Assembly: GCF_000003815.2 (NCBI RefSeq)
Contig: NC_049991.1
Span: forward strand, 5,489,822 to 5,553,821
From: Branchiostoma floridae
Lineage: Eukaryota > Chordata > Leptocardii > Amphioxiformes > Branchiostomatidae
Direction of reading: 5' to 3'
DNA: 64,000 nt
Shown: positions 1 to 64,000 of the stretch, piece after piece
Numbering within the stretch: position 1 is the first letter of the stretch
Layout of the letters: each line of letters begins with the position of its first letter
Made by a program: the position numbers and the translations under genes
Notes under the pieces: model-generated
The model's database searches: none
Told to the model about the DNA's origin: nothing
What the model saw: only the letters and a program-made list of their open reading frames with translations

Positions 1-937
1 GACCGTCTGCTGGCACATACAAGCATTCTAGTGTTCAAGCATGTAAGGACCAGGCATGTGACTCTGGTGCGATTTTTCTCCCTGGCTGCTTGAAATGAGT
101 CTGTTAACTTTTCATTTTCAAGAATAAGAAAGATAAATAAATTGTAGTACTCCTAGTATGCCATGTGACGTGCTACCAATAATTCTCTTTCTTTATAACA
201 CACACATACACACATGCACATAGGAGAGTATGGTCTATGAAACAAAAGATTAATTTTTGTTTTCTGAATTCACACTCCACTTTTTTGACCTTGGAATTGA
301 TGTTAACATTTCAAACATTTTTCTATCTATGGCATATATTTGCTCCTTTTGTAGCTACGATTAAGAGCATGGTTGAAAACTTTTTTTGTTTTTGGAAACA
401 CCTGATGTTTATCAAAACAACATGACCTTATTGGTATGCCAATCTAACTACACATATAAAGATGACAACTGAGTCTGAATTTGTAGGGAAACTGTATTGT
501 CTTTACAGGAGTATACATGTTTTGACTACCATCTTGGTTGCATGTGAAACTAACATAAGAACACAGCTTTACTCTGTGAGCTTCCATATGTACATGTTGC
601 ATGGCACATAGATACAATGTATCTGACCATTCAATTTAAATCAATCTCAAAAGCTAGTAGAAAAATGTAAAGATATAGTCAGAGATACTTGACTTTTTGT
701 ATCAAATCCTATGGTTTAAACATCGACATTCACAACTACACATTTTATATGCATGGTACCAGTATGCTGAGTATGTTTGATACAAATATATAGAAAATTT
801 GATACACAAGCTTATCAAGAAACAGTCTTTCATGTGGTAGTAGTTAAAGCAAGCTTGTACCATTTTTACTTGCATCTCATACAGATCTTTTTCTATTTGG
901 TCCACAAGTTGAAAATAAAGGTCCAACAAAATGTGTG
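1..937. other. downstream flank of NUP85
   Basis: AT-rich sequence beyond the NUP85 stop codon. It must include the NUP85 3' UTR, but I see no clear minus-strand AATAAA. I found no coding exon, RNA gene or transposon end here. Confidence 0.5.
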
Positions 938-3900
938 CTACTCCAGGCTCCCCTCAGACAGAATGGCACGTGCCAGGTTCCTCGCCAGGGCCAGTCTGAT
1001 CAGGTCCAGCTTCTGCTTCTCCACTTCCTGTTGACCCTGCAGAGGCATGATGAGAAACTCAGCATGACCCGGAAGTACAAAAACAACTGAAGGACAAGGT
1101 AGCAGAACACAGTTTTTGGCCTATGGGGATTTCTATAGTTAAGGGCCTCAAGGTGACTGTCTTCGACGCATTAAAAAATATAGTAGGGTGCACTTACTTG
1201 GAATACCAAATTTGGATATGTTTGAGTTGAAGGTACAAGCCACAAAATATTAAAAGACAAAAAAATGCTGTCAGCGTATCGTCTTCTCACGCCCTCTTTG
1301 AAATGCCCCTCTGTGGAGGTCACAGAACTGCAGCCGGCTCACGCTAGAAAGGCAGTTGCGTAATGGGGCGCATTTATACACAAAATAGAAAACTTTCACA
1401 ATCCAAACCAAGCAGTGTCAGAGTCGACACCTTCCGTGACCACGTAGCACAGTTTATATCTGGCTGCCCCTCAAATAAGGCTTTTTACCTCTCCTTCAAC
1501 AAGTTTATCCGTACTATTTTATGTACCCGCGTCATACTCCCTGGGGTTCGCCCACTAATACTTTGTTCTGCTACCACAATCCATGAGCCAACAACAAGTC
1601 ATGTTACATAGAAGCTAAAAAAAACTGTAAGTCTAAACAGTACCGACACCCTTGAAAAACATTCCCAATACCAGAACTTGAGATATCAAATGTGGAAGTT
1701 CCACTGCAGTACCGTAGCTAGCCACCAGGGAGCTCAAAATCTAAATAATTTAAGGTCTCCACAAACAAACATAAACGCATACACACATAAATACACACAA
1801 ACATACAAACACTACCAAAAACATAACCTTCTAGGCAAAGGTACTAAGATAACAGATTTGTCCATGCCTTGGTGGGCTTGAGCTGGGCGTCGCCAGGCTG
1901 GTCTCCATGGAGATATGCAGATGACCTGAAGGAGAGACTGATGTCCTCCAGACAGTTCATCAGCTCATATGTCTGCTGGGTGCTGAAGATGACCTGTAGG
2001 ACATTCACAACAACATTCAGATCTACAATCAGAACTGGCTGTCCATCACAATTCAAATAAAGAACACACTATTTCGCCTATGGGGATTCACATGGTTAAG
2101 GTCACCCCAAAGTGAAAAGACCCCAAATGCATCAAAATTTATATCAGGGTGCTGAAACGCAAGAGGGGAGAGTAAAACAGAAAGAAACAATATATACAAA
2201 TATCCTGACCGACCCGGGAATCGAGCCCGGGTCATCCAAATCACAACAGTAGCAGCCTAACTGATCAAGCCAAAAGCCTGACAGGCGTTTGGCATGGTTA
2301 GTTAGCGCTACTTGAACCCCCACTGTTACAGTGCACAAGAAATTTAATATGTTGAAGTTGCATCAAATAAATCTGTCCAGATATGCAGCTAATAATGCAC
2401 TCTTCAGTACAAACCTGATGTGATATGCCTTGAGGTAAACAAACAAAATTAAGTGTACAACTCAGACATCATCAGCAATAAAACAGAAGAAAATGTTTTC
2501 TTACTTCCTCAGACTCCAGTAGTGGGAGGGCATCAGTCAGTAATGTCAACCAGAACCTGCAGGAACAATACAACATTTCCTCAGGTATGGTTCATAACTT
2601 CATATACTAGTATATAGCAACTTCTCTCCAGGGTTAGACAAGTCCACTAGCCCGATTGTCCAGGGCAAGTGAAAGTGCTGTTCGGGCAAGTGCATGACCT
2701 ACCCTACTTGCCCAATCGGGCAAGTAAGATTTTTCCATTTAGTGAGATTTTGATATACATATACTTGTTACATTTTACAGTCATGACATCAAGCATTGGT
2801 CAACATAGAAAAATAGAGTCAATAGTAAGAATTCCTTTGCTGGAAGTGAAAATTCATAATTTTATGAAAGTGACATTTGAATTTTGGGCAAGTGAAAAAT
2901 TGGTTCGGGCAAGTAAATTGTTTGTGTGCTTGCCCGATAGGACAAGTGAATTTTAGATAACTTGTCCAACCCTGCTCTCTTTGCACCACTACCTAGCCGT
3001 CAAAAGAAGGAACATCCTTTTCTAACGGGCACAGCTCCAAATCAATAAGTATCACCAATCAAAATCAAGTTTCTATGGTCAAAATAACTGACATACTTCT
3101 TAGGAGCCATCCTATTGGTCAGGAGCTGCAGGAGGAGGTTGGCTGCGGACTTGAACTCCCACTCTTCGTGAAGGCGGTGGAACTCGCGGTATTTACCTAC
3201 AGGGATGACAGACAATAAACTTCCATTGGCTGAAAATCTAACCACTTTTCATATAACTTAAAATGACAATGTCTTCTCCTCTGCACATGACCATATTTGG
3301 TGGCATTTGCCGACCATTGGCAGGTCAACTTTATACGACCATATTTGGTAGTTATCTGCCTTACATCAGCATGTGTACTCTACATGACCATTTGTGGTTG
3401 TTGTGCACCAAATATTTGGTGCACAACAACCACATTACATGTATTCGCCTAACATTAGCATATATTTATCATTATGACCATATTTGGTAGTTATTCACCT
3501 CATATTAGCATATGCCCGCTACATAACCATATTTGGTAGTTGTTTGCCCAACATTACCATATGCCCCCTACATACAACTCCANNNNNNNNNNNNNNNNNN
3601 NNNNNNNNNNNNNNNNNNNNNNNNNNNNNNNNNNNNNNNNNNNNNNNNNNNNNNNNNNNNNNNNNNNNNNNNNNNNNNNNNNNNNNNNNNNNNNNNNNNN
3701 NNNNNNNNNNNNNNNNNNNNNNNNNNNNNNNNNNNNNNNNNNNNNNNNNNATTTGGTAGTTGTTTGCCTTACATCAGCATATGTCCTTGGTAGTCATTTG
3801 CCTAAAATTAGCATATGCCCTCAACATATGACCATATTTGGTAGTCATTAGGCAAACACTGGAATCTACCCTCTACATATGACCATATTTGGTAGTCATT

Positions 3901-6900
3901 AGTCTAACACTGGAATCTACCCTCTACATATGACCATATTTGGTAGTCATTAGGCAAACACTGGAATCTACCCTCTACATATGACCATATTTGGACGTTG
4001 TTTACCCAGAAATGTTAGCCTATCACTGAGCACCATGGCTGTGCCCAGGTTATCCAGCAGGTCCAGACTGGAGAACCCGCCCTTACTGCTGTACTCCGAC
4101 AGGAAACGGTCAGCAAGGAACGTCGCAAAAGACGCATCCTGGGACAGAAGAGACATCACACTCAAGGTCAAGTCTATGGAATACACAAATTTGTTTCAAG
4201 ACATTGCAAGATTTAGAGTAGTACTGACGATAATTTTATTTCACTATACAGTTTGGTAAAGGTAACAAAAAAGTGCAACAAGTAATACATAACTGACATA
4301 TGAAGAGAATGGTAGCAGCAAATAAACATTTGTGTTACATGTACCTTTGAACGGAGAGCCCATGACAAGGCTGAACCTAGTCTCTCATTCCGTAACGCTC
4401 GTACTCCCATCACCTTACAGATACTGTGAGCTGAAAAACAATAAAAGTTTATTATTCCATGCACAAACATTGTCTTTGTTAAGTGACATAACAAGCACAG
4501 CAAGACTTTTACTAACAATGTAGGGAAACTCTTAGTCGTCAATATGGCACGTTTGCCCATGGCATTGTGTAGTATAATAATACGTTGTTTGGCTCAAAGC
4601 CCTGAGTTCCAGTCCCCTCATATGCCCTGACATTGTGTCCTTGGGAAACACAACTTTCCTCACTTCACCCAGCAGGTGAAAATGAGTACCTAGCTTTGGT
4701 TCTGGACCTCCCTTTGATAGAGCGTTAAATGGACTTGTCCCGTGTTTGAGCAAACAAAAAAAACCTTGTACATTGTACTTACATATGTCCTTCATGTCTC
4801 TCTTCTCACACTCCCTCAGGACTTTTAGTGCCTTCTGTTCAGTCTGCAATGGTAGACGTTCCAGGTAGAACTCTAGGTAGTACCTAAGGGGGGAGGGGGG
4901 CACATATACTTATCAAAATATCATGCATGGACATTCAAGACTCAGGATCTAACATCCACAATACAGAGTTATTAGCTGAAATCATGAAAGTGTTGACTAA
5001 GACAATATCCATTACAAGAACGCAGCACATACTACTTGTGTAATCCTTGGTATGACAGGGCCAGGGATCAACTAACCAAATGCACCAATGACAAAGACAT
5101 AGGAGGTTATATCAGTAAGAACAGCAAAATTTAGACCAACTATTTTTTCCTTACCTTCCAAACTCAGGACAGTAGTCGAGATAGCTGGCCCCCACCTGCC
5201 ACAGACTGGGGTGGGACATCAGACTGGAGGCATAGTCTAACAACAGGAACTCTCTCAGGTTGGACCCGTAACTGCAGGAAACAGATAAGGGAAGCTGCAG
5301 TTTTATAAGGTTCTGCTAGGGAGCGCCAATGTCTAATCACTAAGTCTAACCATCCTTGGTCTAACGACAAAAGGTTTTTCTACGGTAGGTAGGGAAACAG
5401 GAAACAACAGATAAGGAAACAGATAGATAAAGAAAGCTTCACATATCTAGCACACACAGTATAGGAAAATATCTTGTAGCATGTTAAGGACACTTCTAAA
5501 ATGACCTATATCACTGTGAGGAGTGCCTTACTTGAGACTGTGTGACTCCAGTTGTCCACACTGGAACAGCAGGTCTGCAAGGTGTGCCACAAACCACCAG
5601 TTTCCCAGGAGAGAACTGTACACATACAGGTTCAACATTACTTACCCCGGTAATACTGGAAATCTCATATATTGCAATGGTAAAAGCTCATCAGGCCATG
5701 AGTCCATGACCTAACATTAAATTCTAAGAAATAAAAAAAACCTATACAACTTAGGGCAGTACCAAATGTTCCTAAAGCCCCGTTTACAAATCAAGATTTT
5801 AGCTCGGCCGAGTCTGCCATTTGTTCGTAGGCATCAGGTTCATGCCTCCTCGTAATTTAGAGCTTGCTGACACCTCGGCCGAGCTAAATTTTTTATTTGT
5901 AAACGGGGCTTAAGCATTTGCAAATTTTTATGAAATTTGTACAAATGTAAAGTAGTGACAAATGCACAACTTACTATGCAAAAAAATGCAAATCTCATGG
6001 GATATGCACTGTGTCACATTAATCAGTTTGGGAAGCGCATGAATTTTATGGCACATGCAGTCCTTTTACGCCAAACAACCGAACGCTGTGTGATTTGTGT
6101 GGCTTTCATACGTTTTGGGGCATAGTGATGACCACATTTTCCACAAAATTCTTTTAAATGCTTTGGCACTCCTAGTTACTCTATTCACAAGCCAATAAGA
6201 AATATAAATAAAAGAACAAGCTGACCTTGTAAACCCTTGTAAACCCTTATAAAGATTTGGTCTTATTGTCGGAGATACAAGTCAGTCTCTGTTTTCATCG
6301 TAAACAGAACAAAACACGCACAAACATGTGCTCGGCACGGGGAATCCCCGACCTTCAAGTTCTCGATCGGCGGAAGAATAAAACGTTCACATAAGAGGTG
6401 TTCGACGTAAAAACAACAAGTATACCTTTGCTTCCTTTTGATATGAGTTTTGAGCCCGCAAAATCTCCAAAAACGGCAGTAATTTTCGGGGCAAAATAAC
6501 GCTGCAAAAATGGCGGTCTGAGTTGTTGTTTATCCTAAGCCAATCAGATAGCTAGCTGCCCCTGACGTCACAGATCTCGCGAGATTTTGTTGCGAGAGTT
6601 TACGATATTTTCGCCGCCATTACCGCTAGTTACCTGCACAATGTTTTTCGTCATTTCTCAACGCAAATTTCTCGATCTTTGGAAGGTTTTAGATGATCTA
6701 CAAGTATAGTGCAACATAAAAGAGAATATATACAAGTTCTATTTTTTTCCAAGTCCAAGAAGCGTTTCCAGCCGTTCCGGTTTTAACCGGACTTGAACCG
6801 AAACTTATTTACAAGTCTAGTGCCGGGTTCGGCGCGGCGTAGTTTGATAGCGGTAAATAATTTATGACAATTACGCTCATTTTTCGCCGTGAACATTAAA

Positions 6901-9900
6901 GTCACGTGACAAAATCACATGCCGCGGTCGTTTTGGCACTGTTTGGGTAACATGCGGTCGCCTTTAGTGGCGGTCGAAGTCGCGTTGGACAGTGGTCGTC
7001 ATATACAGAAATGTTGATGCTTACGTCTATGGGAAAATTCAAGGGACCGCTTTTCAGCGGTCGTAGTGGACAGTGGGTCGTTATGCACAGGTGGTCGGTA
7101 GACCAGATTTCACTGTAATAACAATCGAATGTGTGTTTTAATTAGGATATTTACGATACCTGCTCTCCTTGATCACTTGGTGAAGGTCAAATTCTATTGC
7201 AGCCAGTAGGATGTTATCTAGGGGTCCTAGCGTGGCATGGCCATCGTAAGCATCAATACATGCCTGAAAAAAATAAAATAAACAAAGGATGAACACTTAT
7301 TCTTTTAGTATAAATTGGTACAGCAATGATCCACCTAGCATTTTCTAGCTCATAGCTCTTCTAAAATGCAGTTGTGCACTCTGTAGGTTGTGAGTTCAAT
7401 CCCTGACCGATTCATACTGTAAATGCATTTAAGTTCGCGGGGATTTAATTTCGCGGTAGCAGGAAAAAGGACTTTTCGCGGTGGATTTAAGTTGGCGGTT
7501 ACACCATAGACTGCAGTCTAATACCATAGTAGAAAAATGTTCGCGGTGGTTTTAAGTTTGCAGTGAAGTGGTCGCCGCGAAAACCGCAAACATTAATCCA
7601 ACGCTAACATTTCTGCATTTACAGTACCAAAGACTTTAAAATTGGTACATACTGCTTTCTCTGCTTAGCATTTGGGAACGCGTGTGGTAGTTGAACACAC
7701 ACCACTACCGGTGGACTAGCCCCATGCTGTAGTGATTGAACAATGCTGTGTGGCCCAAGGGCTATTGAAATGGAGATGGGTGCCAACCTATGCACAATCT
7801 GGTGCTGGAAGGACTTAAACTTTCCAGCACTTGTCCAGGGCACTAAACATTTCTTGCAGAAAGAAGCGTTCCCACCTTGACGTGATACTGCAGATCGAAA
7901 GCCTTGACAGTGGGGTTACAGTACAGCAGTTTGGAGACTAACATCCGGTACCAGGTCTCGGTCAGGTCTCTGGGGATGGAATAAGGAATGGAATATGTGT
8001 AAAAAAAAAATACATAGACAAATCCTTGTTGTCCATTAGCAGAGAGAAGATCTAGTCATCAAACCACAGTAAAATATTTTTCATTGTTTAGTCAAAGCTG
8101 CATTTCATAGCTTGACATTCTTGGTGCATATGCGCTTTTGTGCACTCAAAATTGAGATTGTTACCTCATTTTTGCATCTAGATATGTGTGTGCAGTTACG
8201 TACATTAAGGTACTATTGTTAACTAGTAGGCAGCATATTCTTCACAGTTGGGCATCAGAGAAAAAGAACTAAACCTTTGTTTGTTCAAAAAATCTTTACT
8301 TGATAGAATTTCAGACACAAGTTCTGAGGAGAGACAGTGAGGCTTGTAATGAGGTTTTAAAATTATCAAAAATTTTGGAATATTCTTTACAACGGTCACT
8401 TTTATTTCTTGTGACTGAGGGCTTACAGATTTACTTGACAATTAAGTCCTCCTTCAGACTTACTTAAGTTCCAAGAAGACATCCTCATCTCCACACAATA
8501 TCTGTAAAATAAGTGAAAGAAAAGCCACGTTTAAAGGCAAGATTGAAGTTCAATAAAACAAATTTCCTTAACAGTAACACATTGTGAATTGTGAATGATC
8601 CCTTGTTGATGACTCACTCTACATATGGTCTCCAGGTTCTTGTTTGTGTTGAACTCTCCCTCCGAGTAGCGCCGGCGACATTCGTCCTGCCAGTGGCGCC
8701 ACTTCATATCAAACTCCGCCAGAGACTGGCCCGTATACAACTGGAAAAAAGTACAAAAAATACTATGGAACTGGAAAGCAGTTACTGGTACTGCAATTTA
8801 AACACAGCTATCTTGCGTTTTCAACGTGAAAACTTGAGTTTTCAAAGGATATCAACATGCAAATTGCTGGTGATTTGCATACTAGTTATTCTATGACAGA
8901 AACAGAGCTTTCCCATTGGCTAATGCTAGATCTAGTTATTGTCTAAATATGCTGTTGGATAATAAGGCTTCTCCTAACAGACAGTGTAAAATATCATTTG
9001 AAATCCATAAAACAAGTTTTATTTAAAGATGATTGTTCTACTTACTGTGAAGAATGGCATTTTTCTGAGGAGCTCGTCTATGCTGGCATATTCCTGCATG
9101 AAAGAATGTATGAATTGGTGTCTTTACTGGCACAAAAATACCGGTAACAAGGTTTCTACATAGGGAGACAAAAAGCTAGATTATGATACTACATTGTATC
9201 ATGATTAGGGGTGGGTACCGGTACAAAAAATTTAGGTCCAGGTCCGGTTCAGGTCCAGAGGATCAGGTACAGGTCCGGACCTGAACCTGGACCTGATTCA
9301 GTATGTGAAAGCATGTGAATGGAAGATACTGAAAAAATGGTCTATTTTGCTACAAAGAAATCTGTTTTGTGGAGTATTCGACTCCCACTGGTGTTTTAAA
9401 ATCCTACAAGGCTAACTGCCTCTGTACGATTAAAAATAAAACTTGGTAGAAATGACTATAGGATCCACTCTACTTCGCTATTGTTATTTTCTTCAACAGG
9501 TAAGCCCTAAGATGTGTTAATTCCTGATTATATAATCTGTTTATTTTCCAATAGGTCCAACATCTGGTCCACCAAATTTTTTCAGGTCCGGTTTTTCCGG
9601 ACCGGTCCAATAAGAAAAAACGTTTTTGCCCAGCCCTAATCATGATGTGTTTGAGAACAAATTTAACCATACAAACATTGATTATGATATCCAAACAATC
9701 ATACAATGCAGTAATAAGTTAGCACTATTGTACTTACATCATACACATCCATACTTCTGGTCGGGTCCAGAGACAGAAGCTTTCTTGCTTCATCACCTCT
9801 GCCCTGAAGAACATATAAGTAGATCTGGAAAACAAAATAATCAATTTATTAAATCATCATATCATCAATATTTTACAGCTTGATAAAATGTTAACTACAT

Positions 9901-12900
9901 GTCTCTGCTTTGGAAATGATCATGGGCTTGTTATATCCATGATACCACTTATGAAATTATGAAGTATGTGTTACTATAATTAAGTCAGGGTTGGACAAGT
10001 CCATTAGCCCGATTGTCCTGGGCAAGTAAAAGTGCTAATCAGGCAAGTGCATGTCCTACCTCCCTTGTCCAATTGGGCAAGCAAGATAAGAGAGACAGTT
10101 TGATATACTTTTTACCCTTCACAGACATGGCATCAAGCAATGGTCAACACAGAAAAATAGACCCAATAACAAAAGAATCCTATTGTTAGAAATGAAAATC
10201 CATAAAAAAAATGTCATTTAAATTTTGGGCAAGTGAAAAGTTAGTTTGAGCAAGTAAACTTTTTATGTACTTGCCCGATCGCATAGGACGCAAGTGAATT
10301 TTAGAAAACTTGTCAATCTCTGTATGCAGGGCTCGAAATACTGGGTGCATGTGCACCCAGGTGCACCCAAAATTGGAGCTGTCCAACCAATTTTTTTCTG
10401 TGAGTGCACAGGGTGCACCCAAATATTTTCTTACGTTTATGTATGTAAAGATATCAAAGTATATTAGTATACATCATATTCTTGACATCTAAGTTCACAA
10501 AGATGATAAAAATGTCTGTCATAGTATTTGTTTAAGAATTTGATAGCTTGTAACTAAGTTTTATTAATAGTTTATTACTTAAATTTAAGTGGTGCACCCA
10601 AAAATTTTTTGGTGCACCCAATTTTTTTAGCTGGGTACACCAGTGCACCTAATCCCCAAAATGAATTTCGAGCCCTGGTATGTGATATTTTCCATTGCTA
10701 TGGAAGAATGAGATTTGATACATACAGCTGACCAGTAGCTGTCATGTAAATGTGGAGTGTCTGAGGTCGTTGCCTCCCTGGCGTATCCATCAGCTTCATT
10801 GAAGTGCCACTTTACCCAGTCTAGCAGCTGGGCTAACACAACGCCACCTAGCAACACAGGAGAAAAGTACACCTAACAGTCAGCATGCCAAGCCATCTAA
10901 AACAGCAATTATTAGATAGAGAGAATTAAACACTTGCAAATTCGAATACCGGATTCAGACGTTGCAATTGCTGTTGTTACAATTTTTTGTTTGGAGGTAC
11001 AGTCAAACCTGTCTATAGCAGCCACTCAAGGGACCGGACAAATTTGGCCACTATAGACAGGTGGCCTCTGTATAGAGGTGGCAACTTGTAGATAAAATAC
11101 CCAAGGGACTGACAAAAAGTGGCCACTATGGACAGGTGGCCCCTCTGTAGAGGTGGCCCCTAATACAGGTTTGACTGTACCAGATTTTCTCTCAACTTCT
11201 GGGGCATTGAAAAGTTTGTTTTTCTGTATCTGTGTCTGTATCTGTATCTATATAGCCGGTATAACCACCCTTCAGCGTAAAACACCAACAGACTTCTTTT
11301 GTTCGAATTTTTGTCAAATTGATGTTCTTAAGGAATAAAATTGTTGGCACAGGTTAAAACAGAGTAGTTTGGCAATTAAATCGGTGATTTCCGACCTGGG
11401 TATGACATAAATGAAACACAACATGGTGTATTCTCTCTATGTACAAGATAAGAAGCGCCACCTGGTAGACTCTCCACGAATAGGATCTCACACAGACTCC
11501 AGATGAGCTCCACCATGCTGTAGATCTCCACCTGCAGACCGTATTCCTCAGCTGTCACATCATCACGCGCAGCTTCCTCTGCTTGTTTCAACTGCATCAG
11601 GCACGCCCTGATCACCGAGCGGTACTTCCGACTGAAGTTCGACAGTCTGTGTAAACAGTAAACAACAACAAGTAAACAACCTCCGCCTGCTTCAGCTACA
11701 TCAGGCACGCCCTGATCACCGACCAGTACTTCCGACTGAAGTTCGACAGTCTGTGTAAGCAGTAAACAACAACAGGTAAACATTCAGCATGGTAATCCAT
11801 GGTCTAGTGAACACCTATGCATTGCCAATGTGCATACTTTTTTTCTCACCCCTTTTTATTTTTCCTCACATACTGTTAAAGGTTTTCAGTTCACAGGGAT
11901 CTAATTTTGCTGTAGAGAGAAAATAGAGAATTTTTGATGGCCTAAAATTTGCATTTGCAAGCAGAGGACAGAGCTAGCATATTTTAAGTTTGCAGGAAAG
12001 AGGTGAACATAAATTCATTGAACAGATGCTTTGGTACCAGGCTATATTTTTCATCCTTTCTAATAAGTCAAATAAGAGTCTAGATTACTAACCATACCAG
12101 ATTTTAAGACAAAATTTCACAAACAATTGAAAATAATGGAAGGCTACAGTGAGAAAGTGTAAGATAACTGATGGCCCAACTTACTGAGGTTTCCTGTTGG
12201 ATGTTGTACTTGTAGTGTCTGGTTGGTGGTGTTGAAGGGCCACAAAAGTTCCTACAACAACAAGTACAGTAATTGATTAACATGTAGGTTCAGTAAAAAG
12301 TGGCAACTGAGAATAACCCATGTATTACATTGTGTACGGATGAATAAACTCTGTTTAAAGTGCATAATAACGATAATGTGATTATATTCTGCATGTATTT
12401 CACTATCTGATAAGAATATGAAATTGGCGTACAGAGAATCCTCCTAACGCCCGGTCCCCAACGGCACTACCTTATGGGGCCCTGCTGTCCCAGGCCCTAC
12501 CTACGGGTATTATGATTGTCGCCACAAACAAGCTGTCAACCAATCAGAGAACAGGCCTTCCTTGGGCTTGTTGTTGTCGCAAGCTGTCTCGCAAAGGCCG
12601 CTGGGAAGCTATCAGCCAATCATGTTACGTATTACCATGACTTTGTTTGCTCACCATGCCAACGCCCGATCCCCAACGGCTGACTGCCCATATAAGGGCA
12701 AGCTCATTAATATTCATAAGCAAGGCACCCCTAATAACCGAATACTGTGGCTGATTTGTCAGGGTTGATATCATAGGCTTTGCCGTGATTGTCAACCCTG
12801 AGTGTGAGGGTGGTACAGAGCAGTCTGGACAGAAAGAGTGGACCTGGTCCGGGCAAATCGCCCATGATGATGATGATGTAATGATTCAATCTATTCTGTA

Positions 12901-14714
12901 TTCAAACAACTTGCAGGTAAAACACTTATATTGTGCTATTCTGAAAAGTGCTAGGGATGCGTCGTATAAGTTTGTACGTTGTACTTAAGTTTAGTTTACG
13001 AATGATCTAAAAATCTACGACCGAAAGTCCAAAACCATCTATACACATCCAAATTTATCAATGGTAATACCATGATAATTGTACCCCAACAAAACTGATA
13101 AGAGGGTATGATTACCGTATTACCGTAAGTTCTTGTATTTTGCAGTCCGGCAATGTGGAACAGTATAAACTTTTGTCTAAAAGTAAACCCTATGATTTCA
13201 CACAGAAGTTGAAACCAAAGTTGTTACCGTGTGTCTCGTTGATGAGTTTCCTGATGATGGGGTTATTGACCTCCTGAGTGCCCCACCTGACCTCGTGGAC
13301 CCGCGGACTCTCCCGGATACCCGAGGTCACGCCCTCTGGGGGGAGAGAAATACTGTAAATGCATTTAAGTTCGCGGGGATTTAATTTCGCGGCAGCGGGA
13401 AAAAGGACTCAAGTTCGCGGTAACACCATAGACTGCAGTCTAACACCATAATAGAAAAATGTTCGCGGTGGTTTTAAGTTCGCGGTGAAGTGGTCACCGC
13501 GAAAACCACGAACATTAATCCACCGCGAACATTTCTGCATTTACAGTATCACGTCAGGATCACAGTTCTAGTTGAGTCATACAAAACTATTGATATATGC
13601 AGGATTATGATAACCATAATTAACATTTTGATTCAGTATACAGTATAGCCTAGTCTACTAGTAAGGAACAAGCCAGTACTCTTTTCAAAAGGTGTGGTGG
13701 GTTCTTTAACATACTTGAGCACTTCTCAAACATGGGACCTCCATTTTACATACTATCTGAGGGACGGCCCTTGCCGAAGCAAGGTACCTATTTTCACCTG
13801 AGTGAAGAGAGGAAAGCCGTGTAAAGTGCCTTTCCCAAGGGCACAAGATCACAAGGTGACACGGCAGGATTTGAACTCCAGACCTTTTGGTCCCGAGCCA
13901 AACACACTGCCGCTGTGCAACGCGAGCCCACAGTTAGCTACTAGATTACAAGAGGGTCTGCATGCTCTTTTACGCAAGGCGTAGGCAGCCTATTTTATTT
14001 CCCGTAATTCGTAGGAAAACCAGCTTATATACGTAAATCGTAGCGAGGCGACGAAATTTAAATTAGCGTAATTGCCTTCCTTGATTTAGCGTAATATGTT
14101 GGGGGTTCTCCTGAATTCAGCGTAAATCGTTGTCAGGACCCCCATGCGGACCCTCTTACAAGTATTACAGCCATCATACCCTGCGGTGGATGGAGCGCGG
14201 CATGCACGGCCAGCTGGTTCCCCGCGCCCCACCGTGCTGATATCCCCATCCGGAGGTGGGGGTCACTGATGGTCTAGGGAGGAGGGAAAATAAATATGGT
14301 GACAAAAGGAAAGATATGAAAATTATGTTTTAAATTATTCAAAACATAAACAGAGATTCTACTTGCTCACTTATGAGACGAAAAGTTTGAAGGCACAACA
14401 GATGTTAAGATGCTTGTTCTTGTGCAAACGATATCATATTAGTGATATTGCATCCAATAAAATTATCTAGAACGACACAAAAGTATGACTAAAATTTTAT
14501 AACTTGCTGTTTGTGTGATGGGGGAGGGGGGCAAGCATTTGGGAGATCCCGAAGGACTCACGTTAAGCTCAGAATCACTGTGATATCGTTTCTATGTGTC
14601 AAAAGGAACGGTTCCACATAAGGGACTGCATAAAAGGACTAAAAAGGTAGGAATTACCGTAATTTCTGGCTGTTCACCGTCGTCAAAGTCTTCTTCCATG
14701 CCGTTTGCCGCCAT
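938..14714 (-). CDS. NUP85: Nucleoporin NUP85 (Nup75), complete 21-exon gene
   Basis: Scaffold nucleoporin of the Y (Nup107-160) complex, acting in nuclear pore assembly and mRNA export and at mitotic kinetochores. I read the exons, 5' to 3', as 14658-14714, 14180-14273, 13228-13335, 12185-12251, 11462-11646, 10726-10847, 9738-9824, 9046-9093, 8618-8740, 8464-8501, 7876-7969, 7160-7263, 5532-5615, 5155-5271, 4783-4883, 4345-4430, 4006-4138, 3097-3196, 2505-2556, 1868-1993 and 938-1036. Every phase closes, giving 674 residues (human NUP85 has 656). Hallmarks are [10 protein letters not shown] and MELIW-like [12 protein letters not shown] in exon 5, PLDNILLAA in exon 12, [13 protein letters not shown] in exon 14, [10 protein letters not shown] in exon 15, [10 protein letters not shown] in exon 16, [15 protein letters not shown] across exons 17/18, and [16 protein letters not shown] at the end. 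The start at [10 protein letters not shown] was chosen because a second Met gives a human-like MEE N-terminus; an in-frame ATG lies upstream at 14777. All introns are GT-AG except intron 20, which appears to be GC-AG. Exon edges are my reading, without transcript support. Confidence 0.95.
1118..1190 (-). repeat. degenerate fragment of the SINE at 2073-2335
   Basis: It contains the same CCTATGGGGATT ... GTTAAGG ... AGGGTGC series seen at 2075-2150. It looks like a diverged tail of the same repeat. It lies in the last intron of NUP85. Confidence 0.45.
2073..2335 (-). repeat. tRNA-derived SINE
   Basis: Read on the minus strand, a tRNA-like head carries an A-box-like TGGCTTGATCAGTTAGG and a B-box-like GGGCTCGATTCCC within a strong T-arm hairpin (2208-2235). 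An unrelated tail follows. It lacks a foldable full tRNA, so it is a SINE and not a tRNA gene. Confidence 0.6.
2629..2974. mobile_element. CAGGGTTGGACAAGT-ended MITE, copy 1
   Basis: A 346-bp interspersed element in NUP85 intron 19. The inverted ends are CAGGGTTaGACAAG / CTTGTCCAACCCTG. The interior is rich in GGGCAAGT / ACTTGCCC words. A second copy lies at 9986-10322 and aligns across its whole length. CAGGG termini suggest a hAT-type element, but I see no clean 8-bp target duplication. Confidence 0.7.
3270..4005. repeat. 51-bp minisatellite in NUP85 intron 17
   Basis: Tandem units are built on GACCATATTTGGTAGT, then CATTAGGCAAACACTGG and CTACCCTCTACATAT. The period is about 51 bp in the cleanest units (3830-3990), with more diverged units to the left. 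The assembly gap lies inside the array. The last partial unit runs to within about ten bases of the exon 17 splice donor. Confidence 0.85.
3583..3750. other. assembly gap (168 N)
   Basis: A run of N inside the minisatellite, so the true repeat number is unknown. Confidence 1.
4561..4755 (+). repeat. tRNA-derived SINE, family A, plus orientation
   Basis: A tRNA-like head with B-box-like GAGTTCCAGTCCC (about 4605-4617) is followed by a tail containing TGTCCTTGGGAAA, CAGGTGAAAATGAGTACC and GATAGAGCGTTAAATGG. The same tail is at 13725-13860 in reverse orientation. It sits in NUP85 intron 15. Confidence 0.65.
5776..5910. mobile_element. MITE with TAA target duplication (PIF/Harbinger-like)
   Basis: A 135-bp palindromic element. 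The ends AGCCCCGTTTACAAAT and ATTTGTAAACGGGGCT are perfect inverses, and an inner inverted pair is built on TAGCTCGGCCGAG. TAA flanks both sides (5773-5775 and 5911-5913). A TWA target duplication is typical of PIF/Harbinger elements; the assignment is inference. Confidence 0.8.
7375..7850 (+). repeat. SINE-like repeat interrupted by a MITE
   Basis: The left part ends with a B-box-like GAGTTCAATCCC (7392-7403). After the MITE at 7417-7624 the repeat resumes with CCAAAGACTTTAAAATTGG and continues to about 7850 (GGCCCAAGGGCTATTG, GGAGATGGGTGCC). I recognise this right part as similar to a common amphioxus SINE from memory, so that identity is tentative. It lies in NUP85 intron 11. Confidence 0.55.
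7417..7624. mobile_element. CTGTAAATGCA MITE, copy 1 (TA target)
   Basis: The perfect 11-bp ends CTGTAAATGCA / TGCATTTACAG are flanked by TA on both sides. The interior has many TTCGCGG words in both orientations. It is about 208 bp long and inserted within a SINE-like repeat. A second copy is at 13353-13546. A TA target suggests a Tc1/mariner-type transposase in trans. Confidence 0.8.
9206..9638. mobile_element. hAT-type non-autonomous element with exact 8-bp TSD
   Basis: A 433-bp element in NUP85 intron 7. The ends TAGGGGTGGG / CCCAGCCCTA are near-perfect inverses. The exact 8-bp duplication ATCATGAT lies at 9198-9205 and 9639-9646. Near both ends the interior repeats GGTCC/GGACC words. 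The 8-bp duplication and TAGGG-type terminus fit hAT. No transposase ORF is present. Confidence 0.85.
9986..10322. mobile_element. CAGGGTTGGACAAGT-ended MITE, copy 2
   Basis: Full-length relative of 2629-2974, in NUP85 intron 6. The left end is CAGGGTTGGACAAG and the right end is a degraded CTTGTCAATCTCTG. It abuts the next element within five bases. Confidence 0.7.
10327..10677. mobile_element. CAGGGCTCGAAAT MITE
   Basis: A 351-bp element with inverted ends CAGGGCTCGAAAT / ATTTCGAGCCCTG. GTATG occurs directly outside each end (10322-10326 and 10678-10682), shorter than a standard hAT duplication. The interior has repeated GGTGCACCCA words in both orientations. It is in NUP85 intron 6, just downstream of the exon 6 donor. 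Confidence 0.8.
10996..11181. mobile_element. GGTACAGTCAAACCTGT MITE
   Basis: About 186 bp with perfect 17-bp inverted ends GGTACAGTCAAACCTGT / ACAGGTTTGACTGTACC. The interior repeats GGCCACTAT and GACAGGTGGCC. It lies in NUP85 intron 5. The host transposase family is not clear to me. Confidence 0.75.
11688..11783 (-). pseudogene. decoy duplicate of the 5' part of NUP85 exon 5
   Basis: About 96 bp nearly identical to 11586-11684. It carries the exon 5 acceptor and the first about 70 coding bases plus some intron. In the NUP85 frame it reads [17 protein letters not shown] and then an in-frame TAG (11696-11698), where the true exon has CAG. The true exon 5 lies downstream in the direction of transcription, so this copy offers a competing acceptor whose use would truncate the protein. 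Confidence 0.85.
12440..12800. other. GC-richer intronic segment with short repeats
   Basis: In NUP85 intron 3. CGCCCGGTCCCCAACGG at 12450 recurs as CGCCCGATCCCCAACGG at 12664. A small hairpin CAGGGTTGA/TCAACCCTG lies at 12760-12802. It is probably a repeat, but I cannot define its ends. Confidence 0.3.
13353..13546. mobile_element. CTGTAAATGCA MITE, copy 2 (TA target)
   Basis: Same family as 7417-7624: CTGTAAATGCA / TGCATTTACAG ends, TA on both sides, and TTCGCGG-rich interior. It is 194 bp long and inserted about 16 bp upstream of NUP85 exon 3, just beyond the acceptor tract. Confidence 0.8.
13725..13949 (-). repeat. tRNA-derived SINE, family A, minus orientation
   Basis: On the minus strand the head has A-box-like TTGCACAGCGGCAGTG and B-box-like GAGTTCAAATCC, followed by the family A tail shared with 4561-4755. 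The head directly abuts the MITE at 13950. Confidence 0.7.
13950..14157. mobile_element. AAGAGGGTC MITE
   Basis: About 208 bp with 15-bp inverted ends AAGAGGGTCTGCATG / CATGCGGACCCTCTT (one mismatch). TACA occurs at each border. It sits between the SINE and NUP85 exon 2. Confidence 0.6.
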
Positions 14715-15284
14715 TTTGGTTGGGTACCGCACTGCTTCATGGGATATATGAGGGTCTACATAGAGGATCCCAACCATCCCTTACTATGAATTTAGAAGAG
14801 CTCCCTTCATATTACGCTAAAATCAATGAACATAATTACCTGAAACTGTTCGTCTCGTAACGTATGACATGATTTCCTTTCAAAGTGTGATTCACGGGAA
14901 ATCAAAATATAAATTCCGGTAAAGGGACATGCAGACCCTCATATATAAGGTCAAAGGTCGAACACATGTGTTTTCAGGAAGGACACAGAAACTGGATAGA
15001 GCACGTCTTCAGTTTTTCACAAAGACAGCGGTGTTTGAAACGATCTTCCTTTAAATCGACTCCCAAAGGTACCGCACAACGTGTGGATAGTGGTATGCTT
15101 TTCTGTCTTATAATGTTGAAGAGCTAGACACGTCTAGATAGCGTAGAAGAAGTGTTGGGAGGGGAGTGGTAAAAATATATGTTAAAAGTTACAAACTATG
15201 CACATGTTCTTTACTTGTGCCTTGTCTTTTTTCTCTGTTACAGGTATCTGAAGAGCTCGGTGTCTTCAGGATTCAACAACAATC
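14715..15284. promoter_or_regulatory. head-to-head intergenic region, NUP85 / TMEM186
   Basis: Only 570 bp separate the two start codons, so both core promoters and 5' UTRs must lie here or close by. A TTTTCTCTGTTACAG acceptor at 15228-15242 suggests a spliced TMEM186 leader whose first exon is upstream; I cannot place its donor with confidence. A shared bidirectional promoter is inference. Confidence 0.45.
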
Positions 15285-16016
15285 ATGCTATCTGCATTAC
15301 CATTGGTCAGGTCTGCTTTGAAGAGGACCAATCACGTCAGACTTACGAGAGTTCTCTCACTGAACAGCGCTAACCTGCACAGATACAATTCTACAGCTTT
15401 ACTATGTGGAAAACCAAACTCCTTTTGGGTCCAAAATTTCAACAGAAGTGTGTTGAATTCTTTATCAACATGCCTTGTGAAGAGGTTTCACCAAAATATT
15501 CCACAAATGAAGAACAGCAACCTGCAGAAGAATAAGAAAGACAAAGGGTATGACGTCGTGTATCGCTTCCCGTACATGCGTATCCTCGCAGCCGTCTCTC
15601 GCTTCAAAATCGCGCAGACGACGCTGATGGTTTTCATGATCCCCATCACGGTTACGGTAGCCGTTGAAGGCGACGCGTCGTGGGCCACGGCGAACTCTGT
15701 CATCGGCTTGGGAATCTTTTCAACCATCATGTTGTACGCCATGAGCGAATACCTGAGAAAATTCATCGGCGTCGTTAGTATCAACCAATCAGGAGACACT
15801 GTTAAACTTTCGCACCTGAATTTCTGGGGGCGGCGTGTGGAGACGTACGTCGATATCAACAATGTCGTACCGATGACGGAAACAGGGGACAAGGAAGGCG
15901 AACTGTTCAAGAAATTCAAGCTGTATGACTCGGACCTAACCTTGTACTACACCTTAAGGGTGGGTCACATCCTCGACAAGGAAAAGTTGGGTAGAATCTT
16001 GGGTACCTTGGAGTGA
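15285..16016 (+). CDS. TMEM186: TMEM186, mitochondrial complex I assembly factor
   Basis: A 243-residue protein in one coding exon. TMEM186 is a mitochondrial inner-membrane subunit of the MCIA complex, which helps assemble the ND2 module of respiratory complex I. The N-terminus (about residues 1-60, starting MLSALPLVRSALKR) is rich in Arg, Ser and Leu with almost no acid, like a mitochondrial presequence. Two hydrophobic segments follow, around residues 112-130 (TTLMVFMIPITVTV) and 140-162 (SVIGLGIFSTIMLYAM). Family blocks are YRFPYMRILAAVSRFKIAQT before the first segment, HLNFWGRRVETYVD with VVPMTETGDK after the second, and YYTLRVGHILDKEKLGRILG at the C-terminus. Human TMEM186 is about 213 residues, so this one is slightly longer at its N-terminus. 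The start was chosen because it supplies the presequence; a later Met at 15508 would remove it. It is transcribed divergently from NUP85. Confidence 0.88.
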   Translation: MLSALPLVRSALKRTNHVRLTRVLSLNSANLHRYNSTALLCGKPNSFWVQNFNRSVLNSLSTCLVKRFHQNIPQMKNSNLQKNKKDKGYDVVYRFPYMRILAAVSRFKIAQTTLMVFMIPITVTVAVEGDASWATANSVIGLGIFSTIMLYAMSEYLRKFIGVVSINQSGDTVKLSHLNFWGRRVETYVDINNVVPMTETGDKEGELFKKFKLYDSDLTLYYTLRVGHILDKEKLGRILGTLE

Positions 16017-16308
16017 TGTCATTTCACTGTGTTTGTAAATCATGGTCAGTATTAAGTCTTCCGACCATTTGATGAAATATTAAATGCATTGTTAAAGTCT
16101 TCTTTGCCAATATGAAGTAGCAAGTTGCGCCTGAATACAATGCTTTAAGTAACATTAAGTAGGAATATAGTTACAAAACAATACTGTATATACATAAACA
16201 AGAAACTCTTTTTGAAGATTGACATGTGCACTCTCTGTTACATGACCTGTTTACATGTAAACTGGTGTTTATTCTTGAAGATTTTGATAATGATATATGC
16301 TGTATTAT

Positions 16309-16314
16309 AATAAA
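16309..16314 (+). terminator. poly(A) signal of TMEM186
   Basis: AATAAA about 290 bp beyond the TMEM186 stop, at the end of an AT-rich 3' UTR-like stretch. It is the first canonical signal downstream of the stop. Confidence 0.5.
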
Positions 16315-17463
16315 TGTGTAATCTGCTTATCAATAGATGATAAAATAGACATTGTAGTATGAAAATGAAAATGCACTTTGTCTAATATTGTTCACCATTT
16401 TATCAATGTTTGCAACAATGCAGCCTCGTGAGGTCTGAGGATGTTTAGATTTTACAGTACCAGAACACAGTCCAAGCATGTACCAATTATGCACACACAC
16501 ACACACACACAAACAGATAGACACACACACCTGTACAAAACACACATGTAAACATAAATATTTACATACATACTTACAATTTCAAATTGTAGTCTCTACC
16601 AGACACGGGTCATTGGAAAAATAGTTGCAACTTTGGATAAATTCTACGAACTACATGTATACCTCAGTAGATACCTCACTAAGTCCTGGTGGATGATACT
16701 GAAGATGCCAGTGCTGTTTCCTGCTATAGTGCTATAACCATGCAGAGAATGACTTTGACTTTATTCAAATCCACATTTGACATAGTATACAAGTATACTG
16801 TAGCAAGGAGCTTCTGATAAAAGCTCCTTGATTGTAGGTATTCTTCCTGTGGTATTTATAAACAGGACAACAACTAAATTATAACTTAAATTACTCTTTT
16901 TAGAATTCAACCTCTTCTTTTGAATAGGAAGTGGCCAAGAAGTGATACAATGGGACGGCAGCTTAGGGCGTCACTATGAGTCAATCATGCACCTGTCACT
17001 TACGCCACCTAGCGAAGTGTAATTGTAATGCTAAGGTTTCGACAATACCTGCTTTTGGCCATGATCTACCGTTCCTTTTTCATGCCGTATGTTGCAAAAC
17101 ATATCTTCCAAAAGAAAGAGAAGGGTATCAACTTAAGACTGAGAAAGATGACGTGAAAGTTAACATAAAGATCACATATCCGCAGCATGAGGCGTTATGA
17201 TAACAAACTAGGTTATAAGCAGATCATAATAACCTCCCTGTAATAACTAACACCCGGTTGTGATAAGCTCAGACCGTCCATCGGTAATCCAGTGCACACG
17301 ACCGGTACACCGTGAGCCTAACGCCCCCGCATCGTCATATTTCAACATGTCAAGCATAAACCTCTGTCGGCCCTTTGTGGCATGAAGTTTGTGATGCTGA
17401 GATTCTGGTTGAGTAGATATAGTCTCTATCAGACTGACTAGGCTACCCTGGCTACGTAGGTAA
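16315..17463. other. intergenic, microsatellite and hairpin
   Basis: It holds a (CA)n tract at 16492-16512 with further CA-rich sequence to 16545, and a small hairpin at 16804-16830. No coding sequence was recognised. Confidence 0.5.
16804..16830. repeat. short CAAGGAGC hairpin
   Basis: CAAGGAGCTT / AAGCTCCTTG around a 7-base loop. Similar hairpins occur at 54441-54466, 55474-55501 and 60487-60520. Confidence 0.6.
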
Positions 17464-17577
17464 AATAATTTGCCAGGGGAGTTTTGCTACCAGAGGAGTT
17501 AGCCGGCCGGAGGGGAAACATGAACCTTAGCGTGTACTGACTCCCCTGGCCAATTTCACAATATTTTGCCGAATTCT
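17464..17577. repeat. imperfect inverted repeat
   Basis: The arm AATTTGCCAGGGGAGT (about 17468-17483) faces ACTCCCCTGGCCAATT (17540-17555). Interior TTAGCCGGCC words resemble those inside the foldback element at 62518-62706. Ends are not defined. Confidence 0.4.
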
Positions 17578-17633
17578 ACGACCCCTTGCCCCGGCGTAGG
17601 AAGGCCTGTCGGCTAACTTTAAAATGTATATAA

Positions 17634-17980
17634 GGCCACACCAATTTAATTTCTTGGTTCACAGATTTTTTCATAAAAAATATGGAGCGAGAGGGCGAAA
17701 TAAAAATAAAAATTGTAAAATGGTTGGGGTAAAGGTAAGGGCTAATCCAAAACATAACGAAAAAAAGTTTTCAGCTTGAAAAAAGTACAAAAACACTATT
17801 ATTGTACAGTAACAGCACCTGTACCTACACTTTAAGGAGCTTATAATATAAAGGCAAATTTGCTACACCAGAAAGTTGGTGAATGGTTTCATTAATGGTG
17901 AAAATTTGCTGAGTGGTAATTTGTTTCCAAAAAATAGAAGCGAGCGAATCCGTGAGCCAAGAAATTAAATTGGTGTGGCC
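17634..17980. mobile_element. MITE with long TIRs and TAA target duplication
   Basis: About 347 bp. The outer 20 bases of each end (GGCCACACCAATTTAATTTC on the left) are exact inverses, and the match continues with few changes to about 34 bp. TAA lies at both borders (17631-17633 and 17981-17983). This fits PIF/Harbinger-type insertion. No transposase is encoded. Confidence 0.85.
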
Positions 17981-18408
17981 TAACGTTATTTGCAGTGTCG
18001 TGAATTAACATTGGAGAAGTCATCGCGAAAGCCAAGGACGAAATCAAAATCAACGCGAACTGAGCGTTTCCAAATTTGTTTAGCCAAGACGTCAGACTAG
18101 TAGAGATCACAAAATGTAGACGCAACTCTTTCAAGTGTGGAGATGTTTATGTCTTGATGACGTCACCGCCTTTGAGAGGACATTTTCCCTGTATTAACTC
18201 TAAGCCCAAGAAACAGAGCAGAGTCGGTGAGATGCCCAGTAGATACCCCTTAGTAATACCACACTAGGTTTTGTTAGATGGAAAGAAACTGAGAAAACGA
18301 GGAAGATATCTCCTGTAGTTTACTCTCCAAGCAGATGTTGGGGGTGGGGATGGGCTTTTGACATCCCTGATGATGATGATGATGATAATGATAATGACAT
18401 TGAAGTTT

Positions 18409-18738
18409 CGCCAAAAATAGTTACTCAAGTGTCTTAGCCTTGCTATCCTTTGAAATCCAAATTGTCTTCAGCTTGACTTTGGCTTAGCTTTGTTTTCTTT
18501 GGAATCCAAATTGCCTTCAGTCTGAATTGTCTTACAACCTTTCCTATTGGACATCTGAAATTGTCTTCATTCATAGTTAGGGTATAAAAGACCTGTTTCT
18601 TCCAGATCTCTTCAGTGTCACTGACGAAGGATAGTGGATTCTATCCGAAACGTCTGACCGTTTCAAAACCATATCCCGTTGCTTGAGTAACTATTTTTGG
18701 CGTATCTTATTACCTGGATGTCTAACCTACATCGACTT
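18409..18738. mobile_element. short Penelope-like (PLE-like) retroelement copy with 12-bp TSD
   Basis: A 330-bp insertion bounded by an exact 12-bp direct repeat ACATTGAAGTTT at 18397-18408 and 18739-18750. Just inside the left edge, GCCAAAAATAGTTACTCAAG is exactly inverted at 18682-18701. Between the arms lies a hammerhead-ribozyme-like core (18617-18658). The sequence after the right arm ends with ACCTGGATGTCTAACCTA, which recalls Penelope-like element 3' ends from memory. Length-variable target duplication plus a hammerhead motif is the known signature of Penelope-like elements; no reverse-transcriptase or GIY-YIG coding remains, so the family call is inference. Confidence 0.55.
18617..18658 (+). 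ncRNA. hammerhead-ribozyme-like core
   Basis: In order: stem I strand GTCA (18617-18620), core CTGACGA (18621-18627), stem II GGATAG (18629-18634) pairing with CTATCC (18641-18646) around loop TGGATT, core GAAA (18647-18650), a minimal stem III / cleavage triplet region CGTC (18651-18654), and stem I strand TGAC (18655-18658) pairing with GTCA. Predicted self-cleavage is after C18654. An unpaired A28-position base precedes stem II, and stem III is extremely short, as known for Penelope-element hammerheads. Activity is not shown by sequence alone. Confidence 0.55.
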
Positions 18739-20165
18739 ACATTGAAGTTTATTCACGCGCCCTTGGGGCTAAATGCAGTATGTCGCATACAAATAGACTG
18801 GTAGGTAAGCTATTCTATGTCATATTTATCTATATTTCTACATGCTTCTTCCCTCTTCTTAAAACATGTGAAGACGAACTTACAGAGTTCTTCTATTTAA
18901 ATCGTAGTTAGCTGATGACATCAGATTTTGACAAAGTCTTCCTTTGTTAGTTGCGCATATTTCTGTTTTGCAAGTGCAGTATAATAATGATGATGATGAT
19001 GATGACTGTGGCAGTGTCATTCCTGTTCTACTCAGCACCGTGCGATGTGAGCGTGTGACAATTACTCGTCCGTCCCGCCGCACTGTTTCCCTAACACCAA
19101 ACTGTCCAGTCTTGTTTATACTTCACAAAGACATGCCCAAGGTTTGAAGTGGACCGAAAAACAAAACGGCCCACTGATCACCCTGGGAACGGGACACCAA
19201 TCTTGTTACCAGGGTGTCTTGTCACCCGGAAAAATATGACGGAGGTCAAGTGAACAATGGCTACGGTTTACTGAAACAATGAACCTTCCCTGAGACTTAA
19301 ATTGTCTCTGACTCTCTCTAGGCCATCGTTCAAGTGCAAGTCGGTAAACAACATGACAGGGGGATTTAAGACCAGCTTAACATTCGTGACACACACGAAG
19401 AAATAAAAGGAAGGCACTCTCAAGCAATGACAGTCTGTTTGTTTTTGTAATCCTTGTTTCTGTTCAATCTTAGGACGTCCATATTGAGTCTTGTCAGTCC
19501 GTGTTATCGACAGATGGTAGACAATGGAAGATTTCAAGCGGAATACTAGTATGTTGTGCAAACAACGTACACTTTTGAGGTGTTCTTTTTCAGGGGAATC
19601 TTTCATAACAGAAAATATTTTTTTCTAAGAATTGGAACAAAATCATGTTGTTTGTGGATACATATTTCATATGGTTCAATAGATGGGAAAGTTCGTATGG
19701 GCGAAGCACTGACTGAGGCCAAAGTTTGGAAGGATGCTGACATACGATTGACACACAGGTTGATATATCAAGATAGGACACGTACAGTCATAACAGAGAG
19801 ATCCCGGGGGAGGGGGTGACTGACTGTGTCCTAGAAAGAGAACCCCGTTTCGCTGTAAGAAAATCTCAGGTAGTTTGACTCTCATGTGACAATTTCAACA
19901 CAGAGGAGAACACAGGAGAAGGGATATATGGAGCGAGGACCTTGCTTGAATGAAGTAAGAGTACATCAGGATAGTTTTGCAGAAATGTTTAAAACAGGAA
20001 GAAAGGGGTACCGAACAAGAAATAACAACAAGCTAAAGGGAAGAAATAGGCGATTCTTCAAAATGGTTTGTCCGTAACAACAAGGGAGCTATGTAACGTT
20101 AAAAGTTACACATACATGTTTAAGCTAACACAAACCTCTGTTTTGGTAATGCATTGGTTCATGTA

Positions 20166-20289
20166 CTTTCCAAGCAGAGGTTCGGCTACGTCGTGTTTTA
20201 GGCGTTTTCATCTTTATTATTTTCAAAGCCCGATAAAACGCCTAAAACACGTCAAAAACAACAGCCAGGCCGAACCTCTACTTGAAGGT
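20166..20289. mobile_element. CCAAGCAGAGGTT foldback MITE, type A copy 1
   Basis: The left end CCAAGCAGAGGTTCGGC is inverted on the right as GCCGAACCTCTACTTG. Inner arms TTTTAGGCGTTTT / AACGCCTAAAA extend the palindrome. Confidence 0.7.
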
Positions 20290-20309
20290 TCATGTTTCCT
20301 TTCAAAACT

Positions 20310-20720
20310 AGCTCATTAAAATGTGTGTCTGTGTGTCTGTGTGTGTGTGTGTCTGTGTGTGTGTGTAGTGTATGTGTGTGTCTGTGTACATGTGTCTTCG
20401 TCAGTTATGCATATTTGTGGACAGCAATAACTCAAGAACCTCTGGATAGATTGTTAAGATATTCGGTATATATGCAGGTGTTCGCAAGACGAAGGTCAGG
20501 GTCAACTTTGGGCACCCTTGATGTGTGACTTTCTTCTTCCCCTTTCCGCAAACAGCTTTAAAGTCTAAAAAAATTATTACATCCATAATAAAAACGGCTA
20601 CGGCGAAAAAAAAATAACGTGCATCATTTCCCAACGGAGTACAGACGACATGCCAATCCACATGCGATTGCGACATACGGAACATAGAGATATAGGTGCG
20701 AGCACTCAACGCACAAAGTG
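20310..20720 (-). repeat. dispersed repeat with (GT/CTGT)n tract
   Basis: On the minus strand 20415-20530 aligns with 26965-27095: AAGGTCA, TGACCTTCGTCTTnC, AACACCT, CCAnATAT and AGAGGTTCTTGAnTTAT in the same order, followed by a CA-rich tail. The microsatellite at 20321-20400 is that tail. Confidence 0.5.
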
Positions 20721-21039
20721 ATTACAAGACTCTGTTGCTGGAGGTTACCCTTCAGTCACAGAGTAACAAGTTCTGTGTAGCTCTAGCGGCTAACAGGTTC
20801 ATTGTGGGAGACCCGCGGACGGTAACGTTGTTTATTATTTCGTTCCACAGACTAATCTGATGACAAATAGCACTGACATATTTCATCCCCGCAAAAAAAG
20901 ACGACATTTACAGTAATACAGGATACGTTCTACTTGCAGATAGGGCTGACTGGAAGTAGTTACAACTATTTGTGTGGAGGCGTTAAACATTATAGTTTAG
21001 AACAACGTTACAATACTTAAGTGGGGGCCAAAAATCGAA

Positions 21040-21128
21040 ATTTTTTTTCCCCCCCCAAAAAACCTTTAAAAAAGTTTTTTCCCCCAACCCTTTTTTCAGA
21101 AGCCTTTGGTTTTTTTTTTTTTGGAAGT

Positions 21129-21159
<31 letters not shown>

Positions 21160-21160
21160 A
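21040..21160. repeat. homopolymer-rich low-complexity tract
   Basis: Successive runs of T, C, A and G include a T run of about 12 and a C run of about 31 at 21131-21159. The pattern looks more like sequencing or consensus error over a difficult region than biological sequence. Confidence 0.7.
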
Positions 21161-21187
21161 CAAACAAGAATGCAAACTACTAGTAAG

Positions 21188-21323
21188 TACTCTCCAAGCA
21201 GAGGTTTGGCTTCGTTTTGCTTTTGACTTCTTTTTCGGCGTTTTGTCGGACTCTAATTCTCTAGTGAAACGCGTCTAAACAGGGGCCAAAACAGACCGGA
21301 GCCTAACCTCTACTTGGAGGGTA
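21188..21323. mobile_element. foldback MITE, type A copy 2
   Basis: The left TACTCTCCAAGCAGAGG and right CCTCTACTTGGAGGGTA are near-perfect inverses. The interior carries GTTTTGTCGG, as in the other type A copies. No clear flanking duplication was found. Confidence 0.7.
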
Positions 21324-21988
21324 CAAACCAAGTTTTACCGAAGGCCTGAACTAATCCTAAAAGTTTAATTAAAGAATATTTTTCGACCGATTGACGAGCA
21401 TTTCCCCTCTAAAGAAGGTGGCCAGAATCCTCCGTTATTTTTCCCTTCTATACTGACGACAAATATGATGATTAGGACTTTCACACGTGTCACTATCATT
21501 CGTCCTTTTGATAAGCACCAAGTGGCTCAAATTAAGCTGAAGTTCTCTGTTCCAGTGTGCCGATAGCCGAGGTGCATTCATGATAGACAGGACTTAAACC
21601 GCACTGTGCTCCGAAATGGGGGTCTGGCATCCCTCACAAGATAAGAAGTCCTACAGCGACGTCTTATATCTTAACCTGTTGTATGCCAGATGGCCTAAAG
21701 CTTGGATTGTTTCAGGAGAGTCATAGCCTTGAAGGATATGTTGCTTGCTAGGGGGGATTGTTTTGGACTCGGTATTGAAGTGCATTGAGAGAGATCCGCT
21801 AACCCCTACAGTCCGACATTACATTGGTACTGACAGAGAGTCGTGGAAGGAATTCTATGTGCGCGGGGAATGTCACAGGCCTTGCCCGGAATGTTATAGC
21901 TGTCCAGAATCTTCCTCAGTTTTCCTTCCACATACTACATCGCTTAGCACTGTAGAGTGATCTTAGTGAGCCTTGAGCAATCCACTAG

Positions 21989-22158
21989 TAAACTCCAAGC
22001 AGATCCTACAATGGCATAAGATAGTACCAACTGGCCAAGGAGTGTAGTCAGCCAAGAGGTGTCCCATTTGCGGTAGCAAAACACGCCTTTAGCCAGCTTC
22101 ACTCCTCTGCCAGCTTTTGATACTATCTTATGCTACCGTAGAATCTGCTTGGAGATTA
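21989..22158. mobile_element. foldback element, type B copy 1, 9-bp TSD
   Basis: The ends are TAAACTCCAAGCAGAT / ATCTGCTTGGAGATTA. Inner arms CATAAGATAGTA / TACTATCTTATG complete a long hairpin. ATCCACTAG occurs exactly on both sides (21980-21988 and 22159-22167). It has no coding capacity. Confidence 0.8.
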
Positions 22159-22242
22159 ATCCACTAGGTCCTCTAGTGCTAGCTTCCGGGTTTGGTACGC
22201 CGAAGATGGAAATACTTTTCGGAAGCTAGTTCACCTTTATCC

Positions 22243-22357
22243 TAGCCGGAGTACCATCCTCCATAGTGACCACTGGCTCAATCCTTTCGCTTGCTTACCA
22301 CGTACAAGCCAGCGAAAGGATTGCGCCAGATGTCTACGAGGAATGGTACTCAGGCTA
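22243..22357. mobile_element. 115-bp foldback element inside a dispersed repeat, 9-bp TSD
   Basis: The ends are TAGCCGGAGTACCAT / ATGGTACTCAGGCTA, with an inner hairpin CAATCCTTTCGCT / AGCGAAAGGATTG. The exact duplication CCTTTATCC lies at 22234-22242 and 22358-22366. The host repeat continues on the right as GTTGGGTAGCCTATATCCG. An uninterrupted relative of the host repeat is at 33850-33880. Confidence 0.85.
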
Positions 22358-22974
22358 CCTTTATCCGTTGGGTAGCCTATATCCGTGGTAAAAACAGGGT
22401 ATTTTCTTTTATCAAATCGACGGACGGCGGTTTCAAATTGTAATACCTTCAAAACATTGCAGGTTAAAACGTGACCGTCCGTCGAGTTTTTACATTCCTA
22501 ACTCATTAAAAAACGGAAATAGGCTTAAATACATGCGGAAAAGGGTGAACAAGCATTACACACCAAGAAAATTAGTAGCGAAAATAAGATTTACAGGGGC
22601 AGTTTATAATTTGCGTAGATAAAAAGATACTGTTTTAATTTTCAAAACACTTGTTGTGACGATATCCCGATGATGAGATTTTCGCTCTCCATTTAAAATC
22701 AGACGCATGTGATATGTCATGAAACATGGTTACTACATATCCTGTCCTAACCAATTTCCATTTCATTTCTCATCAGATATACCGCTCAGCTCATGTAGGG
22801 CTATAGGATAGTTCAGTTATAGTAGATAACGCAAACAAATCAACTCTACTTCGTCACTGATACCTGCAACTGTAGGGTGAGTAAAGATGAACAAGTAGTG
22901 CCTCCGATCCTTTTTTTTTATCTTCGAAGCTAAACCTATGCAATTACGTCGTATTGTGATTATTGTGTTAGACT

Positions 22975-23085
22975 AGATTTGTGACACTTTTATATGTATA
23001 TATCCTGACTTATGTGACCTGTACTTAGCTCGGTTGGGCAAAATTGTACAATAAAGGTCTTCATTCATTCATTCATTGAAAGTTC
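22975..23085 (+). mobile_element. LINE 3' end with (ATTC)n tail
   Basis: ACCTGTACTTAGCTCGG ... ACAATAAAGGTCTTC is followed by four ATTC units. The same 3' end occurs at 41150-41280. A microsatellite-like tail is usual for CR1/L2-type LINEs; only the untranslated tail is recognisable. Confidence 0.6.
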
Positions 23086-23154
23086 GAGTCCCTGGCCTAT
23101 CCTTATCTAAAAGTAGATATTGAGAGATAAAACAAACAAACAAACTCCAAGCAG

Positions 23155-23261
23155 AGGTTCGGCTCCGACTGTTTTTTTAGTCGTTTTTAGGCATAATAAT
23201 AGCGTGCTTTCTATTTTGTACTGTTTTCTTTATGTCATGATCAGTAGACCTCTGCTTGGAG
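23155..23261. mobile_element. foldback MITE, type A copy 3
   Basis: CTCCAAGCAGAGGTTCGGC on the left is answered by GACCTCTGCTTGGAGG on the right. The interior GTTTTCTTTATGTC also occurs at 57405-57418. Confidence 0.7.
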
Positions 23262-23625
23262 GGTATACTATACCCGACATAGCGGTGTTGGTTTTAAAAC
23301 CCCAAACCTCATTGTTAAAACAAAGTTCTGCTCTAACAGTCAATGTTTTGTGTGTATCATGTGTATGAAACATAGAAGGAATGTTACAAAAACGCTCCAT
23401 GTTTTCAGTACCAATGTTGTTGAAACAACTTCCCCCTCACTTCACACAGTTAAGCATACACCAAACACGTTCTAGTTGAATAGAATGCCGAGTCACACCA
23501 ACCAAACACGTTCAAGTTGAATAAAACGCCGAGTCACACCACAAAGTTTCAAACGTATGTTTACCGCAACCTTGTGATATTCAAGAGCGCTGTGGCCAAA
23601 TTGTGTTTCCACAATTCAAAGCATG

Positions 23626-24199
23626 CCCGTAGCCAGGGGGGGGTTCGGGGGGTTCGGAAGAACCCCCCCACATGCTCAAAGGTCCGCTTTTTCACACTCG
23701 AAGGTCCACTTTTTCATGCTCAAAGGTCCACTTTTTCATGTCAAGATTTTTTTCAAAGGCATGACTGATTTGCATTATTCACCGATAGACATTTCATTCA
23801 ATCCTAGTGAGTCTATCAGCAAAATTTGCCCCCAGAAAGTGCAGGAAATGGCTTTTCAGAGGGTCCAGATTTCAAAATTTCCCCGGACCACCATTGCAAC
23901 GCCTCCCGCCTTTGGTATCGGACATGGTGAAAATATGTCAGGGGAATCGGCCTTAAAGACTTATGCCCAAAACCTTGTGTATTTTAAGAGAAATTACATT
24001 AAACTTAGCCAGCGAATTTTGCCTGTCAAAATGCAGGAAATGGCGTTTCAGAGGGTTAAGATTTCAATTTTTCCCGGGGGAGCATGCCCCCGGACCCCCC
24101 TAGGCAGCTCACGCCTTCGGCGTGAGTCTCGCGCCTGCGGCGCTCGATGGTCCCACAAATACTAAAAAGAACCCCCCCAACCAAAATCCTAGCTACGGG
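23626..24199. mobile_element. CCCGTAGC-ended DNA transposon, CATG target duplication
   Basis: A 574-bp element. The ends CCCGTAGCCAGG / CCTAGCTACGGG are inverted with one change, and CATG flanks both sides (23622-23625 and 24200-24203). The interior contains three 25-bp tandem units around CTCAAAGGTCC (23680-23745) and two diverged copies of a GCAGGAAATGGC(T/G)TTTCAGAGGG block. The open reading frame across it has no recognisable protein. Confidence 0.75.
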
Positions 24200-24682
24200 C
24201 ATGCAAAGGGAACTCAGATAAAAGCCCGCTGGTGGTCGCCTAGCACCAATGCTCGCTTCCATCAAGAGACCCTAATGAGACGTCACCAACGCCATGGCCA
24301 CCTGGGTTGTTCACCTTCACGTGGGCACAATAGTCCAGAAAATAACCACCGCCCCCCTCCCCACTTTCCACCACCAGCTGCTGGTGCCCTTTGTTTGGCC
24401 CGAACTAACGGCCAGACCATGACATCCGATCTGAAGGGTCCAAACTGTTCTTGACCAGAAGAAGAAGTACTTATAGTCCCCGTGTATAGAGTACTTTCAT
24501 ATGAGAAGTGCCCTGTCAAACAATCGCGGGTAACCCCTGATGTATTTAACGGACTTTCTTTTGAGTGGAATGGGAACGCCTTTTTAATTTGACTACGTCT
24601 GTACGTGTGCACCTGTATACCGTTTGTGGGCAAGCTTGCGCTTGATTCTCAGTCACAGAGAATCTTTTGAGATTAGGAAATG

Positions 24683-24948
24683 TAGCCTCCATAGCAGGCT
24701 TTCTGGTGCCTTTTTTGGCTCATATACACTTTTGCTGGCCATTTCTATTTGTACTCGGTCGACGCTGATTGCTGGCGCTTTCTGATAGCCGGCCTCTGAA
24801 GCCACTTTGTAACGCCGTTTAGGTGCAGGCTTTCAGAGGCCGGCTATCAGAAAACAGCAATCAGCGACCGAGTACAAATAGAAATGGCCAGCAAATGTGT
24901 ATTATGAGCCCCCCAAAAAAGGCCCCAGAAAGCCTGGTATGGAGGCTA
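24683..24948. mobile_element. 266-bp near-perfect foldback element, 8-bp TSD
   Basis: Arms of about 121 bp (24683-24803 and 24828-24948) are inverted with few mismatches around a loop of about 24 bases. The termini are TAGCCTCCAT / ATGGAGGCTA. The exact direct repeat AGGAAATG lies at 24675-24682 and 24949-24956. The transcript would form a very stable hairpin. Confidence 0.85.
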
Positions 24949-25354
24949 AGGAAATGGCGGTTGGTGAACGTATACAGGTTCAGAAAACTCACTTTAGACA
25001 TTTATTCATGTTCCTTCCTTTCCCGAAGTTATTCCTTCGCTTATTTCTAAGAACACTTGTTGAAAAAGAGGTCTTCAGAGTGGTTTTGGAGAATCAGAGA
25101 CTCGCTTTATGACTTTCATCCCTGTCCCTTCCTTCCCTGAAGTTATTCCTTCGTTCATTTCTAAGAACACTTGTTTGTCAAAGTGTTTTTGGAGAATTGG
25201 TCGTGTTTTGCTTCTGTCGGCATAACACCGGACTCAAGCTTTTCAAACAAAGGGACAACTGCAAAGGTTACAATGTGCGGTGATGCAGGTTTCAAAACAA
25301 GGACAAGCCGATATCAGTAGATTTAAATCTGCACCCTTCTTTATTCTGTGGACA

Positions 25355-25480
25355 GTTTGATTTGATTTGATTTATTCGGCTGTATAATCATGACAAATAC
25401 AGCCAGGGCTACCCAACTAGCCGGAGGCTATTATCAAGGGCTAGCCCTGGTAACAATACAATATACGTTATGCAATAGTA
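25355..25480 (-). mobile_element. LINE 3' end, minus orientation
   Basis: The plus strand shows TTTGATTTGATTTGATTTATTCGG, i.e. a reversed simple tail, followed by TACAGCCAGGGCTACCC and GGGCTAGCCCTGG. This looks like the 3' end of a LINE inserted on the minus strand; its body upstream (above 25480) is not recognisable. Confidence 0.45.
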
Positions 25481-26270
25481 TACAATATACAACAGTATTA
25501 ATGATACAGGTAACTTTGACTACAGAGGCGATCCGTGTTTAAAGCTTGACTAGCAGTCGTTTTAATAAAAATAAAAATGATAAAAATAAGACATACAGAG
25601 CCAATGTCATATCTGTAGGTAAGTCATCTTGCATGACTGATATCGTAGTATGGTATGATGTGATATGATATGATATGATCCAGAAAATGATAATGATAAG
25701 TATGATGAAAACCATGACCATGGCAAGTCCAAAAACAGTTCCGCTGCAGCACTGTACAAACCCGCTAGGAGGACCACTGCCAAACTTGACCTACATTCTC
25801 CAAAAACCCTGTCCACCTACCATAAACTACACCTAAAACATAACCTCATTGGCGAAGGTAATACAGTTTTTATTACATCGGTGGTACCACAGAAGAAATA
25901 TTGTTCAGCACTGCTCTCAAAAAGCGCACAGAGTTTTTCTGCATATACATGTACGTAGTTGTATGCCGTCTATACTTAACGTTAGTATTATAGGCAGTCA
26001 TGTCCGTCCGTTTCTCGTCCATTGTCCTTTTTCCCCCAGTCTAGACGGGCCCGCTGGTTCCTTGCCCTTTCGCGGTTTCACCCCGACTTCCTCTTTTGTT
26101 CCGGACCATTCTAGAAGTTCATTCGGTTGTCATGACAACAGATGAGGTTGACCTTCCTCATAACTCATCGGTCAAGACGGCTGTCCTGGCGGTGTGGCGC
26201 CAATAACGTTTGGTAAAAGATGTCGACCCATTGTGGCACACGCTGCGGTTGATCGGATAATAGGCGACAA

Positions 26271-26553
26271 ACAAGAGAGAGCACATTTTGTTTCACATTT
26301 CTAGACTCTTTAGGGTCCTTTAGTTCAAACCCACGGCAAAGTCAGGGCAAAACTGTTCATCTTGATTGTTGAAGGCTGCTTTGAAGGGAAGAATTCTGCC
26401 CGAAGTTTCAATTTGGATAAAAAAAGAGCGAGCACATTTTGTTTCACATTTCTAGACACTTTATTTCAACTTCCATTGTAAACATGTTCATCTTGATTAT
26501 TGAAGACTGGTTTTATTTGAATGGAGGAATTCTGCCCGAAGTTTCAATGTGGT
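26271..26553. repeat. imperfect tandem duplication, about 140 bp unit
   Basis: 26271-26418 and 26420-26553 share AGCACATTTTGTTTCACATT, CATCTTGATT, TTGAAG and GAATTCTGCCCGAAGTTTCA in the same order. No gene is nearby. Confidence 0.75.
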
Positions 26554-26799
26554 TGGAAAGTAACTTTGCCTTGCAGCTTTGAGTTTAAAATTTGTGATCA
26601 TCTGTGGACAAATTTGTCAGAAGCATTTAGTACGGGCGCACACGGAGAGCTTGTGGCTTGGCTTTAAAGTCCTGTAGTGTGGAGGTCTAACTTGACATAG
26701 TACTGTTTTTACTGTACAACATTTTAGGATGTTTTATGAAAGAAAATCCAATAGTGGTGTAGCACACATGGAATTAGTCTTCCTAGAATAAAATCTGTG

Positions 26800-27145
26800 G
26801 TTCCTTTATTCCGTTATTCCCCTTTGAAGATTTTGACGAAAACGCCCCAGCAGTTCAAGTTGCTAGGGGGCCTAACACTTCTTCCTTACATCACAAGCTA
26901 CCTGACACCAAAAATCAAGACCATAGCATGTTCAGGTCAAAAGATACAGAAAACTGAAGTTCTGCTTCAGTGCCAAGGTCACATACTTGGGGCCCAAAAT
27001 CGACATTGACCTTCGTCTTCCTAACACCTACCCACATACCAAATATTACCATATTCAATCAAGAGGTTCTTGAATTATGCTGACTACAATAATCCGGAAA
27101 CACAAACAGACAGACACACACACAACCACACATACACACACTGTT
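26800..27145 (+). repeat. dispersed repeat with CA-rich tail
   Basis: Plus-orientation relative of the minus-strand repeat at 20310-20720. It ends in AACAGACAGACACACACAC. A possible third, shorter member is around 28030-28150. Confidence 0.5.
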
Positions 27146-28219
27146 AGAACACTGAAAGTAGGGCGGATCACATCTGAATGAAATTACATTCATCAGTCAT
27201 TCACTACAACTGTGGCAAAGTCTGTTCCCTAGGACTATCCCCAGTACACACCTTTCGCCGTTTCGGTCGATATTACTCGTTAGTAGAGACTCCACGAGTC
27301 AACACTGAAAAGTACCTATGTTGACTATTCTTACAATCAGGACAACAACACCTTTCCTCGTTAAAACTCTGACACAGTTACAGGAAAAATGTGTTTTTTC
27401 TTCAAACCCCCTTACAAAAGACGCTATGGAGAGAGAGAGCCCTTGCCGAGATGCTGAAGAGGCGTCGCTACTCGTAGGGGTCACCTGTGTCACACCTCAT
27501 TAAGGTAGACAGGTGCCTTCAAACGGGACCGCCACACCCTGTGTCTACACCCCACTTCTTCAGCAGAGGGGTGGTCAGCTTTCCTCGCAGGTGGTATCGC
27601 AATTATGACCAGTGGACCTCATTAGAGAAGGGCTGAACTGAAAGCCTAACCCTAGACGCCATTGTCTCAGCAAGTCCTCCCGTGCTATGAAATGCCCATT
27701 TCGTGTCTGTGTAGAACCCCTACTTGGGGTGGAGACACACATGGCATTGATTTTGTATGGTGTCAAGTCCTGCATCGTTTTGAACCTACTAAAATTCAAA
27801 ATTACAACCGTATTGTGCGTCTTTAATAGTCGTGATGGAGACGTTAGTGTGTGATCGAATTCTCCGTAGAGAATCAAGATTTTCTGCTCTTTTAAATGTT
27901 ACTTATTTCTTTACCTCATTCAAACAGGGTGAAATATATCAACCATACTGTTAAACACTAGTAACCTAACAAACATTGGGAGGTAGTGACCGCATGTAAT
28001 ACTGCAGTACCTAACAAACTGCTAGGGGGGAGGCGAAATGTCAGTTCTTCTTCGGGACTTTGATGGCTTCAACCATACTAAAATTCATACAAATCCGTCA
28101 AAGGGATATTGAGTTACAGATACAAACGCACATACACACACAACCAAACACAATACCCCCGTCAAAGGTGAACCTCATTCACAGAGTTAATAAAGAAAGC
28201 AGGACCAGGTCATTCATTG

Positions 28220-31200
28220 CCCATATTCCACTTTATTCCAGCATTTTCATTGTCAGGAATAAGTAGTATTTACATCATTTTTTGGTATGGTACACATCTT
28301 TGTTCTTGCACAAAACTTTAACTTGAAGCATATCCTGTACATCACTGCAAGCTAAAAGACTCCGCACTCACAGAAGAAACACATCCCTAACATAGCAGCT
28401 ACAAACCAACATCAACATCGGACAATCAGCATACTAGAAAACAACAACAAAAGCATACATTTCAGAACAAAAACGGTAAAAACTCATCTTCTCAAGCATG
28501 GCAAGACATTTTTATGTACACTTCATATGATTGTATCACTTCTGTAAATAACTTATTTGTTGGAATATAAAATCTTGCTAACACAAGTGGTCCCATTATC
28601 TCACACTTCTAACAAGTTCTTTACAAAACAAGCTCGCAAAGGAAGAAATGGCAGTGAAGTAACTTCAATAACAAGGACATTCTGTTTTAAATATATCAGG
28701 ACACCAGCACAAGAGAACACAAATGACGATTATACGCTTAGCACGGTTAACTTTGAAGGCAGCAAACAGTTCATTTCAGATGGCATATTTATAATACAAC
28801 TCCTTTTGTAAGATATTTCCAAATACTGTCTTCCTATATCACAAATGGTCCACTCCAAAAGGGGTGTAGGATCCCAATAAGGGCATAAGAGCCCAAAGCT
28901 CCCTCCCCTATGTACCACCATGGGTTTCTGACTTCTCTTTCCCACGGTCTGGTGATGTATGCTACCAGGTGTGGAAATAAAACATTTGGGCTCAAAATGG
29001 TTGAGAATCCTCCACCGTCTCTGGCTGTTTGTTGCGTAGAAGGAAACATGTTCCAAATGAGAGCCGGTAATTAGACGGCTTTGGCTCACATAAAAATGTA
29101 ACAAAACTAAAAGGTCTTTCCTGTTTCTTTCTGGATGTAAAATTTGCCGGGGAAAAAAACTGAAGACTGGGAAGAAACAGATGTTCGCAGGCCTAGTAGG
29201 AGTACATCCTTTGCAAAAAAATCCTTAAATCCCATGAAAGTATTATTCATTTTGCAAATACTGCTCAAAATTCACATGTCTCATAACTTTAAGATTTAGT
29301 TTTTGAGAAATGATTCTTTCAATAAAGTCCTTGAAACCCACAACTGATGATTCAGAAAATAACTGATGGTGAAGTCCTTATCAAATTCTCCAAAAATTTC
29401 AACAGCATGTCAGCAACGTTGATAATTTCCTTTCACTTTCAGGATTTGCCCGGGGCGTTTGGGGTTTTACGTCATCCTTCCGGTAACCAATAAACACAAA
29501 GAATTTGATGCCCTCTCTGTTTCCTTGTGCTGGGTCCACGTATAAGTTAGAATGCAAAGGCTTTCTTGAATAATCTAAAACAGAATTCTACACAAACAAG
29601 GGTAATCTAACAGCTGTGTAGACTTACCATTCATGATTGCCAATATCTAATTATGCTTGGGCTTAAAACACAACAGCAGCATAACACACATGTATTGTTT
29701 GGTGATGATTACAAAGATGCGTACAATATGATACAAGGAGGTCGAAATCATGACTTGAGAACATTGACATAGCGCTCTGTGTGTGGTTCAACTCCAACAA
29801 GAACCACTGTAATTTGTAAAGAACAGCTGTCTTTATCTTGTAGAGATAAGCTCAGCCATTGGTCATGGAGTTGTAATTCTAAAGAGTCATTTATGCCTGG
29901 AGTCGAGTGATTACTACAAATGATGTTTTCCTGTGACCATTTCAGAATATCCAAACGTTTAAGGGTCTCCAAAGTACTATAATAAATAAGCATTTTTCCT
30001 TTACCACATCACAGTCAACACACATTGCCGAATGTCATTGTCAAGTCCACACAAAGTCAATTTTATGGCATCCATAGCTTGCATGATATGCAGCATGGTA
30101 GTGGTAAAGTACATAACATGCAGTATGATAATGGTATTGATAGTACAAATGTTGTAACAAGGATAACACTTATGAAATATTGAATGATGTTGTCTTTTAT
30201 ACTAGCAATATTTTCCAGAAAGCCAAGAGTATGTATTGCACAAAATCTCTTCTGAATGCAAAAATGGATATCTACAAGGTGTGAATAGTTTTAAAAAATC
30301 ATTGTCTTTTCTTTTTACAACATGATATTGTATTATTAACATGCAGAGGATTTAAAACATGTTGAAATTCAAAAGCATGAATGATTTTCTCACCAAGTGC
30401 AGTTATGATTGCAATCCGATCGATAAAATCTAGAGTACTATTTACAAGTAAAAAGTAATAGATTATCTGTGGTTCTCACCTATTTACATCAATATACAGA
30501 AGGTACTGTAAAATGGAGAAACTTGGCAACTGCTTTATTTTGGCAACTATTTCAGTTTTGTTCTTTATTGCCAACATTCATCTTGGCCAATCCAAAAATG
30601 ACAATAGCTTTCCTAGAAATTTGTCTACTTTCTACTCCAAAATAATCTGATTCAGCATTGCCAACTTTTAGCATTTTACAGTATTTCACTTGCATTTCTA
30701 GACTGTGATCAAAGCCTGTGCTGAACACTATTCACATAAGTAAGTCCCTATACATGGAAGTGGTCTAATATGCCTTATTTCAATATTTGGGATGACATTG
30801 ACGAATCTGAAAACTGTTTATATTGGCATCCAATGATTATGGAGAAGTCATCATCCTTTGAGGGTTGCTTAGCAACCATCACGTTACCCATGATGCATCT
30901 TAACCATAACAACTAGGGGATGTGGCAGTTCAAATAAACTGTCCTTTCCGGGGGATAAGACTTTCCAAGACATAACTACTACCATGTGTGTTCTGGGCGT
31001 GTGTTTTGTGTTAATGATCTTGCACCCCATATTGGTCAATGTCACCCTTTAGACTGGAGGATCACAAAATGAAGTCACTGTTTCACTGAACTGACCCCTA
31101 AATTGAGACATTGGCCTTTCTTTGCTTGTCTTGGCAGCAGACATAAACAAAGGAGTCTTGTGGCCCCTGATTAGGTCCAGATGTATCCTGGGCATTCTGA

Positions 31201-31720
31201 GGTGGGGATATACTTCATGCAGAATCAACCTGGGAACTGTATCTTGGTGAAAGGTGGCTGAGGCCATACACCTCCAGGGGTGTTTACTTTATCATTAATA
31301 TTCAGGCGGAAGTTTCGCTGAAGGTCCTTCTGAGGTCACGAGAGATGGCGTTACCAAATGTGCGTCCTAGGCCAAGGTGACCTCTACTGCAGGGAGTACC
31401 GACCTTGCGACCAAACTGTCCCATCAGATTGTTACATATGGCGCGCAGACATTCCACGTTTGGGAAGGGTGACCAAGTTTTGCCTCCGTAACCGTTTCTC
31501 CATGGGCACAATATTGGGAGAAGAAAGTACAAAAGTCTGCAGTCACAAAGGGTCACTTTGTAGTGGTTAAGCGATAGCAAGAATCGTCTTTGTAGTGGGT
31601 GCAAATGCATCACCTGTTGAATCACTTCCATATAGGACTTGGGCCACTTTTTGCTCAGCTGCACAGCAGCATGACAGTGGGAGGGGGGTGGTATGGCACC
31701 TGGGGAGGTCACAGAACAGG
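28220..31720 (-). other. possible long 3' UTR of the meteorin-like gene
   Basis: Directly beyond the METRNL-like stop lies about 3.5 kb of AT-rich, mostly transposon-poor sequence with no coding exon. A minus-strand AATAAA (plus-strand TTTATT at 28232-28237) could end it. Other AATAAA sites are closer (for example near 30534), so the true length is unknown. Confidence 0.25.
30506..30681. mobile_element. CTGTAAAATG MITE (TA target)
   Basis: CTGTAAAATG / CATTTTACAG ends are flanked by TA. The interior has TTGGCAACT words in both orientations. Its ends resemble the CTGTAAATGCA family at 7417 and 13353. Confidence 0.65.
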
Positions 31721-32061
31721 TCATAGATCATCCTTCCCACCCATCACCTCCTCCATGTTACACATGTTCCTTCCTGTCCTGGTGGCATATTCTGCCAGCT
31801 TCTTGAATTCCTTGAACCGAGGTGCGCAGCCCAGCCGCGCCTTCCCAAAGTGGATGCTTCCCGTGATTAGGAACTGCCCCTCCCCTTGCTGCACTCCGCA
31901 CTTCAGCGGCGTCCGTACAAGCCCATGGTGGTGCCCGTGCCCATGCCCGTTCTCCACGAAGATGGTCTCCTTCTGACGCAGTACCTGGCTCGCCGAGAGC
32001 TCCAGCGTGGATTCCTTGGTGTCGGCGTTGTTTGTCACCGACTTGATCCGTGCTTTCACGA
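31721..32061 (-). CDS. METRNL: METRNL-like exon 4 (C-terminal domain, stop)
   Basis: It encodes residues 193-305. The acceptor is CTTGCAG before TCGTGAAAGC. It carries the conserved GSIHFGKARLGCAPRFKEF block, the His/Gly run, and ends MGGKDDL. Confidence 0.93.
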
Positions 32062-35000
32062 CTGCAAGATAAAAGGAGAGGCAAACCGTTAGGTCAACTC
32101 TGTATAAACATAGACACAGGCTCCATCAAGTGTGAACCATTGTAAATAACACAGTCTGGTGTAAAAAGGTCTTCTTCTGGAGTGTGAAAGTACGACCATG
32201 TGTAATGGTTCACCTTCAGTCTGGCATGCGAGCAAGAGAGATATACACCGACAACTTTCAAGGGTGGTAACACTGGAAAACAGCCATTAGTGCCAGGTGG
32301 GCTTGTAGGTGAGAAGGGGCATCCAACATGGAGAACAAGTAACTAGACATTGACACCACTGTTGGATGCTGTTGGAAAAATGTCAAAAATGTTGTGTCTA
32401 GGACAGGTGGTCCTTAGCCTGTGACACAATGGGAATACACCTGTGAATTGTGTCAAGTGAAAAATAGCTTGTAAAACATAATGAAAATACATATCTGATA
32501 GCATGTCATTAACAATGTTAGTGCTGGAGTAAATGAAAGTGACCTGTGTAGAGAGTTAACACAGTAGATATGAGACAGGAAGACAATGGCTGAAGATGTG
32601 CCACTACAAATGGACAGGCACAGATTGCGAAAGGATTGTCATGCTCAGTTTGACATCAGACAAGAGCTTCACAAGTACCAGACAGGAGACACCCACAGGC
32701 AGCTGTACACAAAGAGGAAAAAAGGCTGAATTGTTTACAACATAACCTCTATACTTCCAAGCAAGTGACAACCCCATTATTCACGTCCAAGTTCACAATG
32801 TCTGACGGAAATTAAGCCATCAACTGAAACGGCACAGCTGTTCCCTAATTAATTGAGTCTATCATCCTTGGGACTCTACTCTCCAGACTAAGTCCCTGTT
32901 GCTAGCAGATCCAAGACAGTCTTGAGTCTCAAGGTCAAAGGGTCAAGTGCACGCAGAATGCCCTGGCATAACAGAGACCTCAAGCTCTGGCAGCTGAAGT
33001 CAGTCCTTGTTATGTTCACTCAAGTTTCATCTAGTGTCGTTATCTGTCCCACATGAGACGATTCAACAATGCAGACTTGAAGGAATGTCCAAGGTGGGAT
33101 TTCTGTTTCCTGTAACTAAGTGGCATTGTGGGATATGTCTTCATCAAGGGATGCATTCCCATGATGCAACACATGAGGAAAGAGATGGGCCAATCAGACA
33201 AAACCTTGCCTTGTGAAAGGAAAGACCAAACTTTCTTTCCACACACCACAAAGTACATGTACTGTAACCAAATCCACCACATTATAGATTGTAGAGGTAT
33301 GGTTTAAGAACTGAAGGCCACCCCAGGAATAAGGGTGCAAGGTTTATAGAAGCATACATAATCCATTTGTTACTAACAATAAACTTTAAAAGCATGAGTT
33401 GACATGTTCCCAACCAGTTGCAAACAGATTATAAGGTATGGATCTGATACATATACATAATGACATAACAGAGATACAAAGGAGTATACACCATGAGTAA
33501 ATTATCCATAAAAAAGGTCGTGAACTGTAAAAAAATCATTTGCAGGATTCATATGCACTGATTTCACCTCACAATAGAAATCAATTACTGATGGTAAAGC
33601 CATGTCATCAAACAGACAAAGAGCATAATGGAACAGTGCCTTTTCATTATATTTCCATACAAATTGGTAAATGAGGGTCTCATCTAATTTCAGGACATGC
33701 AAATCAGGAGTATAGAACCCCTCACCAGGAGCTGCTAACCCCCTACTGTTTGTTTGATCAATGTTTTAATTCCTTTTAATGAACCCAGACAATTATAAAA
33801 ATACAAGGCACTGTAAACAACATGTCTACATGCATGCATGTAATGGTAGTTCACCTTTATCCACTTGGTAACCTATATCCGTTGTTGTTAAGAACGAGAT
33901 ATTTAGTGATATCTAAACTATGGAAGATGGTTTCAAATTGCAATATTTTCATAGCATTCCAGTCTGACAAAGCCGTCTATCGACTTGATATCCCTAAATA
34001 CTCTGATTTTATATGCAACGAATAATTTTGTTTGGTTGTGTTTTATGGATTGCAAAACATAAATTTGACCTCTCAAGCTGTTTTCAATCACATTGAACAC
34101 ATGAACAAGGCTACATTTTTACCTTGTAACTGTTATTGTAGCTGATACTAACTGTGATAGCTCTTAGGAAAAACAGGTTGCCACAAGGTTACCATCTGAA
34201 TGACAACCATGAAAATTGCATGTTGATTGTTTTGATGGGTGATCCTACATGTCAGATTTCTAATCTGTCCTGGCTTTTTGACAGACAGGAGTTTATGTTA
34301 TCTCTACAAAATGTGGGAGGGGGGCATCCAGATGGGAATAGCATTAACACTTTTCAGCTTCATGATGTGGTGAAAGTTTCTCCGCCCCATAGTCATTACT
34401 TATCCTTGGTACCCATCCTATATATTTTCATAGGAAAGTAAAAAATATGATACAGCCAAAATTTGACTAACAACCAGTACGTTTTCTAAAAATCACTGAT
34501 AAGCGAACTTCAAAGCTGCTTTTCTAGACGAGAAATTTCCTTGCCTATATCCTCACTTCCTATCTGGGATCAAGGAAATTTACCCAAGGATAAACAGAGC
34601 CTGTTTTTCTGTGTTATTCCTGACTAAGGTCTTACCACAGGGGTGTGTGCAACTTATCCCTGATCTCAGCCTCCAAACCCCTGGCCTATCTGTGAGTAGA
34701 ATTAACCTGGCTTACGCCTGACAGTGGGATATGTGTGGTAATTGGGAACCGTCCTGCTGCGCATAGCTGAGACTCAGGAAGAAGGCTCCAAAGTCGTCCC
34801 AGTGGTTTCAATTTGGGCCCTGCAGGAATGCCTCTCCTGGGCTAATAACCTGACTAGGTGGAGGCGCCAAAAGAAGATGTCTTGGGGAGTTGTGGAGGAA
34901 TGCTAAACCTCAAACTGGGTTAATAGCCAAGATCTGTTGGCTGGGATAGCGGCCAGTTTCTGGTTCGGTCAGGATTATTCCACATCTGCTGCAAGTCTTC

Positions 35001-38000
35001 CGAAGTTATGAAAATAGATATCAAAGTAATTTCCTATAAATCCCCCCAAATACTACAGGGTTATTAAATGCTACTGGGGATAGAGCTTGTGTTTCAGATG
35101 AGATTTATCTGACTAAGGTCATAATTAGAAGCAATTGGTGGAATTGCAAAGAAATCTGATTCCAGAAAAGTCCAGCTCCTTCCATGAATGATGCAACCTA
35201 AAAAGCTGTTGAAAATGAAGTGACAGGGAAAATTTAAAATTTCTACTGCTAGTACATGTATATGATTTCTTACATTGTACGAAAATCAGCCAAATGGACA
35301 CATAGTTTTATTTCGTTAACGTCACCTTCCATGAATGATGGAACCAAAAAAGCTGTTGAAAATGAAGCGAAGGAAAATACTCAAAATTTCTACTGCTAGT
35401 ACATGGATATGATTTCTTACATTGTACGAAAATCAGCCGAATGGACACTTGGTTTTATTACGTTAACGTCACCGATACGATTGGTACAGAGGTGACCCCA
35501 TTACATTATCCATCCAGGTGTTGTTCCAAATCCCCTCATCACCTTTGTTTACCAGTGTGCAGAGGCAAAACTGTGGGGTGTAATCTGTAGAGAACAAGGG
35601 TCTGCTTCTCATTTTCTGACCGAAAATTAGTTGTAATGAGGTCGCCCTGCCTTGTAAACACTGGGAGTCTACTGGAGGTGCCTAGCCTTGCTCATGAGGT
35701 ATGCCAACTATGCCGACTTTGTTTCCAAGAGGAATAGTGTGTCTATCTAACAACTCCAAGGTAGTGGGACTCCACGAACCGGTGACCTACATGTACCTAA
35801 TTAAGGAGGTGGGAGGATTGTCTTGGTGATAGATATGCTGGTTTATTAAACTGGATTATACTGCTTCTTTGTCTTGAAGGGAGGGACTGACAATGACTTT
35901 GGGATTGAAGATCATCTTTTCCTTTGTACCAAGATGGTACACAAAATATCCAAATTAAATGACTTTTGTAACTAGCAACCTAACCGTTAGACTAACATTG
36001 GACCAACAGTCCAACAAGGTACTTTTAATTTTCTACTTCTTGAAGTTCTTCTATTTCTTGGAGGAAAGTCCTCAGATTTTACTGTTATACCATCTACAAA
36101 CAGTGTAATTAAATAACTTCTGCACAATTTAACAAAAGTGCTAAGTCTACTTGAATCTACAATTTGTACCATGAATGATTGCTGTCACCACAACTGTATT
36201 TTTCTTTCCATCGCTCACATTTTTGTGGTGTGGGCTTGTGCCTAACACCCAACATTTCAGGTCCCAACAATGGATCAGTATTCAAAAAAGCTTGAAAATT
36301 GTCCATGACAACTCATCTCCCAGGCTTTGAATCCAATACAAGCAGCCTTGCTTTACCCTAATCCAAACCCCCATTCTAATACGTTGGCAATCTTGTGGAA
36401 AAAATTAGGTTCACCTTTGAGCAATACTGTGGGTGGTCGAACGGGCCAATAATTACAACTTCTAAATTGAATCAGTGTTCACATTCTCATTTGTCCTGTG
36501 TGGCTTTACACAAAAAATACAGCCGAGTTCCTGCCATTTCCATGGAAACTCGACATTGGGGACAGAAAAAAATCAGAGAAGCGTTGCTCGAGTTTGTGCG
36601 CTGTACTGCGGCCCTCCATTCTAGACAGCGTAATCCTTTTAACCAAAATGCAAAGTGACCCCAAGCGTTAAAGTGCGGTCATGAAAGGTCACTCTAAATG
36701 GTTATCCTTTTTTAAAGCCATCCGGCCGATTCATTTGGTTCCTTCAAAAGCTGTCCCACAGCATGCAGTGTCCATACATGCGCAGTCTGCCATCTTTGGT
36801 ATAACACTGTTTCCCTTTGTAGTTTGTCACACTGCTTCCAAAACATCCTTTGTCCTTGAAACTTTTTTTACCAACTGCAGTGATATAACTTCCCCAAATA
36901 AAGCTCAAGCGTAAAAAAATATTGAACAAAACTACCAAAGTTTGGAAGGTATAACTACCATACAGTCATGGATGTCTGTATGTAAAAAAATATTTATGAT
37001 GCCAATTAGCAATATTGCATTACTACTATCCCGACATCTGCGGTTTAACATATCTATTGTTTCAGTGGCTGCTTCCAGAGATGTGTGCGGCTTAAAACCC
37101 TAGCATAAAAAAAGATATAACAAAACTACCAAAGTTTATGGCTTGTACCAACTACCCCATACAGTCATGTCTGTAAAAAAATATTCATGATGCTAATAAG
37201 CAGTATTGCATTACTACTGTCTCACCATCTGCAGTTTAACGTATTTATTGTTTCGGTGGCTACTTCCAGAGATGGGTGCAGCTTTCCCACGCACACAATT
37301 CCCAGGTGGGACCTGTTATGTCCACTCTACCCGTGGTGATGGGCTGGGACCTGTGGGACTGCCCTCCACTTCAATCAATTCCAGCATGGAAAATGCTCCA
37401 TCACAGACAGCAATATCCCCAAATTGCCACGACCTCCCATGAAAATGGCCACATTTTGTGAACCCATCAGAAAACCGTGTCAAATCTAGTCAAGGAACCA
37501 AGGGTGTGATGCCTCGGGTAGATAGGTATAGCTTGTCTTGTGGGTTTGCAATTGAAGGCCACTTTTCTCTTGAAATCGCAGAACCCACAAATTTTAGAAA
37601 ATGTGGGGCTTTTCGTCTCCCTCTGCTTCCAAAAAAGAAGTCAAACCCAACCTGCTTAGAAATAGCCAACACTAGTATTAGATTAGAACATTGTTTATGA
37701 CTGTCCATTGTCACTATGTGTATACCATGTACTTGCAATTAGCCCTCGGGCACGAACTTGCAAATAAACTTCTTATTATTGTGCGAAAGAAACTATTCAA
37801 AACCTATTGGATTACCTTATAATAAATTATAAGCTCTGACGAAGGTGTCTGAGAGACATCAAAACGTAAGCTATGTAAGTACCCACTGGTTGTGTACAAA
37901 GAATTTCTCCTTTATCCTAAGAGTAGAAATGTCTCTAATCATCAACATTCCTTGAATCTATGCTCTAAATTCTATATTCAAATTATAACAACATATAGCA

Positions 38001-41000
38001 AACTCATTTGCTTTCAGTTTCACTGTGCTTTCATTGCAATGTAGGATGGAAATAGATTTGTAGTGTTTTACGTCGCTGTTGGAATAATTCAATTTAATAG
38101 TAATAACAATGCATTGGAGATGCATGTTTGCAATTTGATGAATTTGTAGTGGAAAAAGTCATTGTGAAAATGAACCACAGTAAAAGTTTCAACACGTACA
38201 GCACTGCTCATCTTTGTAAGTTTCTGTCACAAGAAAATATCGCTACATCTTATAAGCATTTACAAGAAAATGTTGCCGCATCGCATAAGCATTTACAAGT
38301 CTCAAGAGGCCTCTCACTGTCCCTTTGACCCCAATCTTTCCTTTGTTACATGGCTAGATTTTAAGACTGAACCCCTCAGCGCGCATCCCACACCTGGAAG
38401 GTAATGGATGTTTTCTCAGCGAGTCGGTGACACTCCTTCTGAAAGAGGAGGCCACCATTAACAAACTTCAAAGCACTCTATCAAACCCTCATGGACACTT
38501 GTTTATGCCTTACTTCTAAAGGCACCCTGAATGGGTGCTAATGATTATCAATTGGTTGGCATCTCTTATCATGGGGTGGCCTGTAGATCATTATGAGCTG
38601 TGTTACCTAGCAATATTCTTTGGTGGCGAAAATAGCCTTTGCCATAAATTATGATGGTGCAAAATTGAAATCTTGAAAGGAAAAGGGAGGAGATCTTGTC
38701 AAGAGAGGCCTGTTCCCATCTGCCAGGAGGTGTGTTCTGTTTGGTGTTGGTCAAAAGATTTTTGTAGGCTTCGCAAGTTGCTGACTAGGCACATTTGAGT
38801 TATCTATCTTTGGACTTAAGATATCATTGAGCAATAGCCTTTGAAAGAACACTAAAATATCCTCATGGCATTAGAAACTAAAATTCTGAATAGCTGTTTT
38901 GGAAATTTTCAAAACTTGTTTCAACTTTTGATAGCGGATGAAGTGACGTTAGCATCTAACCTTTTTGGGGGTTCAAAAATACTTTATGATTGGTACATAT
39001 TAACTGCTCTTATCTTCTTAAAATAACTTGGCAGCTAATAAAAATAGATGTGCTTTTTGCAATACTTACATAAGATATCGAGGCAGATTTGTTAGTGTCT
39101 TTGTGAACATCTCAGAGTCAGCCTTAATGTTTTTTTTTTATCAGTTTGAAACCTTAATTTAATGGTGACAATTAAATCACAGACGTACAGCATGATACCA
39201 ACATTCGTGCTATCCATAGCTCTAAATGTACACAGTGCCAATTGTTTTGAGTGCTTGAAGGCCATCACAGGTCAAGAAAGAAAGGGTATTACATTTCTTT
39301 CTCTTCCTCAACAAACTTGAAGCTCTGGTCCAACATACTAATGAGGCATTGCCAACATGTATCTAAGTACATACAAATAGTCTGTGGTCTGTAGATCCTT
39401 GAGGTTGGACTTTTTACAAAAAGCCAACTCTATATATGAAAATGTTGCCATGCACGCACCAACACATGGCTGCTACACCCTCTTTATCATACACTTTGGG
39501 CAACTCTCTGGACTTGCTGACATCTGTCCACTTGTGTTGCACCAAACAAAACACGAGAAGGAAAATGGTGCTTTGGTCAAAGTGGCCCTTCCTACAACAC
39601 CTGGCACTAAAGCCCCTCTTCTGAATGACCAGGCTACTGAACTCGGTGCAAGAGTGCTCGACTGTGTCCCTTTTTTGGCGGGACAATGGCGGACGAAAAT
39701 CAATTGTCGCTCGACCAATGAGGACGGACGGACAATATGGCTGGGAAGCAGGCGGGCACAATTCCCACGTTTGGGACACCCTCCCTTCCCCCTCGCGCTA
39801 GCATCTGTGCATCTGTCTGGGGGACTGTCCTTCCCACTTCAGGACAAAAAAAGTAGGCATGTCAAATCCATTCCCCTGTTAGCAGGGTGGAATAGCGGGG
39901 TGATCGACTCCAGAAAAAGGGTCTGAATCCCGTCAATGTTTATTAATCGTCAGTTTGGCACAAAGGCAGCGGCGGGATCTGACAGCCGAGACCAGAATTA
40001 CTCCTTTGTGGTGGGTAAACAGCTATTGCTGGTCATTGTGCAATAAAGAAGGTCCTGCTGATGTATTTTTACCAGCTGCCAGGACAATTCCATATTGGAA
40101 TACAATGGAGTTCACCGGGGTTCCAACATTAAGGGTGACCCAAAACGGGAACAAGCCATTTGTTTTACATGATTGTCCTAAAATGGTTATTACACTTACA
40201 ACTGCATTAACTTTTAAACACTTGCTTTTTTGTGCCAACTTCTTTCCATTAAAATTAGTGAAAAACATTTTCAATGATGCAATTTTTTACAAACAAAAAA
40301 GAGTATTCTACGGAAGGTTCAAAACACCTGTAATCGAGTGTACTGTTCATTTTACATTGTTAACATGATGAAATCTTCTGAAATCTCATTCTTTATTGGA
40401 TTACGTTCAACAGTGGCAGCAAAATCCTGATTTACAAAGATATATAAATGTGATAAACTGATATATGTGATGTTTCCTTACAAAAATACTATCATTATCT
40501 AGTCACTTGTTTTGTTGGTTGGTTTAAGTGTGCATCTTTCAGAGATCCAAAGTAAAATGTGTTTTAAGTTTTACCAACAAAACAAATTCTGTTAACTTGG
40601 CAGATGGCAAACTGTAGGGATCTATACTAAAAAAAGAAAACGTGAGAAAGAAACGGTGGGAAAACTGAATATGAAACTCTCTTCCACCTCCAAACCTAGC
40701 ATTAACCTGGGAGGAGGTAAAACGAAGGATAAATTGATAATGGCAGTGTGTCAGCTCATGTTATAAACGACCTTTCTGCTACACCATGGGCCATTCCGTA
40801 TGGGTAGGCAATTGCGGATTTCCATGGTGCTTTGAAAACTCTGAGGGAAAAAGTGGAGAACCTGGTATTTGTTGTCGGACAATCGCGGTAAAGAGTATAA
40901 TCAAGCCACTGGTAATGGCCTGTACGAAATGGCCTTGAAATTACCCATTCTGAAGGAAAGGAAGTACAACTGTGTGAGCCACACTTGAGGGGACACACTG

Positions 41001-44000
41001 TGACCAAGAAATGTCAAAGAAAGGAAGGTTTGATGTCTAAAGAAAGTTGGGGATACTGAGCAAACTTGGAGTGCAACCTACCGTTTTGTAGAAGTGGGCA
41101 ACCTTCAAGAGACCTAAATTTCAAAGAGGTTGCACACTGAGCATACTGTGACCAAATTCATTTAATGTTTGAGGTTTTCTTTTGTGACTATCAACTTACA
41201 ACATGTTTCATAATGTTATGTCATGACCTGTACTTAGCCCACAGTGGCATAAATGTGCAATAAAGGTCTTCATTTGCACACTAATAGCTACAGACAATGG
41301 CAATTTTGAACTGTCTCCAGGGAAGTGGTATTATCCTCATCAGTCATCCAAGTCTCATCTCTTGGGGGATTTGGAGATGGGCTTATTTCCAGAAAGAGCT
41401 CCATTATAAGTAGACAGCCTGCTGGGAATTTGATTTGTACTGGATACTTGGTGCTAATGTGTCCCAAACTGGCTGTTTGCCCCAAAGTGTGAGAGGTAAT
41501 ACATCTAATCGCTGACCCCAGGGCTGTAGCGATGGCAATCAGTTGTCATGACCCGACAATTCTAATATAATTTGGGAAAATGAATTGTTATCAATGGTCG
41601 CTGAAGTGGGAAATGGGGGGCCCAAAGTCCCATTCCAATTTGATGCCCCATCATGCATTGTTATGAATTTCTGAAACAGTTCCTGTAACCATGAAAGTCT
41701 TCTTACTAAAATACCTTCAGAAACACCTCCTAATGTCTAGTAGTTGGAAGTATTATTCTTACATACACTAGCAAGAGTTACAAATCTGGTAGATTTGAGA
41801 AAAAGGTATGCAAGAAGAGATAAGGGTTTTTCCATAAGCAGTCTGCAGAAACACAAGATGAACCATGACAATGATTGACAGATATGTTGGACAGCAGGAA
41901 AGGATGTGCGTTTACAAAGGTAAAAAAAATGAGAGAATTTGGAGTACAAACTTACCAAAGTCACTGCTACAGAAGGCTGTCATCAGCTCTGTGTCATTGC
42001 AGGGTCGGCACTCTGAAACAACAAAAACAACAACAAAGCTTTTATCAAATCTAATTTTATGACTCATTGCACTTGTGACAAATTGTGATGGTTTTACGTT
42101 CACATTTTTCACGGGGACATCTTATATGTGAAGTTAAAATAACAACTGCCAACATTTTCCCTTTTAGTTTTACAGCAAAACCTTGCATGGAAGTTTCAAC
42201 AACAAACTTTTAAACCCACCACAAACACTCCATCTGAACTTAAATCCCTGGAAACATTTCCCCTTTTGTAGCATTTAAACTTTCTTGTACATGTATATAG
42301 AACAGTATGCGACCCATACCCTTTGCTATTTGTCCTTCCCTTTTCAGTACATTCATGTACTACTACTTGTACTAGTAGAATAGTAGCATCAACAAATTCT
42401 AGACACTACAACTGTCTATGGCATTTCCTGCCATGTCCACCTTTCTTTTCATGCTAATGTATTCATATGGAAGGAGATGAATTAAAGCATGGCAAAGTCC
42501 ACACTTGTTGTAGTGAGACATGTCAAATACGCCATTCAGAAAAACTGCATACCTATATATGCATACTGAATGGCGGGCTGGGGAAAAATATGACGGGAAG
42601 ACAGACACTAACTTTTGTACTATAGGCTCCAAGAAAAACAGGGGACATTATTCATAGCTGGTAGCACTAATGACCACCATTTTGTCCTTCTTTACAACTT
42701 ATAAAGCTCCTGTAATGATATCTACATTGTTTAGTGTTCAACACAGCTTTCTAATCCTACGCTGCAGCAAAACGGTTGCCATGTCTTTTGAAGTGAATGG
42801 AGTCTTTGTGGGTTAACACCAAGGTGAGGTGCCCATGCATGAAAGAATGCCTGGCCTGTGGCTATCAGCCAATACCAGCCAGGCTAGCCTGGAGCCAGGT
42901 AGGGCCGGCCAAGCCGCTCCCTTTGATACCAACTCAACCAGCCGCGCACCCCCATCTTGGGTCATAGGTATTATCGTCCGTGCCAAACAAATTGAGGCGT
43001 GTGTCCGGAAGGCTCCGGCACCGCCGTTTCCTAACCGTCGCGGTGCGCACCAGCGTTCTTTGGACGAGTACTGTTTAATCTAGATTCCCCCGATAACCCG
43101 CCCTGTGCGCGGGACAATGGTGAAAGCGACCTCGGCTGGAAACCAAACACGAGACCTGCATTCTGAGCTGACAAGAACACTATACGCTTAGTCCTGGCCC
43201 CGTATTCACCCCCTGGTTTACATGTTTTTCTATCCCTTTCATGTCCAGAAACGCGATGCAAGGCACACGCCAGTACCCACAATACATGCCGCCTACATGT
43301 TATGGATTACACTACCCAAAAGGGACTTTATACCCCTTATTTACTGTGGCTGTGGACTTCTTTTGCACCACATTATCCCCAGTAAGCACTCCCGACTGCC
43401 TCCCCAGTGTTTATCCCAACACACTAGGGTATAAATATCAAGATTCCTCACTCCTGTAAAAAAACTGACTTTCCACAGCATTCTTCTGCATGTTACTGTT
43501 TCAATGGACCTGTTTTGTATGTCTTGGTATGAATAAAGGTATCCAAAGCAGACAAAAGCACTATTAAGGACAGACGCTTGAGAAGCAACAGAATATGTTG
43601 GAAGGCTACAGAGGTCTCACATCGGTAGGACTCTACAGACAGTAAGAAATCAAACCAAGCAACATAGAGTTTCAAAAATATCCTTGCAAAATCGAGCAGG
43701 CTGAAACACTGCGTGTCAAGCTCTGAATGAGATTGCATTCTTTTGCAAAGATTTCAATTCTGAAAATAACATCACAAACTTGTTCAATCAAAGCACATGA
43801 AATAAATTTGGATAATTCACATCCAGTATCGTCTAGTTTTGAAGAAATACACAAAACCGTCTTGTTTGCGATTTTTCCCTGAAACCTTTTCCAAACAATA
43901 GCTGCTCAAATCTGGGACCTTCTCGCCTTGAAGTGTCAGTAAGCATCACTTTCCGTGCTTATTTGCCAGAAGGATTTTACAACAGGGATATCCAATTCCT

Positions 44001-47000
44001 ATTTGCCGTCCAATATTTGCATTTTTCCACACATTAACCCGTGAGGACCATTCAGTGCCCAAAACTTCTGTTCCTAAAAAGTTCTCTACAAGTACAACTA
44101 CAATAAAATTAGCACTCCGTAGATGTTGAAATCAATTGTTTCCAAGAATATTTTAAAACAAGAAGCAGCCTGAATAAGAGATGACATACCAAGATGCTAC
44201 CTACAAATCCCTGTGGTAGCAGCTAAAAGTTTGTTTCTTTTTCTCAGCAAAGAATGAAGATAAATCTTTCCCCCCCCCCCCAAAAAAAAACAGAGTATGC
44301 AGATTTGAAGACAATGTTTCAGAAGCACCATGTAACAACTACAGAAAGAAACAGCAAACTTTCTTTTTTCTACTATTAAAGTTTGATCCAAATTGCAGCT
44401 TGTTTCCTTTAGTACATATACTTGTGAGTCAGCAGACTTCTAGTTCTATCCTGTTGGCACTTTTCCAGCTCAGTGTGACAGGCCACATGACTCTATTTTG
44501 TGATTCTGTGCAGGCCACAGTACAACCCTGGGCATGGACTGTGACAGGGTAGATGGTGTCAGGGTCATGACATACCAACCATATATCTTCACACTGCTGT
44601 TAAACTGATAGAAGATGTCTTCTTTAAAGTGCATGTTAGAAGAAAATCTGTATCTTCAAAGACAACTACACATCATTCAAAGGACTACTCTATTGACTGT
44701 TTCTGCAGGCCTATAAACAGTTACACATTATTTTTACGAATTGAAGAACCACATTTTACAGAAGTTGCCTGTTGCCATTTACAGGTAAAACAGAAAGGAA
44801 CAAAGTATTGATTTTTTGCTGGGGATTTCATGTAACTTTGTTGTTTTCAGCAATCAAATGAGAGATTCTCAACAAGTTCCTTTTCCTCGGTGAACACTTC
44901 ATCAAGAGGCGACCTTTGACAAAGGTACCAGTCAGAGAAGGTTTGAGGTCAGGACACCAGCTGTCTATCCAAGACACCCCCCTCCCCATGAGGACCGCTT
45001 CGCCAGAGTTAGGACCCTTCTTTTGTGAGCATACCAACAGAAAAGCACAGAGGCAGACTGCAACAACAGAGCGCTTGTTCTTTGCTAACCCTGATTTATT
45101 CATGAGAGCTGAGCGGATTTGTGGACGGGCTAGAGGCAGGGGGTCGGACAGATCATCCCTCTTTCCACCAGGGCCAAAGAGGATCAGAAACGACCTTACA
45201 GAAACGACCTTTACATTCCTCCAGTACCCAAAGCAAATATGCCTAGGGCACCTGGTAGGGTATTTAAACATCCCAAAACATCTGGGCTTGCTTGTGGCTG
45301 CTGTACATAGTATACAGACCAAGGATGGCCAAAAATTTACAAAGATTTCTATCGCAATACTGATAAAAGGGTAAAGGTATGGCCAGAAAACAAACAAAGG
45401 TGTTGTCTAGAACTCGGCAAAGCAGAGTAATGGCGGGGTGCCAGCAAAGCCTGATTGATATACACTACGCCAGCCGCCTATCACGCGACTGCCCACTTAA
45501 AGGTGCGTCAGAATGTAATTTGCCAGAGGCCAGGGTAACCGAAGACCTGTAATAAGAAAGGGGTGTCTTCTTAAACAATGGGTATCAGTGATTCTTAAAA
45601 ACAAGAGAATAGAACTTTTGACCAAGTTTTTTTGTTCAATGTAAGATGTCTTGATGTCTGTAGACAACATGCCTGTATACCAGACCCCAGCCCGATCTCA
45701 AAAATATCTATCGTTTGATATCTTTGAGATTGGGCTAGGGTCTGGTATCAAGGCTATTAGCCTGGTTACAAAACCCCAGCCCGATCTCAAGTATCTATCG
45801 TGCAACACGAAAGATATCTGAGGTTGGGGTATGGTATCCAGGCTACAAAGTACAAGGCTATAGACAACACATCTGACTGAGTTAGCGAAATTCTCCAAGT
45901 CCAATCAAATTGAAGAAGGTGACCAGATTTCATCATACCAAAAAGTGCTCGCTAANNNNNNNNNNNNNNNNNNNNNNNNNNNNNNNNNNNNNNNNNNNNN
46001 NNNNNNNNNNNNNNNNNNNNNNNNNNNNNNNNNNNNNNNNNNNNNNNNNNNNNNNATTTCAGTTTACATTGTTCTAAAGGGACAGTTTTCTGTCATGTGA
46101 ACAATAACATAGCTTGTCATATAGTTCAATTTCAGTTGATATTGTTCTACTACAGTGCCAGTTTTCAATCATATAACGTTTCATCCAAACTGACAGAAAA
46201 GCTACAGAAAGATATATAGACCATGACCGCCAAGCTAGCAAGCTATGTAGAAAACGGCTATAAACAACATGTAGTTAAAAAAAGTATTTTGCCTAAATTT
46301 TCCCAGACCTCAGTTGTCAAAATACTGCTTATCTGTTATCAAACAGTTGCCAGCATTCAAGCTGCATTCCCAGATTATGAACACAAACGTTCACATCCGG
46401 AATGGCGAAATATTTCCAAATGCATCTGATGCTGGATGCAGTTTACAGATAAACTGTGCTATCATTCCGTTTTGTTTGCTTTCTCGGCCCCATTGCTTCA
46501 AGAATGCTGTCAGTCCAGTTTGCATGTAAAAAGGCACCAAACATCTACATTTGCTCTTTCCTCAAGGCTACTACCCGGTTTATGGCAAATTAACGACCCA
46601 CCAAATCAAATGTTGCTCAGAAAAGAAGACGGGGGTAAACAAAAGAAGACATACTTTGAAGCTTTTACCAAAGCTGATGCAATCTATGTTACTAGCATTT
46701 CCTATCTTTCTTTGAGCACACTATCTGACTCCTCAATCTTGAAACTCTTTTGTTTTCCTGACGAATTTTCAAGATGCCTCGGTAAAGAGCAGAAACTGGG
46801 AGACGCTAGGCCGTGACAGGCTTGCTGACAACGCAGGTAAACAACAACAAAGACATACTTTCAGAAACCTTTCTCTATGGTTCATTAGTTGAAGCACAAT
46901 AGAGGAGATTCTACCCTTCTTGCTAATCATTAACAATGGTTTCTGTCATCACTCATACAGAGAGTGATAGACAGAAGGTGTTGCTCAATTAACTGTGCAG

Positions 47001-50000
47001 CCATTAAAATCACTGCTACTGCTAGCCATGCAAATCTTCCACACGCCTGCCATGCAAATCTTCCACACGCCTGTTATCTTTCTTAGCAAAAAAAGGTCAA
47101 ATTTGCTTTCAGATACAATTGTTTTCCACATGCATGACTTCGTTTCATTCGAGAGACTTCCACTGCACAACAACTTAGAAGATAGAGCTCCAAATATTGT
47201 TTTTTTTCAATAAAAGTTAGTATTCACGATGTACATGAAACTTTGAAAGACAAAACTTAACTGGATGCGTCTTTTTTTCAGAAAGTTTGGTTGCCACAGT
47301 TGCTCGGCTGTGTCTATGTAAATATTGGCTAAAGAGAAAGAGAGAAATCCATGCAGATGCGCACAATTACACAATTTCTTGCGTTTTTAGATGATCTCAA
47401 AAACACTGAGTGCTCAAATGTCACCCGTAACAATGGGAGGAGCCCCGGGCGACGTGCGCTCACACGACAAGCCTCGGACCCACTGACCTGGAAGCACGAC
47501 ACAACAATACAGACATGATGCGTCGCTACAAAAACGCCACCAGCAAAACTGATTGGTGGATTGTGTGTCCATCCTCACAGACATGTGTTGCACAAATTTT
47601 GACAAAACGCAGACTGACTAATGACAAATTTTGTAGAGATAAGAAATGAGTTCCATGCCACAAACAAGTATCATGTCACAAACCTTTGCAAAATGAAAGA
47701 TGAAACTGGCCTAGAAGTGTGTGGTTTTGCATGGATTCTATCACCCAAGTGACAGCAAACACCTTGTCAGGCATGTCTGCCCATAACTGATATCATCAAC
47801 CCACCAGCAGCACAAATAAAACCCATTCTAATAGTAATACCTCCTGCAGTTTTCAAACCTTCAGAAATTTCTTTTGTGTCTGGAAGAAATGGGGGGTGGC
47901 AAAACAGAGAACACAAAAACTTTTTGCATTCATGGAGGCATTTCAAAAAGCCATGATTGTACAAAATTCTCTTGAGAAAAGTGGGGAATATTTTTGGAAG
48001 TTTGACTTTTTATTTTGAAGAAAATGAACCTGTTCAAAACTCAACTTGTACAACACAATGCATGAGATAACCTTACCGCTTTCCAAAAACTAGGTTACCT
48101 ACTTTTCAGTCTTTTTTTTGTTTAAAAAACTCTTGACAACAGCTCAAAACAAAGCTATTCTATGTTTGATGCAAGAATCACCATATTCTACCAACCATTC
48201 AAAACAACACATGTGAAAAAATGAGTAGGAGCTCCAATGTTCCTTTTCACGTATACCTGTGAAAATCACGCTCAATCAGTTTTGTGTGCTTAGCAAATGG
48301 CCTCAATTAACACGGTAAATTGCATGGTAAATTTAGATCAACATTGCATTCAACGAAATTACAGTCTCTTGTTACATTAGAGAGAAACAGTGATTGCATA
48401 AACCTCTTGCAGAAAATTGCGGGAACAAAAAAAGCAGAGTAAAACTGTAGATTGAATTTTAAAGGTAGCATTGTTTGTTACAAACTGCTCTAAACAGGAA
48501 TAATTCAAAATGGTGGCGTGTGGGTGGAGTGTGGATAAGTGTGGGTGTAAAAAGGATGATGCCATCTCTGGGTGTGTCTGTACCAAAATTATTCAGTCTC
48601 ACGACGAAGAATCCGCCCAAAAATCTCACCTTTGAAGTCGTCTTCCCCAAAATGTCTATGCGTGACCAACTGAAGTTCGTATTTTAAAGCCACGACTCTT
48701 TTGACCACTGACTCAGCGCCGGATAGGTGTGCAGCAGCTTCTACATACAATGCCGTTCTTCCCTCCTTGGAACTAAAACATCTTAGTCTTTCAAGATTGT
48801 CGGAAGACTCCCCGTCTTGGATTATCAGTTTTAGTTTCTCATCTTCTTCCAGGTAAACGTTGGCACCGCTAAACGTCCGATCGGCTTGCACGCATCCCTT
48901 AAAGTCTCTTCCGGACGTCCCGTGCTCTAGGACAATCCGTAGCGCGCCCCGCGGATATTTCCATTGGAGCGTTCCTTCCACGCATCGGAAGTACACCTGT
49001 TGTACACTCTTGGATTCCTGTAGTTGCGACAGACCGCTGCAAGGAAACAAAAAAACAACATCCACATCATTAACCAAGCAAAAGTATACATTCTAAATGC
49101 ACTCAGACCGCTAATGCATTTCCGAAAGTTTGTACAACAAAGAATACATTCAGAAAATGGAATGCCTATCAACATGTGTATATAACTAGGCATCAGCGGC
49201 TATAACAAGGTAGCGGTAAGTTTACTTTCCAGCATTTTTGTAGAGTGAAAGGTTACTAACCCTTTCAATTATAAAATCAGAGCCCACGTCATCATGTAAA
49301 TATTTGGATTGGGCAATTTTTGACAAGTTTCAGGTGTCTCCGTTGTTGACTACTAGTATGTCACTCTCTTACAACAATACGGACTGCTATATTTCTTGAT
49401 TGTCTTTCACACATTGGATGAGTGTAACACTGCCTCAAATACACTATTTTGGAAGACCTACATTTCAGCTTGTTACAAGGTACACCTTGTAAACGGTTTA
49501 TCTAAAAATGTCAATTTTCTATATTGTGGTATTGTGACATCTATCAATGTAGAGTCTAAAGATACTTGATACAAGTGGGTAAAGAGAATCATAATATGCC
49601 TTGGTACGCAAGGATATCTGAACCGAGAACTGTCGCTCTCCCCAACTATAGGACTCCAGCCACCTGTGAAACTGACAGCTGAACACAAGCGCTAAGCATG
49701 CTGGCGTGGTGGTGGGCAGTCTCAGATGAAATCAGACCAAATGGAGCCCCACAAAAGACAACCCAGTATCCCTTTTTCTGGGGACAAGCATCAATTTTGT
49801 GGGGCACTAAACAAACATACACATGTGGGGTCAGGGGAGGTGGTGGAAGAAGATTAGGTGACTGGTCTCAGTAGAAGATAATCTCGACCACGGTTTGAAT
49901 AGCTCTGAACAGAACCTAGCAGATCGGAGATCAGCCTTGCTAAACCCAACACAACTCAAAAACAAAAGCACACTACCACTAGTCTGCTTGGATAAATGAA

Positions 50001-53000
50001 TGCTGCTTGCTACCCTCTTCAAGAAAGTTAAATATGTACCCAGTCCTTTGTCTTTGAAAAAGTATGACAGGTGGCAAGATTTGTTTATTATGCAACCATA
50101 ACTGTACGCTACAAGACGAGGTCTCGGTATTTATGACCAGACCGACGGTGTTTCCGCCAGACCTCGGAAACAAATGACACTCTACAAAAACAAAATTTCA
50201 CAATACGGAGACGGGTGCAAAACGAACACTCAGACTGCATACAAATTCCACCCCATAACAGTTAAAGTAACATTTTTTACCAGAGATGCAAGTGCAAAAT
50301 TTACTTTGCACGATTTCAAAACAGGTGACTTGCATACAAGTTCCAGTGTGTTAGACTTCTGACAGTGTAAAAGGTAACGTAACATTGATTCTGCAACATT
50401 CCATTGACAACAAAAACATATCTATTGTTCTCTGAACCAAAGAAAGGTGGACTAGACGCTAAGGTGTGATCTTTATGTCTTCTATAGTCACCAAACACAC
50501 ATTACCTGCCATTGCTGACACATGGCAACAGCTGGTTTTTACTGTATTACAGTGTCTTAATTGTCGCACCTAAGCCCTGTAACTTTATAGGTACCACCTA
50601 ACTTTTCATCTGAAACTTTCTACCATTTTCAGGGATTTGTACATAAGTTGTGAACAGTTAAACTTTCCTAAATGTGCGCAAGAGATGATGTAAAAAGAAA
50701 GCATGACTCGAGTATATTTAACTGTTTTCTTACATACATCCTTTTCCATCTTCTTCCAATTTGGGTGAGTTGCGAAAGCAAAATCTTATGATACTCGAAC
50801 CCCGCAGTGCTTTGGTCTGGATTAGGTCAAACATAACAACAAGACGGTATGTCCAAAATGGCGGGTATGGGCACCATGCAGAGAGGTACCAATCCCGACA
50901 CAAACCTTCCCAAATTTGAGAGGCCATTACCTAAACTTTCTAAATTAAACAACATCACAGATGTTGCTATCACTACGTTTAAGGTGGGAGCTCTTTTAAT
51001 CTTAGAAAAATATGAAAGAAAAACATGAGAAGTTTGAATGATGAACTGTAGTATGTAGGCTATCAAGGGTCAAAATCATAGCTCAAGTTTCAAACATGCA
51101 TGCAATTTGTATCTTATCTGTTAACGCTTATAGGCAGTACAATAAATCTACTAGTATGCTGTTCATGCTATAAGATTGAGTGATTGGTGTCAATACTGAA
51201 ATGGACAATGTTATTTTAGACAAGTTTGCTTTTACTTTCAATTGTGGTTTCCAAAACTGGTTCCAAAACAGGAAACAGACATTTGTATCCACAACAGCTT
51301 CAATTTCTTATTTCATTTCAAACTCAACCCTTTTGCACAAGGGATTTTCAATGTTATCATTGTACATTTGCTCACTAGTGGGGAATTTCAAAACTGACTG
51401 GCAGAGATTTGGTTCTATTTATTCTTCACAGGGTTGGGAGGAAATTAAGAGGAAAGAAATGATGTCACCATCCGGGAAATAGCATGAAGCCATCAGCCAG
51501 CAATGTCGCTTGTGTGGTAGCAGGCTGCCCAACCAAAGTAAACGGACATGGAGACCAAAATCTAGGGTTGTCTCAGCTATAAATTTTCTATCCATCCCGC
51601 TAAATGTGTAAGAGCCCGTTGTGCAGATTTTCTACATTGAGTCTGTCATTAAGCTTACAAAAATACATTTCATTAATTTCATGTGAAGATTTTTGGATAG
51701 ATGGGATGAAAATCATGAAATTCAACGTCCCAATATTTCCGTCCCACTCCCAGGACAGAGGGACGGGTCCTGGAGGCAGTCCTGCCAAAACCTTTACTTC
51801 TAACAAGATTTCCCCTGAAATGCACACTTTCTTGCGAGCCTAGGGGTGTAGTCTTTCACCACATCCTTGTGCAAGAAACGTTGTCTGGAGACCATGTGGT
51901 GTCGGCAGTAAGGGGGTACCAGTGGAAACAGCAGGGGAAAGTTCTGACCAAGTAGGGTGGGAGGAGGGAGAAGAAGTGAGTCTTGACAGCTGTATTCCTT
52001 ATGCTGGGTTAGAGGTCGGGCCCTCCCTAGGTCTTCTACAAATGGTAAGCAAATAAGCCCACACGATGAGGGATCTTGAAAGAATAACTTCAGCACTGCT
52101 CAACTATGGGCGCAGTCGCATTGGTGTAGATCGTCGTACGACTTTTATGTCGTGCAGTTTTAAACAAAGCTTTGATCGTACCAACCACCAGCAAGAAACT
52201 AACTTCTAGGACTGCTGTAAACTTTCAGTAAACAAGACAGCTGGAAATGCTAGACACTAGAATGACTAAAAAGTATACCAAAGATGCCTTGAGTTTGTAA
52301 CTGGTCCTAACCGAAAACTAAACTTCTTTTGAGATAGCTTAAAATCTTAAGAAAGGGCTTCTTCAAGAAATTACACCTGCTTCAAGAAATTGCACTTTGT
52401 GAGACAAGTGGAGCCAAATGACACAGGCTAATGTTGGCAGACAAGGCAATTTCCTGAAGGAGGTGCGAAAACGTCTTTATTGTCTGTAAGAACAGCAACA
52501 CAGATTCTGGGACTTTTAAAACAAGAAACTTGCTTATGTTTAAACTTAACATTTTCTTGATGGTGCAAGAGAGGATAACAAAACTGTCAATATACCATTA
52601 AAAAAATTCATAACTGCAAACTGTTACAACTTTGGAAATGTTTCACTCTTGCATCTTCAAAATGCTGATAATCTTAGCTTTCCAGACACGACTCCATAAG
52701 GGAAGTAACAAGACACAAAGTGTCAAGAAACGACGCAAATAAGTGGCAAAAATGGCCCCTAAAAATGACTCATTTGATGATCTCTAAAGTTGCTTCACTG
52801 CCTAGTGCCCATATGCCCTAGATTTCTATAGCAAAATCTCAGCGTTTTACTTGTTTGAGAGCTTTCATAAAAAAAACTCAAAACAAAAATCACAGCACCT
52901 AGTGATAGTAGACTAGCTCTAGCATTTACTAACAAAGAATTATTCTACAAGTTTGTATAAAAGGATCGTTTGAAGGTTTCAAGAAGTTTGTAAACAGTGT

Positions 53001-53280
53001 TTGTGTCTGAAACTGACGCTTCCCCACCAAACCCCGGCGGCCATTTTAAACACAGATTTCAACAACACTGGTTCCTTTCACAAACACTCGGGCGTTCCTT
53101 CACAAACTTGTCGGTAAAAACTTGGGGTTCTCTCCCAGATTTATCAAATGATTCGAGAATGACTAACCTTCCTGTCCAGTCGCATTGATCCTCGGAGTAT
53201 CTTGTAGCCGAAGCTCCCAGCCAGAAAGTCCAGAGGAGTAGAGTTGTCGCCGCCGGCGAGGCAGCTCGCAGCGGCCGCAT
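31721..53280 (-). CDS. METRNL: Meteorin-like secreted factor, four exons
   Basis: A secreted protein of the meteorin/meteorin-like family (neurotrophic, glial and immune-metabolic roles in vertebrates). Coding exons are 53168-53280, 48630-49036, 41956-42012 and 31721-32061. Phases close exactly to 305 residues (human METRNL is 311). Residues 1 to about 25 form a signal peptide (MRPLRAASPA then LLLWTFWLGASA). The mature start YSEDQCDWTGSGL matches the family's YSSDRCSWKGSGL. Further blocks are VQQVYFRC, SGANVYLE, CRPCNDTELMTAFCSSDF (exon 3), and the NTR-like C-terminus GEGQFLITGSIHFGKARLGC followed by APRFKEFKK. Cysteine placement follows the family. Introns are about 4.1, 6.6 and 9.9 kb, all GT-AG. 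An unusual His/Gly run lies at residues 231-239. An invertebrate copy may represent the ancestor of both METRN and METRNL, so the symbol marks family, not strict orthology. Confidence 0.93.
33845..33990. repeat. dispersed repeat, uninterrupted relative of 22230-22450
   Basis: TAGTTCACCTTTATCC runs directly into ACTTGGTAACCTATATCCG. At 22230-22390 the same words are split by a 115-bp foldback. GGTTTCAAATTG follows in both. Confidence 0.7.
35178..35473. repeat. tandem duplication, about 148 bp unit
   Basis: 35178-35324 and 35325-35473 are about 90% alike by eye. Both open CCTTCCATGAATGATG and close CGTTAACGTCACC. Confidence 0.85.
36913..37283. repeat. spaced direct duplication, about 178 bp unit
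   Basis: 36913-37092 and 37107-37283 share AACAAAACTACCAAAGTTT, ATACAGTCATG, ATTGCATTACTACT and GCTnCTTCCAGAGATG in order. Confidence 0.8.
37570..37780 (+). mobile_element. LINE 3' fragment, same family as 57600-59636
   Basis: The sequence encoding KCGAFRLPLLPKKKSNPT aligns with KVGCFVFHCLRKRSRTQ at the LINE's ORF end. The 3' UTR then shares GCAATTAGCCC(A/T)CGGGCA and TTGCAA(A)TAAACTT. It is a 5'-truncated, diverged insertion. Confidence 0.7.
37832..37872 (+). ncRNA. degenerate hammerhead-like motif
   Basis: Stem I is AGCT (37832-37835) with AGCT (37869-37872). The core CTGACGA is at 37836-37842. Stem II GGTGTCT / AGACATC surrounds loop GAG. The second core is AAAA, not GAAA, so the essential G12 is lost, and cleavage is unlikely. 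Architecture matches 18617-18658. Confidence 0.4.
41150..41280 (+). mobile_element. LINE 3' tail, same family as 22975-23085
   Basis: GACCTGTACTTAGCCCACAG ... GCAATAAAGGTCTTCATT. It is truncated, with only one ATTC-like unit. Confidence 0.5.
41956..42012 (-). CDS. METRNL: METRNL-like exon 3
   Basis: A 57-bp exon encoding ECRPCNDTELMTAFCSSDF, matching human CRPCSDTEVLLAVCTSDF. The acceptor is TTTCAG, the donor GTAAGT. Confidence 0.93.
45670..45860. mobile_element. double-hairpin foldback element, exact 9-bp TSD
   Basis: Two hairpins in series are each built from ACCCCAGCCCGATCTCA and its inverse: 45677-45748 (TACCAGACCCC / GGGTCTGGTA) and 45764-45838. The exact duplication TAGACAACA lies at 45661-45669 and 45861-45869. 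Confidence 0.75.
45956..46055. other. assembly gap (100 N)
   Basis: Exactly 100 N, the usual placeholder for a gap of unknown size. Confidence 1.
48630..49036 (-). CDS. METRNL: METRNL-like exon 2
   Basis: A 407-bp exon encoding residues 38-174. It contains VQQVYFRC, the SGANVYLEEDEKLKLIIQDG block and the segment ending HFGEDDFK. The donor is GTGAGA after AAAG; the acceptor is CTTGCAG. Confidence 0.93.
49037..53167 (-). other. METRNL-like intron 1 (about 4.1 kb)
   Basis: AT-rich, with no complete transposon or extra exon that I can support. Confidence 0.6.
53168..53280 (-). CDS. METRNL: METRNL-like exon 1 (start, signal peptide)
   Basis: It encodes MRPLRAASPA through CDWTG. The start is the only ATG that gives a signal peptide directly before the conserved YSEDQC. 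The donor is GTTAGT. Confidence 0.9.
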
Positions 53281-53720
53281 GCTTGCGAATTCCCCGCCGC
53301 CGTCCAGCGCACCTTGGCTCGGTCCTTCCCGTGAGGACGCAGTTTACATGGTAAAAACACCGTGCAGGAATGTTCAACACCGCCTCGCAAGTTCGCTAGC
53401 TAGCAAGACGGGGGGAACACAGTCAGTGCCCGATCACGGTAGACTTGTTGTTGTCTACGGCGAGAACACCCGGGCGCGTCTTCGGTTGCCCTACCTGCCC
53501 CCGTCCGTAACAACAAATCACGTCCGCGCGGTTCCACTCCACTGCAAATCCCGCGATCTTCACGCAGCCCAGACACCTTAGAAACGTCTTGCACTCTCGC
53601 CTTACACCACACTCGATCTGCTAAAGGGAAAAGTAAGTTCAGGAGGAGACGGAACAAAGCGCCACTCGCTGGCGGAACTTGGGCATGGTCCCCCGCACAC
53701 GTCTCCGACTCCAAACACGG
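53281..53720 (-). promoter_or_regulatory. CpG-rich 5' region of the meteorin-like gene
   Basis: CpG-dense sequence in contrast to the AT-rich intron, extending upstream of the start codon. It probably contains the 5' UTR and core promoter. No TATA box stands out. Confidence 0.45.
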
Positions 53721-54440
53721 GCTAATTAATTGATTTTCGGTAACAAAAGAGGTGACGTGTGACAGGCGGCTGCGAAGGCGAACCTACCAACACGTGTGGA
53801 GCTCGCGTAATGAGATGCCAGGCACAAGAGCCAGGAACACTCCACAATCCAGAGGGGTGTACAGGGTTGGAGAGAAGCCAAACTCGACCTTACAGCACTT
53901 TTCCTGGCTGTATAGGATTGTAGTGTGTGCCTGGGGATAAAACTATGCTTCCTTTCTTCGTCCGAAGGTCGTTGATTAAAGCTTAGTGACCCAGCAACGG
54001 CACAACATTTCAACCGTCAATACCTGCAGTGCGGCCGCTAGATGGCGTGACAATTTAGTACATGTACTTGTACATGTACTTTAGACACGACAACGCTCGT
54101 GCGTTTTCAACTATTAACGAATTAATCGATTCGTTACCGTTTCAACGATTCTTTGTCTGTTCTGTTGCTTATTTACTTGATACTTCGCCTCCTAACATCC
54201 ACTGTTTGTTTGTTTGTTTGTTTGTTTATCTGCCTTGGTTTGACCAAGGAGCTTTCGTCAACTTGTACCATCATGTTGAAAGCTCCTCGGTTTAGCTCAA
54301 CATAATCGTGTTTTAAATTTGACTTTTTTTTCTGGAACATTCCAGAAATTTGGCAACCGTTTGAAAATTTGTGATATCGTCGGTGTGGTCTGTTTCCCTT
54401 CAACGGGTAAATAACTCAGAAGAAATCTAATTCGTTCATT

Positions 54441-54466
54441 CAAGGAACCTTGATAAAAGCTCCTTG
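54441..54466. repeat. short CAAGGA hairpin
   Basis: CAAGGAaCcTTgaTAAAAGCTCCTTG, imperfect. Part of the short-hairpin set; a longer-loop relative is at 54244-54290. Confidence 0.45.
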
Positions 54467-55473
54467 GTTCATTCAAGGAGCTTTGGGTTTGTGCAATAAG
54501 GATAAAACATAGGAAGTTGTCCATCTTTTAATGAAAATTAACCTCCTTGGATGAAGAAAAATGTGGAAAATTTTTCTTTAGCTTTGTTCTTACAAAATAT
54601 TGCAAATATTTTTATTTGTGGCTTCGATCCATGAATAGCGCATTGTGTATATCACATTTGCACGTTTTATTTGCATTTACCATCTTAATACCTGTCTCCC
54701 TGCAATAAAAGCTTCTCATATAAGACAATGTAACATTTCTTTGCTAGATAGCATAGCATTTATTTGAACACAAGGCTTCAGTAGAAGACAACAGAATCGG
54801 TAACATCAAAGATGTTCTAACGTATTGGCTTCACACAATAGCATAAGCAGACGAATGAGAAAAACAATCAAAACCTATTCTGTGGTCATTGTCATGTATG
54901 TCCACGTACCCCATACAGAGTCCCACGTGTGCAACAAACGAGTTCGCGGATAGGTGCAGAAGTGAAAGACAAGTCCACACGCCCAACGGAGGGCTGTAAA
55001 CGGTAATGATTTACAACTAGGTGATAATGTAGGGTGATTATACACTGCGTGAACACTAGGGTTACAAAGTAGTGTGACGAAACCCAACAATTATCATATG
55101 GAAAAGTCTAGTGCGTACTTTTGAATTTTCCTTTTGCTTGGAACCGTGCTAGTGATCATGATTTTTGCACACTAATAGATCGAAAGAAGTTTATCTATTC
55201 CACCAAAAAAGTACAATTTTCTTTCGAAATTTCATTCATTCATTCATTCCTCGCAAACAAACGAACGCCAAAATTATCAAAGTTTCAAACCATCATTTGG
55301 ACAGTTTACGCAAGGAGGTTAACCTTGGTTTACGGCAAAACAAGTCCTTGGGCAAAACGAATATCCATGAAAATTTGTAACTCGCAACATAACATGTTAT
55401 GTTTCATAGCGTATCCATACCTGTTACACAGCTCAAAGAGAACAACGAACAAATAGCAACAATCACATTCAAG

Positions 55474-55501
55474 CAAGGAGGTCCCTCTTTCAACCTCCTT
55501 G
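55474..55501. repeat. short CAAGGAGGT hairpin
   Basis: CAAGGAGGT / ACCTCCTTG with a loop of about 10 bases. Confidence 0.55.
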
Positions 55502-56630
55502 ATTCAAGTCACTTTGCATCTTGAAACAAGAAAACACTTGCTAGTCTGTTTAGGTGGCAAAATATAAACTCCAAACCCTTTTCATGACAATAACTAGCAT
55601 ATATCACAAAATGAAGATCACAAAGATATGCGCTTTTCAAATGACGATATCATGGTCACAAACTCAACCAACTAAACTATCCAAGGGCCGCAAAAATATA
55701 CGAGCAGGAGAGACGTAAACAAGATCATAGTTGATGAGGAAGCAACGGTTTCATTTTTGAAGGACGTCGCGTGTGGTTAATGCTTGTGGGTGGGTAGTGG
55801 AACATACATTAACTTCTTAGGAATTCTTTAGATGTTTCCCTACCCCTTACGGTACCGCTCTTGTTCGGTAAAAAGGGGTAAGTCCGAATCCAATAAAAGG
55901 AGGCGCAGTTCAGTTGGATATCTCCATAGGTGTCCTGTGCATGATGACGGCTTGTCGTCAGTTTTGATGGATGGGGCACAATAACATGGAGAATCCCCGC
56001 CTCTCTTCTACATTTCTGTGAACAGAGGGATTCTATAACCCCACCCTTTTCCTGTAGCGGCAAGACTTCAAACGCACCGCTCTGTTTACCATATCAAATA
56101 AAGGGAAAATAACTATAATAGCTTATTAGGAATAGGTCTTCGTTTTTGGTGTAAGTTGCCTAAAATGTTTTTGGTTAATTGGAACTGATTTATTTCGGTT
56201 ATCATTTGAAGTCTGTTTATGTTGTGCGTTTAGTTTGGCAACATAAATTTGTACACAGAAAAGAAAAGCTAGGTTGACGTGTGTGTGTGTGCAAAGAAAA
56301 TGATCTAGTGTGGACGCCGTCGTCGTGAATTTCCTAAAAATGCTAGAACATTTTTGTCGACCTTAGTTAGTTGCTACACTCTGGTGAATTACTTTTTGAA
56401 GACATTGTCAATGACTGACCTCATGCAACTAGTAGAACGCCAGACAAGAGAAAAAAGTTTTTACACATGCACAAACAACACTTCTTATCATTTGCCAACC
56501 ACAGGACAAATACACTAATTGGTTTTCAAAGAGCTTAAAAAATGCAATTTTGGCTCGATCCGCTGTTGGTCTGTTTTGCCCATTGTATTGTATTGTATTG
56601 TTCATCACTGAATACAAAATACACTCTGGT

Positions 56631-56743
56631 CCAAGCAGAGGTTAAGCTCCGGCTGTTTTTGACGTGTTTTAGACATTTTTGTCGGGCTTTCTATATATTT
56701 AGTACCGTTTCCTTAAGAAATGTATCTATTCTCTGCTTGGAGA
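56631..56743. mobile_element. foldback MITE, type A copy 4
   Basis: CCAAGCAGAGGTTAAGCTCCGG on the left, CTCTGCTTGGAGA on the right, and interior TTGTCGGGCTTTCTAT. The right arm is partly decayed. Confidence 0.6.
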
Positions 56744-57342
56744 ATAGAAAGGGAAATAAAAGCTAGAAACACAGTAAAATACTGCCCGATCAGTGCGTAT
56801 CTTATACAATAGTGATTTTCCTTCGTCCCTGTCGGTCTCCTTGGAAACGATGATTGCTAAGATATCTCAACCATTATTCGGATAAGTAGTCTACAACAGA
56901 CCCGTCCTTCTTCCTATGAGGTCTTGCGTCGGTAATAGCTCCAATCATCTGCACTAGATACTGTTTTTAACGAGCCATTATTTTGCATCGTTACTTCATT
57001 TTCAGCCTCGTTTGCTGCTTGTAAACTCGCAATTACACCGAGCTTTTTCACAGGCGGCTGGTTGTCTTGAATAAAACATTGTAAGACAATAGGGCGCCAC
57101 TTGTTTGAGAGTCGCCATACATTTTAATAAGTCTGCCGGAGGTCGGCATACTTTTGACGTGGATGTCTTATCAGTGAATTATCATTTTGTATCCAGGCTG
57201 GGATAAAAGAAAGGAGCTACCCCAGGTTTAATGGACGTAGAACGAAGAGTATTTGTCCATTATCATTACGTCCGTGAAAATGGAGGTATTGTTTTTATTC
57301 TGGACAATTTTTAACCTCCTTGATGTCAAGAAACGCTTGATG

Positions 57343-57545
57343 TATTGCGATACTCTTCAAGCAGACGTTAGGCGGTTTTATCGGGCTTTCTATTTTGTAC
57401 CGTTTTCTTTATGTCTCGCGGCCACGATTGCGATGGTTTTTGGTAGGTGGGTGATCCTATTCCCCAAGCAGAGGTTTAGCTCTGGCTGCTTTTAGACGTG
57501 TTTTTAGGCGATTTTGTCGGACTGTCTGGTATCTCCATGAAAAAG
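57343..57545. mobile_element. two partial type A foldback ends
   Basis: CAAGCAGACGTTAGGCGG (57358) and CCAAGCAGAGGTTTAGC (57462) are two left-type ends in the same orientation. No matching right end lies before the LINE. Confidence 0.5.
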
Positions 57546-57599
57546 GAGACGTTGTTGTGTGTTTTTTTTTTGGGGGGGGGGGGGGGGTGTCTGCGTTTC

Positions 57600-59636
57600 A
57601 GGATGACTGTCATAATGAAATGTTAAAATGTTCGCCACATATTATCATAGAACCACTTACGAAACTTTTTAACTTATTCTTATCTGCTGGTTACTTTCCC
57701 CAAGACTGGTGTACCAGCCACATTGTTGCTATTCATAAAGGCGGGGCAAAAGACGACGCTGGCAACTATAGAGGAATTTCGGTCACTAGTTGCCTTTCCA
57801 AGTTGTTTACATCAATACTAAACACACGCCTAACCACATTTCTAGACGAAAATAATCTAATCTCCCCAAACCAAGCCGGCTTTAGAAAAGGATTTGGCAC
57901 GAATGATAACTTATTTGTCTTGGACTCCTTGCTAAGCAAACACCTTTCCGAAAACAAACGCATTTATTCATGTTTTATCGACTTTAAAAAAGCCTTCGAC
58001 TCCGTTTGGAGAGAGGGACTTCGTTTTAAACTGCTAAACTCGGGAATAGGGGGTAACTTTTACAAGCTTATTAAATGTATGTACACTAAACCTCAGACGT
58101 GTGTAAAAACCGAGTCCGGTCTAACGCCTCCATTTGTGACCAAAAAAGGTGTTAGACAAGGCTGCAATCTAAGTCCTACATTGTTCAACCTATTTATTAA
58201 TGACCTCGTTCATGTACTTGATAATGCCGAATGTGAACCACCATCTCTACATAATTTATTTGTATCGTGCTTGTTATATGCAGACGATGTCGTTATACTT
58301 TCTGAATCAGATAAAGGGTTGCAATGCGCGCTCAACAGACTAAGCGCCTTTTGCAAAAAATGGAAACTCCAAGTTAACCTAAAGAAAACTAAAGTTATAA
58401 TCTTCAACAAATCTGGCCGATCCTTCCGAAACCAAACATTCGTATTCGATCAAGACACTCTGGACATAGTACCTTCTTACTGCTATCTAGGCCTGACTAT
58501 TACATCGTCGGGAAGCTTCTCCCTGGCCAAAAAACAACTTTCACTCAAAGCTCGTAAAGCTATGTATAGTTTGAAATCTCTCATTCGCTCTTCCGTTTCG
58601 CCAAAATGCTTGCTAAGAATATTTGATTCCTGTATAAAACCGATTCTCCTATATGGATGTGAAATTTGGGGCACGGAGTCTATAAATGACAACTCTCCAA
58701 TTGAAGTTTCGCATCACCGCTTTTGTAAGAATATACTTGGAGTTTCCAGAAATTGTAGTAATTTGGCATCTAGAGCGGAGCTTGGTAGATTTCCTTTAGA
58801 CTTAGATATATCCGTGCGTGTTATTCGTTACTGGCTACGCTTATTACAAATGGATCCTCATAGACATTTATTACAAGCTGATGCCCTTTTGTATCAACAT
58901 AGATCTATTTCTAATGGTCGTAGGAGAACTTTGTTACAACGAGTCAAAGAAATTTTAGATGGTAGTGGTCTTTCCTACCTGTTCTATTCATGTAACTCAC
59001 TAAGTGATATCAGATCTATATGTACCATGATAAGATCTAGAATCTCTGATATGTTTATCCAAACCTCTCGTCATAACTTAAGCACTGATACCGGTAAGCT
59101 AAGGTTTTACAAGACTTGTAAATCAGCACATACTATGGAAAAATACCTAGAATTAGATAATTTTGATCTACGCTCCGCAATCAGCAAAATTAGAATTAGT
59201 GCCCACCCTCTCGAAATTGAGAGAGGGCGATACAAGAAGCTACCTGTATGTAAAAGAACGTGTAAGCAGTGCCCGTCAAACATGGTGGAAGACGAAACAC
59301 ACTTTATGTCAAACTGTTCTTTCTATGATCACGAAAGAAAGGAGCTGTTTGAAGAGGCCACCAAATTCCATCCAAACTTCTTAACATTCACCGACAAAAA
59401 GAAAACAATTCTCCTTCTAACTTCACAAAACCCACACATAATAGAAAAGGTGGGATGTTTCGTCTTCCACTGTCTTCGAAAAAGGAGTCGAACCCAATAG
59501 CCCAGGACCTAGAGTTAGCTTTTACTTCTTTTAGACTAGAGTAGACACCTTTGATATTGTTTTTACCTTGTCTGAATTCATGTCACCTGCAATTAGCCCA
59601 CGGGCAAGAATTTGCAATAAACTTTATTATAATATT
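57600..59636 (+). mobile_element. 5'-truncated LINE (non-LTR retrotransposon)
   Basis: The copy starts within the ORF2 region, just after T11 and G16 runs, and ends with a short 3' UTR (59501-59636) finishing TTGCAATAAACTTTATTAT. It carries the reverse-transcriptase ORF. The endonuclease part and ORF1 are missing, as expected for truncated target-primed insertions. A diverged 3' copy of the same family lies at 37570-37780. Confidence 0.85.
57601..59500 (+). CDS. LINE reverse transcriptase, truncated at the N-terminus but uninterrupted
   Basis: About 630 codons without a stop. RT motifs in order are NEMLK, FPQDWCTSHIVAIHKGG, NYRGISV, NQAGFRKGFGT, CFIDFKKAFDSVWR (motif A), KGVRQGCNLSPTLFNLFIND (motif B), LLYADDVVILSES (YADD catalytic motif C), then VNLKKTKVIIF and YCYLGLTI. 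The C-terminal part has the LINE-type CxxC...H motif (CKQCPSNMVEDETHFMSNC). The frame opens to an ATG at 57557, but those first residues come from homopolymer flank, so no genuine start is present. Subfamily (Jockey/CR1/I-like) is not resolved. An intact frame implies a fairly young insertion. Confidence 0.9.
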
Positions 59637-61627
59637 TCAAGGTCAGTTTTTGTCCCCTGGTATGTGACCTTGGTACTGCAGCAGAATTTCCATAGATTCG
59701 TATTTTTTGAACGGGACGTGCCATGCATGATGGTCTTGATATCTTGGTGGCAGATAGATTGTGACGTAATCCTCCTAGCAGCTTGCTCTGGAATTGTAGG
59801 GGCTCTTGTGCCAAAATCTTCCCAGGAGAATAACGTTATAACCGAAGAAAGGGACGACATATTTCCATGATGTTCATTATGCAGTTAGATTAAAGTTAAA
59901 CAGGGATGTACACAATGAAGTGAAAATTATGCAAATTATGATTTAATTTGTATAATAAATTAGGAAAATATGTATTTGCATCGTTTTCCATTATAGGATT
60001 CAAATACATGTAAAATACTAGTAGGTAGTTTGTGGAAGGTGGAACATTAACAGATACCAATTATTATACAAACGATGTCCTTGTAAATGATTGGACTGTC
60101 AACATTTTGCCATTTGTAAGTTAGTTAAAGGTGTATATTATGTAGCAAGCATATATTAGGTAGATGTATTATTTGCATAATCAGAACAATTCATGGAGAT
60201 ATGACGTCTCCGAACTATCGGACAGAACAAGGATCCTATATCATGTCTATTGCGTAGGCAGAGCGCAAGGCAGGGCGATGGTAAGGCATGTCCTTGACGT
60301 GGGATAGTGTTCGTGGCAACTTGCTGTCGGATGCTATCTAACAAGTCTCTTTTTCACGGTCCGAAATACGAACGTTAATATATAATAGTGGCTGAAAATT
60401 GTCCAAACTGAACGAACCATTACAATAGTGTGCCTGGTCAGTCATAGAAGATCCGGCCGGTCCAACCCAAGAAGCGTATGTTTCAGCAAGGAGGTTATAT
60501 TATCTGATATAACCTCCTTGGTTTCAGAGACTATACGTTTTTGGCGGGAAAGTTGCTGATCGTGCCAGAATATCGTCTGATCCTGAGGTAAGAACACGAG
60601 GCCAGGACTCTCCCCAACTCTCGCGAGTTCGCGACCTTTCAGTCTGGAGCAGACACCGCGACACTCATGAATACCCGCCAGACAATGCCCACCGATGCGC
60701 CCCTCGGATAGCCTCCCTATAGAAGCCTAGCTTTTTAGATTCCCATCCATCTCTGCGACATGTCTCCGACTATTCTCCTCAGAGCGGTGCAGCAAGCTTC
60801 ATTAGAGTCACCATGCCCGCAAAAGAAGCGTGACCGAGGGAACAAATAATAGAGTCCTTTGCTGGGTGCTACATCTGTCGCTGCCCTTATTGAGCACGGT
60901 TCACGACTTGATTTTGTCCGAGTCTGAGCAAGTGAGATTCGGGACGTGTATGGATTAGAGCTGCTTTGTACGAATTTTTCGCTCATTTTGTACGTCTTAA
61001 AAGTTGTGTATTTTCTGTCTTAGATGAAACCAACGCCCTCGGCAGCACAAACAAACACACACAAAGCAATATCTCTTTGCATGGAAATAACAAGAATATG
61101 AAACTTGAATCATCCACTAGAAGGTTATGATAGATTTGCTAAATTTTTGGCTCAATGTCGTTGATCCGTAGTCTGAGAGTTCTTTTTGTCTTAGAATGTA
61201 ATTTCATGTCTGATACAAAAATCGACCGAAACAAAAAAACTAACCAAACGAATAATGTATTCTACCCACACAGATGAACTTTCATGCTTAGACGAAAATT
61301 TTGTTTGTCCTTGTTACTGTAGACAGTGAGAAAAGGGTGGTGGATGTGAAAGAATACAGCGTAAATTGTTTTTCTCTTCCTACTCTGAAGTTGTACACAA
61401 TAAACTTCTGATACTTTAATTGTATGGAGTTTTGTAAGAACTTTTCCCCATACATGTACATGTGATTCTCGATCTCTTTCTAATCCTTTTTTTTTTTTGG
61501 CGAAAAGTATAACCCCCCTGATTTTCTTTATATCAACCAATGACTTTATATAACATTATAAGATATATGGTCCTTGGATTCACATGCATGTGAATAGGAA
61601 CCTTACATCTTCTTGTAGATTAGGCAA
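59637..61627. other. intergenic, no gene recognised
   Basis: I found only a 34-bp hairpin (60487-60520) and simple sequence (T10 at 61489). No coding exon is supported. Confidence 0.5.
60487..60520. repeat. short CAAGGAGGTTATAT hairpin
   Basis: CAAGGAGGTTATAT / ATATAACCTCCTTG, a perfect 14-bp stem with a 6-base loop. It is the longest member of the short-hairpin set. Confidence 0.7.
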
Positions 61628-61631
61628 TTCG

Positions 61632-62222
61632 TCTCCAAGCAGAGATTTGACGTGTCCATCATAAACTTTCCGCTGATAGCCGTCGAATCCCATGTACATG
61701 CATTTGAATCTTGCTGAATTTCAAGTGTCTATTTTGGTTTGGGATCGTGCAACTGGAATTATGGTAGGATCTCTCACACTTACCATCCGGGGCCCGGCCG
61801 GGCAGTTTGCGGGAACGTAAAGTATGATATAAAAGACAACAAACACACACAACTTTTCTTAAATCAGTTTATCAGAGTGTATGTATATTTCAAATCCTTG
61901 TAAAACACCTTTATTTTTCGTTCCCACAAACAGCATATACCAGTGTCTTGGTATTCGGTAGGAAATCCACACTCTTAGGCCGGCCAGATACACTCCTTTG
62001 GCCAACTTTAAGTAGGACTTACTTATCCCGCCGTAGGATCTGCTTGGAGATTACACTCACGCAGACTTCTTGTCTTGTTGTCTATGAAAGACAGACGCAC
62101 ATACCAGCCTGATAAGAACTTAAAGAAGAACGCAAAGAAAACGTTAAATGTACACAAATGGTGTGTTCTTTTATATCATACGTTTTGTTCCCGAAAGCTG
62201 CCCGGCCGGGCCCCGGTTTGGA
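61632..62222. mobile_element. nested foldback remnants with 65-bp inverted arms
   Basis: A left end TCTCCAAGCAGAG (61632) and a right end TCTGCTTGGAGATTA (62038-62052) bracket part of a second inverted repeat. Its arms (about 61788-61860 and 62154-62216) share CCGGGGCCCGGCCGGGCAG and its inverse, plus TATGATATAAAAGA. A 19-bp direct repeat, ACTTCTTGTCTTGTTGTCT, at 62065-62083 and 62256-62274 spans the right arm. The order of insertions is unclear. Confidence 0.5.
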
Positions 62223-62279
62223 AATGTGATGTAGGCCATAGCAACAGAACGCAAGACTTCTTGTCTTGTTGTCTAAAAC

Positions 62280-62488
62280 TACTCTCCAAGCAGAGGTAGG
62301 GCTCCGGCTGTTATTTAAACGTTTTTATAGTCCTTTTTATCGGGCATATCTAGTTTGGCCTTTTTCTTGAAATACCTCAGCCAGATAGGTTTTGACACAG
62401 CAAGTTATAATAAAAAATAGAAAGCCGAAAAAAACGACTAAAAAAAGGTTAAAAAAACAGCCGGAGCCTAACCTCTGCTTGGGGAGTA
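62280..62488. mobile_element. foldback MITE, type A copy 5, 9-bp TSD
   Basis: The ends TACTCTCCAAGCAGAGG / CCTCTGCTTGGGGAGTA extend inward as GGCTCCGGCTGTT / AACAGCCGGAGCC. The flanks GTCTAAAAC (62271-62279) and GTCTAAGAC (62489-62497) match at 8 of 9 bases. Confidence 0.8.
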
Positions 62489-62517
62489 GTCTAAGACCAC
62501 CGTACACCACACCTGCC

Positions 62518-62706
62518 TAGTCTCCAAGCAGACCCAACGGTGCCTTAGAAATAGTATCAAAGCTGGCCAGGGACTTAGTATAGCGGCACCAGGTGCCCGT
62601 TTGACTCCCTTAGCCGGCTACTAGAGTATCTCCCCTTGGCCGGCTATACTCTTTGCCAGCTTTGATATATTATCTCTAAGGCACCGATGGGTCTGCTTGG
62701 AGACTA
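62518..62706. mobile_element. foldback element, type B copy 2, 8-9-bp TSD
   Basis: The ends TAGTCTCCAAGCAGACCC / GGGTCTGCTTGGAGACTA are exact inverses. The inner arms GGTGCCTTAGA / TCTAAGGCACC continue the stem. ACACCTGCC lies at 62509-62517 and again at 62706-62714, the shared A allowing an 8- or 9-bp reading. Confidence 0.85.
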
Positions 62707-62714
62707 CACCTGCC

Positions 62715-64000
62715 CCGGTAAGATGGATAGCACAACGATGTGCATTTTGGGAAGACTTCACCCCACACTAATCGGTGTCATGTCAGGGTCGGTCAGCTGA
62801 ATTTTCTTGACTGCTTCTTTTGCAGCAAAAGGTCGATTCATCACAATTACGCCGTGACCACAACACCCTCTGGTCACGGCCGGCAAAAGAACAACTGTGT
62901 ACAAAATGTGGTCGATGGATCGTTCTGAAGATATATGCTGTTCTGTTTGGCACGGGTAGGTATGAGATGACAGAGAAAAGTAGGGAAATAGACATTTTGG
63001 TAATAACAAGATGCTTCACTTGTAGGATTTTGTCCCTGTTTCATTCTGGAGGCCCGAGGCCAAACCACATCAAAAGTTGATTGTCGGCGCCTAGTTGTTT
63101 TCACCTAAAGGTCCATTATGTAACGTTAGGACAATTTGGGAGACAGATTTTCCAACCATTTCTTGGCATAGTAAGTTGAAACAGCACTAGATCTTGCAAA
63201 CAAATATCTATATATAAATATACCATAGCGCCATACAAACTGTGATCTTTCAAACCAGTGTACAGTACTAGTATATATTGCTGTTTAGAATAGAAGGGTC
63301 TAGTTAGAAATGATTTCAGAAACTTAGCAGACCTTTTGTAGTTTGCTTTAACCAGTCAGAAACACAAAAAATACAAAATAATTATGCAAACGGGCTTCAA
63401 AGTGGTTGTTTTTGTCATTCAGATGAAGGTTTCTTTTCTCAAGAATATTTGCAACTTGAAGCCAAAATGTTACATAATGAGCCTTTGAAAGTCGGTGTCC
63501 GAAAATCCGCTGTTTTCATTCTTGTGTTTTTGCCTGTCTGTGTACTAGCAGTGAGAGAAATGATGAGGACCAGCCTTGACTAGCCTGATTAAATCTCGCT
63601 TATAGCAGCCCGCCAAACATCCGCCGGCCCACGGGGAGGGGCCAGTTAGAGCCCTGGACAGCGGAGTTTGTGTTACACAGACTAAGCCTTGACTTGGCTT
63701 GAGGGGTCACCATGCTAGCTGTCACACGGTATCCCCTCTATAACGAGCCCAGAAGGCTGCCGGGTCCCCTCTCTGTAGGGTTTGATCCCCAATTCTCCTC
63801 CGTTCTTTGTCACGACGTCCACGAGACTTTCCACCCTATTCACTCTCTTAAAGCTCTCATGATGGAACTTAATTGCCAAGTTGGACGGCAAAATTGGTGC
63901 GCCTTCTGTGGTGTAAGTATGGGTTGTCGTGGCGGATTCGTCGGTGTTCTATTCAAGACGAAACACACACTGTTCGACACAAGTTGGCCTCCGGCCTTCG
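62715..64000. other. intergenic to window end, nothing recognised
   Basis: Mixed AT-rich sequence. The last 450 bases are more GC-rich with several CpGs. Open frames here are short and without recognisable domains. Confidence 0.5.

Follow-up and report, generated by a model that had tools for sequence, protein, structure and literature searches.

The hairpin elements in the window (the whole 64,000-nucleotide stretch of DNA that was analysed) are almost certainly non-autonomous TIR DNA transposons with 9-bp target duplications. It is probable overall that they are of the MITE/foldback type and are moved in trans via a short end, most likely by a Mutator-type enzyme. They are probably genome parasites of an ordinary kind, present in unusual richness.

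Six elements had been described in the initial annotation, which gave their positions, termini and flanking repeats correctly. Two belong to one family, B, i.e. those at 21989-22158 (170 bp; ends TAAACTCCAAGCAGATCCTAC and TAATCTCCAAGCAGATTCTAC; 9-bp flanking repeat ATCCACTAG) and at 62518-62706 (189 bp; ends TAGTCTCCAAGCAGACCC; flanking repeat (A)CACCTGCC), the latter having a duplication of 8 or 9 bp, according to which of the A residues is counted as part of the element. Family A is represented by 62280-62488 (209 bp; ends TACTCTCCAAGCAGAGGT and TACTCCCCAAGCAGAGGT; repeat GTCTAA(A/G)AC, with one mismatch), family C by 24683-24948 (266 bp; ends TAGCCTCCATAGCAGGC; flanking repeat AGGAAATG), the arms of which span almost its whole length, and family D by 22243-22357 (115 bp; ends TAGCCKGAGTACCAT; flanking repeat CCTTTATCC). 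The TA..TA edges ascribed to most of these elements are present in A to D, but the family E unit at 45670-45860, which has TAGCCTGG/TACCA-type ends, begins TG. The latter had been taken as one element and does have an exact 9-bp flanking repeat (TAGACAACA); however, folding reveals that it is a composite, with two adjacent hairpins (45671-45754 and 45756-45847), both inside that single repeat.

Other copies in the window are in varied states of preservation. A family A copy absent from the initial annotation, with edges uncertain by 1-2 bp, is present at 20165-20287 and has a 9-bp repeat, GGTTCATGT; those at 21188-21323, 23141-23265 (outer edges eroded) and 56625-56746 (left end eroded) have no clear duplication. 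A family A fragment with one recognisable end and no duplication (57351-57520) overlaps the start of a reverse-transcriptase open frame. A loose family end, TTACTCTCCAAGCAGATG, at 18325-18335 on the forward strand has no partner that could be seen, and in the 61633-62053 region, which has no duplication, the loose ends (CTCCAAGCAGAG at 61633 and a family B end at ~62039-62053) probably do not belong to one single element.

The self-complementarity of the six elements, described at the outset as strong, is far beyond chance. When the folding energy of each was compared with those of 200 dinucleotide shuffles, z-scores of -10.7 (62280), -26.8 (24683), -10.0 (21989), -10.7 (22243), -11.9 (45670) and -13.5 (62518) were obtained, with the real energy being reached by 0/200 shuffles in every case. 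The window was also scanned, untargeted and with no shuffled-sequence control, for inverted ends of 18 bp (at most 4 mismatches; total length 50-2500 bp; simple sequence excluded) flanked by a repeat of 8 bp exact, or of 9-11 bp with at most one mismatch. The nine rows obtained comprise five of the annotated elements, of which three appear twice with shifted edges, and one additional candidate. The element not returned is 45670-45860. The additional candidate, at 36459-38100, is AT-rich. An Rfam search of the window at the curators' thresholds gave 0 matches. The proposal that the window has no visible transposase agrees with a Pfam scan (E ≤ 0.001) of 24 of its 28 frames of at least 110 aa, in which host-gene matches and one reverse transcriptase were the only matches.

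Contrary to what had been suggested, the six elements are not unrelated. CTCCAAGCAGA ends are common to 21989, 62280 and 62518, and there are 12 occurrences of CTCCAAGCAGA in the window compared with ~0.03 expected by an arithmetic estimate; the ends of 22243 (D) and 45670 (E) are alike, with 24683 (C) weakly between the groups. The window ends form two terminal groups, i.e. A/B, with TA[CAG]TCTCCAAGCAGA, and D/E, with TAGCCTGRNTACCA, together with a third type, that of C, which is weakly like both. Ten pairs of end types were each compared with 20000 shuffles, the E consensus being derived from one copy. The scores of the C ends with those of A, B and E were reached by 89, 100 and 148 shuffles, respectively, and that with D, weaker still, by 1000; by contrast, A/B and D/E ends have nothing alike beyond TA, with a score reached by all 20000. 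The reported difference in interiors does not apply to 21989 and 62518, but it does apply behind the shared A/B end, just inside which the bodies switch. The 18 bases after CTCCAAGCAGA sort 107 ends into 38 groups, 30 of them singletons; T is present at column -4 in 89% and one base accounts for at most 36% at column -5. As read, none of the window elements has visible composite arms with tandem subterminal repeats. At locus L006 (2619-3011) an array of about 23-bp units adjoins a related end.

Elsewhere in the genome the families are abundant. The family A 14-mer CTCCAAGCAGAGGT occurs 6,856 times (3466 forward, 3390 reverse), compared with 9 times for its reversed control; family C gave 106 match rows genome-wide from 40 scored of 1067 candidates, and family D gave 81 from 40 scored of 556, in each case with many places listed once for each strand, and with more than half of the D rows spanning 1-115. 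Target duplications were scored for 36 family A end pairs, from the window and from loci within the initial 3.1 Mb of contig C1. Among these, 9-bp repeats with no more than one mismatch were present in 14, 8-bp repeats in 3 and a 7-bp repeat in 1, whereas mispaired flanks match (at most one mismatch) at a frequency of 0.0000 for 9 bp and of 0.0016 for 8 bp. With family C (14 pairs, from the best-scoring copies), a 9-bp repeat with at most one mismatch is present in 7 and an exact 8-bp repeat in 4, compared with 0.0000 for mispaired flanks at both lengths. Ten top-listed family D copies, with edges free by 3 bp, include 8 with a duplication of at least 8 bp at no more than one mismatch (2/90 when mispaired) and 5 with an exact duplication (0/90 when mispaired). 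All 6 family B copies, a count that leaves out a partial copy in L013, have at least 8 bp at no more than one mismatch (with 3 bp of freedom at the edges and no mispaired control), and B relatives with 8-9-bp repeats are present in L037, L011, L097 and L014. By the criteria used, there is no repeat at 18/36 pairs of A, 3/14 of C and 2/10 copies of D; some of these are eroded copies, or ends that were joined to the wrong partner.

Overall, the mode of the A, C and D duplications is 9 bp, with a minority of 8 bp, and the mispairing controls are near zero. The possibility raised in the initial annotation, that genome copies might lack consistent 8-9-bp duplications, is not borne out by the A, B, C and D samples, although half of the A pairs are unclean. 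Its description of mobile foldback/MITE-like elements with terminal rules is upheld, as are the 8-9-bp duplications, at sampled genome copies. The elements are short (115-266 bp in the window), with inverted ends, no coding capacity, a high copy number and, at many sampled copies, a target duplication of constant length, all of which are features of MITEs. MITEs are under about 600 bp in length; longer family C copies, of 886 bp and of 1390 bp including 572 N, occur elsewhere in the genome.

It is extremely improbable that the hairpins are structural or segmental repeats with coincidental flanking repeats. The A pairs without a clean duplication, and the presence of two hairpins rather than one in the 45670 unit, could be read in this way; however, there are thousands of dispersed copies, full-length matches end at sharp boundaries, and the mispairing controls of families A, C and D contradict such a reading, in that duplications vary from copy to copy and mispaired flanks almost never match. 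The annotation's proposal that a single transposase moves all six types of element, or five end types, by recognising a shared end rule (TA..C) is unlikely. The 8-9-bp duplications of all five families, A to E (in E, of a single window copy), the TA..TA edges of A to D and the weak scores of C ends with A, B and E are consistent with it, but the A/B and D/E ends are unalignable beyond TA, C ends score more weakly with D than with A, B or E, and 9-bp duplications are common to whole superfamilies. Also improbable is a bolder reading, in which the 15-bp end TA[CAG]TCTCCAAGCAGA would be a universal handle. Unrelated bodies by the dozen, some of them tandem arrays or composite hairpins, would have been caught between a pair of such ends and carried to thousands of sites, the transposase being one of no described animal superfamily.

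In the model that we favour, movement in trans by TIR ends, a transposase encoded elsewhere would bind the short outer end, excise the element, and then insert it at a staggered cut of 9 bp, or at times of 8 bp; anything lying between two such ends could then move, which would explain the abrupt change of body inside the shared end. At the genome loci examined, no autonomous element was found to carry any of the end types. Profile searches of the genome gave 27 matches to PF10551 (MULE), 40 to PF20700, 12 to KDZ and 3 to Merlin. At the 27 PF10551 loci, with flanks read to ~1.5 kb on both sides at 26 (less at L075) and to about 3-4 kb at 10, there are single chance-like end matches, without partners, at L066, L073, L077, L078 and L081, but never a bounding pair; two MULE loci have inverted ends of their own, of a tandem-repeat type unlike the window ends. 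At 2/40 PF20700 loci, the two flank pairs (1.6-2 kb) have neither bounding ends nor 12-mer inverted repeats across them; bounding ends are also absent from the gap between the members of one tandem pair, and from the ~3-kb regions of 2/3 Merlin (DDE_Tnp_IS1595) matches. Single weak end matches occur at PF20700 loci L092 and L095, and a family B copy (L097) and an A-like pair (L098) are near Merlin matches.

Several candidate long elements were rejected. L009 and L010 on contig C1, where exact ends are ~4.6 kb apart, hold unrelated copies instead. A rarer end, TCTCCAAGCAGATGTG, has 86 + 80 exact occurrences in the genome (control 0 + 0); at three copies, the ~2.9 kb inward from it contains no frame above 115 aa. 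The possible partner ends L109:180 and L110:426 have no exact 9-bp duplication. The 886-bp family C copy has no frame above 90 aa and the 1390-bp copy none above 120 aa outside its 572-N run; viral contigs searched for TACTCTCCAAGCAGAGGTT gave 0 matches.

The identity of the mover can be considered in the light of these results. It is possible, though we would not favour it, that the mover is of the Merlin, KDZ, P or hAT type, or of an undescribed superfamily; consistent with this proposal, no MULE or PF20700 locus with flanks read is bounded by the ends in question, and the genome codes for Merlin and KDZ. However, both Merlin regions read lack bounding ends, and hAT and P elements make 8-bp duplications, compared with a mode of 9 bp in A and D, and with 9 bp in 7/14 and 8 bp in 4/14 for C. 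A Mutator-type (MULE/foldback) enzyme fits best with the 9-bp duplications and seems a fairly probable mover: the duplications at the sampled A, B, C and D copies are within the 8-11 bp given for MULEs in a 2019 survey (PMC6446971), MULE-type domains (PF10551 and PF20700) are coded in this genome, and a nematode Mutator/foldback family, Tm1, likewise has mostly 9-bp duplications (PMC3169594).

An existing catalogue may list these families already. Among the papers listed in searches of the amphioxus MITE/Mutator literature, no title or abstract opening describes these ends, with LanceleTn, Phantom (2010) and Repbase being outside the comparison; among the matches listed for an 11-mer in literature text, the titles are all outside transposon biology. 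Osborne et al. reportedly described the LanceleTn MITE families of Branchiostoma floridae in 2006; these MITEs probably come from the organism studied here. A fixed short end next to many bodies, with a sharp boundary, is useful for asking how new MITEs arise. If the mover is not of the Mutator type, the elements would be an ordinary genome parasite, here amply represented. The 2019 survey (PMC6446971) reports MULE transposases as not detectable in B. floridae, whereas 27 PF10551 matches were found here; if a Mutator-type enzyme moves them, the elements would be the small-element counterpart of MULE genes not detected in that survey.

The Phantom and Muta MULEs resemble the present elements in their 8-10-bp duplications, variable TIRs and animal hosts (PMC6446971), but no coding element with these ends was found here. 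Drosophila FB4, placed in MULE by duplication and arm length, has arms of about 700 bp, compared with 115-266 bp in all for the window elements, but like them is a non-autonomous foldback element, with 9-10-bp duplications and with its transposase described as unknown (PMC8277862). The Tm1 family of root-knot nematodes, a Mutator/foldback family with mostly 9-bp duplications and with both MITE-like and transposase-coding members, has duplications of 8-10 bp in 45/53 cases (PMC3169594). It differs in the asymmetric 7-bp motifs and tandem ~14-bp repeats of its ends, compared with the simple TA..TA of the window elements, and a coding member was not found here; it is similar in its foldback-like ends, mostly 9-bp duplications and end-sharing MITE-like members, and its transposase-coding members are rare (PMC3169594).

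All six of the self-complementary elements listed in the initial annotation (21989-22158, 22243-22357, 24683-24948, 45670-45860, 62280-62488 and 62518-62706) are present as described in the window (bases 5489822-5553821 of contig 13, in an assembly of 513.4 Mb and 431 contigs), and every one folds far better than its own shuffles. An untargeted scan of the window, blind to the first list and run without a shuffled control, returned all but one of the six together with one further candidate. The element at 45670-45860 does have an exact 9-bp flanking repeat, but comprises two hairpins side by side rather than one. A 35-nt inverted pair (17633-17667 and 17947-17981, 279 nt apart, 94% complementary) also occurs in the window.

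The elements fall into families A-E, with 45670-45860 as the family E member. The 11-mer CTCCAAGCAGA, which occurs 12 times in the window, marking no fewer than eight sites, whether elements or loose ends, forms the end of 21989, 62518 and 62280 (in the last, exact on the left and with one mismatch on the right). Family B comprises 21989 and 62518, with more copies in stretches from elsewhere in the assembly (L037, L011, L097, L014 and, partially, L013). Family A, which holds 62280, is far larger, with window copies at 20165, 21188, 23141, 56625 and 57351; exact genome-wide matches to the 14-mer CTCCAAGCAGAGGT number 3466 on the forward strand and 3390 on the reverse (2 and 7 for the reversed word). 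Genome searches gave 106 match rows for 24683 (family C; 40 of 1067 candidates scored) and 81 for 22243 (family D; 40 of 556), rows exceeding places because palindromic elements put many places on both strands. More than half of those 81 rows span bases 1 to 115 of 22243, supporting the element edges.

Among 107 ends within one mismatch of CTCCAAGCAGA, a sample biased in being drawn mostly by the query CTCCAAGCAGAGGT, conservation sets in sharply at TA and declines past the motif; the following 18 bases form 38 groups, 30 with a single member, a few of these being chance matches (e.g. in L041, L066 and L077). Body types include plain hairpins, one tandem array (L012) and one composite (L013). 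In anchored comparisons of the ten pairs of ends, where the E consensus is a single copy, A groups with B and D with E (scores reached by 2 and 1 of 20000 shuffles, respectively). C ends weakly resemble those of A, B and E (89, 100 and 148 of 20000) and D less so (1000 of 20000), and A and B share no likeness with D or E past TA. In L006 (2619-3011) an array of ~23-bp units (TTCGGCTCCGAGCAGATGTAGGG-like) adjoins a family end, suggesting that in some members the foldback arms may be composite.

The claimed 8-9-bp target duplications extend to sampled copies of families A-D outside the window. For family A, 36 end pairs, including eroded copies and some probably mispaired ends, from the window and the first 3.1 Mb of contig C1 (L001-L028) gave a 9-bp repeat (≤1 mismatch) in 14, 8 bp in three, 7 bp in one and none in 18; the matching fraction for flanks from different copies was 0.0000 at 9 bp. 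The 14 pairs of best-scoring family C copies gave 9 bp in seven, 8 bp in four and none in three, and all six family B copies have duplications (edge shift ≤3 bp; no control). For the ten top-listed family D copies (24-base stretch across each edge, shift ≤3 bp), repeats of at least 8 bp at ≤1 mismatch occur in eight versus 2/90 mispaired controls, and exact ones in five versus 0/90. The modal length is 9 bp.

A dispersed repeat starting TACTGTAAATGCATTTAAGTTCGCGG, with inverted ends, occurs in the window at 7414-7626 and 13350-13549 (87% identical) and in L001 and L006; a further foldback, AAGCCCCGTTTACAAATCAAGA...CTCGGCCGAG, lies at 5772-5914, and a relative (L034, 1880-2075) is nested within an 886-bp family C element.

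Consistent with the initial annotation, a Pfam scan covering 24 of the window's 28 frames that reach 110 aa or more found no transposase; pieces of host genes (Nup85, minus strand, and a TMEM70/186/223-family frame) and a reverse-transcriptase frame were found. The family A fragment at 57351-57520 overlaps the start of a 681-aa reverse-transcriptase-domain open frame (57455-59500), and hence may interrupt, or be incorporated into, the 5' side of a retroelement.

The elements are probably mobilized by a Mutator-type enzyme, which would act in trans and is ranked most likely; an enzyme of the Merlin, KDZ, P or unknown type is less likely. Genome-wide, PF10551 (MULE) has 27 matches, none bounded by element ends within ~1.5 kb (a shorter distance for L075), or within ~3-4 kb for the ten followed that far. 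PF20700 has 40 matches, 12 in open frames of 515-748 aa; two loci and one gap that were followed had no bounding pair. Merlin has three matches, with no bounding ends in the two regions read, and KDZ 12 short ones. Given this partial coverage of candidate loci, the missing enzyme reflects a limit of the search and is not a result.

One MULE-domain gene (1,384-aa frame, its second half an acidic tandem-repeat region) is identical across 2,621 bp on contigs C2 (L055) and C13 (L056), with no 14-mer inverted ends within ~4 kb. Two PF20700 'Mutator' genes with equal scores form a tandem pair (assembly G000, C10:11450533-11455639; spacing 3,952 bp), and three PF20700 match rows cluster near 16.47 Mb of C2. 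By contrast with a 2019 Mutator survey, which reports MULE transposases as not detectable in the Florida lancelet (PMC6446971), several of the 27 PF10551 matches lie in open frames of at least 350 aa, though some of the 27 may not be transposons but domesticated genes. Two of the 27, the MULE-domain genes in L057 (flanks L088/L089) and L059 (flanks L084/L085), with frames of 422 and 590 aa, lie between short tandem repeats arranged in inverted arrays, of the GTCATTTCGTTACA and CAACTCGGACC types; these are foldback-like Mutator elements, each with a near copy (L058 and L060, respectively), and their ends are of the kind described for Tm1 in PMC3169594.

Elements of the kind in families A-E are already well known, and these ones may be families that Repbase lists already or that have been described as LanceleTn; the titles and abstract openings of the literature searched, a set without the original LanceleTn paper, hold no description of these ends. 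The 9-bp duplications, the long arms of family C and the many non-coding members with a common short outer end fit a MULE/foldback system as outlined in PMC6446971 and PMC3169594. According to PMC8277862, Drosophila FB4, the transposase of which is unknown, was assigned to the MULEs on the same grounds.
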